Positions 1 through 64,000 of a stretch of 64,000 bases of DNA are shown in pieces. The stretch covers positions 31,403-95,402 of IMG/VR virus record IMGVR_UViG_3300009788_000096, one strand, 5' to 3'. The translations under genes and the position numbers were made by a program. Source of the stretch: a virus. Below the pieces are notes generated by a model that searched no databases, had not been told where the DNA came from, and saw nothing but the letters and a program-made list of their open reading frames with translations. Each line of letters opens with the position of its first letter. Within the stretch, counting starts at the first letter, position 1.

Positions 1-2507
1 ATGCCGGTTTAAAACAATTGAAAGCTGGGCTCACCGGTATTCGTGGAGGTTTAAACTATGCTGTAAGAGGATTGTTCTCTTTAAAGGCTGCATTGGCTGG
101 CGCTGGTGTGGGTCTGCTCGCAAGAAGCTTTATTCAAGCTGCAAGTACTGCTGAGCAATACCGCACAAGATTGACTGTTTTACTCGGTTCGGTAAAAGAA
201 GGTAACCGTTTATTTGCGGAAATGACGGAATTTGCTTCAGGCGTAGCCTTTGAATACGAAGAAATCATGGGCGCTGCAACCGCGTTATCTGGTGTTATGA
301 AGGGTGGCGTTGATGAAGTAAAAGAATGGATGCCTTTAATATCCGACCTTGCTGCTGCTTCAGGTTTGGGAATACAGGAATCAACTACACAAGTTATCCG
401 AATGTATTCCTCTGGAGCTGCGGCAGCCGATATGTTTAGGGAAAGAGGCATATTGGCTATGCTCGGTTTTCAAGCTGGTGTTTCTGTTTCTGCAGAAGAA
501 ACCAGAAAAAGATTAATGGAAGCATTTGAAGATCCAGCTTCACGATTCCGTGGAGCAGCCGAATTGTTGTCCAGAACCTGGGGTGGTATGATGTCCATGA
601 TGTCAGATGCCTGGTTCCAATTCCGAAATACTGTTATGGAAGCTGGTGTGTTTGACTATATCAAAGCTGCCATCCAAATGATGCTTGACTTCTTTAAAAG
701 GTTAAAGACCGAAGGCAATATGGAAAAATGGGCAAAGAGTCTTTCTGATAATGTTATCGGTGCATTTGAAGTCATTATCAAAGGAGCTGCCCTTGTTGGT
801 GATGTATTCCGCGGATGGAAAATGATTTGGCTTAGCTTGAAAGTTGCCTTCGCTGCATTCGCACAATATCTCAATACTGGCCTTGCCTTCATTGCAGATA
901 TAATTGATTCTATCCGTGCGAAGATAAATGAACTTGGAGCGGACGCAGCAAAGATCGGGAAGATATTAAAATTTACTCCCGGTATGCAGGGCCTCGGTCT
1001 GTTGCTTGAACAATTGGAATCCAATAATGTTGAAATCGGAAAGATGGGTGACCAGTTAAGAGACAACGCAAAATTCTGGGAAGACATTGGCGATGAGTCC
1101 GGTGAAGCATTACTTGCAGTGGCCGGTCAGGAATCTTATTATAGTAAAGTGGATGGTTTGCTATCGAAGATTCGGTTAAAGGCCGAAGACTATCGCAAAG
1201 AAGTAGAGAAGGCAGGGACTGCACGACCAGCAACTGCTCTTGTTCCGGAAGCAAGTCTAAAAGCTTTAAGTGCATCTGCGGTGGCTCGCTTAAAAGCTAC
1301 GACCGCCCTCGCTTTAGCGGAGTTGAATGCCTTTTATAAACAAGGTGAGGTTGGGCTGGCAGAATACTTCAATAAAAGGGAATCACTTCTCACGGATCAA
1401 TACGAAAAGGAACTTGCTTTACTTCGGAAAAGAGAGTCATTAGTCTCTGCGGAAAAGCCTGAAGAGAAGTTAAAGATCCAAGATCAAATCTTCGCTCTTG
1501 AGAAGAAGTATAATATAGATCGTATTAAGTTACAAGACGATCGGGTCAGTGCGGAGAAAAAGGCGGCATCCGATATACTCGCGATTGATAGGGCATTAGC
1601 GGATATGCGGAAAAATATACTTATGGGGCCGGCTGCTTCGATGCAGGCAATGTTTGATCTGGAAGCAGAAGAGCTCGATCGCAGGCAACAAGAAGAGATT
1701 CAAAAACTTACTGACTTAAAAGCGCAAGAAGCAGATATCGAGGAAGCGTACAGATTGCAACAACTCGAGAGGGATAAGGTTCTGGCCAATCAGCGCTTGC
1801 GTGTGCAAGAAGCAACAATGGAAGGAATCAAAACAACTCTCGGTTTTATGGAGAGTGCGTTTGCTGATGCCTACGAAGCTTCTGGAGAATCCATCAAGGA
1901 ATTCTTTCTACTTCAAAAAGCTGCAGCAATCGCAACGACTATTATATCTACCTACGAAGCTGCACAAAAAGCATATTCTTCAATGGTTGGAATTCCCTAT
2001 GTTGGCCCTGCCCTTGGTATTGCTGCCGCCGCTGCCGCTGTCGCTGGAGGCATGGCGAGAGTCGGAGTTATTCTGGCTCAGAAAATGGCAAAAGGTGGTA
2101 TGGTTGAAGGGCATAGTCCAACTGCCACTTCTGATAATATTCCAATCAGCGCAACCGCCGGAGAGTTTATGCAGCCTGTTAGTGCGGTGAAGTATTATAG
2201 TAAAAGAGGAATGGAAGCGATTAAAAGTAAAATAATTCCTCGTGAAGTCATTGCTGCCTATGCTTCTAACATCCGTCCGCCTGCCCCGAATTATTCTCGT
2301 GGATTCCAAGCTGGCGGTCCAATTGGAAGCGCAGGTGGTGGCGATCAGGAAGCCGGAAAGACTCCGGGTGAAGCAATCAATGTTATCAATGTCCTTGATC
2401 CAAACTTGATGGATCAATACGTATCAACGGCTCACGGACAGAAGAATATCGTAAACGTAATCAGTCAAAATGCTTTTGCAGTAAAACAAATAATCGAAGC
2501 GGAGTAA
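1..2507 (+). CDS. Tail tape measure protein (5' end outside window)
   Basis: This protein sets tail length and is thought to help deliver DNA through the envelope. The frame is open from base 3 to the stop at 2507, so the N terminus lies to the left of the window; the first in-frame start-like codon (TTG, 18) is not trusted. At least 829 residues are visible. Numbering from base 18, a hydrophobic segment lies at about 20-38. An Ala/Gly-rich hydrophobic stretch lies at about 656-694, followed by a KGG(M)-type glycine turn typical of tape measure C-terminal regions. Between them lie long helical, coiled-coil-prone stretches rich in Glu and Lys. The position just before the tail tip genes is the expected one. 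Confidence in the family is high, from composition and context rather than one signature motif. Confidence 0.85.
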   Translation, partial: AGLKQLKAGLTGIRGGLNYAVRGLFSLKAALAGAGVGLLARSFIQAASTAEQYRTRLTVLLGSVKEGNRLFAEMTEFASGVAFEYEEIMGAATALSGVMKGGVDEVKEWMPLISDLAAASGLGIQESTTQVIRMYSSGAAAADMFRERGILAMLGFQAGVSVSAEETRKRLMEAFEDPASRFRGAAELLSRTWGGMMSMMSDAWFQFRNTVMEAGVFDYIKAAIQMMLDFFKRLKTEGNMEKWAKSLSDNVIGAFEVIIKGAALVGDVFRGWKMIWLSLKVAFAAFAQYLNTGLAFIADIIDSIRAKINELGADAAKIGKILKFTPGMQGLGLLLEQLESNNVEIGKMGDQLRDNAKFWEDIGDESGEALLAVAGQESYYSKVDGLLSKIRLKAEDYRKEVEKAGTARPATALVPEASLKALSASAVARLKATTALALAELNAFYKQGEVGLAEYFNKRESLLTDQYEKELALLRKRESLVSAEKPEEKLKIQDQIFALEKKYNIDRIKLQDDRVSAEKKAASDILAIDRALADMRKNILMGPAASMQAMFDLEAEELDRRQQEEIQKLTDLKAQEADIEEAYRLQQLERDKVLANQRLRVQEATMEGIKTTLGFMESAFADAYEASGESIKEFFLLQKAAAIATTIISTYEAAQKAYSSMVGIPYVGPALGIAAAAAAVAGGMARVGVILAQKMAKGGMVEGHSPTATSDNIPISATAGEFMQPVSAVKYYSKRGMEAIKSKIIPREVIAAYASNIRPPAPNYSRGFQAGGPIGSAGGGDQEAGKTPGEAINVINVLDPNLMDQYVSTAHGQKNIVNVISQNAFAVKQIIEAE

Positions 2508-2511
2508 AATC

Positions 2512-3786
2512 ATGCCATACCAAACAGGCGTAGTAACACAATTTTTAGGAGCAAACGGATTACTTCAGAAACTTTTAGATTTTATATCAGGAACGGAAGT
2601 AACTGGAGAAACTTTATCTAGCAGCGGAGTCTCATGGTCTGGGAGTTTAGCGAGCTCTCCTGTTGGACTTGGAAGGCTTGTTATTACCTATGAATTTTCT
2701 TCAGTTGAATATGAGGCTACAGATGATGGTTCCGGAAATATCACTGGAACAAATATTTCTGCCGGTACTATCAACTATACCAATGGAGCTTACAGCATTA
2801 CTTTTACTGGCACACCGGACGCAGCGCCAACTGCCGATTATATCCACGGAGTTCCCGGACAGGATTGGCGTGTAGAATTAAACCGAACCACCAGAGATGA
2901 TGGTGGTGATGGATATACGGAACCATGTCCGGGAGCAAAGGAAGTAGTGCTTTCAAATACAGGTCTATCAGGAGCGGAAGCAGTTATTGTTGGAATCAGG
3001 GAATGCTTCTATGTGACGGAAGACTTTTATAACTGGGACTTAAACGGTTATCTGAATTTTAACGCAGCGGGTGAATGGGATCAAAACGCAATCACTCATG
3101 GGATGCCTACGTATAGTTCTACATTCGAAAGTTTTTATCGCCATCCCGGGATGGCACTTCGTAATGATACAATGAACTATTGGTTCTATTCGAATCAGCA
3201 GCGTTTTATAGTTATAGTAAAGGTTGCATCTAACTATGAATCATGTTATCTCGGCTTTGGCAGGCGATTTGGTAATCCCGGCGATTATCCTTATCCATTG
3301 TTTATCGGTGGTTGTATTAGTGGAAACAGAATATCATCTGATACTACATTGTTTCATCAATTTTTTATTCAAATAAATCGTGCAGATAATAACTGCCAAG
3401 TTTGGACTGTGACTCCGGGAACGGATTATATGACTTGGATAGGACAATCAAGCGCAAACGCGGGTCAAAGAATACTGCCTTACGGTACATGGGGAGATCT
3501 GGGTGCGCTTAACCCAACAAAGAATGGCGAACGAATAATGACTCCCGTTTATATATGCCCATATAGTTCGTTACTCGGTTCGCTATATTATGATCTGGAT
3601 GAAGTATATCATATTGCGGGCATTGGCTTACAAAGTGAAGACTTGGTTAATTATGCTGGCAGTAGGTATCGGGTATTTCAAAATATATTCCGAACAACTT
3701 ATTTTGACTATATGGCAGTAAAGGAAGGTGCCGCAGTTTCAACAACGACAACCACGACAACCACGACAACTACGACTTCAACTTAA
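2512..3786 (+). CDS. Virion protein with C-terminal poly-Thr tail
   Basis: A 424-residue protein four bases after the tape measure stop, with GGAG upstream of its ATG. The N-terminal half is rich in Gly, Ser and Thr with beta-strand character. The C-terminal half (about 200-400) resembles the next gene product: both contain a WF(F/Y)xN...F stretch, a PLFIGG-like turn, and a closing GER/GKR...M.P.VY block ending in YxVF. The last dozen residues are almost all Thr, encoded by mixed ACN codons. The position suggests a distal tail or adhesin component. Function is otherwise unknown. The Thr tail is shared with six other proteins in the window. Confidence 0.75.
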   Translation: MPYQTGVVTQFLGANGLLQKLLDFISGTEVTGETLSSSGVSWSGSLASSPVGLGRLVITYEFSSVEYEATDDGSGNITGTNISAGTINYTNGAYSITFTGTPDAAPTADYIHGVPGQDWRVELNRTTRDDGGDGYTEPCPGAKEVVLSNTGLSGAEAVIVGIRECFYVTEDFYNWDLNGYLNFNAAGEWDQNAITHGMPTYSSTFESFYRHPGMALRNDTMNYWFYSNQQRFIVIVKVASNYESCYLGFGRRFGNPGDYPYPLFIGGCISGNRISSDTTLFHQFFIQINRADNNCQVWTVTPGTDYMTWIGQSSANAGQRILPYGTWGDLGALNPTKNGERIMTPVYICPYSSLLGSLYYDLDEVYHIAGIGLQSEDLVNYAGSRYRVFQNIFRTTYFDYMAVKEGAAVSTTTTTTTTTTTTST

Positions 3787-3796
3787 GGAAAAGATT

Positions 3797-4765
3797 ATGA
3801 CTCTTTTAAATTATGCGTATTATGCAAATCCAACAAGTCATCACGATGTATTGACTAAGTTGAGGACTTTCGCTTTAGCACAAGGATGGACATCGGATTA
3901 TTATCATAGTGAAAGTGTCGAATGGGCCGCAACCGGTGGTTCTCCAGCTTATGACTTCATTGGTGGGGCCGAGTCTGCGTTGGGTCTTTGGTCTAATGGT
4001 CATGGTTTACAAGATTTAATTGTACGTTTTCGATGTACACAAAGTGGTGTGGATCCACAAAACGAAACGATGTATTGTGCTGGCATTCAGCCGGGAACGA
4101 GTCGAGTTCCCGATGGAGGTCAGTCTGCACAGCCGCATGCCCAAACAGGTTATTATACTCATTCAAGATATGCTACTCATTCAATGTCTCCCGGAACGAT
4201 GCATGGAGTTTGGTTCTTTGGCAATGCACACTTTATCTATATGGTTCTTGCTCCCGATTCTTCGTTTTGCACATTTCTTTTATTTGGAACCCCAAGCCTT
4301 TTTAAACCAACGGATAAGGGAGTTTATCTCGTTACGGGCGGCACTTACTTTGATTACTATGTCTATTGGTACGATGCATGGGGAGCTCAATCCAAGTACG
4401 CGCTTGCTCATGAAAGAACTGCAAACACAAGTTACTATAATAGTTGGGATGCGAATTATGATCGAAGGTTACCTACATGGCGTAATAGTACTTATGTTAA
4501 TGCCACAACTGTAATTTATAATACTTTATATTATGCCATTCAATTAAATTCATGGACTGGCAAACGAACCATGATTCAACCAATGGTTTATATGATGCGA
4601 TATCCTGATTCTGTTTACTATCCTCTTGGAACTTGGCCAGTTTTCTTAATCCCCTTTACTGGCCTTGGAATGGGAGACATATTGACTTATGGAGCAGAAC
4701 AATATATGGTTTTTCCAGATTCTTTTAATGTGAGACAAAACGGCATCGCATTTAGGATTGTATAA
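3797..4765 (+). CDS. Virion protein, paralogue of the preceding gene
   Basis: A 322-residue protein. The ATG at 3797 is chosen because AAGGA lies 9 bases upstream; a longer reading from 3728 would overlap the poly-Thr coding end of the previous gene in another frame. It resembles the C-terminal half of the previous product in its aromatic-rich WFFGNAHF segment and in a C-terminal block containing GKRTMIQPMVY and YMVF. It lacks a poly-Thr tail. It is rich in Tyr, Trp and His. It overlaps the next start by one base (TAATG). Probably a tail structural or tip protein; the exact role is unknown. Confidence 0.7.
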   Translation: MTLLNYAYYANPTSHHDVLTKLRTFALAQGWTSDYYHSESVEWAATGGSPAYDFIGGAESALGLWSNGHGLQDLIVRFRCTQSGVDPQNETMYCAGIQPGTSRVPDGGQSAQPHAQTGYYTHSRYATHSMSPGTMHGVWFFGNAHFIYMVLAPDSSFCTFLLFGTPSLFKPTDKGVYLVTGGTYFDYYVYWYDAWGAQSKYALAHERTANTSYYNSWDANYDRRLPTWRNSTYVNATTVIYNTLYYAIQLNSWTGKRTMIQPMVYMMRYPDSVYYPLGTWPVFLIPFTGLGMGDILTYGAEQYMVFPDSFNVRQNGIAFRIV

Positions 4766-5850
4766 TGGGAGTCTCAAACGCATTACTCACACAATTTGAT
4801 CCGCAATTGTATGCAACCGATGCTTACAATAAAACCAAAACTGGAAGTAGAGTTTTAATAACGGATCCTTCAACTGCTTATAAGCAAACTGACTTTGGTC
4901 TGGGGATACGTGTAGGGCAGGGGTATGCGGATATTGCCAGGGTTCATAGTGCAATACTTCCTTTTTCTTTTGGCGATGATGTTATGTTTTGGAGAGTCTG
5001 GTTTGAACCTGTTCTTATAGATGCTGGTTTTATTGTTGAAGATAAAGAATATTATGTGAAAGTTTGGAATGCGCATCTCGATGTGACAGCTTCTATTACA
5101 GCAGTATCGTCAGTCAGTCCAGTGGGAACAACTATAACTCATGATCCGCTTCCTATAACGATTGGAAAGTTTGGAGATGAATGGATAACTATAAAGGTTC
5201 TTGAAGAAGGGCCTCCGGTACAAAATACTGTTTACGAATTCACAATCAATGCTGTTGACTATGAAACGGAAATAGATGGGATACGTGTTTCGCCATTTAT
5301 GTGGGAACCAAATTGGAATAAAAAAGTCAATGTCGAAATGCACTTTGATACGGCATTGGATAGAAATAAATACTTTGTCGAACAGCGTAGGCCATTGAGA
5401 CACAAGCCATATTATAAGTTTTCTTTTAGTGTTAATCCAAGTGGTGTAGATGCACAGAAGTTAAAACAGTTATTAGCTTATGCCCATGATAAGGTTTTGG
5501 GCCTTCCTTTGTTTAATGAGCAAGCACATCCAAGTCAAAGTTTTAATGGTTCGGCCACTATAGTATGTTCGAATGATTTAAGTAAATTTTGGAATCTTAA
5601 TAACCAAGCGACCTTTGTTGTAGTTGTAGATCATCAAGCATTGCAAGCGGAAATAAAAGAAATTGAATCCGTTGCTGCTGGCCAAATCGTTTGTACACTC
5701 CCAGTTTCGGATACTTTTACTTGGCAGTCAAGTGTCGTCTATCCGGTGGTTATGGTCATTGGAGAAAGCTTTGACTTCCGTCCGGAAAGTGATGATGTAA
5801 TTAACAGCAACCTAAGTTTCTCAGAATATGAAAGGTCAAGTGCTACATAA
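4765..5850 (+). CDS. Tail tip region structural protein
   Basis: A 361-residue protein joined to both neighbours by TAATG overlaps. It has mostly beta composition, no signal peptide and no transmembrane segment. It lies between the tape measure-proximal proteins and the hub genes, where siphoviruses place distal tail proteins. A central region (about 160-250) contains EPNW and RRPLRHKPYYKFSF, a feature of proteins that contact the tail tube end. I do not recognise a defined family. The structural role is inferred from operon position. Confidence 0.65.
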   Translation: MGVSNALLTQFDPQLYATDAYNKTKTGSRVLITDPSTAYKQTDFGLGIRVGQGYADIARVHSAILPFSFGDDVMFWRVWFEPVLIDAGFIVEDKEYYVKVWNAHLDVTASITAVSSVSPVGTTITHDPLPITIGKFGDEWITIKVLEEGPPVQNTVYEFTINAVDYETEIDGIRVSPFMWEPNWNKKVNVEMHFDTALDRNKYFVEQRRPLRHKPYYKFSFSVNPSGVDAQKLKQLLAYAHDKVLGLPLFNEQAHPSQSFNGSATIVCSNDLSKFWNLNNQATFVVVVDHQALQAEIKEIESVAAGQIVCTLPVSDTFTWQSSVVYPVVMVIGESFDFRPESDDVINSNLSFSEYERSSAT

Positions 5851-6464
5851 TGGCTGATAGTTTAGAAGACTTAGGAGGTTATAGTATTTTTCCAGTTGAA
5901 CCCAATTGGCTTCATAAACCCAGTATGAATCTTGAGCTTGCAAGAATACTGATGAAGTATACTGGTACTGCCGCGAAGTTATCTTCCTTTACGGATCATG
6001 TGCCAGAAGCATGGAAGTTGGGTTTTACTCCAAGTAAAGAAGATGAACATGACTTAATCGTTTTTTTCATTGCAAGGTATGGAAAGCATGGTGGTTTCTG
6101 GATAAAGATTCCAGCGCGGGAGTTTACACTTTACTCTAATTCCCTTAGTGGTTCAACGGAAATAAGGGTTGAAAATAATGGTGCTGAGCAACAGTATCAG
6201 GGATACGAAAGAATTTGGATAGACATGCACAGCAATGATATTTTAACCCGCAAGGTATTGACTACCACCAAGGAAGATGATTATCTTTCGTTGGGACTTA
6301 GTGTCTCTTTGGATAGGGACGTTACACCATCCACTCATTTTAAAATTTGTCGATTGCTCTTTTGTAGATTTGATGAAGATATGTTGAAGATGAGTTTTGG
6401 TCAGAACCAGTACCCCGACATAACACTTGCGGTACGCGAATTAGTTAGGGAATATCCAGCATGA
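5850..6464 (+). CDS. Distal tail (Dit)-like protein
   Basis: A 204-residue protein that starts within the stop of its upstream neighbour and ends in an ATGA overlap. It begins with a short segment containing FPVEPNW, followed by a beta-rich body and a C-terminal region with ICRLLFCRFDEDML. Its slot directly before the DUF2163-like hub, the NlpC/P60 peptidase and the J-like tip matches the Dit/DUF2460 position of gene transfer agents and lambda-like tails. The similarity is positional and compositional. No diagnostic motif can be asserted. Confidence 0.55.
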   Translation: MADSLEDLGGYSIFPVEPNWLHKPSMNLELARILMKYTGTAAKLSSFTDHVPEAWKLGFTPSKEDEHDLIVFFIARYGKHGGFWIKIPAREFTLYSNSLSGSTEIRVENNGAEQQYQGYERIWIDMHSNDILTRKVLTTTKEDDYLSLGLSVSLDRDVTPSTHFKICRLLFCRFDEDMLKMSFGQNQYPDITLAVRELVREYPA

Positions 6465-7252
6465 CTTTAGCAACTGAATATCCTAAAGCAGAAATGGAGG
6501 CCATGCCGGAGATGTATGACTTCGAGTATGGAGGCACTCACGAAAGATTTACTTCTTGGTCACAGGATCTAACTTTCCTTGGATATACTTTCCATAATGC
6601 ACCAATTAAAAGAAGTGGTTTTTCTTTTGATAAAGAATTTACGAATGTTCGAGTAAACATAAACGCACCAGTAACCACTGGTTTCGAGCGATGGATTTCA
6701 AATGCTCCGTTGGAACCAACAGTGGTAACCATTTATCGCGGATTAAAATCTGATCTAACTGAATACACAATACTTTTTTCTGGGTGGATATTAAATGTTG
6801 GCTTTAAAGATCAGGTTGCATCTGCTACATGTGAGAGTAATTCGGGGATTTTAAATCACGTTGCCCCGCGAATCGTTTATCAGAGTTTCTGTAACCATGA
6901 GTTATTTGATTCATATTGCAAACTTGATGATTCTTTATATGAAGTCCCAGCAGTAGTAACAGTAAGCGGAGCGGTTTTATCAAGTGCTACGTTTGATAGT
7001 TTCGATGATGATTACTTCAAAATGGGAAGATGCAGATTTGGTCAAGATGAAAGATTAATAACAGATCATACGGGAGCGGACATAGCTCTTCATATGCCAT
7101 TTGATGCATCGCTCGTAAACGGCTCAAGTGTTATAGGTCTTCCGGGATGTGATGGAAGTCCTGACGTTTGTAAAGCATTTGATAATTTCGATGATAACTT
7201 TTTAGGCTTCGCTTATATACCGAGTAAGAATCCAGTAATTTGGGGTGTGTAA
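6461..7252 (+). CDS. Tail hub protein, DUF2163 / phage BR0599-like
   Basis: A 263-residue protein. The C-terminal block GCDGSPDVCKAF...NFDDNFLGFAYIP is the hallmark of the phage BR0599 C-terminal domain, where a Cys-Asp-x-x-x-x-x-Cys segment precedes an FGN...F.G..IP motif. The N-terminal part fits the DUF2163 beta domain. In gene transfer agents the equivalent protein is the megatron-proximal hub and carries an iron-sulfur-type Cys set. Here the conserved Cys residues near about 144-157 (FCNHELFDSYCKL) and 230-240 are present. It starts in an ATGA overlap with the Dit-like gene and ends in a TAATG overlap with the peptidase gene. Confidence 0.75.
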   Translation: MTLATEYPKAEMEAMPEMYDFEYGGTHERFTSWSQDLTFLGYTFHNAPIKRSGFSFDKEFTNVRVNINAPVTTGFERWISNAPLEPTVVTIYRGLKSDLTEYTILFSGWILNVGFKDQVASATCESNSGILNHVAPRIVYQSFCNHELFDSYCKLDDSLYEVPAVVTVSGAVLSSATFDSFDDDYFKMGRCRFGQDERLITDHTGADIALHMPFDASLVNGSSVIGLPGCDGSPDVCKAFDNFDDNFLGFAYIPSKNPVIWGV

Positions 7253-7755
7253 TGATTCCGGTTTTTGAAAATGAAAAACTGTGGGAGCATATGGAAAGTA
7301 TTCTTGCTTCGTGGCATAATACTCCTTACAAGCATATGGGGATGACGAAGCAAAGAGGTGCTGATTGCACAATGTTTTTGGCTTGCTGTTATAACGAAGC
7401 TGGAGTAATGGCAAATCTCTATCCGCCAGAATACTACCCGAGAGATTGGAACATTCATACCGGAGAAGAACTGGTGCGAAACAGTTTAATATACCATCTG
7501 CAAACAGGCTTGGCTAAAGGCTTTACTGCAGATATTTTTGAAAAGAAAGAAATTGAAAGAGAAGACTTTATTCGCGGCGATCTGCTTGGGTTCAAAACGC
7601 CAAGAAGTAAATGCACTAATCATACAGCCATGTGGTTGGGCAGAGATGATTGGATGGTGAATTGTATTCAAGGTGGGGGAGTTTGCGAATTAGAATGGAC
7701 ACGTGTTTGGAATAGACTTTTTACTACCGCATTTAGAATAATGGTTAAGGAGTAA
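7252..7755 (+). CDS. Tail-associated NlpC/P60 cysteine peptidase
   Basis: A 167-residue peptidase expected to cleave peptidoglycan stem peptides during DNA entry. The catalytic Cys is in GADCTMF near residue 38, and the catalytic His is in the CTNHTAMWLG segment near residue 123. Both match the NlpC/P60 fold used by gene transfer agent gp14 and lambda K-type proteins. The ATG at 7252 is chosen because it overlaps the upstream stop as TAATG; an in-frame start at 7240 is less likely. It is followed after three bases by the J-like tip gene, which completes the hub-peptidase-tip order. Confidence 0.85.
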   Translation: MIPVFENEKLWEHMESILASWHNTPYKHMGMTKQRGADCTMFLACCYNEAGVMANLYPPEYYPRDWNIHTGEELVRNSLIYHLQTGLAKGFTADIFEKKEIEREDFIRGDLLGFKTPRSKCTNHTAMWLGRDDWMVNCIQGGGVCELEWTRVWNRLFTTAFRIMVKE

Positions 7756-7757
7756 TT

Positions 7758-10052
7758 ATGGGATTAGTACTCGCTGCTGTTGCTGTCGCTGTTATTATCG
7801 GAGGCGCAGCTCTCGCTTATATGTTCGCAGGCAAGGGCGGAGGGCAGCAACCCGATATGTCTCCTTCAACGATGGATGACATGGATATCACTCAGGCAGC
7901 GGAAGGTTCCGTTGTTCCTGTTGTATACGGTCGTGTCCGTTTGGCTGGAAATATTATATGGTATGAAAATTTAAACACTGTCGCAGAAACACAAGAAGTC
8001 GAAACAGGGAAAGGTGGTAGCGATGAAGAGGATGTGATAACAGGTTATCATTACTACCTTGATGTTTGGCAAGCGGTCTGTCGTGGGAAGATTTCTTGGA
8101 TTGCAACCTATGTCCAAGATGAACTTAAGAATGTCAACGCAACTTTGACTTTGAAAAATGATGGAACGCAGAATACTTTTCCTTCTGCTTTACAAATAAG
8201 TTTTGGTGATGATACTCCACCGGGAGAAAACGCAAATAAACTTCCGGGCATTGCTCACGTTTTTTATAGAAAACTATATCTCGGCTTAAATGCAACCAAT
8301 GCGCCAACGATCCATTTTATTGTTGAAAAAGATTTGACTGGCATCGGAGTGACTGATCCCGAGATTGCGAATGGTTCAAATCCACATGCCATTATTTATG
8401 ATATACTTCTTGAAGCTGGAGCTCTTTCTTCCCAAATAGATATAGATTCATTTAATGCAGCTGGTCAATATTGGAAAGATAAAGGTTATGGATTAAATCT
8501 AAAATTCACGAGGCAAAGTAAAGCGAAAGAGAAGATTGCTTTTATCTTGAAGATGCTTGGTGGTGCATTCGGTGTAAATCATGAAAACAAGTTTATTCTA
8601 AAAGCATTTGATGAAAACGATACTTCTTCTGCGACTATTAATACCGAAGATTGGTTGGAGTTTCAGTTCGCCAGAAGAACTTGGTTTGATACCTTTAATG
8701 AATTCCGTTGTAACTATGTAGACCAGAATCAACACTATAGTCAAAGGACTTTGATTGCGCGGAACCCTGCTAACACTGCATTGCAGGGAAAGAAGTCTTC
8801 GGTGTCAATTGACTTGTCTGGTTTCCGTTCGAAACTTACTGCTGCTAAACGCCTATGGGAGATAATGAAAAAGGAGAGTTATCCCTATGCGAAGATAAAG
8901 GGTTCAACATCTTTAAAGCTTTATGAAACCAATGTAGGCGACATTGTAACAATAAACAATAGCGAATACAATATTGCCGATGCTGAATTTCGTGTTGTCG
9001 TAAAAGATATTTCTGAAATTGATCAAAATAAAATCGGCTGGGAACTGGAGCAATTTAGCGAAACTCTTTTCGATGACTATTATGGCTCTGGTGGGTTTCC
9101 GGGCGGAGTTCGTCCTGTTACGGTTCCAGAGAAGCTTATCCATCAAGGCGTCTATGAAATTCCTTATAATCCAGCGACGGAATATCATAGAGTTTATTTA
9201 CTCTTCGCTGCAAGGGAGAATAACTTCGAGGCAGGGTTTGAAGTGCTCTTTTCTGCGACAGGAGTTGACTATACGAGTAAAGGTATTTTCAATGCATGGT
9301 CGCAGTACGGGACTTTAGATGAAGCATACACAATAAACACTTATACTATCGATGATGAAATAGGAATTTTATATACTCCATATCGGGATGATCCGCAATT
9401 CGCAACGGGAAGCAGAACCGATTTGTTTGTGATTGATCGATATCTTTTAATTGATGATGAGATTATGAAGTTCCAAACGGTTACGGCAGAAGGGCCAGGC
9501 AGTTATCGCTTGACTGGTGTGATTCGGGGTATGTTTAATACGATTCCCGCTACGCATGGTTCTGGTTCTTCAATTTGGTTATTCAATTTAAGTGCGAGTA
9601 GTATGTTACGCAATATCTCATCATCGGATTTCTATTTGAAATTTTTACCTTATTATAAGAGCAAGAAAGTCGATCCCGGTGATGCGACGGCGATTCATGT
9701 TACGACCGTTTATAATAGGGCAAAGCAACCTTGGATTCCAACTGCTATAAAGGCGGTCAGGAGTGGGTCTGATGTAACCCTCACTATTTATACTACAACA
9801 CAAACACGCGACGGCGCTGGTAAAGCTGGGGCTGCCTCACAAACTGATTATGTACCGACAAGTGTTGACGATAAGCTGGAAGTGTATGATAGTGACGAGG
9901 GATCCGGTGCCAGTCAACTATTAACAAGTGGCGCGGATTCAAGAAGTAATGCTGGAGCATTTACTTATTACGCAAGGCAAAAGAATGGAACCTTTACTTC
10001 AAGTTGGGTTTCGGTTTATGTTGATACTGCCGATGGAATATATTGGAGCTAA
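7758..10052 (+). CDS. J-like tail tip / host specificity protein
   Basis: A 764-residue tip protein. It opens with a hydrophobic Ala/Val-rich segment (about 1-24) and then VVPVVYGRVRLAGNIIW near 52-68, a signature of TipJ/GTA gp15-type baseplate hub proteins. The body has alternating beta domains, including a DRYLLIDDEIMKF segment near residue 560 and a VIRGMFNT motif at about 590. The C-terminal part looks fibronectin III-like. It follows AAGGAG eight bases upstream. It is the central piece that joins the tail tube to the adhesins encoded next. Confidence 0.8.
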   Translation: MGLVLAAVAVAVIIGGAALAYMFAGKGGGQQPDMSPSTMDDMDITQAAEGSVVPVVYGRVRLAGNIIWYENLNTVAETQEVETGKGGSDEEDVITGYHYYLDVWQAVCRGKISWIATYVQDELKNVNATLTLKNDGTQNTFPSALQISFGDDTPPGENANKLPGIAHVFYRKLYLGLNATNAPTIHFIVEKDLTGIGVTDPEIANGSNPHAIIYDILLEAGALSSQIDIDSFNAAGQYWKDKGYGLNLKFTRQSKAKEKIAFILKMLGGAFGVNHENKFILKAFDENDTSSATINTEDWLEFQFARRTWFDTFNEFRCNYVDQNQHYSQRTLIARNPANTALQGKKSSVSIDLSGFRSKLTAAKRLWEIMKKESYPYAKIKGSTSLKLYETNVGDIVTINNSEYNIADAEFRVVVKDISEIDQNKIGWELEQFSETLFDDYYGSGGFPGGVRPVTVPEKLIHQGVYEIPYNPATEYHRVYLLFAARENNFEAGFEVLFSATGVDYTSKGIFNAWSQYGTLDEAYTINTYTIDDEIGILYTPYRDDPQFATGSRTDLFVIDRYLLIDDEIMKFQTVTAEGPGSYRLTGVIRGMFNTIPATHGSGSSIWLFNLSASSMLRNISSSDFYLKFLPYYKSKKVDPGDATAIHVTTVYNRAKQPWIPTAIKAVRSGSDVTLTIYTTTQTRDGAGKAGAASQTDYVPTSVDDKLEVYDSDEGSGASQLLTSGADSRSNAGAFTYYARQKNGTFTSSWVSVYVDTADGIYWS

Positions 10053-10056
10053 TTAA

Positions 10057-12327
10057 ATGGCAAAGCTTTCACCGACACAATTACAGAAGTTAAAATATGC
10101 CACGCAGGGCTGGAATGAAATAATGGAGCGAAATGCTCGACTGCTGGATGAAACACTTCTGAAAGTATCCGGAATGGTCGATGTCAATTTGACTTCATTG
10201 TCGAATGATGATATGCTTGTATGGGATGTACCGACCCAGAAGTTTATCAACGTTCCTTGGAGTACGATAATTGCACCTACTACTACCACAACCACTTCGA
10301 CATCAACGACGACTGCGACTTCAACGACGACTGCGACTTCAGCGTTGCTCCTGCTGATTTATTACAACATGGAATCATTGCTGAATACAACTACAACAAC
10401 GACAACCACTACAACGACTACTGTTACAACGACGAGTTTTACTTGTGCCATCGGATATTCTGGGAACTTGTGTGGGGTTCCTACAAATGCGTTCTGTTAT
10501 CAAAACTACGGCGGTTATACATGCAGTCAGGCATTTACGGATCATACTGATCCATGGGCAAGTGGTCCTGCTGATCAACAATATAGTGGTTACACTTTTG
10601 GGGTTCCTCAAATTGTTAATAAGATTGATATCCAAGCCCATACCTCTCCATACAATCGCCATCCGGTCGCTTTCCAATTCCGTGCTTCTAATGGTTCTGC
10701 ACCAACTAATCTATCAGAAGCAGAAGGTGGTACGCAGATATTGCAAGTAAAGATGGCAGGGACGTTTGACTATCCAACCCACCATAGTGTTGGTGATCTT
10801 GGCCATTGGTCTTCTGAAGAAGTCAAAACTTGGACATTTTCAAATATCACCGCATATAAACACTATTGGATATTGATGTGGGATAAGGATGAAGCTAATT
10901 TTAGTAGAGGTGCTGATTTTCATATTGGCGAAATGAATATGTATAGTTGTGGGGCAAGGCTAAGTACTACCACAACAACGACTTCTACAACAACGACAAC
11001 TATGACTGTTTGTACGACAACAACTGTTACGGTACCATTTTATAAGTGTGCTTTAGATCCAGTCGATCTGGGTGCTAATATTACTTTGCAGCATTATAAC
11101 ATGAGGGCAATCCATTCTGCTGCCAGTGCTTGGAATTCCGCTATAAGTAAATATTATACAAGAAAGAATGCTTTCGGACAGAATAAGTTTTACTTTGAAA
11201 TTGAATGTCGACCTTCTACTGATGATCAATGGATTCTCGGTCTTGCCAATGAAAGTTTCAATGTTGATGGATATCCTGGCGATAGTACAGCCGGTTGGGG
11301 TTATCGTGGAAATGGGAACAAGTATTACAATGGGAGTGCTGGAGGTTATGGAGATGCATTTGGCGATGGCGACGTTATCGGTGTAGCCTTTAACTTGCTT
11401 ACAAATAAAGTTTGGTTCTCCAAGAATGGCGCATGGCAAGCCGGTGGTGATCCTGCTGCGGGTACGGGTGAAGCATATAGTAATTTGACTGGATCACAAT
11501 TCTATGCGGCAATCGGACTTTATCAAGAAACTCATGGTCAATTAAGATTGTCTTCAGATGATTGGGACTCTGTGGCACCTTCAGGATTTGTTGAATTTGC
11601 TTGTGATGAGATTACAACAACGACTTCAACAACGACAACCTCAACGACAACCACAACAAGTTCAGTAAGCACAACAACTGTTACGGTGCCATTATATAAG
11701 TGTGCTTTTGACCCGGCTAATAAAGGTGCTTTTATTACTTTGGAATATTACAATAAACGGGCTCGGTCAACCGGTTCTAATTGGGACTCTGCGGCAAGTA
11801 AATATTATACAAGAAAGAGTGCATTCGGACAAAATAAATTTTACTTTGAATCATATCTACATTCTGGAAATAATATGATTCATGGTATTGGAAATGAAAA
11901 CCTTGTCACTACAAATTATCCGGGCAGTGATGCAAATGGTTGGGGTTATAATACTGCCAATGGTAGAAAGTATCACAGTGGCGCTTGGACACTTATTGGT
12001 AGTGCAATGAGTCAAGGCGAAACTGTTGGTATCGCAATTGACTTAACTGATTTGGATATAGGCCAAGGCAAGATTTGGTTTGCCGATCAAGGTTCATGGA
12101 TAGAAGGCGATCCTGCAGCTGGCACCGGAGCAAGTTATAGTAATTTGACTGGAGCGCAGATTTATGCGCTGATCGCTGCCTATAGTAATGGTGTAACGGC
12201 CGAACTTAGATTATCTTCTGACGATTGGGTCCAGTCCGCTCCGTCGGGATTTGTTGAATTTGCTTGTGTTGAGATTACCACCACAACGACAACAACGACA
12301 ACCACTACAACGACAACTACAACATAG
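10057..12327 (+). CDS. Modular adhesin: short fibre module, F5/8C-like domain, two SPRY-like domains, poly-Thr linkers
   Basis: A 756-residue mosaic. Residues 1-70 form a short module (NRNARLLDE...DDMLVWD) that recurs in two downstream genes. Thr-rich tracts lie at about 75-95, 111-126, 304-322, 520-545 and at the C terminus. Between them sit a Cys-containing F5/8C-like domain (about 128-302) and two SPRY-like domains (about 326-518 and 545-735). The SPRY-like domains carry FGQNKFYFE, GWGY and KVWFSKNGAW or KIWFADQGSW motifs. The two SPRY copies are clear duplicates. Probably a carbohydrate- or protein-binding tail fibre. Residues 95-109 between the first two tracts look out of frame (see findings). 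Confidence 0.8.
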   Translation: MAKLSPTQLQKLKYATQGWNEIMERNARLLDETLLKVSGMVDVNLTSLSNDDMLVWDVPTQKFINVPWSTIIAPTTTTTTSTSTTTATSTTTATSALLLLIYYNMESLLNTTTTTTTTTTTTVTTTSFTCAIGYSGNLCGVPTNAFCYQNYGGYTCSQAFTDHTDPWASGPADQQYSGYTFGVPQIVNKIDIQAHTSPYNRHPVAFQFRASNGSAPTNLSEAEGGTQILQVKMAGTFDYPTHHSVGDLGHWSSEEVKTWTFSNITAYKHYWILMWDKDEANFSRGADFHIGEMNMYSCGARLSTTTTTTSTTTTTMTVCTTTTVTVPFYKCALDPVDLGANITLQHYNMRAIHSAASAWNSAISKYYTRKNAFGQNKFYFEIECRPSTDDQWILGLANESFNVDGYPGDSTAGWGYRGNGNKYYNGSAGGYGDAFGDGDVIGVAFNLLTNKVWFSKNGAWQAGGDPAAGTGEAYSNLTGSQFYAAIGLYQETHGQLRLSSDDWDSVAPSGFVEFACDEITTTTSTTTTSTTTTTSSVSTTTVTVPLYKCAFDPANKGAFITLEYYNKRARSTGSNWDSAASKYYTRKSAFGQNKFYFESYLHSGNNMIHGIGNENLVTTNYPGSDANGWGYNTANGRKYHSGAWTLIGSAMSQGETVGIAIDLTDLDIGQGKIWFADQGSWIEGDPAAGTGASYSNLTGAQIYALIAAYSNGVTAELRLSSDDWVQSAPSGFVEFACVEITTTTTTTTTTTTTTTT
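10303..10338 (+). repeat. Perfect tandem 18-bp repeat in a Thr tract
   Basis: Two exact copies of an 18-base unit (TCAACGACGACTGCGACT) lie back to back within the first Thr/Ser/Ala tract of the large adhesin gene. The unit keeps the reading frame, so it changes length in steps of six residues. Such units are prone to slipped-strand expansion or contraction. Confidence 0.9.
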
Positions 12328-12335
12328 AGTATATA

Positions 12336-13610
12336 ATGAAAAAGTTTCCTGACATTCAAGCGAATTATCCGGGTCGAGCATTTGGCGTCGTTCAAACGAC
12401 TACCAGACCTCTGCTCGGTACTTATAGCTTTGACTTCGACGGCACGGACTTTATAAGAACTGTAGTCCATCCCGGAACCGATATCAATATTGCGATTTCA
12501 TTATGGATTCGTTTTGATACGGTTCCAACGGATGCAGTCAATAGACCTGTTGCTATAATGAGTAATAGTGATGGAACTAATTCTGGTCTTGGATTAGTCA
12601 AAGTCACCGGAGCCGCAAGAGTTCATATGGTTCGTTCTGCAAATGGAGCTGCCGGAGCTTATGAAGTAGACGATCAAGCAACTCCCGGTTCTGGCTTTGC
12701 GGTTTCTCCTAATACTTGGTATCACATGGTTGTGCAGAAGACAACTACGAATTTTGAACTTTGGGTCAATGCTGTTAAGGTTCTTGATCGAGCCGGCTCC
12801 TTTGGCAATGCCGATGCGACCGGATTTGATGGATTACTTCTTGGCTCTAAAACAGATAATTCAAATGGAATCGACGGGAAGATTGATCAAGTCAAAGTAT
12901 TTGATCTTGGTACCAGCGGCGGTTTAGCTCAAAGTCAAATTCGTGAGTTATATTTTGAAGGTGCAACAACGACAACTACTTCAACGACAACCACGACAAC
13001 CACGACAACTACTTCAACAACGATTGATCTTTGTCCTGGTGGATATTCCTCTGAATTATGTACTGATGGGGTAAACAGGGCATTTTGTCGTCAGACCTAT
13101 GGTGGTTATCAATGTTCCTGGGCTTTTGATGGTAACTATAATAACCCGTGGGTGGGTGGTACATTAGATCAGCAATACGTTGGTTACAGTTTCGTCGTTC
13201 CACAAATTGTCAATAAATTTTCTATTCTTGCATATAATGGTTCGACATTTCCGAGGACGCCGGATGCTTTCCAACTCCGTGCTTCTAATACTGCTGCCCC
13301 AACTAATTTAACAGAAGCTGAGGGCGGTACATTAATCCATCAAGTAAAGATGCCGGGAACGTTTGACTACCCAACCCATCATACTGTTGGTAACCTCGGG
13401 CATTGGAGTCAAGGCGAACTTAAATCTTGGGAATTCGATAATGGCATTGCATATAAACATTATTGGATGCTGTTCTGGGACAAAGATGAAAACGACTTTG
13501 GTCGGAGTGGGGATTATAATTTTGGTGACCTCAGTATGTATAGCTGCGGCCCACGTTTAACAACGACAACCACGACAACCACGACTTCAACGACAACTAC
13601 TTCATCATAA
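12336..13610 (+). CDS. Adhesin: LamG-like domain, poly-Thr linker, F5/8C-like domain, poly-Thr tail
   Basis: A 424-residue protein. Residues about 28-205 read as a concanavalin/LamG-type domain: it starts YSFDFDGTDFI, contains NTWYHMVVQK in the centre and IDGKIDQVKVFD near the end. A Thr linker follows (about 210-228). Residues about 230-410 repeat the F5/8C-like domain of the preceding adhesin, with shared motifs GGYxCSxAF, DQQYxGYxFxVPQIVNK and TFDYPTHHxVGxLGHW. The protein ends in a Thr/Ser tract. Both domain types commonly bind glycans, so a host-surface binding role is inferred. The RBS upstream of its ATG is weak. Confidence 0.78.
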   Translation: MKKFPDIQANYPGRAFGVVQTTTRPLLGTYSFDFDGTDFIRTVVHPGTDINIAISLWIRFDTVPTDAVNRPVAIMSNSDGTNSGLGLVKVTGAARVHMVRSANGAAGAYEVDDQATPGSGFAVSPNTWYHMVVQKTTTNFELWVNAVKVLDRAGSFGNADATGFDGLLLGSKTDNSNGIDGKIDQVKVFDLGTSGGLAQSQIRELYFEGATTTTTSTTTTTTTTTTSTTIDLCPGGYSSELCTDGVNRAFCRQTYGGYQCSWAFDGNYNNPWVGGTLDQQYVGYSFVVPQIVNKFSILAYNGSTFPRTPDAFQLRASNTAAPTNLTEAEGGTLIHQVKMPGTFDYPTHHTVGNLGHWSQGELKSWEFDNGIAYKHYWMLFWDKDENDFGRSGDYNFGDLSMYSCGPRLTTTTTTTTTSTTTTSS

Positions 13611-13618
13611 GGTGACTA

Positions 13619-13828
13619 ATGACTATACTATCACCCAGCGGTTTGGAAACGGACGATTATAGCCAAGCAAATTGGTGGGCAATCTATAACAGAAATGTGG
13701 AACTGTTGAATGCTGTTTTGATAAAGTTGCAGGGATTGGGAGACGTAAAGGTAGACAAGTTAAAAGATGACAGTTTTCTTTTCTGGGATGATGCTAATTC
13801 GAAATGGAAAGTGGGGATTTATCCATAA
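13619..13828 (+). CDS. Short tail fibre module protein
   Basis: A 69-residue protein that consists only of the short module found at the N terminus of the large adhesin (10057 gene): an aromatic start, NRNVELLNA, then DDSFLFWDDANSKW. AAGGTG precedes the ATG by a short spacer, and the stop overlaps the next start (TAATG). It may be an attachment subunit for an adhesin or a remnant left by module shuffling. Confidence 0.65.
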   Translation: MTILSPSGLETDDYSQANWWAIYNRNVELLNAVLIKLQGLGDVKVDKLKDDSFLFWDDANSKWKVGIYP

Positions 13829-14109
13829 TGGCAACCTATTATACATTGACTAACACTGGTTTGCGTTATTCTGATATTGGTTATTCTGCATGGAATGTCA
13901 ATGTCAATAACTATAACTGGAGCGCGCTCAATAATACTCTCTTGAAGTATTCGGCTTTGTTAGACGTTGATCCCACTGGCTTAGTTCAAGGCGACGTTTT
14001 AATATATAACTCATCTTCTGAAAAATGGGAAAGGAAAGCTTTAAACCCTGGCTATCACGTGATCAGTACAACGACAACTACGACTTCTACTACTACGACT
14101 TCGACATAA
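13828..14109 (+). CDS. Short tail fibre module protein with poly-Thr tail
   Basis: A 93-residue protein. It is a third copy of the short module (WNVNVNNYNWSALNNTLL ... GDVLIYNSSSEKWE), followed directly by a Thr/Ser tail of about 13 residues. The ATG at 13828 overlaps the upstream stop, so an upstream in-frame ATG at 13804 is not used. It shows the minimal form of the pattern seen in the large adhesins: a folded module plus a Thr tail. Confidence 0.65.
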   Translation: MATYYTLTNTGLRYSDIGYSAWNVNVNNYNWSALNNTLLKYSALLDVDPTGLVQGDVLIYNSSSEKWERKALNPGYHVISTTTTTTSTTTTST

Positions 14110-14117
14110 GGAGCGGC

Positions 14118-14651
14118 ATGGATATTAAATTCTTCGTAAAAGACTACTGGTCAATTGTTTTAAGTTGCATTGCATTAGTTACTTCCGTCATAATTGTTTG
14201 GAGATATAAGATTCCAGATATTGAGAAGCGACTGACAAAGGTTGAATTAACTTCACATTCGCAAGAAGTAACCCGACTTGACTTAACCGATCGAGTTTCA
14301 AAACATGAAATTTATCGTAAGGATGGAAGCTATATATATCAACAATCTGAGGGTTGCAAGAAGATGCAGGACACATGCCAGACAAAGATCTGCATGAAAA
14401 TTGATGGAGTAACTAAAATTATGAATAAACGAATGGTTTCAATCGAAGACAAGATGGAAGAAATGGATCTTTCAAGAGAAAGCACCAGAAGCGAATTTAA
14501 AGAAGTATTAGAAAAATTGCACAAGCAACAAGTTGAGATGGTAAGGGTCGCTACGCAAGTGAAGACATTGCTGGCAAATGGTCAAGCGCAGCAGACCGCA
14601 ATTATAGTTAGAGAAGTACTCAAAGAGATCAAACAGAACCGCTTGGTTTAG
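14118..14651 (+). CDS. Membrane-anchored coiled-coil protein
   Basis: A 177-residue protein. The ATG at 14118 follows AAGGAG by four bases. One transmembrane segment (about 8-28, WSIVLSCIALVTSVIIVW) is followed by a long, charged, helical, coiled-coil-prone region. It stands directly before a holin-like gene and a lipoprotein gene, which suggests a role in lysis or in the envelope, perhaps spanin-like. No spanin motif can be claimed. Confidence 0.6.
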   Translation: MDIKFFVKDYWSIVLSCIALVTSVIIVWRYKIPDIEKRLTKVELTSHSQEVTRLDLTDRVSKHEIYRKDGSYIYQQSEGCKKMQDTCQTKICMKIDGVTKIMNKRMVSIEDKMEEMDLSRESTRSEFKEVLEKLHKQQVEMVRVATQVKTLLANGQAQQTAIIVREVLKEIKQNRLV

Positions 14652-14668
14652 GCAAGGAGGTGTTATAT

Positions 14669-14947
14669 ATGGAAGAAGTTAGTTTTGGGGCTTATGCGGC
14701 TCCGGTGTTGCTAACAGTCATTTTAGGTATTGTCTACAAGTTCGTCGATGCCACTGGTAAATGGAAAGTGTTAATAGCAGTACTCTGCGGAATCGGTCTG
14801 GGAGTGCTTGCTATCGCTTACCAAGGGAAGGAATGGTCCATCGTGAACATTGTGGACTTCGCGATCTACGGATTGATGCTTGGTGCCAGTGCCATTGGTT
14901 TGCATCAAATGCAGAAGCAGGCAAGAAAGCCGAAGAAAAAAGTTTAA
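14669..14947 (+). CDS. Holin-like small membrane protein
   Basis: A 92-residue protein with three predicted membrane segments (about 6-26, 33-54 and 60-80) and a strongly basic C-terminal tail ending in RKPKKKV. Size, topology and tail charge fit a class I holin. AAGGAGG lies eight bases before the ATG at 14669, so the GTG at 14660 is not the start. The neighbours are a coiled-coil membrane protein and a lipoprotein. No endolysin gene is recognised next to it. Confidence 0.6.
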   Translation: MEEVSFGAYAAPVLLTVILGIVYKFVDATGKWKVLIAVLCGIGLGVLAIAYQGKEWSIVNIVDFAIYGLMLGASAIGLHQMQKQARKPKKKV

Positions 14948-14979
14948 TAAAAAATTCAATAAGAAGGAGGTGAAGTTAA

Positions 14980-15387
14980 ATGAGGAAAATGCGTAATTCT
15001 TTAATCTGCTTGGTTATCTTTTTTGCAATGGTAACGATGGCATGTCAAAGCGGTATCGGTGGGATGAGCGTAAAGCAGCAAGCGGCATGGACGAACAATG
15101 TCTATGCGAGGCAGTATGACTTGTATCTCGACCAGATTTTACTACCGTCGATTTCAGGAAGTGAACGTCAGACCTTGAAGGATAATCCAAGGCTAATCAC
15201 GCAAGACATGCTGCGTACAAACTTTAGCAAGAATGAAGCCGAAGTCCTTAAGGCGAAGAAGCAAGTCTTTACGGAGCTGCATCCGCTGCTGGTAACGTAT
15301 AACGAATATATCACCGGCGGCATGGCGGTACCGGCGAACCTTGAGTACCAGATTGTCTCGCTAATCAACCGGCTTCTGGCTGATTAG
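14980..15387 (+). CDS. Predicted lipoprotein
   Basis: A 135-residue protein with an N-terminal basic and hydrophobic leader and a lipobox-like VTMAC at about 18-22, which predicts lipid attachment at Cys22. The mature part is alpha-helical and contains LYLDQILLPSISGSER. AGGAGGTGA precedes the start. The position after the holin-like gene suggests an envelope role during lysis, for example an outer membrane spanin subunit, but the length and sequence do not prove it. Confidence 0.6.
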   Translation: MRKMRNSLICLVIFFAMVTMACQSGIGGMSVKQQAAWTNNVYARQYDLYLDQILLPSISGSERQTLKDNPRLITQDMLRTNFSKNEAEVLKAKKQVFTELHPLLVTYNEYITGGMAVPANLEYQIVSLINRLLAD

Positions 15388-15428
15388 CCTCAACCGAAAT
15401 TTAATTTCTGAAAAAGGAGCAATTTAAA

Positions 15429-15623
15429 ATGAGTCAAGAAGCAACTGTTAATATGGTTGCCGGTCTGGTCAGCTTGGCTGTGGAGTTCGCTGCGGCTTCC
15501 AATATCGCAAAGGAAGACGTTGATCGCATTTATGCGGAGTCCTATGAAAAAGTCAAAGCGAAAGATCCGGCGACTCATGCCCATCCAGATTTTGATGAGG
15601 CAACGGAAGGCGGTGGCGAATGA
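15429..15623 (+). CDS. Small acidic protein of unknown function
   Basis: A 64-residue protein with AAAGGAG upstream and an ATGA overlap with the next gene. The first 25 residues are hydrophobic and helical (MVAGLVSLAVEFAAA); the remainder is acidic. No family recognised. Confidence 0.6.
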   Translation: MSQEATVNMVAGLVSLAVEFAAASNIAKEDVDRIYAESYEKVKAKDPATHAHPDFDEATEGGGE

Positions 15624-16063
15624 GAAAGTTCAAATTTTTAATCTTCATTATGTTTATGGTGTTCGCCTTTTCATTTCCAGCTCTGGCCGATATTAATAAG
15701 GAATTTACTTTCGCTTGGGAACAGAATGTGGATGATCTTCCCCAAATGAAAGAGTGGAGAATGTATTGGTCGGATGCGGCAGGCGGTCCGTACACTGCGG
15801 TTCTTGATACGGACGGGAATCCAATTATTATTCCTTATGATCCTTTGGATCCCGACGGAATTTATGATTCGACACAAATAATGATAGTGCCCGGAACACC
15901 CGGAACAACTGTAACGAAGTACTTCGTCTTGACTGCGGTCGATCAGTCGGATAATGAATCCGATTATAGCGCCGAAGCAATTGACGATAGCACTGGAAAC
16001 GGTTGGGTTGAAATTAGAATTCCCTTGGGTAGACCTTTTAGCTTGCATATCATTATGCAATAA
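15620..16063 (+). CDS. Secreted fibronectin III-like protein
   Basis: A 147-residue protein with a classical signal peptide (MRKFKFLIFIMFMVFAFSFP, cleavage probably after ALA near residue 23). The rest is a single beta-sandwich-like domain with FTFAWEQN at the start and TKYFVLTAVDQSDNESDYS near the end, the usual fibronectin type III signature (YFV.TAVD..gNES..S). A phage protein exported by the host Sec pathway is unusual. It may act in the periplasm late in infection or in superinfection exclusion. Confidence 0.65.
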   Translation: MRKFKFLIFIMFMVFAFSFPALADINKEFTFAWEQNVDDLPQMKEWRMYWSDAAGGPYTAVLDTDGNPIIIPYDPLDPDGIYDSTQIMIVPGTPGTTVTKYFVLTAVDQSDNESDYSAEAIDDSTGNGWVEIRIPLGRPFSLHIIMQ

Positions 16064-16086
16064 CTAAAAGGGTAAGGTAAAACTTT

Positions 16087-16154
16087 GGCTCCCGTCCTTA
16101 GGTTCCTCCCTTTGCCGTTGAAGCATTTACTTGCCAATACGGGGACGGGAAGCC
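16087..16154 (+). ncRNA. Candidate structured leader (long inverted repeat)
   Basis: GGCTCCCGTCC (16087-16097) pairs with GGACGGGAAGCC (16143-16154), an 11-bp stem with one bulged A around a 45-base interior. It occupies most of the gap between the fibronectin-like gene and a Cys-rich gene. No U-run follows, so it is not a plain terminator. It may be a 5' leader element. Confidence 0.4.
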
Positions 16155-16205
16155 ATTTAACTCCGCATTTGGGCTGATGAAGAATTGGGCTGGAAGGAAT
16201 TTGAA

Positions 16206-16598
16206 ATGGCACTGTCATGGAAGCGGAATGGAGACTGCGTTCGCTGCGGCTGGTGTTGTGAGAGAACACTTTATTATGACTATGAAGTAGAGGTTGGTAA
16301 TAATGAAGCGATTATACTCTCACTTAAAAAATGCAATACAAACGACTCTTTTATTAAGAAGGTTAATACATGGATCGAAGCGCATGAAATGGTTTATGAA
16401 GATCGAAGAGTAGTCAAGATAGAGGTTGGTTGTGAATTTTTTAAGTGGAAGTATAATGACGGAATGAGGAAGGGATTCTGTACCGTTTATAAAGACAAAG
16501 AGAAAGGATGTCAATACGATAAAAGAAAATCTTTTCCAGAATCAGTCAATGATTTATCCGTAGAAAATACCTGCGGGTATACATTCGAAAAGAAGTAA
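16206..16598 (+). CDS. YkgJ-like Cys-cluster protein
   Basis: A 130-residue protein. CVRCGWCCE near the N terminus (about 11-19) matches the CxxCGxCC motif of the YkgJ-type Zn/Fe-chelating family. Further Cys residues occur at C-terminal positions (GCEFFKW, GFCTVY, GCQYD, NTCGY). The ATG at 16206 is chosen because GGAAGG lies eight bases upstream. Its place among adhesin genes is odd. It could be a metal-dependent modification enzyme. Confidence 0.6.
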   Translation: MALSWKRNGDCVRCGWCCERTLYYDYEVEVGNNEAIILSLKKCNTNDSFIKKVNTWIEAHEMVYEDRRVVKIEVGCEFFKWKYNDGMRKGFCTVYKDKEKGCQYDKRKSFPESVNDLSVENTCGYTFEKK

Positions 16599-16616
16599 TT
16601 CGAAAGGAATTGAGAA

Positions 16617-19367
16617 ATGACAATCCAAGAATTAGATATGGAAAATGGCGATTATGATTTGACTTCATTAATTACCGTGTTAACTCATATTCCCGATGCC
16701 GATAATGCTATGGAATGTCGAGCTCTCGTATTTTTTGGTGATGGCACTAAGAATCTTGATGGCACAGGTGGAAACTTCAATGTTGTCATAACTATTGGGA
16801 GTCAAACATTACAGCCCAGTCCGAAGGTTTATACCTTTGGAACGGAAGTACGATCTGCTCTCCGCACTGATCCATTTACTGTCCCCGCAAACGAACAAGT
16901 TATAGTCAAAGTTCTATCTCCAAATGGTGCTGATACAGATGTTGATGTCACAGCATATCTTCATAGTGACAATGTTGCAAACGACGTTTGGGATGAATTA
17001 CTTACAGGCGGAACTCATAATATTGCGACAAGCGCAGGACGCCGGCTCCGGACTTTACAAGATTTCGGTCTTTATGAAGGCGGAGCGGTATGGGTTGATA
17101 CGGTGAATGGTGTCGCCGGAACAGTCAATTTTGAAAACGGGGTAGTAAACAATCCTGTGGATAGCATTGCAGATGCGAAGACAATAGCAGACAGCATCGG
17201 GCTCAAAACAATCCATTTCCTTGCGGGATCGTCTGTAACTCTTGCAGAAGCATTTGACAGCTTTGTTTTTGAAGGAATGGCATATACGGTTGATTTAAAC
17301 GGACAGTCTGTTAATGGGACATGGTTTCAAAGAGCGACTATTGTTGGAAATGACGATGGTTCAAATACGATTCCGACACGTTATCTTCGTTGCATAATGG
17401 GAAACAATACTCTCGGGTTATCATACCTTGGAGATTGTGCGTTTGAAGGGGATTTGGTGTTGGCGCAAGAGGGCACCTATATTACAGATCGTTGTTTGTC
17501 AGCAGTTGCCGGAACAGAAACTCCGTCCATTGATTTTCAAAACGAGAACGAAAATAAATATTTGAACATGCGCCATTATTCTGGAGGGATTGAAATTAAA
17601 AACTTTGGTCATGGGACAGCAGATCACCATATGTCACTTGAGGGTGATGGTCAGCTTGTCTTTAATTCGAATTGTTCAAATGCCAATGCCGGTGATGAAC
17701 TCGCTATTCGTGGAAATTTTACTATCACTGATAATGTAGGTGGTGGATGGGCTGGCACATTATCTGATGATGCCAGATTTGACTCTGTGGAATTAGTGGA
17801 TAACGTTTGGGATGAATTACTTACGGGTGGAGCGCATAATATTCCGACTTCTGCGGGAAGAAGATTGCGCGAAATTGCAGGCACTGTTATTGCTTCTGAT
17901 ATTGCGCAAGGTCCGGGCACTGGAAACAATCAAATTCAATTGGCTGCCGCCGCTTCCGCAGTTGACGGCGCTTATGATCCAGCGATGGTTGTAATAATGT
18001 TAGGGACAGGAGCAGGACAAAGCCGATTAATTTATGAGTATGACGGCGCAACCAAAATTGCAACTGTAGATCGAAATTGGAAAGTAAATCCAAGTACCGA
18101 TAGTGAATATGTTCTCTTCGGCCATCCAGGAAGAGAACACGTTAACGAAGGACTTGCTCAAGCCGGATCAACGAGCAGCACGATTAAGTTAAATTCACTG
18201 GCAAGTGATCAAGATAATATTTACAATGGGCAGATGGTTTTTATCCGGTCAGGTACTGGAGAAGATCAGGTTGGGCTTGTGAAGTCATACGTTGGAGGTA
18301 CTAAAGTTGCAACGATGTGGGATAACTGGGGCGTAACACCTGACGGTACAAGCGGTTACGTAATGATGCCGATGGATATGCGACCAGAAACCATAGCAAG
18401 AGGAGTTTGGGATAGATTAGTTGCGAGTCATTTAACTTCTGGAAGCGCAGGTTTGGCTCTGATGCATACCACTTATGGTAGTGTAGTTCATATTGATACG
18501 GTTGGCGGCAGTGCAGGTACAACGTATCCAAAAGGCACAGTTGAAGATCCAGTGGATAATTATGCCGATGCAAAGATAATAGCGACAACGTATGGTTTAG
18601 AAGAGTTTCACTTGCTCAGCAATTTGACTCTTGGAGCTTCTGATAATGCAGATAATTTTAAATTTTCCGCTCCGACTGGTATTAATATTATATTAACAGT
18701 AACTTCAGGTTGCAGTACAATCAATACAACTTTTGAACGATTGGTTCTAACAGGCACATTAGATGGTGGTGTTTGGATAGAACGATGTAGTATTGCGGGA
18801 CTGAATGACATTCAAGGATTTGTACTTGAATGTATATTTTTGGCAAATAGTTCTCTTACTGGTCCTTCTTCTACAGTAATGTATAATTGTGGCACCGCAG
18901 TAGTAGCCCCACCGATTACATTGGGTTTAAACAGTTCACCACTAACTATGGCAGGTTGGAAAGGCGGACTAAAAATAGGAAGCAAAATTGGTTCTCAAAA
19001 TATTATAATAGATTTATTGTCCGGCACTTTGGAAATTGCTTCAACTTGCACTGCTGGAAAAATAATTGTCAAAGGCATTGGGCATATAACAGCAGATAAC
19101 TCAGGTGCTAACTGCATTATAGACACCACCGATTTAATAAAGGCAAGTCATATTGACTTCATGAAAAATATAGAAGGCGGACGTTGGAGAATTAATCATA
19201 TAACTCATCAAATGTTATTCTACAAAGAAGATAATGTTACGGAAGTTGCGCGGTTTAATTTATTTGATCATGCTGGAATCCCAGCGTCTGAAAACGTATA
19301 CGAAAGAGTTCGAGTGACAACCACAACAACTACAACAACCACTACTACTACCACAACATCAAGTTAG
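16617..19367 (+). CDS. Long repeat-containing tail fibre with poly-Thr tail
   Basis: A 916-residue protein. The N-terminal 120 residues form a beta domain. Two related repeat units follow: NVWDELLTGGxHNIxTSAGRRLR occurs at about 121-144 and 397-420, and a beta-helix-like unit with VxxDTVxGxAGT...PVDxxADAKxIA occurs at about 160-210 and 625-670. The long beta-solenoid-like stretches suggest an elongated trimeric fibre. The C terminus carries 14 Thr followed by SerSer, the longest pure Thr run in the window. Probably a side or tail fibre. Confidence 0.75.
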   Translation: MTIQELDMENGDYDLTSLITVLTHIPDADNAMECRALVFFGDGTKNLDGTGGNFNVVITIGSQTLQPSPKVYTFGTEVRSALRTDPFTVPANEQVIVKVLSPNGADTDVDVTAYLHSDNVANDVWDELLTGGTHNIATSAGRRLRTLQDFGLYEGGAVWVDTVNGVAGTVNFENGVVNNPVDSIADAKTIADSIGLKTIHFLAGSSVTLAEAFDSFVFEGMAYTVDLNGQSVNGTWFQRATIVGNDDGSNTIPTRYLRCIMGNNTLGLSYLGDCAFEGDLVLAQEGTYITDRCLSAVAGTETPSIDFQNENENKYLNMRHYSGGIEIKNFGHGTADHHMSLEGDGQLVFNSNCSNANAGDELAIRGNFTITDNVGGGWAGTLSDDARFDSVELVDNVWDELLTGGAHNIPTSAGRRLREIAGTVIASDIAQGPGTGNNQIQLAAAASAVDGAYDPAMVVIMLGTGAGQSRLIYEYDGATKIATVDRNWKVNPSTDSEYVLFGHPGREHVNEGLAQAGSTSSTIKLNSLASDQDNIYNGQMVFIRSGTGEDQVGLVKSYVGGTKVATMWDNWGVTPDGTSGYVMMPMDMRPETIARGVWDRLVASHLTSGSAGLALMHTTYGSVVHIDTVGGSAGTTYPKGTVEDPVDNYADAKIIATTYGLEEFHLLSNLTLGASDNADNFKFSAPTGINIILTVTSGCSTINTTFERLVLTGTLDGGVWIERCSIAGLNDIQGFVLECIFLANSSLTGPSSTVMYNCGTAVVAPPITLGLNSSPLTMAGWKGGLKIGSKIGSQNIIIDLLSGTLEIASTCTAGKIIVKGIGHITADNSGANCIIDTTDLIKASHIDFMKNIEGGRWRINHITHQMLFYKEDNVTEVARFNLFDHAGIPASENVYERVRVTTTTTTTTTTTTTTSS

Positions 19368-19372
19368 GAGAT

Positions 19373-20002
19373 ATGATGGCAGTTAAAAGACAAAGTTTAA
19401 AAGGAATTGGAAAGAAGAAGAAAGCTCGCAAAGCGGCAGCTGCACAAGGGCAAATGACGCGATGGTTGAAGCCGACTGGGAATTGGAGCATGGCATGGGA
19501 TGTATCAATTACTACAGGCACAGATATTACTCCCAGCGAAAGATTAAAGGAAAAATACACTTGGTGGGATGATAAGTATAGCATCGTTGCGCAGGAAGTC
19601 GCTGCTCCTCCGGGATTCGGGATTTCCTTTAAGTTTAAACCTGTTCCCAAAACACATGACTTTTATGTTGACTTCGTTGGTCATTATACTGGTACGCATT
19701 CCGGCCCACATTTCCCGCGTGTTGAAATTTGGGATTATAATACGACTGCATGGGTTGATACAGGTATAGAACTGGATCTCACCATGAGCGAAGATCAAAG
19801 TCTTACTTCTAACCTTATAGATAAAACCGGAGATTGGTGGGAAGCAGTAACCGATAATGTCTGGTTACAACTTGCGCATCCTAATGTTGCTGGTAATGCA
19901 GCTCATGAGATTCATGTAACCAAAATGGGCTTGAGGCAAAAAATAGTAATAACAACCACAACCACTACAACGACTACGACAACCACAACGACATCGAGTT
20001 AA
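19373..20002 (+). CDS. Virion-associated protein with basic N terminus and poly-Thr tail
   Basis: A 209-residue protein. A very basic N terminus (about 4-25, KKKKARK) is followed by a beta-sandwich-like domain with many Trp and Tyr residues, then a C-terminal tract of about 14 Thr ending in SerSer. This tail is almost identical to that of the preceding fibre. GGAG stands just before a double ATG; the first is used. Confidence 0.65.
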   Translation: MMAVKRQSLKGIGKKKKARKAAAAQGQMTRWLKPTGNWSMAWDVSITTGTDITPSERLKEKYTWWDDKYSIVAQEVAAPPGFGISFKFKPVPKTHDFYVDFVGHYTGTHSGPHFPRVEIWDYNTTAWVDTGIELDLTMSEDQSLTSNLIDKTGDWWEAVTDNVWLQLAHPNVAGNAAHEIHVTKMGLRQKIVITTTTTTTTTTTTTTSS

Positions 20003-20011
20003 GGAGCCATT

Positions 20012-20686
20012 ATGAAAAAGAGAAAAATATTTGTCGCTGCAATGGGCGGGCATGGGACAACCTATATTCAAAAGCATATAGGCCGTTGTGCTAAACGACC
20101 GGATGTATGTTGGGGTGAAGGGTTGAATATTAAAAAATATCCAGAAGTAATGAAGGATATGCCGGTCGTCGTGAAAGCGAATATCTGGAGGCGACGGACA
20201 AGAGGCCACGAGTTAAATCCAGAATACACAATAGAAGAAAACTTTGTCAGGATGATTGATTGGACAAAAGAAGATTGGATCTTATTTTCCGGTTGGTGTT
20301 CGATGAAGTCAATGTTTTTAACGGATAATGATATCGCTGCGTTCTGTCTGGTTCGCCATCCTCTTCACGCCTATGTTTCTTACTTCGGCCATCAACACCC
20401 CAACCATTGTAGAACGCTTGGCGGCTTCAATACTGCCGCTGCGGTTCGCAAGTGGACGGGTCAATGGAATTCCATTATCTCAGATTTCTTGGCCTCGCCT
20501 GGCAAGATAGTCAGATATGAATACTTCTATAAAGACCTTCGTTATTACAAATATATTCGCGATCGGCTTTATCGTTTTGATACAACCAAAAGAAATTACA
20601 GGGAGTTAAAGAAACCATTAGTCAAGGAACTTAAAGAGCAGGTGTCTGATAACTTCTTCCAAATATATAAGGAGTGGAAGATATGA
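20012..20686 (+). CDS. Sulfotransferase-like protein
   Basis: A 224-residue protein of the PAPS-dependent sulfotransferase fold. GGHGTTY at about 12-18 is the expected 5'-phosphosulfate loop. LVRHPLHAYVSYF at about 113-125 matches the 3'-phosphate motif with Arg115 and Ser123. The family moves sulfate from PAPS to sugar or tyrosine hydroxyls. AAGGAG precedes the start. It stands immediately after a poly-Thr fibre gene and before the glycosyltransferases, so sulfation of a virion-bound glycan is a reasonable inference. Confidence 0.65.
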   Translation: MKKRKIFVAAMGGHGTTYIQKHIGRCAKRPDVCWGEGLNIKKYPEVMKDMPVVVKANIWRRRTRGHELNPEYTIEENFVRMIDWTKEDWILFSGWCSMKSMFLTDNDIAAFCLVRHPLHAYVSYFGHQHPNHCRTLGGFNTAAAVRKWTGQWNSIISDFLASPGKIVRYEYFYKDLRYYKYIRDRLYRFDTTKRNYRELKKPLVKELKEQVSDNFFQIYKEWKI

Positions 20687-20832
20687 GTAAAGTTTTAATT
20701 ATTACAAAAGGTTTCGGAAAGGAACAGACCCTTGTTGTAAAAGGGTTCGGCGAGATGGGCATTATTTATGCCCGCAAGGCGATCCACATTTTCAGAAAAA
20801 TCATACGGAAGGGGATAAGACATGGCAATTGA
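20683..20832 (+). CDS. 49-residue basic peptide
   Basis: A short ORF that starts in an ATGA overlap with the sulfotransferase stop and has AAGGAG seven bases upstream. It encodes an N-terminal half with two KGFG repeats and a basic helical C-terminal half (RKAIHIFRKIIRKGIR). It overlaps the next gene by 11 bases. It is likely to be translated given its spacing and RBS. Function unknown. Confidence 0.5.
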   Translation: MSKVLIITKGFGKEQTLVVKGFGEMGIIYARKAIHIFRKIIRKGIRHGN

Positions 20833-21160
20833 AAGTTTTAGAAAGCAGTCATGGGAAGAGTGGGTTATTGCCGGCTCTATCGAAGATGTTGTAGATGCGG
20901 GAGAAACGATTGATTTGGCAAATAGCACCATCAAAGCATGGCAATGGGATGATCTTGTAACGGAGGTTACAACAACTGTAGTTGAAATCCTTACAAAAGC
21001 GAAAGATGATGTTAAGCATTATCTTAAAGTCCGAGTCAAAGGAGGCAGCGCTATCGCAGGCACAGCTAATCCGGGTGTTTATAAGATTACGTTTTATATT
21101 ATTACGAGTCTTTTAAACAAATATGAAATTGACGTTAAAATGAAAATATGGGAAACTTAA
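20822..21160 (+). CDS. Probable virion protein of unknown function
   Basis: A 112-residue protein with GGAAGGGG upstream. It has beta-strand composition with several Thr/Val runs, and no signal peptide. It resembles small phage decoration or tail-associated proteins only in size and context. Confidence 0.55.
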   Translation: MAIESFRKQSWEEWVIAGSIEDVVDAGETIDLANSTIKAWQWDDLVTEVTTTVVEILTKAKDDVKHYLKVRVKGGSAIAGTANPGVYKITFYIITSLLNKYEIDVKMKIWET

Positions 21161-21161
21161 A

Positions 21162-21296
21162 ATGGCAACTACTACCACTACAACAACAACGACCACTTCT
21201 ACGACGACGACAACAATAATTCCGTCTGGCGATCCTAAATTGATTTTTATACATGATGAAGTCAAAAAAGTTTTCAAATATCAAAAGAAAGAATAA
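21162..21296 (+). CDS. 44-residue peptide with N-terminal poly-Thr
   Basis: An ORF one base after the previous stop. Residues 3-18 are Thr except for one Ser, followed by IIPSGDPKLIFIHDE and a basic end. It is the only case in the window where the Thr tract is N-terminal. The RBS is weak, so translational coupling is likely. It is the last gene before the promoter and the sugar-modification cassette. It could be a dedicated acceptor peptide or a leftover 3' fragment of an adhesin gene. Confidence 0.5.
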   Translation: MATTTTTTTTTTSTTTTTIIPSGDPKLIFIHDEVKKVFKYQKKE

Positions 21297-21322
21297 GTTT
21301 TTAAATTTAAAACGAAACAGTT

Positions 21323-21348
21323 ATAAAATGAGTTATAATATATTATAG
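21323..21348 (+). promoter_or_regulatory. Promoter-like motif P3
   Basis: ATAAAA (21323-21328), five bases, TATAAT (21334-21339) and TATAG (21344-21348). The same arrangement occurs on the minus strand at 41248-41274 and 57658-57682. There is no good sigma-70 -35 box at 17 bp. It heads the glycosylation cassette. Confidence 0.55.
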
Positions 21349-21352
21349 AAAT

Positions 21353-21370
21353 GTCTTCAATAATGAAGAC
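21353..21370 (+). promoter_or_regulatory. 5' leader stem-loop
   Basis: GTCTTCA (21353-21359), loop ATAA, TGAAGAC (21364-21370), a perfect 7-bp hairpin. It begins about five bases after the TATAG of P3, so a transcript from P3 would start with it. Such 5' hairpins stabilise phage mRNAs. Confidence 0.5.
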
Positions 21371-21388
21371 AAACCGCCACTCATAACC

Positions 21389-21409
21389 GTGACCCCATAG
21401 GGGAATCAC
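21389..21409 (+). promoter_or_regulatory. Second leader hairpin before the GT4 gene
   Basis: GTGACCCC, loop ATA, GGGG, a bulged AA, then TCAC give an 8-bp stem. It ends six bases before the AAGGAG ribosome site of the GT4 gene and may tune access to it. Confidence 0.4.
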
Positions 21410-21429
21410 AAATGAAAAGGAGAAGTCAA

Positions 21430-22755
21430 ATGTTTAAACCTCAGAACGTAGCCATCCTCACCAACTTCCAAGATTTCAATCCCGGCTATTCCCTGTCAGG
21501 AATCGTAGCGGACCAATGTATAATGCTTGATCGCTACGGCCACAAAGTTCATCTTTATACTTGTGATAGTTATAATGATGAATTCGATGATGTTGACCTG
21601 CCATGTGAAGTACACCGAAAAATTCCGTTTTGTCACCTTACCGATTACAAAGAGGAAAAGGATTTTTCCAAGGAACACGAGATGTATGGCAAAACGTTGA
21701 AGAATGTTTTGGTGGAAGAATTCAAGACGAAGAAAATCGAGATTGCTTTTACTCATGATTGGATTTTCACCGGATGGAATCTTCCGTTTTCTTATGGTAT
21801 CCGCCTTGCCAACCCACATCTGGGTGGAGTCAATTGGATGCATTGGGTTCATAGCGTTCCTTCTGATCTTGAATATCCGCAAGGTAGGGATTGGTGGGAT
21901 ATTAGGAGATATGGCCCGAATCATAAAATTATTTTCCCCAATGCCATCGAAAGAACCCGGGTGGCCGAACAGTTTAAAGGACAAATTGATGATGTCCGTA
22001 TAATCCCGCATATCAAGGATCTGCGAACATGGTATGACTTTGATGAGGAAACATGGGAATTCATAGATGACTTCCCCGGCGTAATGCAAGCGGACATTGT
22101 GCAAATCTATCCGGCTTCCACTGATCGTCTTCGTGCGAAACAGATCGACATGGTTGCAAATCTTTTTGCTCGCTTTAAAGAAAAAGGTTTTACTGTTTGT
22201 CTTGTCGTTGCAAACCAATGGGCAACCGAAAAAGAGCAGGAAAAAGATATCCAAAACTTTTTGGATCTTGCACCTAAACTGGGATTGAAGCCAAATGAAG
22301 AATTGATCTTTACTTCGGCATGGAAAGATGGCAAGTATAATACCGGTCTACCGAAGAAGATATTGAGGGAGCTGCAATTATGTTCCAATATTTTCGTCTT
22401 CCCAACGGTAGAGGAATCATTTGGTCTGGTTGGACCGGAGGCTGCGCTTGGTGGTAACTTCATGGTTCTAAACAAAAGTCTTTATATGATGTTCGAGATA
22501 TTTGGGAACTCTGGACTTTACTGTGATTTCGGTTCCTACCATAACATCTTCGATCCTAAAAATATTGGAATTACTATGGATCAATATCTGGCAGGGGTTT
22601 GTAATCTGATTCTGGGGAGGTTTTCACAGAATGAAGTATTTCAAACCCGGACTTGGTGTCGAAGAGTTTATAATATGGATAACCTATATAATCAAGTCTA
22701 CCAACCGTTGATGGCAGAGTCCCGTCTGTGGGGCTTCCCCACCAAAGCATTATAA
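21430..22755 (+). CDS. GT4-family (GT-B) glycosyltransferase
   Basis: A 441-residue retaining-type glycosyltransferase. The C-terminal Rossmann domain has FPTVEESFGLVGPEAALGG, the E-x7-E signature of GT4 enzymes, which use nucleotide sugars. The N-terminal domain begins VAILTNFQDFNPGYSLSG, a sugar-acceptor loop. The ATG at 21430 is chosen: AAAAGGAG lies eight bases upstream and would be wasted as codons for MKRRSQ if the ATG at 21412 were used. It is the first gene of the modification cassette behind P3. Confidence 0.8.
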   Translation: MFKPQNVAILTNFQDFNPGYSLSGIVADQCIMLDRYGHKVHLYTCDSYNDEFDDVDLPCEVHRKIPFCHLTDYKEEKDFSKEHEMYGKTLKNVLVEEFKTKKIEIAFTHDWIFTGWNLPFSYGIRLANPHLGGVNWMHWVHSVPSDLEYPQGRDWWDIRRYGPNHKIIFPNAIERTRVAEQFKGQIDDVRIIPHIKDLRTWYDFDEETWEFIDDFPGVMQADIVQIYPASTDRLRAKQIDMVANLFARFKEKGFTVCLVVANQWATEKEQEKDIQNFLDLAPKLGLKPNEELIFTSAWKDGKYNTGLPKKILRELQLCSNIFVFPTVEESFGLVGPEAALGGNFMVLNKSLYMMFEIFGNSGLYCDFGSYHNIFDPKNIGITMDQYLAGVCNLILGRFSQNEVFQTRTWCRRVYNMDNLYNQVYQPLMAESRLWGFPTKAL

Positions 22756-22765
22756 GGAGGCAAAG

Positions 22766-23986
22766 ATGGAGATAACCATTAAGTCATTTAACGGCATTGG
22801 TGATTTACTTTTTGTAACTCCAACGCTGAAAGTAATTAAGGAGGCCTATCCTGATTGTCATATAACAGTCAATACTAATTATCCGGACTTGTTGGAGGAC
22901 AATCCAAACGTTGACGTGATTGGATCTGAGAACGTAGGAACGTTTCTGGGGTACGATGATCCAATTCACCAGAAATGGCCGACAGCGCATCATATATTAA
23001 AGGACTGGCATATAATCTGTGAAGAATATGGCCTGCATACTGATAAGCCAGCGCTGCAACCAGAACTTTATCTTAATTTTATGACGGCACTGGATGTGCT
23101 TGAAAAACATCGATCCCCAATAGGAGTGCAAATTATACACAAGGGGCATTGGCATGCAAAAAAGATTTGGCCTAAATTTGATTATCTTTCGCGGCTCCCT
23201 AAGTTTGTGCCAATTCCAAAGGTGCCTTCGATTAAGGATTTGATTTACTTCATTGCTTGTTGCAAGGCGGTAGTATGCGCTGAAGGTGGAATCTCACATA
23301 TCGCAAAGGCAGTAGGAACACCAGCGATAGTCATTTACGGAGGCTTTGCCAAACCGGAATGGAATGGTTATGAAGATCAAATAAATGTTTGCAATGAAAA
23401 ATGGTGTTCCTATTGTTACAACCCGAAACCATGCGAAAATGAAATTGAAAGAATTTGCATGAAAGAAATTTCAATCGAACACGTTTGCCGGCTGGCTGAA
23501 GGTTTGGAAAAGATTCCAGAGCTTGAACAACACAATGCAATGAAGTTTATAAAAGAAGATGCTTTATGTTGGTCAAGAACCTGCTCTTCCCATAGACCCG
23601 ACATGTTAGATATCGGTGCTGGCAATAATCCCTTGCGTGGCGCGAGAGGGATAGATACAGGTAAAGATGAAGATGCTTATAACATCTACACAGCGGATCG
23701 TTCGCAAGATTTTATCTTCTCTTCCCATTGCATCGAGCATTTGGATTATCCTTCTAAAGCTTTGAGAGAATGGAGCAGAGTGCTTCGTACCGGCGGTCTG
23801 CTTTATCTTTATTTCCCGTCGCCGGATTATATACCTTGGAGACAGAAGTCAATGCCGAAATGGCATAAGCATGATTTTCGCATTGAAAGTATTTTGGCAA
23901 TGCTCCCCGACGATTTATACCCAATTGAAATCGCCCATACAGATTGGTTCTTCGGTCAAAAAATTATAGCGAGAAAGGAAAAGTAA
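22766..23986 (+). CDS. GT9-like glycosyltransferase fused to a SAM methyltransferase
   Basis: A 406-residue two-domain enzyme. Residues 1 to about 235 match ADP-heptose:LPS heptosyltransferase-like GT9: GIGDLLFVTPTL near the start, and AEGGISHIAKAVGTPAIVIYGG near 173-194. A Cys-rich stretch follows (KWCSYCYNPKPCENEIERIC). From about 275 the sequence is a class I methyltransferase: MLDIGAGNNPLRGARG as motif I, then SSHCIEHLDYP and LRTGGLLYLYFP. The fusion suggests addition and capping of a sugar by one polypeptide. GGAGG precedes the ATG. Confidence 0.75.
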   Translation: MEITIKSFNGIGDLLFVTPTLKVIKEAYPDCHITVNTNYPDLLEDNPNVDVIGSENVGTFLGYDDPIHQKWPTAHHILKDWHIICEEYGLHTDKPALQPELYLNFMTALDVLEKHRSPIGVQIIHKGHWHAKKIWPKFDYLSRLPKFVPIPKVPSIKDLIYFIACCKAVVCAEGGISHIAKAVGTPAIVIYGGFAKPEWNGYEDQINVCNEKWCSYCYNPKPCENEIERICMKEISIEHVCRLAEGLEKIPELEQHNAMKFIKEDALCWSRTCSSHRPDMLDIGAGNNPLRGARGIDTGKDEDAYNIYTADRSQDFIFSSHCIEHLDYPSKALREWSRVLRTGGLLYLYFPSPDYIPWRQKSMPKWHKHDFRIESILAMLPDDLYPIEIAHTDWFFGQKIIARKEK

Positions 23987-23987
23987 A

Positions 23988-24770
23988 ATGGCTAAAAAAA
24001 TGATCAAGAAGCAAAAACTTAAATGCACGGCGGAGGGTTACAAAGAAGCATTGAACCGGGTGAGGGCTGCGGAAGATCCTGTTGATGCGCTTTGCAAATT
24101 TTATAATGAAACAGTCGGGATGAAAAAAGGCCGGACGGTTTTCGATACGCAATTTGTTCCGTTCATCGAGAAGTATGGATGTGACAGGGAAATAAGTTTG
24201 GAGATTGGCTATGGCCCCGGTTCTCTTGTGGCCGAAGCAGGGAAGCATTTCCGTGAGACATGGGGGATAGATGCTCATGAGGCACGGAATCTGGTTGGCC
24301 ATTTGTTGGAAGCAAATGAATGCTATAACTATAAACTCCTTATCAGTCCTGATGGAAGAAGTATTCCCACGAAGAAAAATAACATTGACTTCATTTATTC
24401 ATGGACTGTTTTTATGCACTTCGGGAAAATCGGTATCGCCAGTGATTATCTTCGTGATGCCTATGCGGTTTTGAAACCGGGAGGTCTGGCGCTCATTTAC
24501 TTCTCCAGAATGTATCGAAGTCGAAAGCATGAAACAAAAGAGGAATGGCTGGCTGCAATTGAGCACGAAGAGGAAATGGAACGGTATCGAGAGATTAGTG
24601 GCAGTACAATCCAAAAGATTAATCTTCAAATCTCCATGCAGCAAATGGTTGATATGTGCGAATGTGTCGGTTTTGAAGTCTTGGAACGAACGGCATCGAC
24701 CAGAAGAATCGACGGAATACTTTGCCACCACGGTCAACATGGGGTAGTACTTCGAAAAGAAAAGGAGTAA
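23988..24770 (+). CDS. SAM-dependent methyltransferase
   Basis: A 260-residue class I methyltransferase. Motif I is LEIGYGPGSLVAEAG at about 71-85, followed by GIDAHEA. A post-motif FIYSWTVFMHFGK and YAVLKPGGLALIYFSR complete the fold. It lies one base after the fusion gene and three bases before a sulfotransferase-like gene. Probably methylates a sugar in the same pathway. The substrate is not deducible. Confidence 0.7.
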   Translation: MAKKMIKKQKLKCTAEGYKEALNRVRAAEDPVDALCKFYNETVGMKKGRTVFDTQFVPFIEKYGCDREISLEIGYGPGSLVAEAGKHFRETWGIDAHEARNLVGHLLEANECYNYKLLISPDGRSIPTKKNNIDFIYSWTVFMHFGKIGIASDYLRDAYAVLKPGGLALIYFSRMYRSRKHETKEEWLAAIEHEEEMERYREISGSTIQKINLQISMQQMVDMCECVGFEVLERTASTRRIDGILCHHGQHGVVLRKEKE

Positions 24771-24773
24771 AAC

Positions 24774-25496
24774 ATGAGAGAAAAAGAAGTTGCAGTTGTG
24801 GCAATGCCAAGGACAGGCTCCACATATCTTTTTAGATGCTTGGCTGGTCTCAAGCATGCAGGTGGAAGTCCGAAAGGCGCCAACCTTGCAAAGCTTCCAA
24901 TAATGAAGTGCCACAGTTTAGCTCCACCCGAAACTTTCGGTGATCCGTGGTCAAGCCAAATAAGTGAGCATTGTCTTAAAGGAAGAAAAGTCATTTGGCT
25001 TTTCGGTGATCCAATAGCTTCTGTCGTTTCCACAATGAAGAAAAGGTTTGACCATGTTCATGCGAAGAATTGTGGCTGCTTTAAACCGCTGGGGATGGTG
25101 GATCTGATAGATAGAGATGACTTTAACTATGAGTGGATGTTTGACTCATGGACATCTATCCGACATGACTTTCCCGTTTTATGTGTAAGGTATGAAACCT
25201 TATGGAAAAACCGTTTTGTGATCGAATGGTTTCTGGGAAGAAAAGTCAAATGGAATGAGTGGAGTCCTCGGTCTAACAGGTGGACCACAGAAGAACTTCC
25301 AAACTTTCTTTCGAAAGCCTTAAATAAAACCTATTCAAGTTTGGTTGAAAAAGTTCAAATGCATCCGGATGTAACTTTAAATGGTGGAGATACATTGAGA
25401 ATATCCGGGGATTTGGTAAGGATAGAAAAAGGCGTTGGATTTGGCAAAAACTATTTTTATGACTTAGTAAAAAAAGGAGAAACGGAAAATGGCTGA
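24774..25496 (+). CDS. Second sulfotransferase-like protein
   Basis: A 240-residue protein. MPRTGSTYLF at about 11-20 is the PAPS 5'-phosphosulfate loop in its commonest form (RTGST). WLFGDPIASVVST at about 75-87 is in the place of the 3'-phosphate motif, but has Gly-Asp where Arg-(D/H)-Pro is usual. The key Arg may therefore be missing or supplied elsewhere. The end overlaps the next gene by eight bases. It is diverged from the sulfotransferase at 20012. Confidence 0.6.
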   Translation: MREKEVAVVAMPRTGSTYLFRCLAGLKHAGGSPKGANLAKLPIMKCHSLAPPETFGDPWSSQISEHCLKGRKVIWLFGDPIASVVSTMKKRFDHVHAKNCGCFKPLGMVDLIDRDDFNYEWMFDSWTSIRHDFPVLCVRYETLWKNRFVIEWFLGRKVKWNEWSPRSNRWTTEELPNFLSKALNKTYSSLVEKVQMHPDVTLNGGDTLRISGDLVRIEKGVGFGKNYFYDLVKKGETENG

Positions 25497-26541
25497 GCTG
25501 TCAATTATTGTACCGTATGTGAACGAGTATCCACAAATCCTTTTTACACTTCAAAGTATTGCGCAAGACCTACGAGGTCGCGTTGACTTTGAAGTCATTG
25601 CTGTAAACAACTATTGCGATGAAGTCATTGCTCAAGATCGCGATAGCACAAGACGAATCATTCGAAGATTAAAAGCATTTTACAATATCGAGGCTTCAGA
25701 TGAAGAAATTGTTGAAACATTGGTCGGTGAAGAAATTGGACTCATTGGGCCAGAAGATAAAGGTGGCAAGGCAGTAGAAGCATGTGCTAAAGGGAACGAC
25801 TGGCTTACGGCGATTTCATACACGGACAAGTTAAGTCATTGGAATGCGAAGCGTTTCGGCATTGAAAATAGCAGTGGTGATTATTTTCAATTCATTGATT
25901 CCCATTGCATCGTCGGCCGGAATTTGCTGTATGATATGTTTGACTTTTATAAAGATAACGCTTGGAGCATGGATGGCACGCTCCATCCGCCCTTGACATA
26001 TCTCATTTTGGAATGGCGAAGATTAATATATGGATTAAGATTTGTCCATACCGAAAAACAAGCGCAACTTGACTATAAGTTTTCGAGTTACCAACATCCC
26101 GAGAGTGGCTTGCCATACGAGGTTCCGTGTATGTCGACTTGTGGTATGCTAATGACTCGGGAGCTATACGAAGAAACTGGTGGCTGGCCTAAAGAACTGG
26201 GAATTTATAGTGGAGGCGAGCACTTCATGAATTTCACCCTTGCTGTTCTTGGAAAGAAGAAGTATATCTTTCCAACTAAATTTGCGTTGTATCATCATGC
26301 CGAAAAAAGAGGATATGCTTTTAACTCCGGTGATACTCTTCGCAATCGCTTAATAGCAGCATATCTATACGGTGGCCTTGATTGGTTTTATGAAAATATA
26401 AAGAAGTGTAAAGGTCGGCCAAATGTGATTAAGAAGTTTCAAGCGGAGATTCCATTATTGTGCAAAGATCAGCGGCAATGGATTAAAGATCGACAAGAGA
26501 TGACTATATTCGAATGGCTGGAAAAGTGGGGAAAGATATGA
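25489..26541 (+). CDS. GT-A glycosyltransferase with polypeptide GalNAc-transferase-like motifs
   Basis: A 350-residue GT-A enzyme. SIIVPYVNEYPQILFTLQSI at about 5-24 is the GT2/GT27 start. DSHC at 137-140, preceded by AKRFGIENSSGDYFQFI, is the metal-binding D-x-H motif in the form seen in polypeptide GalNAc-transferases (LDSHCE/LDAHCE) rather than the GT2 DxD. A later block, CGMLMTRELYEETGGWP then YSGGEH (242-245), parallels the AGGLFSI...IWGGEN region of that family. ALYHH near 266-270 may be the third metal ligand. An unusual insert lies at about 45-110. No lectin domain is present. Peptide Thr/Ser is therefore a credible acceptor. The family link is by motif only. Confidence 0.65.
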   Translation: MAELSIIVPYVNEYPQILFTLQSIAQDLRGRVDFEVIAVNNYCDEVIAQDRDSTRRIIRRLKAFYNIEASDEEIVETLVGEEIGLIGPEDKGGKAVEACAKGNDWLTAISYTDKLSHWNAKRFGIENSSGDYFQFIDSHCIVGRNLLYDMFDFYKDNAWSMDGTLHPPLTYLILEWRRLIYGLRFVHTEKQAQLDYKFSSYQHPESGLPYEVPCMSTCGMLMTRELYEETGGWPKELGIYSGGEHFMNFTLAVLGKKKYIFPTKFALYHHAEKRGYAFNSGDTLRNRLIAAYLYGGLDWFYENIKKCKGRPNVIKKFQAEIPLLCKDQRQWIKDRQEMTIFEWLEKWGKI

Positions 26542-26942
26542 AAAAAGAAACGGATTATAAAAGCTACCTTGACTCTCTTGAAGAAAAAGTAATTATCCCT
26601 GGAATCGTTTCTGGTGAACTGTGCAAGAAAAGAAAAGTTCCCGCAAGAAAAGGCAAGCTGTATAAAAGCGATTTCGGAAAATTTGTAGGCGAGTCATTCG
26701 ATTGTAAGGATGCAGCTGCCATAGATTATTACGGGTACTTTAAAAAATCGAGTGGCTTCAAGCCTCTAATTACTTCGTACGAAGACATTGAAGTCAAGTC
26801 AATAAAGATAAAGGTTTGCCATTTCGCTTCTATCAAAATCGAATACGTATCAAAGATGGCACCGGAGTTGATGGAGGAGTTCTTTAACTTCAAAGGCTAT
26901 TTACTTCTCTTGAGGGGATTTAAGAGCGGGAACTTTGACTAA
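26538..26942 (+). CDS. Protein of unknown function at end of cassette
   Basis: A 134-residue protein starting in an ATGA overlap with the GT-A gene; the in-frame ATG at 26514 is rejected. Basic N-terminal half, mixed C-terminal half. Last gene of the plus-strand block; a bidirectional hairpin follows. No family recognised. Confidence 0.6.
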   Translation: MKKETDYKSYLDSLEEKVIIPGIVSGELCKKRKVPARKGKLYKSDFGKFVGESFDCKDAAAIDYYGYFKKSSGFKPLITSYEDIEVKSIKIKVCHFASIKIEYVSKMAPELMEEFFNFKGYLLLLRGFKSGNFD

Positions 26943-26950
26943 GTGGATCC

Positions 26951-26983
26951 AAGAGTAGCGGTGGTTAAGCCTCCGCTGCTCTT
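26951..26983. terminator. Bidirectional terminator between convergent blocks
   Basis: AAGAGTAGCGGTGG (26951-26964), loop TTAAG, CCTCCGCTGCTCTT (26970-26983): a 14-position stem with one U-U mismatch and one G-U wobble. It lies exactly where plus- and minus-strand genes meet and contains the stop codon of the minus-strand gene. No long U-run on either side. Confidence 0.65.
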
Positions 26984-27147
26984 TGAAATACTTCTTCAAG
27001 CTTGTCATACTGTTTTTCTGTTAAGTAATTATTATCTTCATAAAACGTTTCCACATTGGCCACGAAGTTAGTCTCCCAATCGTCCAATGGATCATGTTCC
27101 ATGAACTGGAAGATATGTTCGATTCGGCTATGTTTTCTTATCTTCAT
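26965..27147 (-). CDS. Small acidic protein
   Basis: A 60-residue protein, last gene of the minus-strand block. Its ATG overlaps the upstream stop, and its RBS (AAAAGGAG) is coded inside the upstream gene as the KRR of a terminal IKRRSK. Asp/Glu-rich with LTEKQYDKLEEVF near the C terminus. Function unknown. Confidence 0.6.
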   Translation of the reverse strand: MKIRKHSRIEHIFQFMEHDPLDDWETNFVANVETFYEDNNYLTEKQYDKLEEVFQRAAEA

Positions 27148-27503
27148 TTGCTTCTCCTTTTAATGACTCGCTTTTTCTTTCTCCTTTTAATAATTCGTTT
27201 TCCTTGTTGAAATTTAAACGCAACTGACAGTTCGTTAATTCTGGATTGTATCCCTCGTATTCTTGATTTTAAACTTCTGATATATTCATAATACTGGTCT
27301 TCGTTTTTGATATAGAAGTATCCGCTGCCACGACTTCCTATTGGATGCCTCCTTGAGATAAGTTCACGGATAATCTTCCGGACTCCCGGCTGAGACAAGT
27401 CCCATTTGTCTTTAGTATTTAATATACGTCCGATTTGTTGGGCTGTTATTGGATTAGTCCAGCTTGCATTTTTAATTAATTCAAGAATTTCGCGAGCGTT
27501 CAT
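27144..27503 (-). CDS. Winged-helix-like DNA-binding protein
   Basis: A 119-residue protein. The first 70 residues (NAREILELIKNA...ITAQQIGRIL...GVRKIIRELISR...GSRGSGYFYI) read as a winged helix followed by a beta wing. A helical segment and a basic tail follow. The tail is two copies of a KRIIKRRKK-like unit. The ATG at 27503 is chosen because it overlaps the upstream stop (ATGA). Probably a replication or transcription accessory protein. Confidence 0.65.
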   Translation of the reverse strand: MNAREILELIKNASWTNPITAQQIGRILNTKDKWDLSQPGVRKIIRELISRRHPIGSRGSGYFYIKNEDQYYEYIRSLKSRIRGIQSRINELSVAFKFQQGKRIIKRRKKKRVIKRRSK

Positions 27504-27724
27504 CTTCTTTTTCTCCTCTTGATAATCCGTTTTTGCTTCACGATTTTTAACCTGTTTAACTTCTTGAAGTGGCGTGGACATAAGGCCAGCCTTAATCCGC
27601 GTGGATCTCCAGCCTCACGATTGCCGATAACAACTCCAATAATATCATCACGCCATTTACAGTCGGGGTCTAAGTCAAAGCACTCCCAACAGACACGACT
27701 TCCCTGTAATCTAACAAGTCTCAT
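27500..27724 (-). CDS. Small Cys/His protein
   Basis: A 74-residue protein with CWECFDLDPDC and LALCPRH, four Cys and one His in a zinc-binding pattern, and the basic tail KRIIKRRKRR. The tail encodes the SD of the next gene. Both ends overlap neighbours by ATGA. Possibly an HNH-like or zinc-ribbon protein. Confidence 0.55.
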   Translation of the reverse strand: MRLVRLQGSRVCWECFDLDPDCKWRDDIIGVVIGNREAGDPRGLRLALCPRHFKKLNRLKIVKQKRIIKRRKRR

Positions 27725-27942
27725 CTTATCACGATCCTCGCCGTTTTGGGATTAACAAATACTTCAGGTTTGACATTCTCAGGCTGATCATTGAGTTGAG
27801 TCAAGGGATCAGCAGTAGGTATGTGAAGCATAGTGTCAAAGTCAACCTCAATAGTTATGCTGGCGCCAGTTTTGAATACATGATCAAAAAGATGTTGAAG
27901 TGTTTCCGCTGTATTTTGACTTATCTCAACTTTTAGTTTCAT
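27721..27942 (-). CDS. Protein of unknown function
   Basis: A 73-residue protein with AAGGAG upstream and TAATG/ATGA overlaps at its start and end. Acidic, with a beta-strand pattern in SITIEVDFDTMLHIP. No family recognised. Confidence 0.55.
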   Translation of the reverse strand: MKLKVEISQNTAETLQHLFDHVFKTGASITIEVDFDTMLHIPTADPLTQLNDQPENVKPEVFVNPKTARIVIR

Positions 27943-28268
27943 TATACTCTCCTTCGTAGATTCTTTGCTGTCGTTGATTTCCCATAGAAGATATTAACAA
28001 GTAAAGAATTTTCACCATATAATATCCTCGCCTCCTTGTAAAGCCTATATCCAAAGCATTCCTTATATTGAATAACCACATCGGTTCTAACGACCTCTCC
28101 CCATTTCCCAAAAAGATAAGTCAATGGCAAACGAAGTAAATCAATACGAGATTTGATTCTCCAAGGTTTCATCCAGATGTGAGGGTACATTGTTGAAGTG
28201 GTTGTTGCTTGGAATCTTATTAACGTAGTGGTTGTCGTGTTATTTCCAAATTGCGCCGGCTCAAGCAT
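27942..28268 (-). CDS. Basic protein with short Thr runs
   Basis: A 108-residue protein. The ATG at 28268 follows GGAGG by five bases. The N terminus carries NNTTTTT and TTTST, the only Thr runs in the minus-strand block. The remainder is basic and aromatic. The TAATG overlap with the next gene supports translation. Function unknown. Confidence 0.5.
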   Translation of the reverse strand: MLEPAQFGNNTTTTTLIRFQATTTSTMYPHIWMKPWRIKSRIDLLRLPLTYLFGKWGEVVRTDVVIQYKECFGYRLYKEARILYGENSLLVNIFYGKSTTAKNLRRRV

Positions 28269-28288
28269 TTTTACCTCCAAGTTAAAAT

Positions 28289-28358
28289 GGGGTGCCCCGA
28301 TTGATTTCTATTCACAAGCACATTCCCCAACATGCTTGACCCTTTGATCGGGCACCCC
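28289..28358 (-). ncRNA. Candidate structured RNA element
   Basis: GGGGTGCCCCGAT (28289-28301) pairs with ATCGGGCACCCC (to 28358) with one bulged C, a 12-bp GC-rich stem. Inside it CAAGCA (28315-28320) pairs with TGCTTG (28333-28338). On the minus strand it ends about ten bases before the GGAGG ribosome site of the next gene. It may be a leader regulator or an attenuating terminator, since ATTTT follows. Confidence 0.5.
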
Positions 28359-28364
28359 AAATTG

Positions 28365-28613
28365 TTAAGCTAAAAAACCAGTTTTGTGTGCTGGATCTAT
28401 TTGACTAATATATGTAATCCCAGCTTTACTTATGGTTGCTGGAAACTCAACGGACAACAAGCTCGGGTGCCTTATTCGAATTTTAACATTGTATGCTTCT
28501 TTGGCATCCCATGTCCAGCTTTCAAATTCTTTTGCTGTTCCAGCAAACATTTCCACTCCGTCAAAGCAAGAGTAAACTCCAATAACACATTGATCTGGTA
28601 GTAAAACTCGCAT
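28365..28613 (-). CDS. Protein of unknown function
   Basis: An 82-residue protein with AAGGGGG upstream of its ATG. Mixed alpha/beta composition with an SWTWDAKE segment. No family recognised. Confidence 0.5.
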   Translation of the reverse strand: MRVLLPDQCVIGVYSCFDGVEMFAGTAKEFESWTWDAKEAYNVKIRIRHPSLLSVEFPATISKAGITYISQIDPAHKTGFLA

Positions 28614-28683
28614 AATATAATTTCCCCCTTATAAGTTATAAACGCCTTATAGACGCCGGCTGGCGCGTCACAGTGAGTCAATT

Positions 28684-29430
28684 TTACTTAAGTTTCAAAC
28701 CAAAATTAATATCCAGAGAACCGCTGACAACTATGTTTATTGTTTCGGCGTCACTGGGTTTTAATTCCAAATCATGAAGACATTCATAAAGGTGGCTTAT
28801 TTGTTTTCTGAATTCTTCAAGCTCGTCTTTTAATATTTTCTTAACGATTTTAGCCCAGTCAGGAACGCCTTGCGCTTCAGGGTCGGAAGGTTGTTGATAC
28901 GATGGAAGATCCCGTGAGTATTTTATTGCCTGATTCAGTTTGAGTTTGGTGCCTTCTTCGGTGCACCGATATTGATGCAGACTGCTGCCATCGGCAACGA
29001 CTTTCTGTGTTTCGATGAAAGCTCCAAACGCAGTCTTCACCATTTTGGCCATGCAGTTTTGGATTTGTTTTTTATCGTGGTGTCTCCTTAATTGGGGCAA
29101 TATATCATTCACGGTAAATACTTTCCCACCGATCAGATGGCAAATGATTGCCCCTTTTAATGAATCGGTATTGTCAATGTGTTTTTCCAAATATTCTCTG
29201 TTTATTTGCGCTTGATCCAGAATAGTCATTTTTCCTGCCCTCCTTTCAGGCGTGCTACTCGTATATTTCGGTTTTTTGTAAATCAATTTCTTTTTTTGTT
29301 TTTGTTTTTTGAATTCCTCTTCGGTTGCGGTTGCTGCTTCTTGTTCATATTCCTGCTTGAAGTAATCTTCGAGAGATTTCCCGTCAACCATTATCCCTTC
29401 CCAGTTTTTTTTATCCTCGGCCGGTGCCAT
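28684..29430 (-). CDS. Charged protein, possible DNA-binding helical protein
   Basis: A 248-residue protein. A Glu/Gln/Lys-rich N terminus (about 1-60, KKQKQKKKLIYKKPKY) precedes a central helical domain (AIICHLIGGKVFTVNDILPQLRRHHDKKQIQNCMAKM) that could be a winged helix. A coiled-coil-like segment and a short beta end follow. It overlaps its upstream neighbour by 20 bases. Function unknown. Confidence 0.55.
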   Translation of the reverse strand: MAPAEDKKNWEGIMVDGKSLEDYFKQEYEQEAATATEEEFKKQKQKKKLIYKKPKYTSSTPERRAGKMTILDQAQINREYLEKHIDNTDSLKGAIICHLIGGKVFTVNDILPQLRRHHDKKQIQNCMAKMVKTAFGAFIETQKVVADGSSLHQYRCTEEGTKLKLNQAIKYSRDLPSYQQPSDPEAQGVPDWAKIVKKILKDELEEFRKQISHLYECLHDLELKPSDAETINIVVSGSLDINFGLKLK

Positions 29431-29797
29431 GACTACCTCTCATTGTTAAGATGTCCGTTTGGAGCAATCTTAATTCGTCGGCGAAAGACTGCCGTACTTT
29501 CAATCCGAATGTTGTCTGCCACCATTCCTCAGGATACTTGTCTGTTGTAACATTCTGCAACGAAGTATTCGCTTGAGTTATGATACTTAATATGTTGGTG
29601 ACAGTGAATTCAGTCTGAAACTCAACCGACGTTTTTATGAGTTTGACTAATTCGGAAAAATTAAAAGTAATCATTCTTCCAAAGTCTTCGTTCCACCAAT
29701 CAGCACCATGTTTATCATCTGTAATCGTTGGACGATTCACTTGGTCTATGCGCGTTAGAACAGTGCCTTTAGTAAAAGTTAAACCGCGTACCGCCAT
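29411..29797 (-). CDS. Protein of unknown function
   Basis: A 128-residue protein containing two similar aromatic segments, KHGADWWNEDFGRMITFNFSE and YPEEWWQTTFGLKVRQSF, which suggests an internal duplication of a WW.(T/E)xFG(R/L)...(F) unit. TAATG overlap with the upstream stop. No family recognised. Confidence 0.55.
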   Translation of the reverse strand: MAVRGLTFTKGTVLTRIDQVNRPTITDDKHGADWWNEDFGRMITFNFSELVKLIKTSVEFQTEFTVTNILSIITQANTSLQNVTTDKYPEEWWQTTFGLKVRQSFADELRLLQTDILTMRGSHGTGRG

Positions 29798-30114
29798 TAG
29801 ACTTCACCTCCTTTCTTTTTAGAGATTGCTTCGCACAATGATAATGCAGTTTGAATAATATGCATCCACCTATTGTCGAAGTCATGTGCGTCCCAGTTTT
29901 CAGTATAAGTTAAACCGCGAAGGAAATTTCGGACATGCATTCCTTCACGAAAATGGACAGAATGAGGAATACCGTCTTCGGTCCAAATGGATTGAACTAA
30001 ACTACCATATTCGTCAACGCACATTTGGAAGAAAGCAATTCCGTCGTAGCCAAGCCAAACTAATATTCTGGCAAACATATCTTTTTCAATCTCGCTGATT
30101 TCATTCGGTTTCAT
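29797..30114 (-). CDS. Protein of unknown function
   Basis: A 105-residue protein. The ATG at 30114 overlaps the upstream stop (ATGA) and has AAAAGGAGG five bases upstream, so an in-frame start at 30198 is rejected. Mixed acidic and aromatic composition. No family recognised. Confidence 0.6.
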   Translation of the reverse strand: MKPNEISEIEKDMFARILVWLGYDGIAFFQMCVDEYGSLVQSIWTEDGIPHSVHFREGMHVRNFLRGLTYTENWDAHDFDNRWMHIIQTALSLCEAISKKKGGEV

Positions 30115-30749
30115 ATCTTCCTCCTTTTGATAATTCGCTTTTTCTTTCTTCTCTTGATAAATCGTTGACCACCAAAGGTCCGCTGCGGGTGACACCACTT
30201 TAGAAAGTCATCAAGACGAAGAATAACGATGTTATAGTTATTTACAAAAACATGAAACCGCGACTTACCACCAAGCGGTCCGTTTTGTCTTTCTATAAAT
30301 TTGAAAGTATAATCATCCATTACGATGCATTTATCTTTACGATCACGTTTGAAGATAAGGAAAGAATATCTTCGTGCATGCTCGGCTTTTTCTTTTGAAA
30401 GTTTCCTCCACCACTTTAATAATAAGGCATCATGTTTCGCAGTCAAAGGATTATCGAGGATAGACAATGGATCGACAGAAGAACTTGGCGCCCTCTTCTT
30501 TTTCTTTCCACCTCCGCCATATCCTCTTTTAAATTCCCAAATTGCGAGTGTAGTATATGGTTTACTATATATTGCAGTTGACATCATGTCGCCGGCTGCA
30601 TCCATAGTTTCCCTCATTTGTTTCATGCGAGTCGTAGCGCGAGCACCAGATCCGGGAGTCCGCCAGAAGACATCGTCTCGCATTTGACTTGTAACCCACA
30701 GCGATAACTCTTTGCACATTTCCCTTTCGAACCCGCTTCCTTTAGCCAT
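30111..30749 (-). CDS. PD-(D/E)XK nuclease, possible Holliday junction resolvase
   Basis: A 212-residue protein. SGFEREMCKELSLW at about 5-18 supplies the helix-1 Glu. RTPGSGARATTR follows, then GD near 54-55 and AIWEFKRG near 68-75 as the (D/E)XK strand. This order is typical of archaeal Hjc-like and phage resolvase-like nucleases. The C terminus ends in two copies of a basic (F/I)IKRRK unit; the second encodes the SD of the next gene. Located near recombination genes. The resolvase role is inferred. Confidence 0.6.
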   Translation of the reverse strand: MAKGSGFEREMCKELSLWVTSQMRDDVFWRTPGSGARATTRMKQMRETMDAAGDMMSTAIYSKPYTTLAIWEFKRGYGGGGKKKKRAPSSSVDPLSILDNPLTAKHDALLLKWWRKLSKEKAEHARRYSFLIFKRDRKDKCIVMDDYTFKFIERQNGPLGGKSRFHVFVNNYNIVILRLDDFLKWCHPQRTFGGQRFIKRRKKKRIIKRRKI

Positions 30750-30967
30750 TAGTTTACCCTTATTAACTTTATGTTCATGATAGTCGGCTTGCCAAAAATT
30801 TCAGATGGAATGCTTAAGTTTTCTTCATCTTCGAAAAAATTAAATCTTAGATGTTTATGCTCTTCACAGACATGAATACCTATACGCATGTTTAGATTAT
30901 TGTTTGAACACCAAACAGTTTCCACCCATAGTTCATTGCAATTTTCTACAGCACAATCCATAGCCAT
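30749..30967 (-). CDS. Small Cys/His protein, copy A
   Basis: A 72-residue protein with GGAGG upstream. Cys residues at the N terminus (DCAVENCNE) and ICEEH-like VCEEHKHLRFNFF form a likely zinc site. It closely resembles the gene at 31583-31798 in layout and in the CEEHK(N/H)xxFxFF and C-terminal I(K)xIR(V/I) segments, so the two are paralogues. Function unknown. Confidence 0.55.
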   Translation of the reverse strand: MAMDCAVENCNELWVETVWCSNNNLNMRIGIHVCEEHKHLRFNFFEDEENLSIPSEIFGKPTIMNIKLIRVN

Positions 30968-30972
30968 TTTAT

Positions 30973-31254
30973 TTATCCTCCTCGGCCAACCATATCGGCT
31001 AATGATGTTTCACATATTTCCATCGCAGTTTTGCTTACTTCAGCTTTACTTTTGGAAGTAACGTAAACAGCTTTCGTAAACATTTCCTCACTGCAAGAGG
31101 TGCAGTACTTATGGCTTATCCCCCAGCCGGGAGCCAAGGTTCTACAAGTTGTTAAACACCAAGGGCATTTGACGCTGATGATAAGGCGTTCTTGGATTCT
31201 CTTGGGAAGCATTTTGTATATTATATTATACATTATTATTTTTAGTTTAGCCAT
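30973..31254 (-). CDS. Zinc-ribbon small protein
   Basis: A 93-residue protein. CPWC and CTSC, with an intervening THYC-like TTCRTL, form a likely zinc ribbon. The first 25 residues are hydrophobic-basic. Translation is supported by AAAAAGGAAAAG upstream and tight spacing to both neighbours. Confidence 0.55.
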   Translation of the reverse strand: MAKLKIIMYNIIYKMLPKRIQERLIISVKCPWCLTTCRTLAPGWGISHKYCTSCSEEMFTKAVYVTSKSKAEVSKTAMEICETSLADMVGRGG

Positions 31255-31255
31255 T

Positions 31256-31405
31256 TTACTTTTCCTTTTTCCTCACTTTTTTCATTGCTTCAAATAAAGT
31301 AGTCTTGCCATACATCCGTGCATATAGCATCATGAACTTTTTGTCTTTTTTCTTCAGCAGACTTTCAACTAACTTTATTTGAGTTTCCATTATCTTCGTC
31401 GTCAT
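31256..31405 (-). CDS. Small basic protein
   Basis: A 49-residue reading from the ATG at 31405 (alternative ATG at 31390). Lys-rich and helical; overlaps the upstream gene by about 40 bases. The start is uncertain because both candidate RBSs are weak. Function unknown. Confidence 0.4.
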   Translation of the reverse strand: MTTKIMETQIKLVESLLKKKDKKFMMLYARMYGKTTLFEAMKKVRKKEK

Positions 31406-31583
31406 TTTCAATCTTATGTTCCTTTTCAATATCGTCAACTAAATTTGCAATCAATCCCATGATATGTTTGCACTCTCCTGTTTGGCGCGGATAGTTTAGC
31501 TCTCTTGGATAAGCGATATCGTAAAGTATTAACGACAGTGCCCGCAAGACAAGAAGTGCAAATCTGATTCTAAACTTTTTCAT
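31365..31583 (-). CDS. Small protein with hydrophobic N terminus
   Basis: A 72-residue protein. A hydrophobic, basic N terminus (IRFALLVLRALSLILYDIAY) may be a membrane anchor; the C terminus is acidic (ENDDEDNGN). It starts in a TAATG overlap with the Cys/His gene upstream. Function unknown. Confidence 0.5.
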   Translation of the reverse strand: MKKFRIRFALLVLRALSLILYDIAYPRELNYPRQTGECKHIMGLIANLVDDIEKEHKIENDDEDNGNSNKVS

Positions 31584-31798
31584 TAGTATATCCTTATTGC
31601 TTTAAGAATTATTTTTACTGGACCGGTTACATCCGGCGCCGATATTTGATCTTCAAGTTCCTTAAAAAAAGTAAACTCGTAATTCTTATGCTCTTCGCAA
31701 AGTGCAAAGCTTACATGGATTGTATTCTTTTTATTTGTCTCAACCCTAAGAAGTGTTGACAAATTTGGGCAATGTTCTATAACGCAAGTGCCACACAT
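31583..31798 (-). CDS. Small Cys/His protein, copy B
   Basis: A 71-residue paralogue of the protein at 30749-30967: MCGTCVIEHC at the N terminus, LCEEHKNYEFTFF in the middle, and a hydrophobic end ILKAIRIY. AAAAGGATG lies upstream. The conserved CEEHK implies a zinc or iron site. The duplication within one operon suggests a dosage-dependent or dimeric role. Confidence 0.55.
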   Translation of the reverse strand: MCGTCVIEHCPNLSTLLRVETNKKNTIHVSFALCEEHKNYEFTFFKELEDQISAPDVTGPVKIILKAIRIY

Positions 31799-31800
31799 GA

Positions 31801-31992
31801 CTACATCCTTTTTAACTTGTTTTTAGGAACCTTCCCTTCTATTTTACGCCAGTTGTTATCACTATCTTTGAAATATAAGGTTACGAATATTTGATGTTTC
31901 GTTTCCCTCCTTATCTTGACTCTTGTCGCTCCGTCCTTGTTCAACATGAAAAAGGGTTTTTCTGACATATCCTCTTGGATTTTTTTTGACAT
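31801..31992 (-). CDS. Small basic protein
   Basis: A 63-residue reading from the ATG at 31992, which follows GGAGG by seven bases. It overlaps the upstream zinc-ribbon reading by 131 bases in another frame (see findings). Composition is mixed, with IFVTLYFKDSDNNWRKIEG giving a convincing beta-hairpin. It may be an independent gene or the true C-terminal part of the upstream protein. Confidence 0.5.
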   Translation of the reverse strand: MSKKIQEDMSEKPFFMLNKDGATRVKIRRETKHQIFVTLYFKDSDNNWRKIEGKVPKNKLKRM

Positions 31993-32158
31993 CTTTTTGC
32001 CTCCGGGTTCTTCCATTATGTCTATAGATTCTGAAGTATCTGCAACATTTCGAATTGCAATAACCAAGTGTGAATCCGGACTCCGCCAGCATTGATTCCG
32101 TCGACCAGTCAAGAGTATAGTCATCGCCGCAATTTGGACAGTGTTCTGGGAATATCAT
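31862..32158 (-). CDS. Zinc-ribbon protein with doubtful C terminus
   Basis: A 98-residue reading that starts in an ATGA overlap with the upstream stop. The first 45 residues have CPNCGDDY and GYCNSKC, a plausible zinc ribbon. After about residue 48 (RHNGRTRRQKD) the composition looks like an out-of-frame reading of the next gene. Either the two genes overlap, or a frameshift joins them. Confidence 0.45.
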   Translation of the reverse strand: MIFPEHCPNCGDDYTLDWSTESMLAESGFTLGYCNSKCCRYFRIYRHNGRTRRQKDVKKNPRGYVRKTLFHVEQGRSDKSQDKEGNETSNIRNLIFQR

Positions 32159-32433
32159 GGTGGTGTCCTCTGTCCTCCGAGAATTGAGTTTTGGGTATTC
32201 ATCGTTTCAATAATAAGTTGCAGGCAGCCGAGTAGCATTGGAAGCGTCTTGTGGCCAAGTAGTAAAAGGCCAACGAAGATTTCACCGCCGCAATGAATAC
32301 ATTTATCGCCCATGATCTTCGTGATGTCCTCTTTAAACGGATCAAGATCGATAAGCATTTCCTGTTTGCAATGCATACAAACAATGCGAGGCCTGAGTTC
32401 TTCCTTTTGAATTTTAATTAATTCACCAGTCAT
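32155..32433 (-). CDS. Zinc-ribbon protein
   Basis: A 92-residue protein. CMHCKQ and CIHCGG, 25 residues apart, form a zinc ribbon. A hydrophobic helical segment follows (GLLLLGHKTLPMLLGCLQLI). The SD GGAG is coded in the end of the upstream gene. Function unknown. Confidence 0.55.
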   Translation of the reverse strand: MTGELIKIQKEELRPRIVCMHCKQEMLIDLDPFKEDITKIMGDKCIHCGGEIFVGLLLLGHKTLPMLLGCLQLIIETMNTQNSILGGQRTPP

Positions 32434-32436
32434 TGT

Positions 32437-32754
32437 TTATTCTCCTTTATCTTCTTTTGCTTCTTCTTTTAGTCGGCGTTCCTTCCTATCGAACATATCA
32501 TGAGGAAGCGAATACCAACCGTCGCGTTTGTTGACTGCCAGTTCAAATGCTTCTAAACATCCCATCAAAAATTCTGCCAGAAGATAATCCGGGGTATCCG
32601 AATCACCTTCTCTGAGATGACTGTGGATTAAGGCTTTCAGTCCTTCTTTTAATCCTTTCTTTTTATGATCGGTGATTCGGTCTTTCAGTCCTTTCATTTT
32701 TTTCTTTCCCTTGTCAATGTCTTCGCTTGGGCCTTGCCCTGCTACAAATACCAT
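32437..32754 (-). CDS. Charged protein of unknown function
   Basis: A 105-residue protein just downstream of the tRNA gene, with AAAGGAG upstream. Lys/Glu/Asp-rich, with a central helical part (YLLAEFLMGCLEAFELAV). No family recognised. Confidence 0.55.
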   Translation of the reverse strand: MVFVAGQGPSEDIDKGKKKMKGLKDRITDHKKKGLKEGLKALIHSHLREGDSDTPDYLLAEFLMGCLEAFELAVNKRDGWYSLPHDMFDRKERRLKEEAKEDKGE

Positions 32755-32774
32755 GATAATCTCCTTTCAAAGTT

Positions 32775-32849
32775 TGGTAGGGGCGAAAGGGATTGAACCT
32801 TAAGTCACTCCCTTATAAAGAGAGCGCTCTACCATTGAGCTACACCCCC
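32775..32849 (-). tRNA. tRNA-Ile (anticodon UAU)
   Basis: A full cloverleaf on the minus strand. The acceptor stem GGGGGTG pairs with CGCCCCT (two G-U wobbles), and CCA is encoded. The D arm is GCTC...GAGC. The anticodon arm CTCTC-TTTATAA-GGGAG places UAU at positions 34-36. The T loop is TTCAATC. The anticodon reads AUA, a codon used often in this AT-leaning genome and rare in many bacteria. It lies between two small protein genes in the same operon. Confidence 0.9.
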
Positions 32850-32853
32850 ACGG

Positions 32854-33111
32854 TTATTTGTCGTTATAGAAATCGTAAGTTCCGTCCGCGACTTCTTTTA
32901 TTAAAGGGTTGTCCGGGCACAGTTTAAATTCATCAGAAGTATAAGTACGAGCGAAAGTATTCGCTTTCATGCCGCACCATTCGCAAGTTTGCATTTGCTG
33001 ATTATCCGGAATTCCCCAACAATGACTTTCAATAACCCAACCGCCGAGTTGAGCTATAAGTACTTTATCCCTATCCTTTTTTTTCTTCAACGTTTCTTTA
33101 TTAATCAGCAT
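32854..33111 (-). CDS. Small protein with Cys-pair
   Basis: An 85-residue protein. CEWCGMKANTF with a later LCPDNP gives a possible metal site. Its ATG lies inside the 3' end of the SbcC C-half gene, whose terminal KRRR codons supply the AAAAGGAGG ribosome site. Function unknown. Confidence 0.5.
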   Translation of the reverse strand: MLINKETLKKKKDRDKVLIAQLGGWVIESHCWGIPDNQQMQTCEWCGMKANTFARTYTSDEFKLCPDNPLIKEVADGTYDFYNDK

Positions 33112-33736
33112 TTCGCCTCCTTTTGATTTTTCGTCCTTTGACTAACTTCACAATTGACTGTTTTCCATTATGTCTAACTCGCCAGACTTTATCGCAGAAT
33201 TCAATTAGTTTATCCAAATGACTAATGATAATGACTTGGAACTTGAGCTCTCGACTCAACGTTTGGAGCATCGTCCCTGCCATTTCGATAAGATCGCCTG
33301 TACGAAGGAACGGCTCATCGAGGATAAATAGGTTCCGAGTACGCGGAGAAGATATAGTCCAAAGAACCACGCGAAAAGCAAAACTAATGACATCAATAAT
33401 ACTACGCCCCATTTCATCCTTCGGAACAAACTCACTATCGCCTTCCTTTATAACAGGTACGAATTTAGTTTTATTTTTCTCAGGACTTTGCAATTCAAAA
33501 GTAAAATTCCGCTCCGTGAAAACAGAACGGATAGCCATGGACAGAAGCGACTCGACCCTTGTTTTGACTTTGATCTGGACTATCTTTGCAACAGTGGTTA
33601 TAACATCCAATGCCTCTGAATAATCCAATAACTCAATAGTCAATTTTTTTGTCTTCTTCTTCTTTTTCCTTTTGTCTAAAAGGAGAGTCGCTTTTTTAGC
33701 GATCAGAAGATTATAGTCTTGCCTAAGAGAGTGCAT
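33101..33736 (-). CDS. SbcC/Rad50 C-terminal ATPase half (separate gene)
   Basis: A 211-residue protein that is only the C-terminal lobe of an SbcC/Rad50/T4 gp46 ATPase. The signature region DEMGRSIIDVISFAFRVVLW stands for the usual SGGxxxxxSLALR/DVISFALR motif. LFILDEPFLRTGD is Walker B plus the D-loop, and VIIISHL carries the H-loop. No Walker A is present. The ATG at 33736 overlaps the end of the upstream coiled-coil gene; an in-frame start at 33814 would give a low-complexity Lys/Arg leader. It must pair with the N-half at 34826-35800. It ends KIKRRRNAD. Confidence 0.75.
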   Translation of the reverse strand: MHSLRQDYNLLIAKKATLLLDKRKKKKKTKKLTIELLDYSEALDVITTVAKIVQIKVKTRVESLLSMAIRSVFTERNFTFELQSPEKNKTKFVPVIKEGDSEFVPKDEMGRSIIDVISFAFRVVLWTISSPRTRNLFILDEPFLRTGDLIEMAGTMLQTLSRELKFQVIIISHLDKLIEFCDKVWRVRHNGKQSIVKLVKGRKIKRRRNAD

Positions 33737-33968
33737 TTTTAATATCCCTAATAAGTTCCTTTGCTTCAAATTCCATTTTCTTTTTCTTCTTCTTTTTCTT
33801 GGAAACTTTCCCATCTATATCTTCAAGAAACTCTTCCACTTCTTCCGGATCAATACCATAGTTATCTTTTAGATCCTTAAGGAATTTGTCAAGTTCTCTT
33901 TTGTAGATTTTAAGATTCGTAATTAAGGAATCAATATCTTTTTTTAAGTCCTCAAGATTCGTCTTCAA
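33723..33968 (-). CDS. Coiled-coil protein between SbcD and the SbcC C-half
   Basis: An 81-residue acidic/basic coiled coil (about 1-45 heptad-like, then a Lys run of nine). It starts with TTG at 33968 behind a full GGAGGTGA Shine-Dalgarno. It occupies the place where the descending coiled coil of an intact SbcC would be coded, so it may replace part of that arm. Confidence 0.6.
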   Translation of the reverse strand: MKTNLEDLKKDIDSLITNLKIYKRELDKFLKDLKDNYGIDPEEVEEFLEDIDGKVSKKKKKKKKMEFEAKELIRDIKNALS

Positions 33969-34869
33969 TGATCACCTCCGATAAAATATTCTTCACCCTT
34001 TTATTTGACTTCCTTCGATTTAACTCTTTTTCAATTTCATCGTATAAGTCAATGTGCGTAGAATCATCATCCTTAAGGGCAATAGTGAAGTCTTCCAAAC
34101 CTGTATCAATAATTAAGTTATCTTGTAAATGCAATCTATCAATTACTTTCTCCGCTGGCTTGTGTCTTAGAATTTTTCTTTTTATTTCGTTTGTTTTTAA
34201 ATTGTATAAATAACAACAAGGTCTATGAGTCAAGTTATATTCATCGGCTTTTAACCGCATCATTGGACCGGTATTGATTATATGAGATTCGCCTCTTTTA
34301 TAATAGAAATGTTTATGAACATCGCCGGCCAGAACGAGATTCCATCCCTTATACTTTCGCAGGAAATACTTCGCCCCAATATACTTGTGATCTGGAAATA
34401 AAGCCTTATCGCTTATACTCTTGTGGATAACAAGAATGTTTTGTTTTCCTTCTGGTTTCGGTATTTCTTCGCCATGGGCGCAACCATATATATAGAGAGG
34501 ACCATCGCCATCCTCATGAATGGACGGCTGTTCATTACCAAGTATTTCAACAAGCCCAGCTTTATATAAGACTCCAAAAGAAGTTGGAGTTTTAGTTACA
34601 TCCGTTCGCATATACTTATCATGTTGTCCGGGCACAGTATAAATTTTTACATCAGGAAATTTTTTAAGTAAAGTCATTAAATTAAATAATAAATGCCAGT
34701 CCCGTGCGGATTCCAAGAAGTCCCCAGCTTGAAGTATATCCGCATTGTGTTTGTCTGCGTACTTTAATACTTCCTTAAACTTTCTAAGGAACGTCCGTAG
34801 AACGTTATCCCTCCTACCGATAGGGCTACGACTGGTTCCGTGGACGTCGCTTAATAGTACGAAGTTCAT
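33952..34869 (-). CDS. SbcD/Mre11-like (T4 gp47-type) nuclease
   Basis: A 305-residue metallophosphoesterase. The metal motifs appear in order: DVHG (8-11), GDFLE (near 49-53), GQHDK (near 81-85), VIHK, and AGDVHKH (near 180-186). With the two SbcC halves it should form an SbcCD-type exonuclease that processes DNA ends for recombination and degrades host DNA. It overlaps the SbcC N-half gene by 44 bases. Confidence 0.85.
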   Translation of the reverse strand: MNFVLLSDVHGTSRSPIGRRDNVLRTFLRKFKEVLKYADKHNADILQAGDFLESARDWHLLFNLMTLLKKFPDVKIYTVPGQHDKYMRTDVTKTPTSFGVLYKAGLVEILGNEQPSIHEDGDGPLYIYGCAHGEEIPKPEGKQNILVIHKSISDKALFPDHKYIGAKYFLRKYKGWNLVLAGDVHKHFYYKRGESHIINTGPMMRLKADEYNLTHRPCCYLYNLKTNEIKRKILRHKPAEKVIDRLHLQDNLIIDTGLEDFTIALKDDDSTHIDLYDEIEKELNRRKSNKRVKNILSEVIIEDES

Positions 34870-35800
34870 TAGTTATCCTTTTTACATCTTTCATTGTTAT
34901 CGGGTGGAAACACGTTGGACATTTCTTTTTCTTTTTCAACGCTGACCCGTATTTTTTGATAGTCCTTGCTAACTCTTTCTTCGCAAGAGCTATTTGATTT
35001 CTATGAAGGTGAATACTCATTAGTAATTCTTTTTGATCTTTTAACGACTGTATTTCGCTGTTACACTTTTCGATCCATTTGATATACTTCAATGCTTTCT
35101 TCGCATCTTTAGCCCACACAAGGGTCTGTTGCGTATCTTCTATCTTTGCTGCCAAGTCTTGGACCTTGAAGTATTGATTTGAAAGACTATCGATCGAGTT
35201 ATCAAGCTTTTCGATTTTAGATATTTTTTCATCAATATCTTCAAGGGTTTTAAACTTTCCAAGTTCATCATTGATATCTCTAACATCTTCATTTAAAACT
35301 TGAATCCATTTTTTTAAACCGAGGACTTTACTTCTTATTTTCTTTTTCCACTTGTCAATATTTTGCATCCTCGTGGCACGGTTAATAGCCTTCGATATTT
35401 CTGCTGAAGATGAAGTAATTAAAAAAGGTTGAGAATATTCGTCGTGAATATTTAACGAGCCCATATTAATGGCACTAACTACTTCATCAGGAACGTCGCG
35501 ATTTAAGGTACTGAAAGGCTTACCGTTTAACTTGTACATCGCACTTTTAGAACTTTGACCTCTTTCAAAATAAATATCCGCATCATCGAAAAGTGCGTGG
35601 ACAGAAGTTTTATCACCCTCCGCAAAGTCGCTGTGATAGCGGAATCCCAGCGGTCTATAATTCTTCAACAGGAAAATAGCCCGAAGTAAATTTGTCTTCC
35701 CACTCTGGCCAGTTCCAATAATGCCATTGAGGCCGGGACTAAATTCGAGTTCCGTATCTTCGTGAGAACGGAAGAATTTAACTTTGAGTTTTTTTAGCAT
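34826..35800 (-). CDS. SbcC/Rad50 N-terminal half with zinc hook (separate gene)
   Basis: A 324-residue protein. The N-terminal lobe has FFRSHEDTELEF and Walker A GTGQSGKT at about 30-37. A coiled coil runs from about 140 to 290. The zinc hook CPTC stands at about 294-297, close to the C terminus, so the protein stops just after the hook. An intact SbcC would continue with the returning coil and the Walker B lobe, which here is coded separately at 33101-33736. It ends IKRRPRNQS, with codons that do not form a Shine-Dalgarno. Confidence 0.75.
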   Translation of the reverse strand: MLKKLKVKFFRSHEDTELEFSPGLNGIIGTGQSGKTNLLRAIFLLKNYRPLGFRYHSDFAEGDKTSVHALFDDADIYFERGQSSKSAMYKLNGKPFSTLNRDVPDEVVSAINMGSLNIHDEYSQPFLITSSSAEISKAINRATRMQNIDKWKKKIRSKVLGLKKWIQVLNEDVRDINDELGKFKTLEDIDEKISKIEKLDNSIDSLSNQYFKVQDLAAKIEDTQQTLVWAKDAKKALKYIKWIEKCNSEIQSLKDQKELLMSIHLHRNQIALAKKELARTIKKYGSALKKKKKCPTCFHPITMKDVKRITNELRTIKRRPRNQS

Positions 35801-36008
35801 GATCTTTTTGTGCTTTCCTCATCCTTTTAATACTTTGAATTTCGGCTCTGATTTCCTTTGCTATTTTGCGAACCTCTTGCATAAAGGATCTTGTGCGTTT
35901 CCCGGCTTGTATGTTTCCCTTGTCGAATTTGATGGTATCAGTTTTAGCTCCCAAAACAACTTCCATCAAATCGGCAAGCATGCCCTCAATTTTCTTTGGT
36001 CTTCCCAT
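35778..36008 (-). CDS. Histone H1-like DNA-binding protein
   Basis: A 76-residue basic protein. GNIQAGKRTRSFMQEVRKIAKEIRAEI fits the GNKxAGxRxRKxxxxLxKxxKExR motif of the bacterial and phage H1-like (Hc1) family, which binds DNA without sequence specificity. It overlaps the SbcC N-half start by 23 bases. Probably part of replication or nucleoid handling. Confidence 0.65.
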   Translation of the reverse strand: MGRPKKIEGMLADLMEVVLGAKTDTIKFDKGNIQAGKRTRSFMQEVRKIAKEIRAEIQSIKRMRKAQKDHAKKTQS

Positions 36009-36017
36009 GCTATCTCC

Positions 36018-36998
36018 TTATAGATTAAAAGCCTTTATCCATCGTCTTATATATTTTTTACCCAGAAATGATCTGAAATTATTTTCGCGGAATAGGCGGA
36101 CAAAACGAAACTTGCTAAAGGTATTTCTTCTAAGTAACATGCGTGGAATCTTTTGTCCGGGGAATGGTAATTTGATTAACTTATAATTTCGCTCGATTGT
36201 GGTCTGGCCTTTCGCTGAAACTATACGGTCATAAACTTTGCCTTTTGTTAATTGGCCTATATGATATTTTAAAGCGTTTGACTTAGGGTTTTTAGGATCA
36301 GAAACACCTTCAACTCCGGGAACCTCGTCAGAACTGCATCCGCCGATTGCTTTCACCTTTGCCCATTCGTTTGGGTTGATACCATATTTATCTCTGAACA
36401 TTTCTTTGGTGAAGTATTTCTTGTCCTTATAATTCCATATCTTGCAATAATTCAGAAGCTGAAACATATCATTATCATTGCTGATAAGAATTACTTCATT
36501 TCCTTCCCGATGTAAACGCTTTGTCCAATAGGCAATTAAATCATCTGCTTCCCACAATTTAAAAACCCATGTGTTATGAAATCCAAGGTAAGGAAGAGTA
36601 TTATAATTTAGATTTATCCGCTGGATCAGCATGGCATCGCGGTCAATTTTTTCTTCAAAAGTCAATTCATTATAAAAGGCTCCGCGTTTTTTCTTATAGT
36701 CGGGAAACATATTGTGCCTGTGAGTCAAACCGGCATCCCAACAGAAAAACATTCTTGTAGTATTAAACTTTTCTGCGTAGCCCAAGACATAACGGAGAAA
36801 GCCATAGGTTACCCCTGTAGGATAACCGTTATAGGAAAGCGCACCGACAGTATGAAAGGCAGCGTATGACAGAGCCGGACCGTCGATGACTAATACTTTA
36901 GAATCTTGCTTTCCTCTTAGTGACTTCATCCTCAAAGAGTTTTTCAATTTTGTTCCACTTCTTTTCCGTCTTTTCAGCAAGCGCTTCTTCACGATCAT
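36018..36998 (-). CDS. 5'-3' exonuclease / flap endonuclease (FEN-type)
   Basis: A 326-residue reading of the FEN/T4 RNase H-like family. VLVIDGPALSYAAF supplies the first metal site. FPDYKKKRG is the helical-arch start, and LWEADDLIAYW and LISNDNDMFQLL carry the acidic residues. GCSSDEVPGVEGV is the helix-hairpin-helix-adjacent GSxDxxPGVxG motif. The start is uncertain: 36998 has GAGGAG too close, GTG at 36992 has it at seven bases, and ATG at 36929 lacks an RBS. The long forms carry an N-terminal KKRLLKRRKR tag and overlap recA by about 100 bases. It should remove RNA primers. Confidence 0.8.
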   Translation of the reverse strand: MIVKKRLLKRRKRSGTKLKNSLRMKSLRGKQDSKVLVIDGPALSYAAFHTVGALSYNGYPTGVTYGFLRYVLGYAEKFNTTRMFFCWDAGLTHRHNMFPDYKKKRGAFYNELTFEEKIDRDAMLIQRINLNYNTLPYLGFHNTWVFKLWEADDLIAYWTKRLHREGNEVILISNDNDMFQLLNYCKIWNYKDKKYFTKEMFRDKYGINPNEWAKVKAIGGCSSDEVPGVEGVSDPKNPKSNALKYHIGQLTKGKVYDRIVSAKGQTTIERNYKLIKLPFPGQKIPRMLLRRNTFSKFRFVRLFRENNFRSFLGKKYIRRWIKAFNL

Positions 36999-38046
36999 TC
37001 TCCTCTACATATTTAACGAAGTTTGCTCGTTTCTTGAATTTCTTCTTGTCGAATCTTATGACATTTTTACCCCAGAGAAAATCTGCCATGGAATTAATAT
37101 CGTCAAGGCCATAGTCATATAATATAGTAAAACGACTGTCTCTAAAGGGTTTGGAGACCTTAGAGCGTTCAACTTTTACTTCACTAATGATTCCAAAGAC
37201 TCGCTTGGATTTCTTTTTGGTTTTTCTCAGCTTTTCCACTTCTCTGATCCATGCGACCTGGTGTGTATAAAAGTCAAGTGCCTTTCCACCGGCTCGATAT
37301 GTTTTCTTTCCAAACGTGGCGCCGATCTTTACCCTGACTTGTGAGATAATCATCAAGGTGGCATCGTATTTATTACTTTCAAGTTGACTGGCAACAGCAG
37401 CGAAAAAGGAACTTGAGTATTTTTGCTTTTCCAAATTATAGGAACCTTTTTCTTCTGTATCATTTTCTACTGCTTGTTCAAAACGCTCAATATCTTTAAA
37501 TGACTTAATGGCATCCCAGCTATCGAGGATATACAGAAGGAACTCTCCTCTTTTTAAAGCCTTGACTCTCCTATAATAATCCCTCCCAAATGCTTCAACG
37601 TTTTTTGTGGTTATCCATTCTACTTCATCAACGAACGGACATTCCCACTTTCCAGTTTTTGGATTCTTTCTCCCATACATTTTTTCCAATGGGAAATCCA
37701 TAACGCCTTCACAGTTATTATAAACGATGATAAGCTTTTTGACTTTAGGAAATATTTTACTTTTAATTTTTTTGATATACTTCCAAGCCCAAAAACAACA
37801 TTCCAAAGCAAGAAGTGTTTTCCCACTACTACCATCACCGACGATATTACAAATACGCGATCTGGCCCAACCGCCTTTAGGACCTTTGCCGGATAAAGCT
37901 AAATTCAAACGAGTAGAACCTGAATGGATAAACTCAACACGATCATTTGGATCCATGGATCTACCTTTTCGCCTTAGGATTTTTCTCACGCTCGCAACGT
38001 CGGCTTGTTTGTTATGCCGAACTTTTCGCCGTTTGATTTTCCGCAT
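36898..38046 (-). CDS. RecA/UvsX-like recombinase
   Basis: A 382-residue strand-exchange protein. Walker A is GDGSSGKT near 68-75, Walker B YILDSWDA near 168-175, and loop-region ISQVRVKIGATFGKK near 236-250 is RecA-like. RAGGKALDF also matches. The N-terminal 35 residues are very basic and begin MRKIKRRK. The ATG at 38046 is chosen because AAGGAG lies five bases upstream; the GTG at 38049 is too close. Its leader can form CTCC-ACAA-GGAG, which would hide the SD, and a large structured RNA lies directly upstream. Confidence 0.85.
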   Translation of the reverse strand: MRKIKRRKVRHNKQADVASVRKILRRKGRSMDPNDRVEFIHSGSTRLNLALSGKGPKGGWARSRICNIVGDGSSGKTLLALECCFWAWKYIKKIKSKIFPKVKKLIIVYNNCEGVMDFPLEKMYGRKNPKTGKWECPFVDEVEWITTKNVEAFGRDYYRRVKALKRGEFLLYILDSWDAIKSFKDIERFEQAVENDTEEKGSYNLEKQKYSSSFFAAVASQLESNKYDATLMIISQVRVKIGATFGKKTYRAGGKALDFYTHQVAWIREVEKLRKTKKKSKRVFGIISEVKVERSKVSKPFRDSRFTILYDYGLDDINSMADFLWGKNVIRFDKKKFKKRANFVKYVEENDREEALAEKTEKKWNKIEKLFEDEVTKRKARF

Positions 38047-38049
38047 CAC

Positions 38050-38064
38050 ATCTCCTTGTGGAGG
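38050..38064 (-). promoter_or_regulatory. SD-sequestering hairpin of recA
   Basis: On the minus strand the leader reads CTCC-ACAA-GGAG, so the Shine-Dalgarno AAGGAG can pair with an anti-SD four bases upstream. It lies at the foot of the 87-nt nested hairpin, so competing folding could switch translation of recA. Confidence 0.45.
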
Positions 38065-38151
38065 GTGGCAGGGCGAATGGCCAGTATAAAGGGATCGGAT
38101 GGATATGGGTGAGGGTTAGACCCATAAACCCTTTACTTTCCGCCCTGCCAC
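38065..38151 (-). ncRNA. Nested three-tier hairpin upstream of recA
   Basis: GTGGCAGGGCG (38065-38075) pairs perfectly with CGCCCTGCCAC (38141-38151). Inside it AGTATAAAGGG (38083-38093) pairs with CCCTTTACT (38129-38137) with a two-base bulge. Inside that TATGGGT (38104-38110) pairs with ACCCATA (38120-38126). The 87-nt element fills the recA 5' untranslated region. A riboregulator or RNA-processing element is inferred. Confidence 0.55.
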
Positions 38152-38154
38152 GAT

Positions 38155-38260
38155 CGGTTATAAATGGAGGCAGGAGAGGCTGAGTCCCATCGACGCCAGA
38201 GCCTTTTCAGGCTGCGCTCAGCACCGTCGCTGTCCCTTTCGGGCTCTCTTGCCAAGACCG
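38155..38260 (-). ncRNA. Multi-stem RNA candidate with two GAAA tetraloops
   Basis: Read on the minus strand, it starts at the stop of the SSB gene. An outer stem pairs positions 38244-38253 with 38169-38178. Inside are CCC-GAAA-GGG (about 38234-38243) and a GCTGAG/CTCAGC stem (38217-38222 with 38079-38084+100, i.e. 38179-38184). That stem encloses GCCT-GAAA-AGGC (about 38201-38212). CGACG at 38225-38229 can also pair with 38191-38195, forming a pseudoknot. The two GNRA tetraloops exist only on the minus strand, although one outer-stem pair is A-C there and G-U on the plus strand. No known class recognised. Confidence 0.5.
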
Positions 38261-39532
38261 TTATAGATCGAGTTCGTCAATGACCTCTTCGTGCAAATCA
38301 TCAAGATCATCTTTATCGAAATCGTCCAAGTCAATATCGAGGTCTTCGTCTTTAATGACTCTTTTCAATTTCTTGTAATTCATCTTTTTGATTTGCTTCT
38401 TGGTGAACTTAGGTTCATCGTCATCATCATCATCGTCATCATCGTCATCGTCATCGTCATCGTCATCATCGTCATCGTCGTCATCGTCGTCATCATCATT
38501 GTCGGCATCGTCATCATCGTCATCATCGTCATCGTCATCATCGTCATCGTCGTCGGCATCTTCCAGTGCCTCCGCGATTTTTTGTTTGACGTCGTCGACA
38601 TCGTCCTTTTTCTTGATTTTGACTTCAAGATCATTTTCGTCGATGAACTCTTTTAGCTCATCCATATCTTCGCAGTCATCGAGCTGTTCAATCAGATCAT
38701 CGTCGTCATCATCGTCATCATCATCACGATCACGAGCTTTTTTCGACTTCTTGTCGTATCCGTAGTATGCCTTGTAGATTTCATCGTAACTGGGATGGAT
38801 GACGATTCCATCAAGAATTTGAGCTTCATCCAGAATGTCTTGATCGATTTCATAATCCCGATCATCGAAAGCATGACCTTCGAAACTGGGATAGTCATTT
38901 TTCGATTTGGCCGGCTCAATTTTAAAGGTGACGGATTTCCCGTTTTTAATATCCACGAAGTTGACGTCCTTCTTCTTCTTTCCCTTCCTTGAAGGACGCT
39001 GGCTTAGTGCCACCAACTTCTTTTCCATATAATGCCAGCTAACATCCCAGACCTGTACACCTTTATCCTTTTCGCCACGATCATAGCAAAGGACATTATA
39101 AAGGTTGCGACGTTTCGGCCAGAGTTTGTTGGCCTTTTTATCTCTGCCCTTTTCAAACAGTGCCTGTTGATGTTCGCAGACAGGACACTTTTTGTCATAA
39201 GTTTTTTCCGGGCAAAGCATAACCTGATTCTGGGCGCCGAGGTTTGTATGGCAATAGAACTCGAAAGTGTATTGCTCTTCGCCCCGAGCGTCGGGATCCG
39301 GGTCTTTCTTGCCTGCGAAGTAAGGAACAATATCTACGATGTGATCACCATCTTTAGGTCTCCAAATCTGGAGATCAAGACTTTCGTCGATAATGGTTTT
39401 AAATCTTCCTTTACTTCTCTCTTGACTCTTTTTAATCCGTTTTTGGAGAGCGCCACTCTTCATCTTTCTGCGTTTGCGGCTACTCTTCAAACTCTTTTTC
39501 TTTTTCTTTTTGGACTTTTTCGACCTCGCCAT
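38261..39532 (-). CDS. T4 gp32-like single-stranded DNA-binding protein with poly-Asp tail
   Basis: A 423-residue protein. The N terminus is extremely basic (about 1-45). The OB-fold region contains the gp32-like zinc segment, HTNLGAQNQVMLCP...KKCPVCEH at about 95-122. The C-terminal third is acidic. An Asp block lies near 270-280, and a much longer run of Asp, interrupted by only a few Ala/Asn, near 330-380. A short charged helical end follows. Acidic tails of SSBs recruit partners and compete with DNA, but this one is far longer than in gp32. AAGGAGG precedes the ATG. Expected to coat ssDNA and load recombinase and polymerase. Confidence 0.75.
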   Translation of the reverse strand: MARSKKSKKKKKKSLKSSRKRRKMKSGALQKRIKKSQERSKGRFKTIIDESLDLQIWRPKDGDHIVDIVPYFAGKKDPDPDARGEEQYTFEFYCHTNLGAQNQVMLCPEKTYDKKCPVCEHQQALFEKGRDKKANKLWPKRRNLYNVLCYDRGEKDKGVQVWDVSWHYMEKKLVALSQRPSRKGKKKKDVNFVDIKNGKSVTFKIEPAKSKNDYPSFEGHAFDDRDYEIDQDILDEAQILDGIVIHPSYDEIYKAYYGYDKKSKKARDRDDDDDDDDDDLIEQLDDCEDMDELKEFIDENDLEVKIKKKDDVDDVKQKIAEALEDADDDDDDDDDDDDDDDDADNDDDDDDDDDDDDDDDDDDDDDDDDDDDEPKFTKKQIKKMNYKKLKRVIKDEDLDIDLDDFDKDDLDDLHEEVIDELDL

Positions 39533-39704
39533 AGCAAGCCTCCTTGTCCCTGCAAAACATACAGGGAATTTTATAGTTAATCAAACCTTCCACGACACTT
39601 TTCATTACAGCCAATGTTCCAATTCTACAAGCTATGTAGATAAACACCACATAAATAAAAATATCGACTATCCTATTAAATAATTCCGAGAATGTTATAG
39701 TCAT
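39480..39704 (-). CDS. Small membrane protein
   Basis: A 74-residue protein with one transmembrane segment (about 11-33, IVDIFIYVVFIYIACRIGTLAVM), then CMFCRDKEAC and a very charged tail. It starts in an ATGA overlap and overlaps the SSB start by 53 bases. Function unknown. Confidence 0.55.
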   Translation of the reverse strand: MTITFSELFNRIVDIFIYVVFIYIACRIGTLAVMKSVVEGLINYKIPCMFCRDKEACYGEVEKVQKEKEKEFEE

Positions 39705-40198
39705 TTTTGTCTCCTACTAATCTTCCTTCTTTTTAATCCCGTGCTACGACGGATTGCGTCTTTGACTCTCCTTTCTGCTTCTTCTTTGTGAGCCATTGGA
39801 ACCTTTGGATCAGCAAAGTGGAGTTGCACGTTTAAAGATGTAAGTGATTCTAACATATTCTTCCGTTGCTGGAAAGACTTCTTAGCTTCGTCAAGAGTTT
39901 TCTCATCTCTCAATGCATCCATATAACGGCGAAAGTATTTTTTGACTCGTTTTTGTTTAGATGCAATTGCCTTGGCGATAAAATCAGAAACCTTTTCTCC
40001 AGCATCATATACTTCGGGATCACGTTTAATTTTATTAACCATTAAGCCGAGGACTATTTCGTATTTATTCTTTGCTTCTTTAGAATCGACTTCCGCGAAT
40101 ACCGCCTTTATAGCCCAGTCATAGTAGAGCTGCGGTTGTTGAACGAGTTCTTCATCCAGATTATACCGGTCAATTTTTAGGTCTTTTATATAAGTCAT
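39701..40198 (-). CDS. Helical protein beside SSB and RecA genes
   Basis: A 165-residue all-helical, charged protein. It starts MTYIKDLKIDRYNLDEELVQ, has YYDWAIKAVFAEVDSKEAKNKYE in its first half, and ends in a basic tail LKRRKISRRQK that encodes the next SD. Position, size and helical pattern are reminiscent of UvsY-type recombination mediators, which load RecA onto SSB-coated DNA. The assignment is tentative. Confidence 0.5.
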   Translation of the reverse strand: MTYIKDLKIDRYNLDEELVQQPQLYYDWAIKAVFAEVDSKEAKNKYEIVLGLMVNKIKRDPEVYDAGEKVSDFIAKAIASKQKRVKKYFRRYMDALRDEKTLDEAKKSFQQRKNMLESLTSLNVQLHFADPKVPMAHKEEAERRVKDAIRRSTGLKRRKISRRQK

Positions 40199-40424
40199 GA
40201 ATAGGTACCATTTCTAAGTATATAACATTTGAAGCAGAGGGAATTATTTTAATGCAATTCATAATATTCCCGGCTGCCATGATTCGTAAAGTGTTACCTT
40301 CCATTTGGAGGTGTAGCAATTCGGTTTTACTGATTATTAAGTCAAAGCGATTCTTCCACCTGTTTTCAATATACGGATATTTTTTTCTTCGTTTGATTTT
40401 TCTCCTTTTAATTTTTCTCATCAT
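40170..40424 (-). CDS. Small protein with N-terminal basic tag
   Basis: An 84-residue protein that starts with MMRKIKRRKIKRRKK, almost the same as the RecA N terminus, then a globular part with FDLIISKTELLHLQMEGNTLRIM. It starts in an ATGA overlap behind GGAGG. Function unknown. Confidence 0.5.
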   Translation of the reverse strand: MMRKIKRRKIKRRKKYPYIENRWKNRFDLIISKTELLHLQMEGNTLRIMAAGNIMNCIKIIPSASNVIYLEMVPIHDLYKRPKN

Positions 40425-40648
40425 TGATCCTCCATTATTATATGTCGCAATAAAAGACTTTGCGTTTTTAACTCATGTAGCATTTCAAATAGCAGTAAGT
40501 CAGTAACAGTACTTGACTTCAACCAAGCCCCATCTTTAAATCGGACAAAAATTTGATCATGGTGTCTCGATATGTGCATGTCAATTTCTTCTTGTTGTTG
40601 ATTTTTGCTTCCGTGTTCTCCGCCTCCGTTGCCTCCTCGATTCGCCAT
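40421..40648 (-). CDS. Protein of unknown function
   Basis: A 75-residue protein with a Gly/Gln-rich N terminus and a helical C terminus (TVTDLLLFEMLHELKTQSLLL). Ends in an ATGA overlap. No family recognised. Confidence 0.5.
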   Translation of the reverse strand: MANRGGNGGGEHGSKNQQQEEIDMHISRHHDQIFVRFKDGAWLKSSTVTDLLLFEMLHELKTQSLLLRHIIMEDQ

Positions 40649-40927
40649 TTACTTCTCCTCCTTTTGACTATACCAATTTCGTAACATAGGAAGATTTTCG
40701 ATATCGTCAGAGTTTCCTGGCATAGCCTTCAAAGGTTCCATTCCACATAGCCAAACCGGGACATTTTTGTATTTCTTTTTTGCAAGCCTTTTTGAAATAC
40801 AATTAATACAAAGTAGTCCGCCTCCATTACCTGTTGGTGAAATATCATTCCATACTTTATCTGGAATAATTGCTTCAATCCAACCTTCACCTCCATATTT
40901 TAACCCGCAATCATAACATTTAGCCAT
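40649..40927 (-). CDS. Zinc-ribbon protein
   Basis: A 92-residue protein with CYDCGLKYGGEGW and LLCINCISKRLAKKK, two CxxC pairs about 33 residues apart. AGGAGG precedes the ATG. It may be a phage RNA polymerase- or ribosome-directed zinc protein, but nothing specific is recognised. Confidence 0.55.
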   Translation of the reverse strand: MAKCYDCGLKYGGEGWIEAIIPDKVWNDISPTGNGGGLLCINCISKRLAKKKYKNVPVWLCGMEPLKAMPGNSDDIENLPMLRNWYSQKEEK

Positions 40928-40936
40928 TTCATCCTC

Positions 40937-41236
40937 CTAAAATAATTCATCCCCATCACCCGCAGCCCAAAAATCAATATAGCCACATATAGGACATTCG
41001 ATAGTTGTCCAAATCCCGTTCTCGTTGACTTTCATGTCAACCATACCTGTTTCACCAGAAGGACATTCCGGAAACTCCCGGTTTGCTTTTGCCTCATATC
41101 TGCTTGGGTCTGCCCATTGGTGTTTTGGTTTAAGCTTCCACCTATTGGGGCAGGGCATTCTTCGAGTATAGTTTGACTTGTGATAAACATTATTTCTTGA
41201 TTCCATTAGTAATTGATCTGCATAATCTTTGCTCAT
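40937..41236 (-). CDS. Small Cys-containing protein
   Basis: A 99-residue protein with CPNRW near the N terminus, ECPSG in the middle and ECPICGY near the C terminus, giving a likely zinc site. AGGAG is seven bases upstream of the ATG. It is the first gene downstream of the promoter-like motif P2. Confidence 0.55.
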   Translation of the reverse strand: MSKDYADQLLMESRNNVYHKSNYTRRMPCPNRWKLKPKHQWADPSRYEAKANREFPECPSGETGMVDMKVNENGIWTTIECPICGYIDFWAAGDGDELF

Positions 41237-41247
41237 TTTTTAATCTC

Positions 41248-41274
41248 CTATAACTATATTATAACACGTTTTAT
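41248..41274 (-). promoter_or_regulatory. Promoter-like motif P2
   Basis: On the minus strand: ATAAAA (41269-41274), five bases, TATAAT (41258-41263) and TATAG (41248-41252). It overlaps the dnaE stop and drives the genes from 41236 downwards (toward the SSB, RecA and SbcCD genes). Here no 5' hairpin intervenes before the RBS. Confidence 0.55.
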
Positions 41275-44200
41275 GCTTTCATATCCGGTCCCATTATCCG
41301 CAACAGCTTCACAAAATTTTTCATCCCTGCTAAGAAATGCATCTCATTATCTCGGTTGTGAAGTACTGCTGAGGGATGTATACACCACGCGATCCACGCA
41401 CCATACTCTTCTGACCAAGTTGTCTTCCCGGACATACTAATGATTCCACTTGATCGTTTTAAGAAGTACTGCAGATTAGTATTTCCATAAGCAAGAATTA
41501 ATCTTGGCTTAATTTCTTTTAACTCGTGGTGAAGGAACTTATCTCCACAAATTTGAATTTGCTTCTTATTAGGTTTCCCGCTATTTGACGGATAGCATTT
41601 CCCCATATTTGTAACATGAAACATCTTCCGTTTATAGCCTTTCCGTTTTAAGTACTTCCAAACCTTTTTTCCAGACGCCCCAACGAAACCTTCTCCATCC
41701 CGATCTTCTTCAAATCCGGGCGCTTCACCATCTATAGGTACGTTCCAAATCCCCGGACTGGGCCCGACGGGTGCATCGCATTCATCTCGTAATTCGCAAC
41801 CATCACATCTTTTTAAATCCAGATCAGATCTGAATCTTTTCTTCCTAATAAGCTTCCTCTTCTTTGCGAGTTTTCTTAACTCATTATGATCGCCTTGCAG
41901 GATGGCGTCTAAGCGGTCCAATCTTATCTTCCCATGAAATAGCTTATAAAGTTTTGGATAATTTTCTTTCGGATTAGTCACAACCCGAAATTCAAATTTA
42001 CTTTTGACTTCGTCTGTAATTTGCACTGGATCATTATAGTTATATGCACCGATGGAATCAAGTAATTTTCCAAGGCTTCCTTTATGCTTTATGACTTCAT
42101 CAGATTCTTGTTTATTAAAAAACTTTTTTATTCCTACGTTTTTATCATTTGTTTGTGAAGCCTTAATAGCTTTGACAGGACCGATAGTTTTTACTTCAAC
42201 AAATGGAATATATAATTTTTTCTCCCTCGCAATCCAAGTTGTCGGATCGCTAATACCTACCTTGGGCAGAACGAGAGTTAAGCCAAGTCTATAAGCTTCC
42301 TCGATCATTTCCGCTTTTTTCTCTTTGGAGCCGTAAGTCAAACTTGCGCATATAAATTCGGTTGGAAAGTATTTCTTCAACCATGCGCACCAATAAGCAA
42401 TGATTGCATACTCAACACTGTGCGCTCTATTGAAACCATAGTGTGCCCACTTTTGTAAACCTTCCCAAAATGTTTCTGCTTCATCTTTATCGAATATCTT
42501 TTTCTTTATGCAACCTTTAATGAACTGGCGCTCGTATTTTTTAAATTCTCTTTTGTCTCTCTTTTTACCAATTACTTTCCTTATGTTATCCGCAGTACTA
42601 TAAGGCAAGCCGGCGATCTTATGAATTACTTCCATGACTTGTTCTTGATAAACTAACATTCCATAAGTATCGCCTGTAATTTTTTTATAGGTCTTATGTG
42701 CAGACCATCGCTTGCCATGTTTCCGTTTTACATATTCAGAAGTCATACCACTTTGAAAAGGCCCAGGTCTGACGAGGGCCACAGCATCTGAGATATGCTT
42801 AAATTTTTCGATTCCCATTTCTTTAATAAGGTTGGAGGTAGCATAAGTATTTAACTGGAAAAGACCGACAGTATTCCCATCGTTAATTTCGCTAAGCACC
42901 TTCTCGTCTTCGATGTTTATTTTCGTTAAGTCAATATTTTTGTTATAGTTGATTTTAATAATCCGCATCGCTTCTGCAAGAATGGAAAGTAATTTTAGAG
43001 CCAAGGCGTCCAACTTCATTAAGCCGACATATTCTGTATCTTCCTTTTCCCAGTTGATAAGTAAAGTTCCGTCTTTATCCATTAATACGCAACGGCCGGA
43101 TTTACCTATATCTTCATTGGACACGACAAGCGCAGCGGCATGTTGTCCATAGCCACGTATCTGCCCTTCGATTTTCTTGGCATACTTAATAACGATAGGA
43201 TAACGATCTGCAAAATCCTGTGCCTCTTCATAATTGTCAATGGCTTCCTGTATTTTATCTGGATCTTCGCCGCCATCGTCAATTAATTTATTAAAACTAT
43301 TTACTTCACCATGTGGAACCTTAAATATTCTGGAAACATCTTTTATAACCGACCTTGCTTTCATCCGATTATAACTACTTACTCCCGCGACTTTTCCACT
43401 TCCGTATTTTTCTTCAAGATATTCTCTAACAAGGTGTCGCTTGTTATGTTCAAAGTCAACGTCAATATCTGGATAGTCAACACGATCTTCACTGATAAAA
43501 CGGCTGAAAGGAAGGTTGTGTTTTATGGGATCGACCGCAGTGATTCCAATGAGATAACAAATTAAACTGCCGCCAACAGAGCCACGACCTGGGCCAACAA
43601 GAATATCATTTTCTTTACACCAATGTACTAAATCCCATACGATCAGAAAATACCTGACAAATTTCTTTTTGACTATAAGCCGATATTCCTCTTCAAATCG
43701 ACTATGATATTTGTGGCTGTTCTTGATCTTTTTTTCAAATTTATTTCGGTATCCTTTGTAGACAAGTTTTCTAAGGAAAACATTTTCTTCACCCGGATTG
43801 ACTTCCTTAAGGCGAGGCAAATTGACTTCCTGTTTTGGGATTCTAAAATCAGAACACTTCTCACCAATCTCCAATGTATTATAAAGGTATTCCTTTTTAT
43901 AGAATCCCAAATTCCGCAATGCCCTTTTCATTTCTAAGGCAGTGCGAAGATGAAGATTTCTAATTGCAAACTTCCATCTTTTAGGATCATCCCATGTGGC
44001 TTTAGTTTGGAGGGCAAGTAAAACTTCTTGCGCTTTATAGTCTCCGCGACTTATGTAATGACAGTCGTTTGTGGCAATTATTTTTGAGCCGGAATCCCTT
44101 GCTAAATAAATGACATCATTATTGACTTCAACTTGCCTCTTCATTTTATGTGGCATGACTTCGCAATATATGTCGTCAGGAATGCTGCTATGCAGGGCTC

Positions 44201-44648
44201 GCCATAAATCAATACCACCATCCATTTCCACAAACGTACTTGTGCAAGCTGTGCCAATACAGAGTCCTTTGAAGTGGTTGAGCAACCAGTCATATTGGAT
44301 TCTCGGCCTATAATAAAAACCGTCAAGATTGGCCATAGTCATTAACTTACAAAGGTTTTTAAACCCTCGTTTATTCTTAATCCAAAGGGTCACATGTCCA
44401 TTTTTTCTTTTCTTTGCTTCAACGTCTTCAACCATATATGCTTCACAGCCGAGAATCGGTTTTATTCCATGGGCATCACATGCATTTTGGAATTTAATCA
44501 ATCCATCCATTTTTGCATGGTCAGTAATTGCCAAATACTTATAACCGAGCAAAGCAGCTTTACGAGCATAGTTATCTACCGTGCCGAATCCATCTAAGTG
44601 GCTATACTCGGTGTGGACATGCAAGTGAGCGAAGTCAGCGTTTATCAT
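41271..44648 (-). CDS. dnaE: DNA polymerase III alpha (DnaE-type) fused to a family-4 uracil-DNA glycosylase domain
   Basis: A 1125-residue replicative polymerase. The PHP domain (FAHLHVHTEYSHLDGFG near 6-22, then YLAITDHAKMDG) is intact and could proofread. The palm has GPGRGSVGGSL and PDIDVDF near 394-400, with the third acidic region (MKLDALALK) near 545. From about 945 the sequence is a UDG family-4 domain: CDGCELRDEC, GEAPGFEEDRDGEGFVGASG, TNMGKCYPSNSGKPNKKQIQIC, and HPS near the end. All four iron-sulfur Cys are in place. ATGA overlap with the upstream gene. No separate 3'-5' exonuclease gene is seen nearby. Confidence 0.85.
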   Translation of the reverse strand: MINADFAHLHVHTEYSHLDGFGTVDNYARKAALLGYKYLAITDHAKMDGLIKFQNACDAHGIKPILGCEAYMVEDVEAKKRKNGHVTLWIKNKRGFKNLCKLMTMANLDGFYYRPRIQYDWLLNHFKGLCIGTACTSTFVEMDGGIDLWRALHSSIPDDIYCEVMPHKMKRQVEVNNDVIYLARDSGSKIIATNDCHYISRGDYKAQEVLLALQTKATWDDPKRWKFAIRNLHLRTALEMKRALRNLGFYKKEYLYNTLEIGEKCSDFRIPKQEVNLPRLKEVNPGEENVFLRKLVYKGYRNKFEKKIKNSHKYHSRFEEEYRLIVKKKFVRYFLIVWDLVHWCKENDILVGPGRGSVGGSLICYLIGITAVDPIKHNLPFSRFISEDRVDYPDIDVDFEHNKRHLVREYLEEKYGSGKVAGVSSYNRMKARSVIKDVSRIFKVPHGEVNSFNKLIDDGGEDPDKIQEAIDNYEEAQDFADRYPIVIKYAKKIEGQIRGYGQHAAALVVSNEDIGKSGRCVLMDKDGTLLINWEKEDTEYVGLMKLDALALKLLSILAEAMRIIKINYNKNIDLTKINIEDEKVLSEINDGNTVGLFQLNTYATSNLIKEMGIEKFKHISDAVALVRPGPFQSGMTSEYVKRKHGKRWSAHKTYKKITGDTYGMLVYQEQVMEVIHKIAGLPYSTADNIRKVIGKKRDKREFKKYERQFIKGCIKKKIFDKDEAETFWEGLQKWAHYGFNRAHSVEYAIIAYWCAWLKKYFPTEFICASLTYGSKEKKAEMIEEAYRLGLTLVLPKVGISDPTTWIAREKKLYIPFVEVKTIGPVKAIKASQTNDKNVGIKKFFNKQESDEVIKHKGSLGKLLDSIGAYNYNDPVQITDEVKSKFEFRVVTNPKENYPKLYKLFHGKIRLDRLDAILQGDHNELRKLAKKRKLIRKKRFRSDLDLKRCDGCELRDECDAPVGPSPGIWNVPIDGEAPGFEEDRDGEGFVGASGKKVWKYLKRKGYKRKMFHVTNMGKCYPSNSGKPNKKQIQICGDKFLHHELKEIKPRLILAYGNTNLQYFLKRSSGIISMSGKTTWSEEYGAWIAWCIHPSAVLHNRDNEMHFLAGMKNFVKLLRIMGPDMKA

Positions 44649-44863
44649 GCTGCTGCCTCCTCCATCTTTTTAAGCTTTTTGAGATGGAAGTTAATGTACT
44701 TCATTTGAGCCGATGGCGCTGCCTTTTTGATTTTAGCAGCAAGTTTCATCTTGGAAGCAAGATAGTTATAACGTCTTGTCAATCTTATAATTGACTTCCC
44801 CAATCCATCTTCCTCTTCCAAATCAATTAAGCTCCTGATGTTTCCCTTCATGTGCTTTTTCAT
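44645..44863 (-). CDS. Small basic helical protein
   Basis: A 72-residue protein. The ATG at 44863 overlaps the upstream stop and has AAAGGAG six bases upstream, so the longer reading from 44914 is rejected. Lys/Leu-rich helices; overlaps dnaE by ATGA. It may be a small polymerase accessory. No family recognised. Confidence 0.55.
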   Translation of the reverse strand: MKKHMKGNIRSLIDLEEEDGLGKSIIRLTRRYNYLASKMKLAAKIKKAAPSAQMKYINFHLKKLKKMEEAAA

Positions 44864-45048
44864 TTTTTCTCCTTTGCTAATGTAGACATTTGCCAAATTG
44901 ATCTTCCGCCCCAATCAGAATGTGATTCATACGTTCCGCATTCTGGGCACCAGTTATGGTAGGTGCTAATATCTCCCGGTATGCCAGTACTTGATGAAGC
45001 TATTGGCAGCATTTTTTTACATTTGCATTTTGGATTTGGACATTCCAT
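44860..45048 (-). CDS. Zinc-ribbon peptide
   Basis: A 62-residue protein: CPNPKCKCKK at the N terminus and WCPECGTYESH in the middle form a likely zinc site. Ends with AKEKK, codons that also serve as the SD of the next gene. Function unknown. Confidence 0.5.
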   Translation of the reverse strand: MECPNPKCKCKKMLPIASSSTGIPGDISTYHNWCPECGTYESHSDWGGRSIWQMSTLAKEKK

Positions 45049-45051
45049 CTT

Positions 45052-46044
45052 TTACTCCTCCTTTAAATCAAACCAAGTTAAAAGGCCAGAATTACTTTGC
45101 GGTTCAAAGAATTCCCGGTGAACAGGCATAGCCAGAGGCTCTCCAGCCGTCGCTCGCTGGGCAATACTATAGGTTGCCCGTGATGGTTCTGGAAGTGACT
45201 TCTTTCCCATCTTATCAGGAAGAAAGCCAACCCTATAACTAATGGCATCACACCACTTACAGGGAGTAAAGTCTCTACTATTATTATACAGTATTTTACG
45301 GCATGCGTTGAAGTAGCGGTTGTTCCAGATTTTTTGAAGTGGTTCTTCCAAAGCATTGCCACACTTGTACCACCCAACAAAGTCATTGCAGCATATAGCT
45401 ATATTGCCATCCCATCTAATACTTAACTCTCTAAATGGTTTGGCACATCTTTTCATCATTGGAGCTCTTCTTGGAAGAGAAGCACAACCGCAATGGTTGT
45501 TCAGTTTTGCATGTGTGCCTTTCTTCGCTTTGGAAATATCTTCAACAAATATAATATGGTGATCGTTTATCTCATATCGGTTGTGCGGTGAATACTTCTT
45601 CTCCCTTGGATAATGGTGATAGGCCAAGTCTTCCCGCGAAAGCTGGTCAAGAATTTTCTTGCTAAAGGGATTGTGTTGATAGTCATCTATAGCGATGACA
45701 TTAATACCAAGGCCAAACAGAAGAAATTCCATTTTTTTCTTTGCGTTCCTCACAAGTTTAAAACCGTTTGTGGTTATCATCAACTGATTTTTAACATTTG
45801 CGAAAGCTGCAAATATTTCACGATGTAAAGGATTCGCTGTTGGCTCGCCGTGCATAGCAAATTCAATTTTACTATTCCATCCGGTCTGTTCAATGTTCGC
45901 TGCGATTGTCTTCGCATTGTCAAGAGAGAGGAACTTGTAACACCCTGCCTTCTCTCTTATACCTTTGATCCCACAAAAGTCACACATTAGATTGCAGCCC
46001 TCAGTCAATTCGATTTGGATAGTAAATGGAGATTGCTGTTTCAT
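45052..46044 (-). CDS. Radical SAM enzyme with SPASM-like C terminus (b)
   Basis: A 330-residue radical SAM protein. ELTEGCNLMCDFCG at about 11-24 is the CxxxCxxC cluster motif. C-terminal Cys residues (RCAKPFRELSIRWDGNIAICCND, then PCKWCD) resemble a SPASM/twitch cluster region. Its closest relative in the window is the protein at 47661-48620, which shares the ELxxxxDGxxxxCCxD, IWxxRxFxACRxIL and GxLPDxMGK segments. It should generate a 5'-deoxyadenosyl radical on a peptide, sugar or nucleobase substrate. ATGA overlap with the glycosyltransferase upstream. Confidence 0.75.
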   Translation of the reverse strand: MKQQSPFTIQIELTEGCNLMCDFCGIKGIREKAGCYKFLSLDNAKTIAANIEQTGWNSKIEFAMHGEPTANPLHREIFAAFANVKNQLMITTNGFKLVRNAKKKMEFLLFGLGINVIAIDDYQHNPFSKKILDQLSREDLAYHHYPREKKYSPHNRYEINDHHIIFVEDISKAKKGTHAKLNNHCGCASLPRRAPMMKRCAKPFRELSIRWDGNIAICCNDFVGWYKCGNALEEPLQKIWNNRYFNACRKILYNNSRDFTPCKWCDAISYRVGFLPDKMGKKSLPEPSRATYSIAQRATAGEPLAMPVHREFFEPQSNSGLLTWFDLKEE

Positions 46045-46865
46045 AGTATTCCTTTAAACCTTTCCTTTCTGGTTCGCATAGAAAACGCATCAAGATATGC
46101 TTTCTTCCATGCGACTTTTAAGTCATATTTTCTCCAACCCTCATTTGACTTTTTATCCGAAGCTTTTCTTTCAATAAGCCTTGTATGCTTCGGAAATAAC
46201 TTGTGAACCGTTTTAATACTTTCCAATTGATTCTTATCGGTTCTATAAGTGGCACAGCCACCTTTAGTCCCGGGAGTTTGGTGCACTGCATATTTATAAG
46301 TGATTCTATTCTTGTATCCGGCGGAAAGTAAACCGAGAGTTATTTGCATATCCGTTAAAAAGACAGAATGATCACAGCGAAGCCCCAGATGATAGAATAG
46401 CCAACGATTAAAACCGAAAACACTATAAACGTTTTGGACTTCCTTATAGTCAAGATCAGGTTGAGTAAAGTTAAGTCCACGAAAACTCATTCCAACCTGT
46501 CCAAGATTATCGTGCTTGAGCCAATCTGTTAATAAGAGGAACATATCTTTCACATCTGATCTTTTAGCTGGCCTGAGTTTTTTATCCAAATCTCGCCGGG
46601 AGAAAGTACAATCATCATCCAGCATAAAGATATATTCTTCCGGAGAAGATTCGATGATATACTGACGCTTATAGGCTATGCCTTTCTTGCCTACATGGAC
46701 AATAACGTTTCGCCCTGCTTCCCGGAATTCTTGCTCCTCTTCTGGGTAGACAACGAAGCGAACCATGTTTCTGATTATAAGTGGAAGGGATTCATAAGTC
46801 TTCTGTTTGTGAATCCCACGATTATAAGTAAACAAATAAAAGCCAACATCTTTATAGGAATCCAT
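46041..46865 (-). CDS. TAGT-like glycosyltransferase (b)
   Basis: A 274-residue GT-A protein. The start at 46865 is a TAATG overlap, so a longer reading from 46919 is rejected. YIFMLDDDCTFSRRDLD carries the DDD metal motif. YKRQYIIESS corresponds to the acceptor-side helix, and a downstream TDMQITLGLLSAGYKNRITYKY and GGCATYRTDKNQLESI match the upstream paralogue. Similarity to TET-associated glycosyltransferases of phages (LDDDx.F, then E/TDxQ) is motif-level. These enzymes decorate hydroxymethyl pyrimidines in DNA. Other substrates are possible. Confidence 0.6.
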   Translation of the reverse strand: MDSYKDVGFYLFTYNRGIHKQKTYESLPLIIRNMVRFVVYPEEEQEFREAGRNVIVHVGKKGIAYKRQYIIESSPEEYIFMLDDDCTFSRRDLDKKLRPAKRSDVKDMFLLLTDWLKHDNLGQVGMSFRGLNFTQPDLDYKEVQNVYSVFGFNRWLFYHLGLRCDHSVFLTDMQITLGLLSAGYKNRITYKYAVHQTPGTKGGCATYRTDKNQLESIKTVHKLFPKHTRLIERKASDKKSNEGWRKYDLKVAWKKAYLDAFSMRTRKERFKGIL

Positions 46866-47692
46866 TAGAAATACTCCGTGATTTTTTTCTTCCGCCCAGT
46901 TTTGAAAATCTTCTTCCACTGGATCTGAAGATCGGTTCTTGTTTTACTATCAAACCCTTTCCACTGAACTTTACTTTCCTTTTGAACAGGTTTGGCATAG
47001 CCCGGAAATTCTTTAGCTATAAGATGTGCGCTGATATGCTGCATTTCGCTTGTCCTATAGAGTGAGCATCCGCCCTCGTCCCCGGATTGCTTTTGACTCC
47101 AACAATACTGGTAAGTCACGCGGTTGGCATAGCCAAGTTGAAGTAAAGATAAGGTCACTTGAAAATCTTCCATAACAAGGCGTCGTTTATGCTTGCGCTC
47201 AAGATAGTCAAAGGCAATACCGTATTTCCTTTTTAACTCTTTCATTTTCCTGACATTATAACCGTAAGCATTATTCATCCGGGTGACATCAATAAAATCT
47301 TCATCGATCCGATTATTGCCAAATCTTTGACTGATGCCGACATGCACAAATCCGTCTTCGAGCCAGTTTAGAAGAAGATCAAACATCCGCTTCAAATCTT
47401 TACTACCGCAGCGGACAAGCTTTCCGTTTGCACGGACATCGAACTGCATATCGTCGTCGAGCATAAGAGCATAAGGATAAATGGAGTTTTCCAGAATCCA
47501 TTGTCTCGTTTTACTTATGCCTTTTAGTGGACACTTTAAAACATTCTGTTTTCCATAGCGACGTCGGTAAGCGACTGCATCCCTTTGATCGACAACAATG
47601 AAAGTGTTTTTCTTCCATGACTTAGGAATACTTTCAAACGTGGGCTGATTGTCTTTCCTCCTAAAGCTTGGAATAAAAATCCCTAATCCCAT
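46865..47692 (-). CDS. TAGT-like glycosyltransferase (a)
   Basis: A 275-residue GT-A protein. GLGIFIPSFRRKDNQPTFESIP at the start, GISKTRQWILEN near 80, and YALMLDDDMQFDV near 95-107 with the DDD motif. MEDFQVTLSLLQLGYANRVTYQY and GGCSLYRTSEMQHISA follow near 190-225. It is a paralogue of the downstream gene. The ATG at 47692 is chosen because the GAGGAGG Shine-Dalgarno lies within the longer reading from 47710. It overlaps the upstream radical SAM gene by 32 bases. Confidence 0.6.
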   Translation of the reverse strand: MGLGIFIPSFRRKDNQPTFESIPKSWKKNTFIVVDQRDAVAYRRRYGKQNVLKCPLKGISKTRQWILENSIYPYALMLDDDMQFDVRANGKLVRCGSKDLKRMFDLLLNWLEDGFVHVGISQRFGNNRIDEDFIDVTRMNNAYGYNVRKMKELKRKYGIAFDYLERKHKRRLVMEDFQVTLSLLQLGYANRVTYQYCWSQKQSGDEGGCSLYRTSEMQHISAHLIAKEFPGYAKPVQKESKVQWKGFDSKTRTDLQIQWKKIFKTGRKKKITEYF

Positions 47693-48620
47693 TCGATTGC
47701 CTCCTCTCATTTTTTATTTTGACTTCGATCCTGTCAATTGTTTTCCAATCAAGAAACGATGGTTTATGGAGAGTAAATTTTCCCATACGATCTGGCAACA
47801 GACCTATTCTATATAAGCGATTGTCGCAACCATAACAAATAGTGAAGTTCCTTCCTTCATGATGAAGTATTCTTCGGGCAGCTTTGAATTTTCTATGCTG
47901 CCAAATATTTTCAAGCGGCATATCATGTATATTGACTATGGCATGTTCGTGTACCCAGTCATAACAACACAGTAAAACCATACCATCATTTGCTATATTC
48001 AATTCTCTAAATGGTCGATGGCAGGTCTTCTTTGCATATTTATAATTAGGTGGCCCTGCGTTGCATGCAGTATTGCTTAAACATCGCTCCTTGATCTGAG
48101 CTTTACTTATATCAGGATACACAACTACATAATGATCCTTTGTGGATGGCTTCGTATACGTAGGCATTTCAGGGTACACGAATACTTTATACTTCCCTTT
48201 ATACTTCTTCAAAATTTTAGGAACGAAGCCGGAATGCTCGTAGTTATCTAAAGCAATAACATTTACATACTTCAAAATACGATCTATCCTCTTCGTTGGA
48301 TCCTTTAATAACGGGCCACCATTTGAAGTAGTAAAGATATATGACTTAGGAAAAGCTTGTCTCAATTTCCTAAAATACTTCACATGATTTTTATTTAATA
48401 AAGGTTCACCATGCCCCGTACATTCAATCTTATTAGTCCAGCCGGTGATAGTCAACTGTTCTATTATAACATTAAATGTTGCCTCCGTCATAAACTTCAA
48501 ATTCCCCGGTTGTTTGCGAATACTGTGGATAGGACAGAAGTCGCAATATAAATTACATCCCTCCGTGAACTCAAGTTTGACATGGGTTGGCGGCAATTGT
48601 ATTTTAAGAATGGGCTTCAT
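47661..48620 (-). CDS. Radical SAM enzyme with SPASM-like C terminus (a)
   Basis: A 319-residue radical SAM protein. EFTEGCNLYCDFCP at about 17-30 is the CxxxCxxC motif. GHGEPLLNK is the GGEP-like SAM-binding motif. TCHRPFRELNIANDGMVLLCCYDW and ICYGCDNRLYRIGLLPDRMGK form the second Cys region. It is a paralogue of the protein at 45052-46044. Order on the operon is SAM(a), GT(a), GT(b), SAM(b). Confidence 0.75.
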   Translation of the reverse strand: MKPILKIQLPPTHVKLEFTEGCNLYCDFCPIHSIRKQPGNLKFMTEATFNVIIEQLTITGWTNKIECTGHGEPLLNKNHVKYFRKLRQAFPKSYIFTTSNGGPLLKDPTKRIDRILKYVNVIALDNYEHSGFVPKILKKYKGKYKVFVYPEMPTYTKPSTKDHYVVVYPDISKAQIKERCLSNTACNAGPPNYKYAKKTCHRPFRELNIANDGMVLLCCYDWVHEHAIVNIHDMPLENIWQHRKFKAARRILHHEGRNFTICYGCDNRLYRIGLLPDRMGKFTLHKPSFLDWKTIDRIEVKIKNERRQSNGIRDFYSKL

Positions 48621-48807
48621 GAATTTTTGCTTTCCATTTTCTGATTAATCCTATGATTGTGCAAACAGGACACCAAGTCAAAAGCTGATGGTTTTTCTTC
48701 CATAGTTTTAATACTGGTTCCTTTACAATGTAATCGACCCATCCATTGTTTCGGCCAGTATGTATCAACGGATGAAAAACAGCATGAGCAAAATTTAATA
48801 CTTTCAT
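48604..48807 (-). CDS. Small protein with one Cys pair
   Basis: A 67-residue protein, ATGA overlap with the B12-type radical SAM gene and a 17-base overlap with the next. His/Trp-rich with WCPVCTIIG. Resembles small domains found beside radical SAM genes; unknown role. Confidence 0.5.
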   Translation of the reverse strand: MKVLNFAHAVFHPLIHTGRNNGWVDYIVKEPVLKLWKKNHQLLTWCPVCTIIGLIRKWKAKIHEAHS

Positions 48808-50414
48808 AATTTTAACCCCTCCTTTTTTAATACATTATTTAGTCTCACATAGACTTTACTTTCTTTCACACCTTTATAAACCAGTTTGTCTTTTTCATCA
48901 AAAGTAATAACAGGCCTACCGCGAAAGTTTTTATATCTCATAAGTAAAACTGCTGCACAATGATTTTGACTTCTCCTCCAACCGAAAGAACCTTCGGCCA
49001 CTACGTCGCCCACCCTCTCCGGCACTTTAAAATTCTTAAATGACTTAGGTATAAAGTCTTCATCAGCGAAGACATTGCATTTGTCTCGCTCAATACCAAA
49101 CTTTACTCCCCTTGCAAGCGACATAATTTCTTTCAAATCTTTCAACTTGAATTCATGTGTTTTGATATAGAAATTCTGAGTGTTAATTGGATCATAGTCA
49201 TCGTGCACATAACCCGCTTTCTTGCATTCGTCAAATATAGGTGTCCCGTGGTATAAACGGAAGTACTGCGGGGAAACCCACGAAAATTCCTGTGTCACGT
49301 CGATGATAGTTTTTAATACTTTGGAAATGGTATCAACAAACGGATAGCCAAGTATAATAGTGGTCGGCCGGAACTTCTCATACCTACTCCAATTCTCCAT
49401 TGCTGCTTTCCAGTTTTCCAAAGTAAAGTCTTTCCCCATGTGAGCTAATACTTCTTTATTCGAACTTTCCAACGGATAGCACATGTTCCTAAAACCAGCT
49501 AACCACATCAATCTGCTCACCATTTTATCAGCAGTAACATACATGGGAACTCCGTGGATTATTTCAAATCTTAGCTTCTCTGGAATAGTGTTGATAACAT
49601 CTTTACAAATTCTTCTAAGATATTTAATTCCTTTACTGCCGGGACAGAGATTATCATCTTCGATAAGGAAATGTTTAGCACCCCATTCCAAGCGATACCA
49701 ATTAATTTCAGCAATGACTCGTGGCACACTTTTTGCTCTCCACTTTTTTCCGGACTGTTTATGAACGACACAGAAGGAACACCGATGCGGACAGCCACGA
49801 CTAAAAGTCACATACATTTGCTTTGTCTTCCGATAATAACTTTCGTCAAGAAGTAATTTCTTTCTCGGGAAGGGCAGTGAATCCATATCCTGAACAAGGT
49901 CAAACAAGACTATACGAGGCGTTGATTTCTTTTTACCGGAAATATACTTGTAAAAAGATAACTCACTTTCACCCATAAACACATGACTTACATCGGCATG
50001 CTTCAAAACATGCTCTGGATAAAAAGTGGCGTGGATGCCTCCCATTACAACATCCGCATCCGGCTTTATCTTCTTGATAAGCTTGACTAACTTATAAGCT
50101 CCAGTATAATTCGAAGACATCATGGATGAAACCCCGATAGTATTATGGTATCTATCAAGATTGAGTCTTAACCATAATCTCATTTGAAGATCGGTATATC
50201 CCCAGCGAAGATAAGTTGGCTGTCCAGTATCCAGCTTTTCCGGCCGAACCGTTTTATGTTTTTCTGGCGGATAGTGAAAATCTTTGACTGCTGCCTCGAT
50301 CCCTTTACTTTCTAAGTATGCAGCCATGTAAAGCGGACCGAGAGGAAAAGGCGGTCGTGGATTCCAGTACAACTTACCTTCGTACGGCGGATAAAGTAGT
50401 AGCACGGGTTTCAT
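48804..50414 (-). CDS. B12-binding-domain radical SAM enzyme
   Basis: A 536-residue enzyme. The N-terminal 190 residues form a cobalamin-binding-like Rossmann domain: LLLYPPYEGKLYWNPRPPFP, then VVMGGIHATFYPEHVLKH...VFMGESE, without a DxHxxG motif in the classical form. FSRGCPHRCSFCVVHKQSG near 209-227 is the CxxxCxxC cluster. ILGYPFVDT and a Phe-rich C terminus follow. Members of this class methylate or rearrange unactivated carbons. First gene of the modification cluster. Confidence 0.75.
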   Translation of the reverse strand: MKPVLLLYPPYEGKLYWNPRPPFPLGPLYMAAYLESKGIEAAVKDFHYPPEKHKTVRPEKLDTGQPTYLRWGYTDLQMRLWLRLNLDRYHNTIGVSSMMSSNYTGAYKLVKLIKKIKPDADVVMGGIHATFYPEHVLKHADVSHVFMGESELSFYKYISGKKKSTPRIVLFDLVQDMDSLPFPRKKLLLDESYYRKTKQMYVTFSRGCPHRCSFCVVHKQSGKKWRAKSVPRVIAEINWYRLEWGAKHFLIEDDNLCPGSKGIKYLRRICKDVINTIPEKLRFEIIHGVPMYVTADKMVSRLMWLAGFRNMCYPLESSNKEVLAHMGKDFTLENWKAAMENWSRYEKFRPTTIILGYPFVDTISKVLKTIIDVTQEFSWVSPQYFRLYHGTPIFDECKKAGYVHDDYDPINTQNFYIKTHEFKLKDLKEIMSLARGVKFGIERDKCNVFADEDFIPKSFKNFKVPERVGDVVAEGSFGWRRSQNHCAAVLLMRYKNFRGRPVITFDEKDKLVYKGVKESKVYVRLNNVLKKEGLKL

Positions 50415-50423
50415 CGGTTTCTC

Positions 50424-50642
50424 CTATTCTTCTATTAGGGTTATCTGTATTTGTGGATCGTTTAATATTTTAAACTGCATGTTTTTAATTGACTGATTGA
50501 CTTTCTCCTTTGCCCCAGCTTTAGCTTGTTTTAGTACCTGCCATATTTCAGTATCGGCGCTCCAAGTATCAGGCAATTCAAGTTCCACCAATACTTGCGC
50601 CACTGCTATTGCTCTTACTTTCTTCGGTTCGTCAGACTTCAT
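50424..50642 (-). CDS. Protein of unknown function
   Basis: A 72-residue protein with GGAGAAAAAA upstream. Predicted beta then helical (AIAVAQVLVELELPDTW). Function unknown. Confidence 0.5.
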   Translation of the reverse strand: MKSDEPKKVRAIAVAQVLVELELPDTWSADTEIWQVLKQAKAGAKEKVNQSIKNMQFKILNDPQIQITLIEE

Positions 50643-50653
50643 TTTTTTCTCCT

Positions 50654-50875
50654 TTACATTTCCTTTATATTTTTTAGTTTTTCATCTCCCCATTTAATAT
50701 CAAGAATATATGTTTTTATAATTTTGCCAAAAGGTGCTCCGGTTTCTGTTCCAATTGTAACTTCATAAATAGGATAACCAGTTTGTTTTAAAAAAGTATC
50801 CATTGCCTCTTGTAAGTCATTTTTGAAATTGCTTAATGACTCTTCAATTAAATCTTTTGGTGTCTGGTCTTCCAT
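50654..50875 (-). CDS. Protein of unknown function
   Basis: A 73-residue protein. Two ATGs in tandem (50878 and 50875) follow GAGGAGG; the second has the better spacing. Acidic N-terminal helix and a beta-rich C terminus (IYEVTIGTETGAPFGKIIKTYILDI). No family recognised. Confidence 0.5.
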   Translation of the reverse strand: MEDQTPKDLIEESLSNFKNDLQEAMDTFLKQTGYPIYEVTIGTETGAPFGKIIKTYILDIKWGDEKLKNIKEM

Positions 50876-50887
50876 CATTCCTCCTCT

Positions 50888-52312
50888 CTAAGTTGTTAAG
50901 TCAATCCCTTCATCGCTCCAACGATCCTCGTATTCGCTTGGTATATACTTGTATACGAGGTTCTCATCTTCGTCAGTAGTAAATGGAAGAATCTTTCCGT
51001 TGAAGTAATTCCTGGGATTCCCAGGACTTCTCAGATTATTCCAGACCGTCCGTGCTATGTTTATATAACCTATTTTATATCTTTCACTGGCGGTCTTATC
51101 AGAAACGCTTACATGATCTTGGCCAAGTATAACTGATTTTAAATAGGTATCTTCATCAGGTTTAAATACGTGCTTAAAGCGGAACTTATAAATCCTTCCA
51201 CTTGTTTGGTATACTCTTCGTGCTTCCTTTAAATGATAAGTCAATTGGTTCTTCGTCCAGTTCTGCATTTCCTTATTTTCAGGATACTTGTCTGGCATGC
51301 CGCAGCAGGAACCAGTCATATTTAACTCTTTGAAGTCAGGGTCACTGCAAGCGAAGATAATATCATTTTCCAAACAAAACTTATAAATGGTCTTAACGAA
51401 TCTTTCCTTAACAAGTCGATTCAAACGGAGATAGCCACCTCGCTCGCTGGGACTAAGCGCCTTAAAGTACTTCATAACATCTTTGACACCGATTAATTCA
51501 CCAAGCCATTTATATCTTTTCATCAATGCTTCATTTGACCGAGAGTCAATAGCGGTAAACTCCATTGAGATAGCTTGTATTCCAGCTTCCAAAGATTTCT
51601 CCAATAACTCGTCTATACCTTTGTCTGTGACGCCTATGATATAAGGTCTAAGGCGAAGTATAGTAAAATAACCCATGTCACCTAATAACTTCATTGCCTT
51701 TAACCGCCGGCTGGGGACAGGCACACCGATTTCTACTTGTCTCGCCATATCATCATTGCCAGTAACCATGCTGATTTGAAATGCGAAATTCTTCTGGTCA
51801 GCATACTTTTCAAAAAGCTTTGTAAACTTAGGACGGAAAACGGCTGACCCTTTAAAGCTAAATAAAGTAGGATATGACTCTTCGGCCAAAGCTTGAATTA
51901 TCTTATACCCTACATCGTTTGCCTTTTCAAAGTTGCAAAACGGATCAGCCATTCCACCCCAGTGAAACAGAAACCGCTTCTTGATGAAGTGTTTATAAAT
52001 ACTTCGCTGACGGGAATCTCCGGGGTTTCCATGGATTGTGTCAATAGTCTTTTCCCAATTAACAGAGTGGAGCTTTTCGTTAAAGCTGGTGTTAGTTGTT
52101 TTAAACATATATGCAAAACAATAGGTGCAGCCAAGCGAGCAATGACTATAGTGATCGAAAGTCATAGGCATGCTGCAGTCCATATATTCCGAAGATATAC
52201 GTGGGCTGATGTAATGCCGCATCGCTTTTTCATCTCCCATAACCAAGCCTTTGTTTTGCTTCACAAATGCTTGACTTTCCCTAATGATTTCTGTTCTAAT
52301 TTTGTCTTTCAT
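50888..52312 (-). CDS. Spore photoproduct lyase-like radical SAM protein
   Basis: A 474-residue protein. HYSHCSLGCTYCFAYMF near 55-71 is the CxxxCxxC motif in the SPL/Rv2578c-type form (C-S-L-G-C-x-Y-C-F/Y). LFHWGGMADPFCNFE corresponds to the G-x-x-D-P motif of that family. A later pair of Cys (MTGSCCGMPDKYPENKEM) is present. SPL-type enzymes act on thymine photodimers, but many phage members have unknown substrates, so repair or base modification are both open. ATGA overlap with the upstream gene. Confidence 0.65.
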   Translation of the reverse strand: MKDKIRTEIIRESQAFVKQNKGLVMGDEKAMRHYISPRISSEYMDCSMPMTFDHYSHCSLGCTYCFAYMFKTTNTSFNEKLHSVNWEKTIDTIHGNPGDSRQRSIYKHFIKKRFLFHWGGMADPFCNFEKANDVGYKIIQALAEESYPTLFSFKGSAVFRPKFTKLFEKYADQKNFAFQISMVTGNDDMARQVEIGVPVPSRRLKAMKLLGDMGYFTILRLRPYIIGVTDKGIDELLEKSLEAGIQAISMEFTAIDSRSNEALMKRYKWLGELIGVKDVMKYFKALSPSERGGYLRLNRLVKERFVKTIYKFCLENDIIFACSDPDFKELNMTGSCCGMPDKYPENKEMQNWTKNQLTYHLKEARRVYQTSGRIYKFRFKHVFKPDEDTYLKSVILGQDHVSVSDKTASERYKIGYINIARTVWNNLRSPGNPRNYFNGKILPFTTDEDENLVYKYIPSEYEDRWSDEGIDLTT

Positions 52313-52698
52313 AATACAATCACCTTTCTTATGGTTTTAACAGAAAACCGTTTTTCATGCTTATCCCAAATGAGTCTGCCCTTATCGAACAGGCGAAGTA
52401 CTTCCATAAGGAACTCGATATCGTATGAGTTATTATCAAGGTACTTATTGACTTTGAAGTAATCCGCAAACTTGTCGATCCATTCTTCCTCTGGGAATGT
52501 GAGAGTTATACTTCTCTTTTTGAACATGGACCGGCCCACTTTAGACCCTTTATAAACAGGAAGTGGAACAGGTTTTAAAAGTGCCTCTTCGATTTTCCGG
52601 ACTTCCGCTTCGGATTTATCCTTAATTAAATCCGAAAACCTTTGCACAATAGTTGACTCCCGCGTTTTTCCAGAAACAACTTCAGTAAGGTCTTCCAT
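52309..52698 (-). CDS. Protein of unknown function
   Basis: A 129-residue protein in TAATG/ATGA overlap with both neighbours. Mixed helix and strand; contains FPEEEWIDKFADYFKV. No family recognised. The position beside an SPL-like gene suggests co-function. Confidence 0.5.
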   Translation of the reverse strand: MEDLTEVVSGKTRESTIVQRFSDLIKDKSEAEVRKIEEALLKPVPLPVYKGSKVGRSMFKKRSITLTFPEEEWIDKFADYFKVNKYLDNNSYDIEFLMEVLRLFDKGRLIWDKHEKRFSVKTIRKVIVL

Positions 52699-53072
52699 TA
52701 TTCTCCTTCCCTAAGTCCAAAATATACTTCTGGACTTTTACCTGATTTTTTTAATAGTTCAATCGTTTGCCTGGCATGTGCTTCCGAGCAACATAAATGA
52801 CTCGAAAGTTTTTCTATCAGCTTTGCATTATACTTCTTGTTTCCTTTATTGAAAGCATACTTAATATAAGGTGCACTTCTCCTCGGTTTGACTCCATGTT
52901 TTAATAGGCTTTCTATTGCCCAGTTTGGAATCTTACCTTGATAGCGGTTTGCATTAACCGATAGAAGATAAGTTTCACGGAGGAAACTTAGAAATCTAAT
53001 TAACATATAGATATTTTTAATTTCAATATCTCGTCCCTCCAATACTGCTTTTGCTTCATCCCATGGTTTCAT
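52698..53072 (-). CDS. Helical protein, possible clamp-loader small subunit
   Basis: A 124-residue protein. The ATG at 53072 overlaps the upstream stop. All-helical, with SLLKHGVKPRRSAPYIKYAF and LSSHLCCSEAHARQTIELLKKSGKSPEVYF. T4-type operons place the small clamp-loader subunit (gp62) after the clamp loader gene; here three short genes intervene. This assignment rests on order and composition only. Confidence 0.4.
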   Translation of the reverse strand: MKPWDEAKAVLEGRDIEIKNIYMLIRFLSFLRETYLLSVNANRYQGKIPNWAIESLLKHGVKPRRSAPYIKYAFNKGNKKYNAKLIEKLSSHLCCSEAHARQTIELLKKSGKSPEVYFGLREGE

Positions 53073-53392
53073 TTTGGAACCCGACCGCAATCAAGATGGT
53101 TTGATGGTTTGTCGAAAGGCTTTCCGCAGTGATGGCAATCGGTGGACAAAGAACCGTTTGAAACTTGTACTTCTCTTATCATTGCCATTTTCATTTTTCT
53201 CAATTGTTCATCTATACTGCGGAGAAACTCCTTTTTTGCAGATTCAAAGTTAAGTGTAAATCCCGGGTGCAGTGGATCAAAGTCTGCAACTGTGACTTGT
53301 ACTTCTTGTGCTTGATCCACTTCTCCTTTTTGTTCTCCATCGTCTTCTGCCCATAGTTTGCCGATATAGATAGTTGCCCATATATCACTCAT
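53069..53392 (-). CDS. Protein with C-terminal Cys/His site
   Basis: A 107-residue protein. The N-terminal half is beta-like; the C-terminal segment CHHCGKPFDKPSNHLDCG gives a C-x2-C...H...C zinc site. GGAGGTGA stands upstream of the ATG. Function unknown. Confidence 0.5.
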   Translation of the reverse strand: MSDIWATIYIGKLWAEDDGEQKGEVDQAQEVQVTVADFDPLHPGFTLNFESAKKEFLRSIDEQLRKMKMAMIREVQVSNGSLSTDCHHCGKPFDKPSNHLDCGRVPK

Positions 53393-53395
53393 AAC

Positions 53396-53524
53396 TCACC
53401 TCCAAAGTTTATAGGTTTTCTCCCAAAGATAAAAAGGAGTAGCTGCTATATAGGCCACAGCTATTATTGAAAAATAAAGAAGAACAAATACCAATACTAA
53501 TATTATGAACATTATCTTCTTCAA
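53396..53524 (-). CDS. 42-residue single-pass membrane peptide
   Basis: Reading from the TTG at 53524 (GAGGT seven bases upstream) or the ATG at 53512. Residues 5-27 are almost entirely hydrophobic (MFIILVLVFVLLYFSIIAVA), followed by a short Trp/Lys tail. The stop lies in the GGAGGTGA RBS of the next gene. Confidence 0.5.
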   Translation of the reverse strand: MKKIMFIILVLVFVLLYFSIIAVAYIAATPFYLWEKTYKLWR

Positions 53525-53528
53525 AATA

Positions 53529-53774
53529 TTACCTCATAAATGACTTGTCAATAATTTCTTTTGAAACTAACTGAAATTCAAACAAGGCTTGAGCTAATTT
53601 TTTTACTTTCTTCATTTGGTTTTGACCCTGTATCCATAGAGTTGGGTCAATCAGTGGCCCCAAAGTATCCGCTTGGTCAATTGCGGAAATAAATTTTTGT
53701 AAAGGTAATTCACTGACAATTTGAGACATTGTAATTATTTTAGTTTGTGTATCAATATAATCTTTTTTGTCCAT
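53529..53774 (-). CDS. Protein of unknown function
   Basis: An 81-residue protein. The ATG at 53774 overlaps the clamp loader stop (TAATG) behind AAAGGAGG. Helical, with LPLQKFISAIDQADTLGPLIDP. Function unknown. Confidence 0.55.
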   Translation of the reverse strand: MDKKDYIDTQTKIITMSQIVSELPLQKFISAIDQADTLGPLIDPTLWIQGQNQMKKVKKLAQALFEFQLVSKEIIDKSFMR

Positions 53775-54697
53775 TAGAATATAACCTCCTTTTCCAAGGC
53801 GTCCATTATTTCGAGACAACAAGCACTGGCATTGATCTCACGGTCGGCAATGGTCTTGTCACGCCAAAGATATTCCGCAATAACAAGCGCGACCTGGGCC
53901 CTTTGTTCATTGTCTTTCAATTGGCCAAGGAAGTCATTACTGAATAAACCCTTATAAACCCAAGTGAAGTCAGTCAAGCCAACAAACGTTTCCCGCAGTT
54001 CTCCGATGTGGCCTTTTTTAATTAACTGGTATGTTTTGTCAATGTTAAACGAAGACAGAATATCTTCAAGCTTTAGAGTCCCGCTTATACTCGCTGCTTG
54101 CATGTTATTCATTATAGTCCTAACATCGGGGGCAAACCGTTTAACAAGTATGCGAAGAGTATCCTTGTTGAATTCGATATCTTCTTCTTCAAGGATACCT
54201 GCCATTAACTTATTTATCCGCTTAAACTTGAGCGAGTCAAATTTGAAAAGCATGCACCGGCTATAAATAGGTTCGATTATTTTATCAAACTCATTTGCCG
54301 TGAAGATAAAGCGACAGTTTTTATGGTATCGTTCAATGGTTCCTTTTAGTGCCATCTGGGCTTCTGGAGTCAATCCATCCGCCTCATCCAGAAGCACGAT
54401 GTTTAACTTATTTTTTTTGGCACGTTGTGATCTGGCAAAGTGTTTGACTTTAGTTTTAATTGTCGCAATCCCACGATCAGAGGAACTCGCATTTAATATA
54501 AGCGAGGCAGATGCACATAGCCTGATAAGGATCATTCCCAAAGTAGTCTTTCCACTTCCAGCAGGTCCATGAAATAAAAGGTGTGGAATCTGCTTCTCTT
54601 TTATATACGTTTTAAAAGCTTTTTTATAAGATACAGGAAGCGAGAGCTGGCTTAACTTTGTTGCCCGATGCTTTTCATACCATATTAACTCTTTCAT
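53774..54697 (-). CDS. Clamp loader large subunit (RFC small/T4 gp44-like)
   Basis: A 307-residue AAA+ protein. WYEKHRATKLSQL at the start is the RFC box-II region (W.EKYRP). HGPAGSGKTT near 43-52 is Walker A, LLDEADGLTPEAQ near 101-113 Walker B, and EPIYSRC near 146 the SRC motif. It opens the sliding clamp and loads it onto primed DNA. Located in the same operon as the clamp, in the T4 order clamp then loader. Confidence 0.85.
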   Translation of the reverse strand: MKELIWYEKHRATKLSQLSLPVSYKKAFKTYIKEKQIPHLLFHGPAGSGKTTLGMILIRLCASASLILNASSSDRGIATIKTKVKHFARSQRAKKNKLNIVLLDEADGLTPEAQMALKGTIERYHKNCRFIFTANEFDKIIEPIYSRCMLFKFDSLKFKRINKLMAGILEEEDIEFNKDTLRILVKRFAPDVRTIMNNMQAASISGTLKLEDILSSFNIDKTYQLIKKGHIGELRETFVGLTDFTWVYKGLFSNDFLGQLKDNEQRAQVALVIAEYLWRDKTIADREINASACCLEIMDALEKEVIF

Positions 54698-54912
54698 TTT
54701 TTCCTCCCTAATTCAATTTGATCGATAAAAAGCATCACTACCTTACGCACTCTCAACTCCAGCCATACTCCCATTTCATTTTTGGCTTTTTCGTTGGCTG
54801 CTTGAAATGCTGTTTTGCCATCGTATGTTTCGCCGACGACGTATATTTGACTGCTCCATATATTCCACTCGCTAAATGGATCTTTCTGTTCTAATACATA
54901 TACGTCTTTCAT
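54694..54912 (-). CDS. Protein of unknown function
   Basis: A 72-residue protein in ATGA overlaps with both neighbours. Its RBS is coded in the terminal VIKRRKK of the upstream gene. Acidic and aromatic N terminus, then helical. No family recognised. Confidence 0.5.
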   Translation of the reverse strand: MKDVYVLEQKDPFSEWNIWSSQIYVVGETYDGKTAFQAANEKAKNEMGVWLELRVRKVVMLFIDQIELGRKK

Positions 54913-55445
54913 TTTTTCCTCCGTTTAATAACTCGCTTTCCATGAGAGCGAAGCAGTTTATCGGATCGCAGTGCATATTTATAGATTTTAAAAATGGTCG
55001 CTACTTCATCCTTAGTTGGACCGAACTCTACCAACTCATCGAAAAAGGTTTTAAGAACTATATCATGTTTTTGCAAGCGGATAGAGATACGGTTTTCCTT
55101 ATCTTTAATTGGTTCATTTGTTTCATCCCCCATATCATCTAATTCGAATCTCACACGGCAATGATAAAGTTCATGCCAGCACAATCGCTTCCTTTGCTTT
55201 TTCGTATACTTGCTCCAAGTGGGATGGTAGATGCAGATTTCGAAGTCATAGTTATAAAGATCACGTTCACGGACCGAGAGTTTCCGGGCTTCGCCGGCTA
55301 CAACATATCCCTCATCATCGTGTTTAATCTTCGTCCTAAAAGTATAGAGGAATTTGGCGATCTCCAACTCGGGGAAGTAATTTTCCTTTACTTCTTCCAT
55401 TACTTCGTCGAGTTTACCTGTTTTATCCCTATAGTATTCGGACAT
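54909..55445 (-). CDS. Putative phage metallopeptidase
   Basis: A 178-residue protein. LCWHELYHCRVRFE near 88-101 carries HExxH, and a Glu/Asp-rich helix follows; this matches the PhageMetallopep domain found in many phages. DEDEGYVVAGEARKLS-like segments precede it. The C terminus ends KRVIKRRKK, which overlaps the RBS of the next gene. The target is unknown; a role in host takeover is plausible. Confidence 0.7.
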   Translation of the reverse strand: MSEYYRDKTGKLDEVMEEVKENYFPELEIAKFLYTFRTKIKHDDEGYVVAGEARKLSVRERDLYNYDFEICIYHPTWSKYTKKQRKRLCWHELYHCRVRFELDDMGDETNEPIKDKENRISIRLQKHDIVLKTFFDELVEFGPTKDEVATIFKIYKYALRSDKLLRSHGKRVIKRRKK

Positions 55446-55449
55446 GACT

Positions 55450-55752
55450 TTACTCCTTTTTACTTATACTTATTCTTGTTGATTTCAATTGTTCTGTTAC
55501 TTTTAATTCCCGGCAGTGGATGCAGAGTTCTTGTCTATCGACCTTAGTACAAGTACACTTTTGATACCATAGCAAACATGGACCCTGACCACATCCCATA
55601 ATGAACCAACCGAGGGTTTCATTCTTTCCTATGCCTAATGATTCCCGTGGCCCAGTAACTACTTGTTGACATTCTTTTGGCATTGTTGGATAAAGTGTCT
55701 GCCAATTATTAGGAGGAATTAAATCATCCTCAAGTTTGCAAACTATTCCCAT
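55450..55752 (-). CDS. Cys-rich protein
   Basis: A 100-residue protein. The ATG at 55752 follows GAGGAGG; the 55782 reading would overlap the clamp gene and is rejected. Cys residues in MGCGQGPC, KCTCTK and LCIHC form probable metal sites (seven Cys). Function unknown. Confidence 0.55.
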   Translation of the reverse strand: MGIVCKLEDDLIPPNNWQTLYPTMPKECQQVVTGPRESLGIGKNETLGWFIMGCGQGPCLLWYQKCTCTKVDRQELCIHCRELKVTEQLKSTRISISKKE

Positions 55753-55756
55753 GGTT

Positions 55757-56554
55757 TTACCGATCCTCCTCTTCCACCCCAACTACAGGCATCAGTGCCC
55801 ATGCAGTTGACTTACGAGTTATCATGGTTGGTTTCTTTTTAGCGAAGCGCATGACCGGCGGATCTTCGGCGTCATATTCAATAACATTGAAGATATGGGC
55901 TAAATGCTCGCCATTGAGTTTAAAGCCAAAAGCCTTTTTGGATTTACCCTTGACTTTAGCTTTACTTTTTAATCGGAGCTGGTGATCGTTCTCCCCTCCG
56001 CATACAACGGTGATGTATTTTTTTCCGTCGAATTCGATCGTGATATCCTTGTCTTTAAGCATACCGATGTAGCTGAGAAAGTCTTTGATAATTTTCTCCG
56101 AGATGATAACCTTATACTTCATAAGGCCAGATAACTTTTTCAGGGGATCGACGGGCTTATCAACATCATCATCGTCTATCAGACGGGTGGCTATGAGCTC
56201 CGGGTCTGTGAGAAGATAGTTCAACTTCCGTTGTCCATCTATCCGCTTGATGTTCATCTGGCGGGAAGTATTTTTCACATTCATCTTTTTATCATTGTTC
56301 ATGGACAAGAATTTGATAAGCAATTCCAGATTGCCAAGTCCAAAAGATCCACTAATTGATTTACTTGTGATCTTGGATTTGGTTATAACCATTAAGCTAT
56401 TGGTAATATCGACGGCCTCAATACTGCCCTGGCCGGCCGAAATATCCAATACGCACTCTTCCATAACCCCTGCAAGGTGACAATCTTTTAACATCCCTAA
56501 CAGGAGGGAAGTAAAGATAACGGAGTCACTGGATTTCTTTTTTTTCTTGGACAT
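55757..56554 (-). CDS. DNA polymerase sliding clamp (T4 gp45/PCNA-like)
   Basis: A 265-residue protein. SIEAVDITNSLMVITKSKITS near 38-58 and a C-terminal KPTMITRKSTAWALMPVVG, resembling the PCNA C-terminal strand, mark the fold. MKYKVIISEKIIKDFLSYIGMLKDKDITIEF supplies the second domain. The ATG at 56554 follows AGAGGTG; the upstream reading from 56605 would begin inside a terminator. It should act with the clamp loader at 53774 and DnaE. Confidence 0.7.
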   Translation of the reverse strand: MSKKKKKSSDSVIFTSLLLGMLKDCHLAGVMEECVLDISAGQGSIEAVDITNSLMVITKSKITSKSISGSFGLGNLELLIKFLSMNNDKKMNVKNTSRQMNIKRIDGQRKLNYLLTDPELIATRLIDDDDVDKPVDPLKKLSGLMKYKVIISEKIIKDFLSYIGMLKDKDITIEFDGKKYITVVCGGENDHQLRLKSKAKVKGKSKKAFGFKLNGEHLAHIFNVIEYDAEDPPVMRFAKKKPTMITRKSTAWALMPVVGVEEEDR

Positions 56555-56580
56555 ATTGGCACCTCTTTTTAGAGTCAAAA

Positions 56581-56631
56581 AAAAAGCGACAGCGAGCAAT
56601 CCCAATGAAGGGAAAGATCGCTGTCACTTTT
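56581..56631 (-). terminator. Intrinsic terminator before the clamp gene
   Basis: AAAAGCGACAGCGA (56582-56595) pairs with TCGCTGTCACTTTT (56618-56631), a 14-bp stem whose single C-A mismatch on the plus strand is a G-U pair on the minus strand. An inner CCC/GGG stem lies in the loop. On the minus strand a run of U follows. It ends the transcript of the Lys/Asp protein gene. Confidence 0.7.
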
Positions 56632-56650
56632 ATGATTAAGGCTTAATCAT
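56632..56650. promoter_or_regulatory. 19-bp perfect palindrome
   Basis: ATGATTAAG-G-CTTAATCAT, a perfect 9-bp inverted repeat around a central G, just downstream of the Lys/Asp gene stop and before the terminator. It could be an operator or an extra terminator hairpin. Only one copy is seen. Confidence 0.5.
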
Positions 56651-56680
56651 CCTCGATTTCCTTTTTACCGTTAAAGGGTT

Positions 56681-57577
56681 TTAATCGTCATCATCTTCTT
56701 CGGCAACAAAGGATATTTCGCCAGTGGCTTCCTCGCCGGTAAACGCGATGTTGATGGGGACGGCCTTGCTGACTTTACGAATCAAAGTTCGGAGGGACAG
56801 GTTGACCATTTTGTCCCACTTTTTGCCCTTTTTCTTTCCGATCTTTTTGGCAATGTCTTTCACCGTGGCTTCGCCGTCGCCGGCTTCAACGATGTCGTAG
56901 ATGTCAGCAGAGACAGAACCAGAGCGGATGCCGGAAGGATATTTTTTCTTTTCATCCTTGGCCTTTTTGGCCTTGGCTTTTTTGGCTTTGGCCTTTTTCG
57001 CTTTGGCCTTTTTCGCTTTGGCCTTTTTCTTCGCCGATGCCGAATCATCTTCATCGTCGTCATCATCGTCGTCATCATCATCGTCGTCATCATCGTCGTC
57101 ATCATCATCGTCATCGTCGTCATCGTCGTCGTCGTCTTCGTCGTCGTCGTCCGAATCATCGTCATCATCGTCATCATCCGAATCATCGTCGTCGTCTTCG
57201 TCGTCGTCGTCGGCATCATCATCATCGTCGTCGTCCTCATCGTCCTTCTTCTTCTTCTTGGACTTTTTGGACTTCTTCGACTTTTTGGCGACCTTTTTCT
57301 TTTTCTTTTTCTTCTTCTTTTTATCGTCGCCGTCGTCGATGAGTGACTCGTAGAAGTCAACGGTTGCTTCCGGCACGTTGTCGATGTTGCCGTCGTCGTC
57401 GATCTCTTCGATGGCCTGGATAAAGTCTTCCTGAATGGCCTTGACTTTGCCCTTGGTTTCGATGTCGTCTTCCGTTAAGTCCAGTTTATTCACTGCCTTG
57501 CAGTGTTTCACCAGAACTTTTTTGTCGACAACAACTTTGCTCTTACCAGCTTTCTTTTTCGACTTCTTTTTCGCCAT
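56681..57577 (-). CDS. Lys/Asp low-complexity protein with C-terminal helix-turn-helix-like domain
   Basis: A 298-residue protein. A basic start (MAKKKSKKK) is followed by an acidic helical region. A Lys run near 86-97 and KSKKSKKSKK repeats follow. Then comes an acidic block of about 65 residues, nearly all Asp with few Glu/Ser. Five KAKKA repeats follow at about 183-207. The C-terminal 85 residues (DIYDIVEAGDGEATVKDIAKKIGKKKGKKWDKMVNLSLRTLIRK) look like a winged helix. AGGAGG precedes the ATG. It may be a DNA- or polymerase-associated scaffold. The function is unknown. Confidence 0.6.
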   Translation of the reverse strand: MAKKKSKKKAGKSKVVVDKKVLVKHCKAVNKLDLTEDDIETKGKVKAIQEDFIQAIEEIDDDGNIDNVPEATVDFYESLIDDGDDKKKKKKKKKKVAKKSKKSKKSKKKKKDDEDDDDDDDADDDDEDDDDDSDDDDDDDDSDDDDEDDDDDDDDDDDDDDDDDDDDDDDDDDDDEDDSASAKKKAKAKKAKAKKAKAKKAKAKKAKDEKKKYPSGIRSGSVSADIYDIVEAGDGEATVKDIAKKIGKKKGKKWDKMVNLSLRTLIRKVSKAVPINIAFTGEEATGEISFVAEEDDDD

Positions 57578-57657
57578 GATACAGTTCCTCCTATTAAATA
57601 GGTTGGGATATTAAGGCGCTTCCACGCCAGTTAAAGGCAATCAAAATGATTACCAAG

Positions 57658-57694
57658 CTATATTCATTATACATCGTTTTATAGTTGTTTCCAA
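57658..57694 (-). promoter_or_regulatory. Promoter-like motif P1 with 5' stem-loop
   Basis: On the minus strand: TTGGAA (57689-57694), 17 bases, TATAAT (57666-57671), which is also ATAAAA-N5-TATAAT (57677-57682), and TATAG (57658-57662). Just downstream, GGTAATCA-TTT-TGATTGCC can fold (with one G-U) as a stem at the transcript start. CCTATT-T-AATAGG then abuts the RBS of the Lys/Asp gene. Confidence 0.6.
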
Positions 57695-57698
57695 TTTT

Positions 57699-59369
57699 TT
57701 ATTTAATATCTTCATCATCAATACTTTCATGTTTTTCGAGTTGATAACATCGTGGCCAATCAAGACCGTATGGCCACCATGCCGCGTCCAGCACGGGTTC
57801 AGCAGTCGCTAAACGTTGAGTTACCATAACTTGACGCATGGGAGCGAAATCAGCATGTCTATGATATAATGTGGAAAGTCGTATTAAGCCGAGATTCATT
57901 TCTGCTTCGGTCTGATTAATAGCGATTCTTACATCTAAATGACTGTCTTTTGTTTTACTCTCACTCGTGGACATTTGATCTAACTTATATGATGTTCTAC
58001 CGCCTTTGGTGGCTTGATCGGCATTTAGCACAAGACAATCTAACTCACCGGCTAAACGACTGGCATTACGCCATTTGCGGTCAATGTCGATGCGAGTTTG
58101 TAAGTCACCTCTTTCTTCAAGTAAAATATCAAGATAATCGAAAATAATCATATCGGGCATCCATTTATACTTTTCGATATATCTCATTATAAAGGCATAC
58201 GAATCTTCAAACGAAACGCTGCCACGCGGAAAACACTTTACTCGTAAGTTTTTTATCTTTAGGAATCTGTTTTCTTTTAATGATCGTTTGACACTCGTTC
58301 TGGTGATCTTGCGAAACCGCTCGTTCTCAAACCAGATCGCAGGAACCCACTTCTTGTCCAATCTCCGGTACTTCATCCGTTTCATGTTATTCCTACATTC
58401 AGTGCAGGGAGTCCACTTCTTCGCATACTTGTTATATGATACAGTATCCGGCTGCGCCTGTTGAACTTTCCCTTTTGCAATTAAAGGCTTTTTGTTAAGG
58501 GGTTTTCTAACAGCACAGGTTCCACACTGGTTGTTTCCACAATCGAAAATAGGATAGATAACATTTTTAGGAGCATTTGGATTTCGGGTTTGACTTATAC
58601 CTCTGTATAAACGATTATCAACAAGCTTTCTATTTAGCTCGTAGTTAAGCCATAAAACTTTTTTCTTATGAATCATTGCTGTTTGGATAGCTATTTCTTC
58701 AAGTACATGTGACTTGCCACTTTTCTCAACACCTGAGATAGCAACAAGCCAAGTCCGTTCAAGGGGTTGAACCAAGGCATTTAATTCAGGTTGGATAAAG
58801 CGAAACACTTCTTCGTTTTTCTTGCGCTTTACAAAATGTTCCTTAACTTCTTCAACGGTGAAGGGTTTAAAAACTCCCATTTCCTCTTCTTCAACTTCTG
58901 TATGCATTCTCTCATGCTTGCTAATTAAATCTTCTGCTTTCTCTGGATCATCTTCATCGAGAGAATCTTGTGCTTTATCCACAAGTATCTGGATTTCACG
59001 CTGTCGTATGAAGTTAAGTATGATTTCATTTTTTATGTATTCAGTTGAAAAAGAGGCATCTTCCTGATAAGCGGAAAACTCTTCTGCGAGGCGATCTAAG
59101 TATTCTTCAATTAAGTCAGCAGACTTTCCAAGCATTTTCTTTTTCTTTTGGAAAATCCTTTGGATAGTCCACTTAGGAGCTTTTTGATAATCAGCATAAT
59201 ATTTGATAAGCCAGCGGACGACCGGACGATAAGAGTCCGCGAAATGTCTTGTTTTAAGTTTGCCTTTTTTATATTGGGAATAACCGTATGATAGGATATC
59301 GGTATCCATTATCATATAGCCCAATACCAAATACTCGTCACCAACTTTAACGCTTTCCCGCTTAATCAT
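57699..59369 (-). CDS. DnaB-like replicative helicase with zinc insertion
   Basis: A 556-residue RecA-fold helicase. Walker A is SGVEKSGKS near 212-220, and Walker B IIFDYLDIL near 409-417. LDCLVLNADQATKGG carries the C-terminal Gln region, and a typical N-terminal helical domain precedes (about 40-160). Between Walker A and Walker B lies an insert (about 270-330) with CGNNQCGTC and CTECRNN, probably a zinc site not present in DnaB of bacteria. The GGAG RBS is upstream. Expected to unwind the fork with the primase at 60704. Confidence 0.75.
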   Translation of the reverse strand: MIKRESVKVGDEYLVLGYMIMDTDILSYGYSQYKKGKLKTRHFADSYRPVVRWLIKYYADYQKAPKWTIQRIFQKKKKMLGKSADLIEEYLDRLAEEFSAYQEDASFSTEYIKNEIILNFIRQREIQILVDKAQDSLDEDDPEKAEDLISKHERMHTEVEEEEMGVFKPFTVEEVKEHFVKRKKNEEVFRFIQPELNALVQPLERTWLVAISGVEKSGKSHVLEEIAIQTAMIHKKKVLWLNYELNRKLVDNRLYRGISQTRNPNAPKNVIYPIFDCGNNQCGTCAVRKPLNKKPLIAKGKVQQAQPDTVSYNKYAKKWTPCTECRNNMKRMKYRRLDKKWVPAIWFENERFRKITRTSVKRSLKENRFLKIKNLRVKCFPRGSVSFEDSYAFIMRYIEKYKWMPDMIIFDYLDILLEERGDLQTRIDIDRKWRNASRLAGELDCLVLNADQATKGGRTSYKLDQMSTSESKTKDSHLDVRIAINQTEAEMNLGLIRLSTLYHRHADFAPMRQVMVTQRLATAEPVLDAAWWPYGLDWPRCYQLEKHESIDDEDIK

Positions 59370-59391
59370 TCTCAGCTCCGTCTCAGGTCAA

Positions 59392-60279
59392 CTAAATTTT
59401 GGTTATGTAATTTGTACTTGATATGACATTTTCTTTTACTAACTGATTTGGAATGTCGTGATTCCAAAATTTTTTATTCCCAATGTATGAAGCACTCGGA
59501 TTAAATCTTTTGTTATTTTTCCAATCTTTCAAAATGTCCTCTACCGTGCCCATCAAAGGAGCCGGTCCACAATACTTCTCATTTTTCTTACAAAGCTTAA
59601 GTAAATTTTTAGTTGCTTCACGGAATGCTTGCATATCCCTGCCATCCGGCTCTTCGCCAGAATATTGGATCCAAGCTTCCTGAAATAGTTTTGTTAATTT
59701 CGGGTCTTTGTCTACAAGTGAAAAATTCCTGCGAACCCAATCTTCGCCAGCAACAAATTCTTTAAACCAGCTATCAACCTTGGCTTTGGCAACAAAGGCA
59801 TCGTGCTTTTTATCCCTGTCCGTATATTCCAAAAAAGATGAAAGTGAAATATTGTTTGAACGGAAATGATAGTAATGTCGAAACCATTTAGAAGTAAAGA
59901 CTTCATGTCCTAATTCTATCGCTGCTCGAATTTCAAGCGATTTAAAACCTTCACTCATAAATCTTTCAAGTTTGGATAAAGCTGAAATAACTGTTTTGGA
60001 TTTGACTTGTTTGTGAGTTGTAAATGGATGGCCGAAAGTATTCCACTTGGCAAGTAGTTTTTTTGAAAAATCAGAAAAACCGCTTTCCTTAATTGGAGTA
60101 TGACTTCTTGAAGAGCGAATGGTTTCCTTGTGGCGATAAAGTGTTATTCGCCGGGATATTGTAAGAGAAGCATTTGGTAAGTATGTATCAACCTCAATTT
60201 GAGATAATGTTTTTAATTGTTTTGGTGAATAAACTTTTTTGACTTCAACGTGTTGATAATACGATTTGCTTCTTTTCAT
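59392..60279 (-). CDS. Replication-region protein of unknown function
   Basis: A 295-residue, mainly helical protein. The ATG at 60279 follows GGAG by six bases; an in-frame TTG at 60291 is rejected. It contains FSKKLLAKWNTFGHPFTTHKQ and FVAGEDWVRRNFSLV. Lying between the helicase and primase genes, it could be a helicase loader or primosomal protein. No family recognised. Confidence 0.55.
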   Translation of the reverse strand: MKRSKSYYQHVEVKKVYSPKQLKTLSQIEVDTYLPNASLTISRRITLYRHKETIRSSRSHTPIKESGFSDFSKKLLAKWNTFGHPFTTHKQVKSKTVISALSKLERFMSEGFKSLEIRAAIELGHEVFTSKWFRHYYHFRSNNISLSSFLEYTDRDKKHDAFVAKAKVDSWFKEFVAGEDWVRRNFSLVDKDPKLTKLFQEAWIQYSGEEPDGRDMQAFREATKNLLKLCKKNEKYCGPAPLMGTVEDILKDWKNNKRFNPSASYIGNKKFWNHDIPNQLVKENVISSTNYITKI

Positions 60280-60703
60280 TCCAATCTCCAAGATTAAAGA
60301 AAAAGTTTTTCAGACTTTTCAAAAAGAATATATTCTATTATCTCTTATCTCTATACTTCGTAAGATATATCGTCCCGTTTTCAAAGGCTAAAACGGTACG
60401 CTTTATACATCCGTTGGTTGAGGAGTAAAGATAAAAATAAAAGGCTTTAGATAGAGTCAAAAAAAACCCTTGTGAACTTAGGGAAGACCAACCGACGATT
60501 GCCAGTTGATCTTCAATTGGAGGCCAGGATTACTTCGGGGGAAATCCTGTTTGAAGACTCTCGCCTTCCCTAAATTCACAAAGGTAAAATGTTTTACTTC
60601 CCGAAGTAACGCCTTCAATTTTAAAAACAAAGCTGAAGTATAGTTTAAATAAATCTAAAAAACAAGCTTTTTTATCTTTAATAAAAACAGGGGTTTATAT
60701 AAA
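60280..60703 (-). other. 400-bp intergenic region with structured RNA and possible origin
   Basis: No ORF is seen. It is A+T-rich with several inverted repeats, CCGTTTT/AAAACGG (about 60375-60397) among them, and the long nested hairpin described separately. It lies between primase and the 295-residue protein gene, where a replication origin or structured regulator could sit. No clear promoter or tandem-iteron pattern is visible. Confidence 0.4.
60468..60584 (-). ncRNA. Nested long-hairpin RNA candidate with possible pseudoknot
   Basis: CCTTGTGAACTTAGGGAAG (60468-60486) pairs with 60565-60584 through 18 pairs with one bulge and one mismatch, which is G-U on the minus strand. Inside, TCTTCAA (60510-60516) pairs with TTGAAGA (60551-60557), and CAGGATT (60525-60531) with AATCCTG (60543-60549). 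The hairpin loop ACTTCGGG (60532-60539) is exactly complementary to CCCGAAGT (60600-60607) outside the outer stem, so a long pseudoknot is possible. The mismatch pattern favours a minus-strand transcript. Confidence 0.55.
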
Positions 60704-61633
60704 TCACAAGCAGAACCTAAGATCCCTTTTTATCGAATTGACCTGTGACAAAGTCAATTCACCGGGATCGTCTTTTGAAGTCAAAGTCAAAACTTCGACC
60801 CGTTTAACTACTGGTGCCACTACGCGCGCAAACTTCTTTGCTGCCCTTCGCCCTGCTTTGTCAGGCTTGCCATCTTTAAAACTATCAAACATTATATATA
60901 GTTTTCTAATATTCTTTTTCATAATAAGCCGAATTTGTTCTTCCGTGTATTCAATACCAGTCAACCCCATAGCACCATCTCCCATTTTCCAAACATCCAC
61001 AGGACCCTCTAATGCAAAGGCATCTAAGCCAGAAGTAACACTATCATAATTGTAGATAAGTTGTTTGGGAGATATTGGTGCTTCCTCAGGATCGCCGTGG
61101 AGATACGGAGGGTCTTGTTCTCCTGTAATGTCACGCGAAGAAAAACTTATTAAACGGCCACCCTGATAAAACGGGATTATAATTCGAAATTTATATTTTC
61201 CAATTGTATGGACAGATCTTAACTTGTATTTTTGGATTAATTTTTTTGGATTGAAACCTCGCTTTTTTAAATACTTTATATGGAGCTTTGTAAAATTTTT
61301 AGATGACTCTTGAGGCAGGTGGACTTTTAACGTAGATCGCCTGATGAGGGTTTTTTCTACCGTTAACGGAGGTTCGCCCAGGTCTGCCTCAAGAGCCAAA
61401 CTTAATTTTTTGGCATCACGAAAAGAGCATTGAAGTAATTCAATAATGAGAGTAACTATCGGGTGGTATCCGCACTTCCAGCAATTGACTCTCAAATCAT
61501 TATACCTTATTCCATGGTGATTTGAATAGTCTTCGCAAAAAGGACACTGGACATTTATCCAACCCTTACTTACATTTTTTCCAGAAGTCCAATACTCGAT
61601 TCCATACTCGTCGAAAAATTCTTTCAATTCCAT
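60704..61633 (-). CDS. DnaG-type primase
   Basis: A 309-residue primase. CPFCEDYSNHHG near 29-40 and CWKCGYHP near 51-58 form the zinc site. FRIIIPFYQGGRLISFSSRDI near 156-176 is the RNAP-basic region, and the TOPRIM motif follows as FALEGPVDVWKMG and LYIMFDSFKDG. Smaller than bacterial DnaG, without a helicase-binding domain. It overlaps the 61566 gene and supplies primers to the DnaE fork. Confidence 0.85.
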   Translation of the reverse strand: MELKEFFDEYGIEYWTSGKNVSKGWINVQCPFCEDYSNHHGIRYNDLRVNCWKCGYHPIVTLIIELLQCSFRDAKKLSLALEADLGEPPLTVEKTLIRRSTLKVHLPQESSKNFTKLHIKYLKKRGFNPKKLIQKYKLRSVHTIGKYKFRIIIPFYQGGRLISFSSRDITGEQDPPYLHGDPEEAPISPKQLIYNYDSVTSGLDAFALEGPVDVWKMGDGAMGLTGIEYTEEQIRLIMKKNIRKLYIMFDSFKDGKPDKAGRRAAKKFARVVAPVVKRVEVLTLTSKDDPGELTLSQVNSIKRDLRFCL

Positions 61634-61868
61634 TTGCGAAATACCTTTTAACTTTTTGTTTCCAAGTCAACATAGGTTCCACTTCATATTTATCGAAACC
61701 CAGCGGATCCTTGACCACCTTAACATTGAGGGATAATGGTTCATCTGGACTGATATTGTTATTGGCTTTACTTGCAATTATTTCTTTATAAAGCCCTTCC
61801 GGTACCATCCAAATTTTTGTTTGTTTATCTGCATAGTCATAAATTGTAACTGGAATTTGCTTTCCCAT
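61566..61868 (-). CDS. Protein of unknown function
   Basis: A 100-residue protein. The ATG at 61868 follows AAAGGTG, and an in-frame GTG at 61877 is rejected. Ends in a Trp/Arg-rich basic segment that overlaps the primase gene start by 68 bases. No family recognised. Confidence 0.5.
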   Translation of the reverse strand: MGKQIPVTIYDYADKQTKIWMVPEGLYKEIIASKANNNISPDEPLSLNVKVVKDPLGFDKYEVEPMLTWKQKVKRYFANGIERIFRRVWNRVLDFWKKCK

Positions 61869-61869
61869 T

Positions 61870-62148
61870 TTAGTCACCTTTTATAATCTTTTGCACAGTA
61901 TGGTCTAAATTGTTTTTAAACCAATGTTCCTTGTCTCCATAGTAAACATCGCCTGAGTCAAAATTGACTGCGATCTTGATCACATCGCCCAAGGTATTTG
62001 CCGTAATTTTTGCAGGCTTGCCATCTATGATTTCCATTTCGTAGTAAAACTTGCCTGGCATTCTTACCAGTTCCTTTGGAATCAAAGGTGAAAGCGCAGC
62101 AACAGCAATACCACCAAAAACTAATTTGAAAAAATTACGACGATTCAT
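61870..62148 (-). CDS. Small protein with twin-arginine-like leader
   Basis: A 92-residue protein that starts MNRRNFFKLVFGGIAVAALS, which matches the Tat signal pattern (S/T)RRxFxK followed by a hydrophobic core. The mature part (about 30-92) is beta-rich: FYYEMEIIDGKPAKITAN. A phage early protein with a Tat signal is unusual. It could be exported folded to the periplasm. Confidence 0.55.
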   Translation of the reverse strand: MNRRNFFKLVFGGIAVAALSPLIPKELVRMPGKFYYEMEIIDGKPAKITANTLGDVIKIAVNFDSGDVYYGDKEHWFKNNLDHTVQKIIKGD

Positions 62149-62350
62149 TCTTCTTCTTCTCCCTATAATAAAATTTACATTCGTGAGCCTTGACTATATG
62201 TTCACGGAATTCACCTAACTCACCGTTATTGCTCATTTCCCATCTTTGTTTATGGCAACCGACGGAGGCACCATATCCGGGAGTTTCGTCGCTATATCCT
62301 TCTTCGCCCATATCAAAATAGAACTGTATGCAAAAAACACAAAGCTTCAT
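62135..62350 (-). CDS. Cys-rich small protein
   Basis: A 71-residue protein. The ATG at 62350 follows AAAGGTG by six bases. Cys at MKLCVFCIQFYF, VGCHKQRW and HECKFYY form a possible metal site. It overlaps the Tat-leader gene by 14 bases. Function unknown. Confidence 0.5.
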   Translation of the reverse strand: MKLCVFCIQFYFDMGEEGYSDETPGYGASVGCHKQRWEMSNNGELGEFREHIVKAHECKFYYREKKKNESS

Positions 62351-62351
62351 T

Positions 62352-62531
62352 TCATTCACCTTTTAGTTTATTGACTTCAGCGATTATTCTTTTCAACTGT
62401 GTGCTAATTGAGTAATGAATTTCATTTCCCATCGCTGTTGCCCACCAACCGGCCGGATGATTTTTATCGGTGACGATTGGTAATTGAAAAGTTTTAATGA
62501 TTTTGATTACTTCTTCTTTTTCCACTTTCAT
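62352..62531 (-). CDS. 59-residue protein
   Basis: A reading from the ATG at 62531, behind AAGGAG. It encodes a helical N-terminal half (VEKEEVIKIIKTFQLP), then HPAGWWATAMGNEIHYSI and a helical end. Its stop is two bases from the next start. Length, RBS and spacing support it. Function unknown. Confidence 0.55.
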   Translation of the reverse strand: MKVEKEEVIKIIKTFQLPIVTDKNHPAGWWATAMGNEIHYSISTQLKRIIAEVNKLKGE

Positions 62532-62540
62532 GTCGTCTCC

Positions 62541-62729
62541 TTACATCCATAATTCTACGAACTCGCCATCGTTGTCTCCGTGTTCTCTTCTCTCTAATTC
62601 ATTTTGAAGAGTATTGCTAACCACGGAGTCAAGAGGAATTTTTTCTAAGAAATGGCGAATTGTTTTCTCTTCCAAATCTTCAAGAGGAAATGAAAGATAT
62701 TTGACTTCATCTTCTATTATTATTTTCAT
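62541..62729 (-). CDS. Small acidic protein
   Basis: A 62-residue protein. The ATG at 62729 overlaps the helicase stop (ATGA) and has AAGGA eight bases upstream; an in-frame ATG at 62738 is rejected. Acidic. No family recognised. Confidence 0.5.
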   Translation of the reverse strand: MKIIIEDEVKYLSFPLEDLEEKTIRHFLEKIPLDSVVSNTLQNELERREHGDNDGEFVELWM

Positions 62730-63994
62730 TTTAACCATCCTTGTTTTGAATATACTTGGATTCGCATAATGCTGTGTTGTGCAAGAAAGCGATAAGGGTC
62801 AAGGAAGTCAGTCAAACGTATAGTGTCCTTATCTGCTGTCATGCGGAGACCTCTCCCGATAGTCTGGATAACGCCTTTTTCGTCTTTCATTCCGGCAGCG
62901 GCGATAATGTGATTTAACGATGGAATATTAATTCCCTCTTTCCAAACACGCGAACAGATTGCAATATGTAATTTTCCGGACTTCAACCTGTTTTTGACTT
63001 TACTGCGCTTATCGCTTTTAGTACCACCATGAATAAAAGGAGCACTTATCTTTTCCCATTTTAACATCTTTTTAAGTATCTTACCGTGCTTTATCTTCTC
63101 AACAATAATAAGAGTGATATGGCCGAAAGCTAAACTTAGTTTTACTTCTTCTATAATCAATTTGTTTCGGCTTTTATTTCTTACAATACCTCGGTCATAA
63201 AAGCTTGCATAAGTACTGCAATTTTGATTAACCTTGATCTCGTAGGGCACGCCCACAAGGTTTATTTTTGGTTTAGCGATGATTCCAAGCTTGATTCCTT
63301 TTTGAACAGTTAACTCAGCTATGTCCGGTCCAAGTAATCCTTCGTTCACAAGAACCTTTTTCTGAGTGGTTGGCTTAGTCGCTGTAAGGCCATACCTCCG
63401 CGGAGACAAGTTTAATTGAAGTACTTTCCCATATTGACTCTTCAAAGAATTAGCATGGTGCAATTCATCTATAATAGTCACTTCAAAAAAATCAATTAAC
63501 AAGTGATGCCATTTAACATAACTTTGGATCGTGGAAATAAGTATAACCTCATCTTGTTTTAACATTGACTTATGAAACTTATGTCCACCACCCATGGCAT
63601 AAACGTTTTTGAATTTATACTCTTTCAATGTCTCAAGCCATTGCTTAACAAGTTCTGTGGTATGACATAAAATTAAATGTCTACAATCTGGAAACATAGA
63701 AATAATACCACAACCGATAATTGTTTTACCAGAACCTGTAGGGAAGACAATCCGCCCACGATGTTTCCTTTTAACCTTATTTAATACTTCAAGTTGGTCA
63801 GGACGGAAAGTGATTCCTTTTAAATTTGGCTTAGCAATAGGTTCTATCTTTTCCAATTCGCCTTGTATGATTAATCTTCCATTTCCATTTTGTCTAAAAT
63901 ACTTCTTGACTCGTGGTAACAGACCTGTTAAGAATTTTCCGCTTGAGCCTGTGTAGCCAGTTATAAGCGACTGCTCTACGAGTGTCTGCTGCAT
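62726..63994 (-). CDS. UvsW-like SF2 helicase (start may lie outside window)
   Basis: A 422-residue SF2 helicase of the UvsW/RadD type. FRPDQLEVLNKV is the Q-like start, FPTGSGKT motif I, ILISTIQSYVK motif Ia/Ib, and IIDELHHAN motif II (DELH). YGLTATKP motif III, then IHGGTKSDKR, ICSRVWKEGINIP and QTIGRGLRM motifs IV-VI. UvsW unwinds R-loops and recombination intermediates. The frame is open from the window edge down to 62726, so the ATG at 63994 may not be the real start. Confidence 0.8.
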   Translation of the reverse strand: MQQTLVEQSLITGYTGSSGKFLTGLLPRVKKYFRQNGNGRLIIQGELEKIEPIAKPNLKGITFRPDQLEVLNKVKRKHRGRIVFPTGSGKTIIGCGIISMFPDCRHLILCHTTELVKQWLETLKEYKFKNVYAMGGGHKFHKSMLKQDEVILISTIQSYVKWHHLLIDFFEVTIIDELHHANSLKSQYGKVLQLNLSPRRYGLTATKPTTQKKVLVNEGLLGPDIAELTVQKGIKLGIIAKPKINLVGVPYEIKVNQNCSTYASFYDRGIVRNKSRNKLIIEEVKLSLAFGHITLIIVEKIKHGKILKKMLKWEKISAPFIHGGTKSDKRSKVKNRLKSGKLHIAICSRVWKEGINIPSLNHIIAAAGMKDEKGVIQTIGRGLRMTADKDTIRLTDFLDPYRFLAQHSIMRIQVYSKQGWLK

Positions 63995-64000
63995 ACCATA

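What the first reader, a model, noticed from the sequence alone, without database searches (positions are those of the whole stretch)
2512..26541. Poly-threonine adhesin tails next to a mucin-like glycosylation cassette
Seven proteins carry Thr or Thr/Ser tracts of about 10-20 residues: genes at 2512, 10057, 12336, 13828, 16617, 19373 and 21162. The tracts are mostly C-terminal, with linkers between domains in two of them. The gene order then runs straight into sulfotransferase, GT4, GT9-methyltransferase, methyltransferase, sulfotransferase and a GT-A enzyme. The GT-A enzyme has a DSHC metal motif (137-140) and a GGEH segment (242-245), like those of polypeptide GalNAc-transferases, whose acceptors are clustered Thr/Ser. 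The tracts are encoded by mixed ACN codons, so they are kept at protein level. I infer that this phage O-glycosylates, and perhaps sulfates and methylates, its own tail proteins, producing mucin-like brushes. The sequence shows the tracts and motifs; the acceptor link is inference.
Basis: partly seen in the sequence, partly recalled or inferred. Interest (0 to 1): 0.88.

Follow-up and report, generated by a model that had tools for sequence, protein, structure and literature searches.

The report
Phage virions with glycosylation-ready threonine tails
A large group of uncultured phages puts runs of threonine (or serine) on the ends of its capsid-associated, tail-tube and fibre proteins, and carries its own sugar-attaching enzymes, one of which is predicted to fold like the animal enzymes that start mucin glycosylation, so these phages may coat themselves in a mucin-like sugar brush.

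Summary
The tracts are real and were undercounted. Besides the seven genes in the window, the 95-kb contig has Thr tails on a 50-aa protein next to the major capsid protein and on the tail-tube protein. The same tails recur in dozens of related phages and in unrelated ones. Within a phage the capsid-side and tail-tube tails switch between Thr and Ser together (independent contrasts r=0.77, p=7e-11), with no clear sign of gene conversion. The predicted structure of the GT-A enzyme is closest to polypeptide GalNAc-transferases (GT27): all top 50 PDB matches, best E=1.1e-15. Thr/Ser tracts occur in 56 of 67 contigs carrying the cassette's GT4, against 0 of 27 random viral contigs and 0 of 3 tailless capsid relatives, which also lack the GT4 and this GT-A. 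A second, unrelated Thr-tailed phage lineage has its own GT-A whose best enzyme match is also GT27. Best reading: the tails are acceptor tags for phage-encoded O-glycosylation (often with sulfo- and methyl-transferases) that coats capsid, tail and fibres. The chemistry is untested and the donor sugar unknown. Virion glycosylation is known in mycobacteriophages, but without such tails and with an unrelated enzyme, so this is a new variant.

The parts
2512..3786 (+). virion protein, 424 aa, C-terminal STTTTTTTTTTTTST tail (3739-3783)
   Evidence: no Pfam domain
10057..12327 (+). fibre/adhesin-like protein, 756 aa, SPRY domains (2 matched stretches), four internal T/S linkers and terminal T16
   Evidence: SPRY E=3.7e-22
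12336..13610 (+). fibre/adhesin-like protein, 424 aa, LamG-like domain, T/S linker (12966-13022), terminal T/S tail (13560-13607)
   Evidence: Laminin_G_3 E=1.6e-11
13828..14109 (+). small protein with C-terminal STTTTTTSTTTTST tail
16617..19367 (+). large virion/fibre protein, 916 aa, C-terminal T14SS tail
   Evidence: tract DNA reproduced in L004
19373..20002 (+). 209-aa protein, C-terminal T14SS tail
   Evidence: tract DNA reproduced in L004
20012..20686 (+). ST1, sulfotransferase-like by motifs only (GGHGTTY / VRHPLHAYVSY)
   Evidence: sequence; no Pfam or NCBIfam match; homologue in contig G040
21162..21296 (+). 44-aa ORF with N-terminal T10ST5 tract
21412..22755 (+). GT4/GT-B glycosyltransferase, the cassette gene most widely shared by tract-bearing phages
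   Evidence: weak PF13439; phrog_2170 glycosyltransferase; GT-B fold matches
22766..23986 (+). GT9-like domain fused to a methyltransferase
   Evidence: Glyco_transf_9 2.9e-11, Methyltransf_11 6.5e-10
23988..24770 (+). methyltransferase
24774..25496 (+). ST2, sulfotransferase-like
   Evidence: Sulfotransfer_1 E=2.8e-4, just below the gathering score
25489..26541 (+). GT-A glycosyltransferase with GT27-like predicted fold; DSHC 137-140, GGEH 242-245
26514..26942 (+). conserved cassette-associated protein of about 142 aa, function unknown, also beside the cassette of Ser-tailed phage G050
   Evidence: no Pfam or NCBIfam match

Best explanation
The Thr (or Ser) runs are acceptor tags. They are appended mostly to the C-termini of capsid-side, tail-tube, tail and fibre proteins, and used as linkers inside multidomain fibres. 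During late infection the phage's own cassette O-glycosylates them. The GT27-like GT-A is the most likely initiating, peptide-modifying enzyme; the GT4 and GT9-like enzymes would extend the glycan and the methyl- and sulfotransferases would cap it. The product would be a dense, probably anionic, mucin-like brush on the virion surface, shielding it or changing what it sticks to. Shown: the tails, their recurrence and co-variation, the cassette, the predicted fold of the GT-A, the association. Inferred: that the tails are the substrate, which enzyme initiates, donor sugars, sulfation, and the biological benefit.
For: 1) Tails sit on virion proteins: beside the capsid protein, on the tail tube (phrog_807) and on fibre genes. 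2) In 49 non-redundant capsid relatives the two unrelated proteins share tail composition: Ser fraction Pearson 0.88; independent contrasts r=0.77, p=7e-11; Ser-type tails in five separate places of the capsid tree, both proteins each time; last residue identical in 26 of 49 vs 12.1 expected. That fits one modifying enzyme acting on both. Codon match is near random (0.34 vs 0.29, p=0.10), so recent gene conversion is not evident. 3) GT-A model (pLDDT 83): top 50 PDB matches all GT27. 4) GT4 contigs: 56/67 with tracts vs 0/27 random viral contigs. 5) Tailless capsid relatives G084, G090, G081: no tract and no cassette GT4 or GT-A; Thr-tailed relatives with enough downstream sequence: 12 of 13 have the GT4 (p=0.007). 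6) Unrelated Thr-tailed phages G023/G028 have a different D-x-H GT-A whose best PDB hit is again a GT27 enzyme, E=5e-5. 7) One subgroup adds a UDP-sulfoquinovose synthase homologue (SQD1, E=5e-94) and a sulfotransferase-like gene.
Against: No chemistry. Some GT4 contigs lack tracts, including an 83-kb one (G102). A tailless relative (G084) has other D-x-H GT2 genes among its head genes, so that motif does not prove a tail acceptor. GT-A sequence similarity to GT27 is weak (E=0.002) and the best-scoring PDB chains by sequence are other GT2-type enzymes; the GT27 lectin domain is absent. Related phages share ancestry, so the Fisher tests overstate independence. Host-envelope modification by the same cassette is not excluded.
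Confidence: 0.72

Rival explanations
1. The cassette modifies the host envelope (O-antigen/capsule conversion, superinfection exclusion), and the Thr tails are merely flexible linkers or stalks.
For: GT4, GT9-like and OafA-like genes are typical envelope-modifying genes; a relative sits beside host-type genes in a Desulfobacteraceae MAG contig and carries an OafA-like acyltransferase; GT9-like domain resembles heptosyltransferases.
Against: Does not explain GT27 as the nearest fold, homopolymer tails after the last domain of the tail-tube and capsid-adjacent proteins, shared Thr/Ser switching, or the absence of tails and of this cassette together in G084, G090, G081. The cassette follows the tail genes on the same strand.
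Confidence: 0.15
2. Only DNA-level behaviour: ACN microsatellites or recombination hot spots for swapping fibre domains, with no protein-level role for Thr.
For: Imperfect 9-18 bp periodicities; tracts separate domains in fibre genes (10057, 12336).
Against: Mixed codons; tails fall in frame and directly before the stop in many unrelated genes; switching to Ser needs different DNA yet happens in both genes at once; codon match between the two tails near random.
Confidence: 0.04
3. The tails are glycosylated, but the initiating enzyme is the GT4 or a host O-glycosyltransferase; the GT-A only extends. (A sub-case of the best explanation; its confidence overlaps.)
For: The GT4 is more widespread than this GT-A among Thr-tailed phages; bacterial O-glycosylation of Ser-rich adhesins by GT4-type GtfA/B is established knowledge (not tested here).
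Against: GT-A fold points to peptide acceptors; two independent Thr-tailed lineages carry GT27-resembling GT-A enzymes; the GT4 model matches general GT-B enzymes such as MshA with low TM-scores.
Confidence: 0.3
4. Unmodified Thr/Ser tails act as intrinsically disordered entropic bristles on the virion.
For: Very low-complexity hydrophilic tails; one phage keeps only short TTTTV tails (L335); Ser-rich and Ser/Glu-type versions exist.
Against: Does not account for the linkage to a glycosyltransferase cassette or for restriction to hydroxy-amino acids.
Confidence: 0.1

Closest known systems
Virion glycosylation of mycobacteriophages (Che8, Corndog, Myrna; Freeman et al. 2023, cited in PMC12363180, PMC11256854 and PMC12619734; the original paper was not held)
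   Same: Phage-encoded glycosyltransferases; glycans reported on the capsid and tail-tube proteins, at their C-termini according to PMC12619734; GT genes in a small cluster.
   Different: Che8 capsid and tail proteins have no Thr tail; the Che8 GT gp110 is unrelated to the GT-A here; no sulfotransferase-like genes annotated next to its GT genes.
GT27 polypeptide GalNAc-transferases and mucin tandem repeats (animals, apicomplexans)
   Same: Predicted GT-A fold, D-x-H metal motif, GGEN/GGEH segment; acceptors would be clustered Thr/Ser; capping by sulfation occurs in mucins (established knowledge).
   Different: Weak sequence similarity, Pfam match is GT2 (PF00535), no lectin domain, phage-encoded, donor unknown, C-terminal homopolymer tags instead of repeat domains.
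Serine-rich-repeat adhesin glycosylation in Gram-positive bacteria (GtfA/B)
   Same: Low-complexity Ser/Thr acceptor plus dedicated glycosyltransferases including a GT4 (established knowledge).
   Different: Here virion proteins with short terminal tags; GtfA/B were not among the listed top 50 PDB matches of the GT4 model.

Membership tests
GT27 polypeptide GalNAc-transferase | GT-A fold closest to GT27 | tested here: met
   Foldseek top 50 all GT27, best E=1.1e-15
GT27 polypeptide GalNAc-transferase | D-x-H metal motif | tested here: met
   D137 and H139 invariant in 8 homologues, aligned to DSH of PGANT9
GT27 polypeptide GalNAc-transferase | WGGEN-type segment and third metal His | tested here: inconclusive
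   GGE invariant, N or H next; aligned to WGGEN; invariant H269 lies within one position of the GT27 His
GT27 polypeptide GalNAc-transferase | clear sequence membership of the family | tested here: not met
   Pfam hit is PF00535; no NCBIfam hit; PDB profile hit to GT27 only E=0.002
GT27 polypeptide GalNAc-transferase | C-terminal ricin-type lectin domain | tested here: not met
   350 aa, predicted helical C-terminus, no lectin Pfam hit
GT27 polypeptide GalNAc-transferase | transfers GalNAc to Ser/Thr of peptides | not testable with these tools
   needs enzymology
Mycobacteriophage-type virion glycosylation | phage-encoded glycosyltransferases | tested here: met
Mycobacteriophage-type virion glycosylation | glycans at C-termini of capsid and tail-tube subunits | not testable with these tools
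   Thr tails are at the C-termini of the tail tube and the capsid-adjacent protein; glycans not observable
Mycobacteriophage-type virion glycosylation | glycosyltransferase homologous to Che8 gp110 | tested here: not met
   hhalign probability 0.2%
Serine-rich-repeat adhesin glycosylation (GtfA/B) | GT4 of the GtfA/B type | tested here: inconclusive
   weak GT4 Pfam match; GT-B fold, no GtfA among top 50

The most novel reading that the evidence does not exclude
Phages in several unrelated lineages run a self-contained mucin-type O-glycosylation system: hydroxy-amino-acid homopolymer tags are placed on capsid, tail tube and fibres and decorated by a GT27-like enzyme, and the tag (Thr or Ser) changes in concert across proteins of one virion, giving sulfated or sulfonated mucin-like coats on bacterial viruses.
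Probability: 0.5. Interest if true: 0.92.

Novelty: new variant of a known kind. Interest (0 to 1): 0.84.

Why it matters
If true, GT27-like peptide O-glycosylation exists in phages and may help explain where the animal enzyme family came from. It gives a readable genomic signature (C-terminal Thr/Ser homopolymers) for predicting glycosylated virions in uncultured phages, and a compact tag-plus-enzyme set for making O-glycosylated proteins in bacteria. It also makes the question of why phages glycosylate their particles testable outside mycobacteria, since tailed, Ser-tailed and tailless close relatives exist.

Tried and rejected
Chance: shuffles never reached 8 T/S in a row. Assembly artefact: rejected by identical tract DNA in other assemblies. 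Recent gene conversion between tails: codon match near random. A 'Ser-type' GT-A (A4, from Ser-tailed G050 and from G089, which has Ser tracts) as a marker for Ser tails: distant relatives lack tracts, so dropped. Poly-Ser-stop DNA scan: none of the 80 loci examined had a true Ser tail by my ORF test. Apparent poly-Ser runs at 38415-38560 and 57045-57245 of the window lie opposite minus-strand ORFs and read there as acidic codons, so not counted. Cultured phages: no INPHARED record has a homologue of the GT-A or GT4; the capsid protein is about 39% identical to mycobacteriophage capsid proteins. DNA modification as the role of this cassette: the phage has a separate candidate DNA glucosyltransferase on the other strand. 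Papers: two searches for polythreonine plus phage found no description of such tails; a survey of low-complexity regions reports Ala, Gly and Pro, not Thr, as most enriched in phages (PMC6821194). Searches failed on input or script errors and were repeated where needed.
Full report
WHAT IS THERE. The window is the right-hand 64 kb of a 95,402-base virus record. The head and tail genes run on the plus strand: major capsid protein (39% identical to that of Mycobacterium phage Mendokysei), tail-tube protein (phrog_807), tape measure, tail assembly proteins, then fibre-like genes with SPRY and LamG domains, then the sugar cassette. All seven Thr-tract genes of the finding are real, with mixed ACN codons and no counterpart in 200 shuffles. 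Two further tails lie upstream of the window: on a 50-aa protein (MSYETVRNWMKTNPAVPPQMRKWAEGIDGSVTWITTTTTTSTSTTTTTSS) directly after the capsid gene, and on the tail-tube protein. So tails mark the capsid side, the tail tube and the fibres, not only adhesins. Gene 21162 is the exception in having its tract at the N-terminus.

THE TAIL IS A GENERAL TAG. A DNA-pattern search for (ACN)11 followed by TAA in viral contigs gave 40 loci, most of them encoding true Thr tails in frame. In phages with unrelated structural genes (G023, G028, G001) other proteins carry the tail: a candidate capsid protein (by size and gene order, not otherwise tested), connector-like proteins and tail proteins. A search with the capsid family gave 80 loci. 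In most of them both the small capsid-adjacent protein and the tail tube end in Thr/Ser tails; a handful (L188, L195, L196, L197, L202, L204, L205) have none by the test used. Among 49 non-redundant phages the Ser fraction of the two tails is strongly correlated (Pearson 0.88), also after correction for the capsid tree (contrasts r=0.77, n=48, p=7e-11). Ser-type tails turn up in five separate places of the tree, in both proteins each time. The last residue matches in 26 of 49 cases against 12.1 expected; for example both tails of L158 end in TTTTTE. Codon identity between the two tails is near random, so selection on the protein is the simplest cause. In one phage that failed my length cut-off (L335), four proteins end in short Thr tails such as TTTTV. 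A few capsid-adjacent ORFs (L161, L171, L194) were picked greedily and may be wrong; they do not drive the result, which rests on the Thr versus Ser classes.

THE ENZYMES. The GT-A is a Glycos_transf_2 match. Its homologues keep D-x-H-C and GGE(N/H). Its AlphaFold2 model (pLDDT 83) has polypeptide GalNAc-transferases as all of its top 50 PDB matches (E=1.1e-15 to 2.7e-12, TM 0.57-0.69 on the query). By sequence the relation is weak (E=0.002) but the motifs align. The GT4 model matches general GT-B enzymes with low TM-scores, and a 47-residue stretch is poorly predicted. ST2 resembles sulfotransferases just below the Pfam threshold; ST1 only by motif. A conserved protein of about 142 aa of unknown function (26514-26942) accompanies the cassette, also in Ser-tailed phage G050.

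CO-OCCURRENCE. Of 10 viral contigs with a close GT-A relative, all carry the GT4. Every one of them that I read in full has Thr/Ser tracts, except a 17-kb fragment (G040), and this includes backbones with no detectable homology to the window phage in head and tail genes (G041, G042, G044, G046). The GT4 family search gave 67 contigs: 49 have tracts of at least 8 T/S within 10 kb and 7 more elsewhere on the contig, 56 of 67, against 0 of 27 random viral contigs (Fisher p=4e-15, not corrected for shared ancestry). Within the capsid family, 12 of 13 Thr-tailed phages with enough downstream sequence have the GT4. The tailless relatives G084 (84 kb), G090 (90 kb) and G081 (40 kb) have neither tracts nor this GT4 or GT-A. 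They do have other GT2 genes, and in G084 two carry a D-x-H motif among head genes, so glycosyltransferases as such are not specific to tailed phages. Ser-tailed G050 and G087 lack the GT4 and GT-A but have other glycosyltransferases at the same place; the idea that one of these is a Ser-specific enzyme was not borne out by distant relatives. Thr-tailed phages G023 and G028, unrelated in backbone, have their own GT-A whose best enzyme match in the PDB is again GT27 (E=5e-5). A subgroup (G007, G037, G068, G086, G089) has a more distant GT4, a UDP-sulfoquinovose synthase homologue (SQD1, E=5e-94; NCBIfam 329 bits, below its cut-off) and a sulfotransferase-like gene, which suggests anionic sugars.

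HOST. GT-A relatives in genome assemblies were found only in a Desulfobacteraceae MAG and a deltaproteobacterial MAG, both next to Thr-tailed proteins and the GT4. In the first, the stretch continues into host-type genes, as a prophage would. No cultured phage in INPHARED has the GT-A or GT4.

HOW IT MOST LIKELY WORKS. Shown: tails, their shared evolution, the cassette, predicted folds, association. Inferred: late in infection the GT-A (or the GT4) adds a first sugar to clustered Thr/Ser of the tails, other enzymes extend and cap it, and the mature virion carries a mucin-like, probably negatively charged brush. Possible benefits are shielding from proteases, or controlled sticking to surfaces and extracellular matrix in sediments; none of this was tested.

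COMPARISON. Virion glycosylation is known: Che8, Corndog and Myrna glycosylate capsid or tail-tube proteins with their own enzymes (PMC12363180), at C-termini according to PMC12619734. Che8 has no Thr tails on its capsid or tail protein, and its gp110 is unrelated to the GT-A here. The system therefore works like a known kind but differs in acceptor design and in enzyme type, hence 'new variant of a known kind'. It is not filed as GT27: fold and D-x-H motif are met, but sequence membership and the lectin domain are not.

LIMITS. Everything is computational; phages share ancestry; many contigs are fragments; the tract cut-off of 8 misses short tails; the random control set is small (27 contigs).

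Noticed in passing
window 45052-52312 (-): Four radical-SAM-like genes (one with a B12-binding domain) surround a beta-glucosyl-HMC-alpha-glucosyltransferase homologue (phrog_842, E=2e-31, 46041-46919); a possible separate DNA-modification cluster.
   Followed up: no
window 41271-44648 (-): DNA polymerase III alpha with a uracil-DNA-glycosylase domain at its C-terminus (residues 972-1105) in one ORF.
   Followed up: no
window 26514-26942 (+): Conserved protein of about 142 aa with no Pfam or NCBIfam match, found beside the glycosyltransferase cassette in Thr- and Ser-tailed phages.
   Followed up: partly
L109:16903-18138 (G037) and G007, G068, G086, G089: Phage genes homologous to UDP-sulfoquinovose synthase SQD1 (E=5e-94 for G037) within the cassette of a Thr-tailed subgroup.
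   Followed up: partly
L257:1886-11904: Probable prophage end in a Desulfobacteraceae MAG with a T-rich-tailed protein, GT4, GT-A and an OafA-like acyltransferase on the other strand, followed by host-type genes.
   Followed up: partly
L206 (G084) 16151-17134 (-): A tailless capsid relative has D-x-H GT2 genes between head-tail connector genes; it may glycosylate its virion without homopolymer tails.
   Followed up: no
L335:67-9933: Four proteins end in very short Thr tails (STTV, TTTTV, TTTTTV), suggesting a minimal version of the tag.
   Followed up: partly
G086:24644-25219 and 41192-41767; G068:1101-1676 and 16602-17180: Two Thr-tailed proteins of about 192 aa per genome, one near the terminase and one the tail tube; possibly a duplicated tail-tube gene.
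   Followed up: no
window 32778-32849 (-): One tRNA gene (Rfam).
   Followed up: no

What the first reader, a model, noticed from the sequence alone, without database searches (positions are those of the whole stretch)
60468..60609. Nested long-hairpin RNA with a possible pseudoknot near the primase gene
Three nested stems plus an eight-base loop complement 50 bases away are visible in a region with no ORF. The mismatch-to-wobble pattern supports a minus-strand RNA. A known class is not recognised. It may be a replication primer or origin element, or a leader regulator of the 295-residue protein.
Basis: seen in the sequence. Interest (0 to 1): 0.7.

Follow-up and report, generated by a model that had tools for sequence, protein, structure and literature searches.

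The report
Pseudoknot leader RNA before phage initiators
Upstream of the gene that probably starts DNA replication, this phage and many uncultivated relatives carry an RNA that folds into a long stem tied into a knot and ending in a stop signal for transcription; its letters differ completely between phages but the pairing is kept, so it looks like an undescribed switch controlling phage replication.

Summary
The minus strand of 60459-60610 is the most structured 150-nt stretch of the 64-kb window. All 44 bp form on the minus strand; every departure from a perfect inverted repeat is G-U there. The stem ends in eight U, and a 5' strand pairs with an apical loop (8-11 bp). Following primase and DnaE I found about 20 unrelated uncultivated phages with the same order: promoter-like box, strand a, long stem arm b (10-38 nt), apical a', arm b', U-rich tail, then usually the gene of a replication initiator (O-like/DnaD-like). 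Sequences differ between phages, yet cognate a/a' fit far better than non-cognate ones. In a subfamily 26 of 41 pairs show compensatory changes (0 of 500 shuffles). Rfam has no match. Best reading: an undescribed family of initiator-leader RNAs, a giant H-type pseudoknot with a terminator, probably acting by transcription attenuation and perhaps also as a released sRNA. That it is a conserved RNA structure is well supported; expression, mechanism and the initiator identity of the window's 299-aa protein are inferred.

The parts
60660..60665 (-). -35-like box TTGTTT (3 of 6), 17 nt before the -10
   Evidence: weak on its own (p 0.375), better boxes at the same place in relatives
60637..60642 (-). 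-10-like box TATACT (5 of 6); transcription start inferred near 60630
   Evidence: and sequence
60600..60610 (-). strand a of the pseudoknot, GUUACUUCGGG; can instead form hairpin UUACUU-CGGG-AAGUAA
60563..60585 (-). arm b, 5' side of the long stem (17 bp P1 plus the alternative 6-nt extension GGAAGGC used by P2)
60489..60562 (-). apical region with P3 hairpin (60549-60525) and most of P4 (60514-60483)
60529..60539 (-). strand a', CCCGAAGUAAU, in the P3 loop; pairs with strand a
60466..60488 (-). arm b', 3' side of the long stem
60459..60466 (-). U8 tract directly after the stem: intrinsic-terminator-like 3' end
   Evidence: sequence
59392..60291 (-). 299-aa protein (295 aa from ATG at 60279), replication initiator by position; 175 nt after the stem
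   Evidence: homologs at the same place before DnaB in L130-L134 and L148; no Pfam, PHROG or PDB fold match
57699..59369 (-). DnaB-like replicative helicase, next gene
   Evidence: phrog_19 E 3e-30
60704..61633 (-). DNA primase, gene before the RNA
   Evidence: phrog_47 E 3e-35

Best explanation
This is the untranslated leader of the phage replication-initiation operon: an undescribed family of RNA with the order a - b - a' - b' - U-tract, a very large H-type pseudoknot whose second stem (b:b') is an intrinsic terminator. Shown: conserved architecture, cognate complementarity, compensatory change, and a usual place before initiator genes. Inferred: transcription starts near 60630; while the apical part is made, a pairs with a' and closes b inside a loop; when b' emerges it must pair with the enclosed b to complete the terminator. 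The outcome decides between a released RNA of roughly 170 nt (stop at U8) and read-through into initiator and DnaB. The a:a' pairing, or whatever frees or blocks strand a, would so set dose and timing of the replication initiator.
For: Extreme minus-strand structure with wobble-only departures. A model of the window RNA alone hits the gap behind the primase in L207, L130 and L132 (E 3e-4, 1e-3, 0.03). Long stems ending at a U-tract on the primase-coding strand of relatives have a leader:apical helix of -15 kcal or better in 12 of 14 cases; controls 2 of 8 (one of the two is the window's own RNA) and 3 of 11. Cognate a:a' mean -18.5 against non-cognate -11.4, beyond 20,000 permutations. Subfamily B: 26 of 41 pairs change on both sides, 0 of 500 shuffles, slid controls at most 10; the pseudoknot column, not modelled, is U-A, C-G, A-U or U-G. 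The next gene is an initiator-type protein in most members, within 60 nt of the U-tract in many, leaving little room for a separate promoter; in L177 the initiator, not the primase, is adjacent. Before b' is made, a:a' is the predicted state in most members (window 0.98).
Against: No transcript data. The window's promoter box is weak and its initiator starts 175 nt behind the stem, so a second promoter is possible there. A few members do not precede an initiator (L182, L243, L160, L146). Several close relatives lack the element (L133 has a plain hairpin; L134-L137). a and b do not share bases, so no classical antiterminator is seen. The 299-aa protein has no detectable initiator domain.
Confidence: 0.5

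Rival explanations
1. An autonomous phage small RNA gene with its own promoter and terminator that acts in trans on phage or host RNA; the place before the initiator is only a frequent location.
For: Promoter-like boxes and U-tract bound a unit of about 150-250 nt; in L182, L243, L160 and L146 the next gene is not an initiator.
Against: In most members the start codon of an initiator-type gene lies 14-60 nt behind the U-tract, which points to read-through in cis; no conserved exposed seed or target was found.
Confidence: 0.25
2. An origin element: the transcript primes or opens the replication origin (R-loop or primer) next to initiator, DnaB and primase.
For: Location in the replication module beside initiator, helicase and primase.
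Against: No iterons or repeated motif; the GC-skew maximum is near 27 kb, not here; U-tract and covariation are explained without it.
Confidence: 0.12
3. Only a terminator between primase and the next operon, with a stem that grew long.
For: U-tract directly after the stem; L133 has a simple long hairpin with U-tract at the same place.
Against: A terminator needs neither a 27-102-nt apical region nor a conserved leader:apical helix with covariation.
Confidence: 0.1

Closest known systems
pT181 repC leader attenuator (plasmid; described in PMC5435934)
   Same: Structured RNA in the 5' untranslated region of a replication initiator with an intrinsic terminator before the start codon.
   Different: There an antisense RNA shifts between antiterminator and terminator; here no antiterminator sharing bases with the terminator is seen, the terminator is the second stem of a pseudoknot, and an antisense RNA was not looked for.
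IncB/IncI plasmid rep leader pseudoknot (PK-repBA type; from general knowledge)
   Same: A leader pseudoknot before a plasmid replication gene.
   Different: That pseudoknot is short and activates translation; here a 20-38-bp stem ends in a U-tract. No Rfam match.
IsrK of prophage Gifsy-1 (PMC4825925)
   Same: One promoter gives a terminated short RNA and a read-through mRNA; possible model for dual cis/trans use.
   Different: No pseudoknot of this kind, other target genes, no Rfam match here.
Known phage structured RNAs in Rfam (c4, GOLLD, ROOL, packaging RNA and others)
   Same: Structured non-coding RNA in phage genomes.
   Different: None of 4227 Rfam families reaches its gathering score at these RNAs.

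Membership tests
H-type pseudoknot | order a-b-a'-b' with both helices able to form | tested here: met
   Window and about 17 further members; a:a' 5-14 bp, b:b' 20-38 nt arms. Simultaneous formation in one molecule not tested experimentally; linker lengths allow it
Intrinsic terminator | stable stem followed directly by a U-tract | tested here: met
   U8 at 60466-60459; U-rich tails in the relatives. Subfamily B tails are pyrimidine-rich rather than pure U
Initiator leader attenuator (pT181 type) | lies in the 5' untranslated region of a replication initiator | tested here: met
   Initiator-type gene next in most members; for the window itself by synteny only
Initiator leader attenuator (pT181 type) | alternative antiterminator pairing that excludes the terminator | tested here: inconclusive
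   a:a' forms before b' is made but shares no bases with b
Initiator leader attenuator (pT181 type) | countertranscribed antisense RNA | not tested
   No transcript data; opposite-strand promoters were not analysed
Rfam 15 families | covariance-model score above gathering threshold | tested here: not met
Riboswitch or ribozyme | conserved primary-sequence core across members | tested here: not met
   No shared motif among unrelated members beyond AT-rich 6-mers and stem ends; no nucleotide similarity except within subfamily B, which keeps a CUGAUC loop and GGAC/GUCC

The most novel reading that the evidence does not exclude
A self-recognising replication-control RNA of phages: strand a of the released RNA pairs in trans with a' of leaders on other genomes of the same type, so that each phage type has a private code, like plasmid incompatibility groups, limiting over-initiation or superinfection. 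This would explain why the letters diverge completely while the pairing is kept.
Probability: 0.15. Interest if true: 0.88.

Novelty: new variant of a known kind. Interest (0 to 1): 0.7.

Why it matters
Leader attenuation of replication initiators is known from plasmids; I found no described counterpart in tailed phages. This family ties a large pseudoknot to a terminator before the initiator in a broad uncultivated phage group, and it diverges so fast that sequence search does not see it, while a search for architecture plus cognate pairing does. It gives a testable handle on how such phages time replication, and possibly on incompatibility between phages.

Tried and rejected
The near-identical contig IMGVR_UViG_3300024265_000100 gave no variation. 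Single-protein scans with primase, 299-aa protein and DnaB found only that contig. blastn against phages and plasmids: no homolog (one 41-nt chance-like hit). A larger ornate RNA over the whole 420-nt gap: flanks not significant. Iterons: TACTTCG occurs throughout the window. The genome search with the RNA model found nothing even in records holding known members, because of its first-look filter, so those empty answers were not used. Five named phage records with related initiators show closely packed genes before the initiator, without a comparable gap. AlphaFold/Foldseek of the 299-aa protein: no match. Genome contigs: four MAG contigs, of which L211 (Sulfuricurvum MAG) carries the RNA. Riboswitch, ribozyme, 6S-like, packaging-RNA and retron readings were dropped for lack of a conserved core, Rfam match or partner gene.

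Full report
Observation. The minus strand of 60468-60609 folds at -56.7 kcal/mol (z -6.84, none of 200 shuffles); the plus strand does not stand out (z -1.94). Scanning the whole window in 150-nt pieces on both strands, 60451-60600 minus is the strongest outlier. The 44 pairs contain six G-U pairs and no mismatch on the minus strand; on the plus strand those six would be A-C, so selection seems to act on a minus-strand RNA rather than on a DNA palindrome. The outer stem runs straight into U8 at 60466-60459, which makes it terminator-like. Rfam gives nothing.

Setting. The window lies in a 95-kb viral record. On the minus strand the order is UvsW-like helicase, primase, the RNA, a 299-aa protein without family, DnaB-like helicase, sliding clamp, clamp loader. 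The only near copy found in IMG/VR is identical over the region, so covariation needed distant relatives.

Relatives. A DnaE alignment found phages with polymerases up to 57% identical; their primases gave an alignment that returned 80 loci, and two more rounds added 80 each, partly the same contigs. The covariance model built from the window RNA alone (R1) hits the coding strand of the gap behind the primase in L207 (E 3e-4), L130 (1.3e-3) and L132 (0.027), with the U-rich tail aligned. E-values of this model are rough by the tool's own statement.

Common anatomy. These gaps show the same order each time: promoter-like box, strand a, arm b, apical region with a', arm b', U-rich tail, next gene. 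A descriptor that asks only for a long stem ending at a U-tract was run over 1.7 Mb, with the opposite strand and reversed sequences as controls. It finds 14 stems of score 45 or more on the primase-coding strand of the relatives, and 12 of them also have a leader:apical helix of -15 kcal or better. On the opposite strand it is 2 of 8, one of the two being the window's own RNA, which is a minus-strand member; in reversed sequences it is 3 of 11. Helix energies come from a simple nearest-neighbour helper with approximate G-U terms. The leader of each member fits its own apical region (mean -18.5) far better than those of other members (-11.4; permutation mean -11.8, sd 0.66, minimum of 20,000 is -14.8). 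A few members (L146, L273, L206) were added after their pseudoknot was seen, which inflates this somewhat; L126 counted as zero in that test because its arms were mis-set.

Base-pair covariation. Subfamily B (L246, L242, L250, L126) can be aligned: 11 of 42 pairs change on both sides, 0 of 500 shuffles. A model of its nested pairs (R2, pseudoknot not modelled) found L297, L298 and L299, and more weakly L270 and L291. On the resulting alignment 26 of 41 pairs have compensatory changes (0 of 500 shuffles; slid controls at most 10) and 91.6% of cells pair, against at most 53% when slid; this alignment is fitted to the nested structure. In the pseudoknot, which was not modelled, columns 10 and 105 are U-A, C-G, A-U or U-G, with one U-U mismatch in L297. 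This base-level test is on subfamily B; for the window's own group the evidence is architecture, the R1 hits and cognate pairing, because the sequences cannot be aligned.

What it stands before. The next gene, directly or after one small ORF, matches replication-initiation, O-like or DnaD-like families in L126, L127, L139, L142, L151, L177, L207, L211, L228, L246, L250, L273 and L298. The 299-aa family of the window occurs at the same place in L130-L134 and L148; L148 has an extra N-terminal stretch that reads like a winged helix (by eye only). In L177 the primase is about 2 kb away while the initiator follows the RNA, so the partner is the initiator. Exceptions are L182 (SLOG-type protein), L243 (T5orf172-type), L160, L146 and L206. 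The U-tract lies 7-60 nt before the next start codon in most members, 175 nt in the window. Promoter boxes are good in L142, L148, L182 and L130 (p at most 0.025) and weak in the window (0.375).

Mechanism. Before b' is transcribed, a:a' is the predicted state in most members (window 0.98); the complete nested fold prefers b:b'. Because b is closed in a loop by a:a', a long b:b' stem can be completed only by threading or by opening a:a'. I therefore propose kinetic control of a terminator in the initiator leader, giving either a short RNA or read-through. This step is inference. Linkers are long enough to allow both helices at once, so a stable pseudoknot is equally possible.

Comparison. pT181 shows that a plasmid initiator can be controlled by a leader terminator (PMC5435934), and IsrK that a prophage locus can give both a terminated sRNA and a read-through mRNA (PMC4825925). 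The membership table says what is met and what is not. Paper searches found no description of a pseudoknotted terminator leader before phage initiators, within an open-access library only.

Limits. The element is not universal among relatives: L133 has a plain hairpin, L134-L137 lack it. Nothing here shows transcription. The host is unknown, so promoter and terminator rules are assumed to be of the usual bacterial type.

Noticed in passing
L132:1246-1311: Type II hammerhead ribozyme at gathering score in a relative of this phage.
   Followed up: no
window 56681-57577 and 38261-39532: Two proteins with very long Asp tracts in the replication region, one between the DnaB-like helicase and the clamp.
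   Followed up: no
window 3728-20002: Several tail-side proteins end in long poly-Thr tracts.
   Followed up: no
L010:5312-7786: DnaB-like gene whose two homologous parts are separated by about 1.4 kb near the Walker A motif, in one open frame; intein-like.
   Followed up: no
L246, L250, L126, L127, L298 (subfamily B leaders): An extra leader hairpin keeps loop CUGAUC(C/A) while its stem covaries; perhaps a protein-binding site.
   Followed up: partly
L133:4555-4615: At the syntenic place a plain long AT-rich hairpin with U-tract, without apical region; possibly a degenerate or ancestral form.
   Followed up: no
L123:2455-2726: The gap behind the primase of the close relative G011 is strongly structured on both strands (z about -3.4) but does not fit the descriptor.
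   Followed up: partly
window 351-500 and 26851-27000, plus strand: The next most structured windows of the scan.
   Followed up: no
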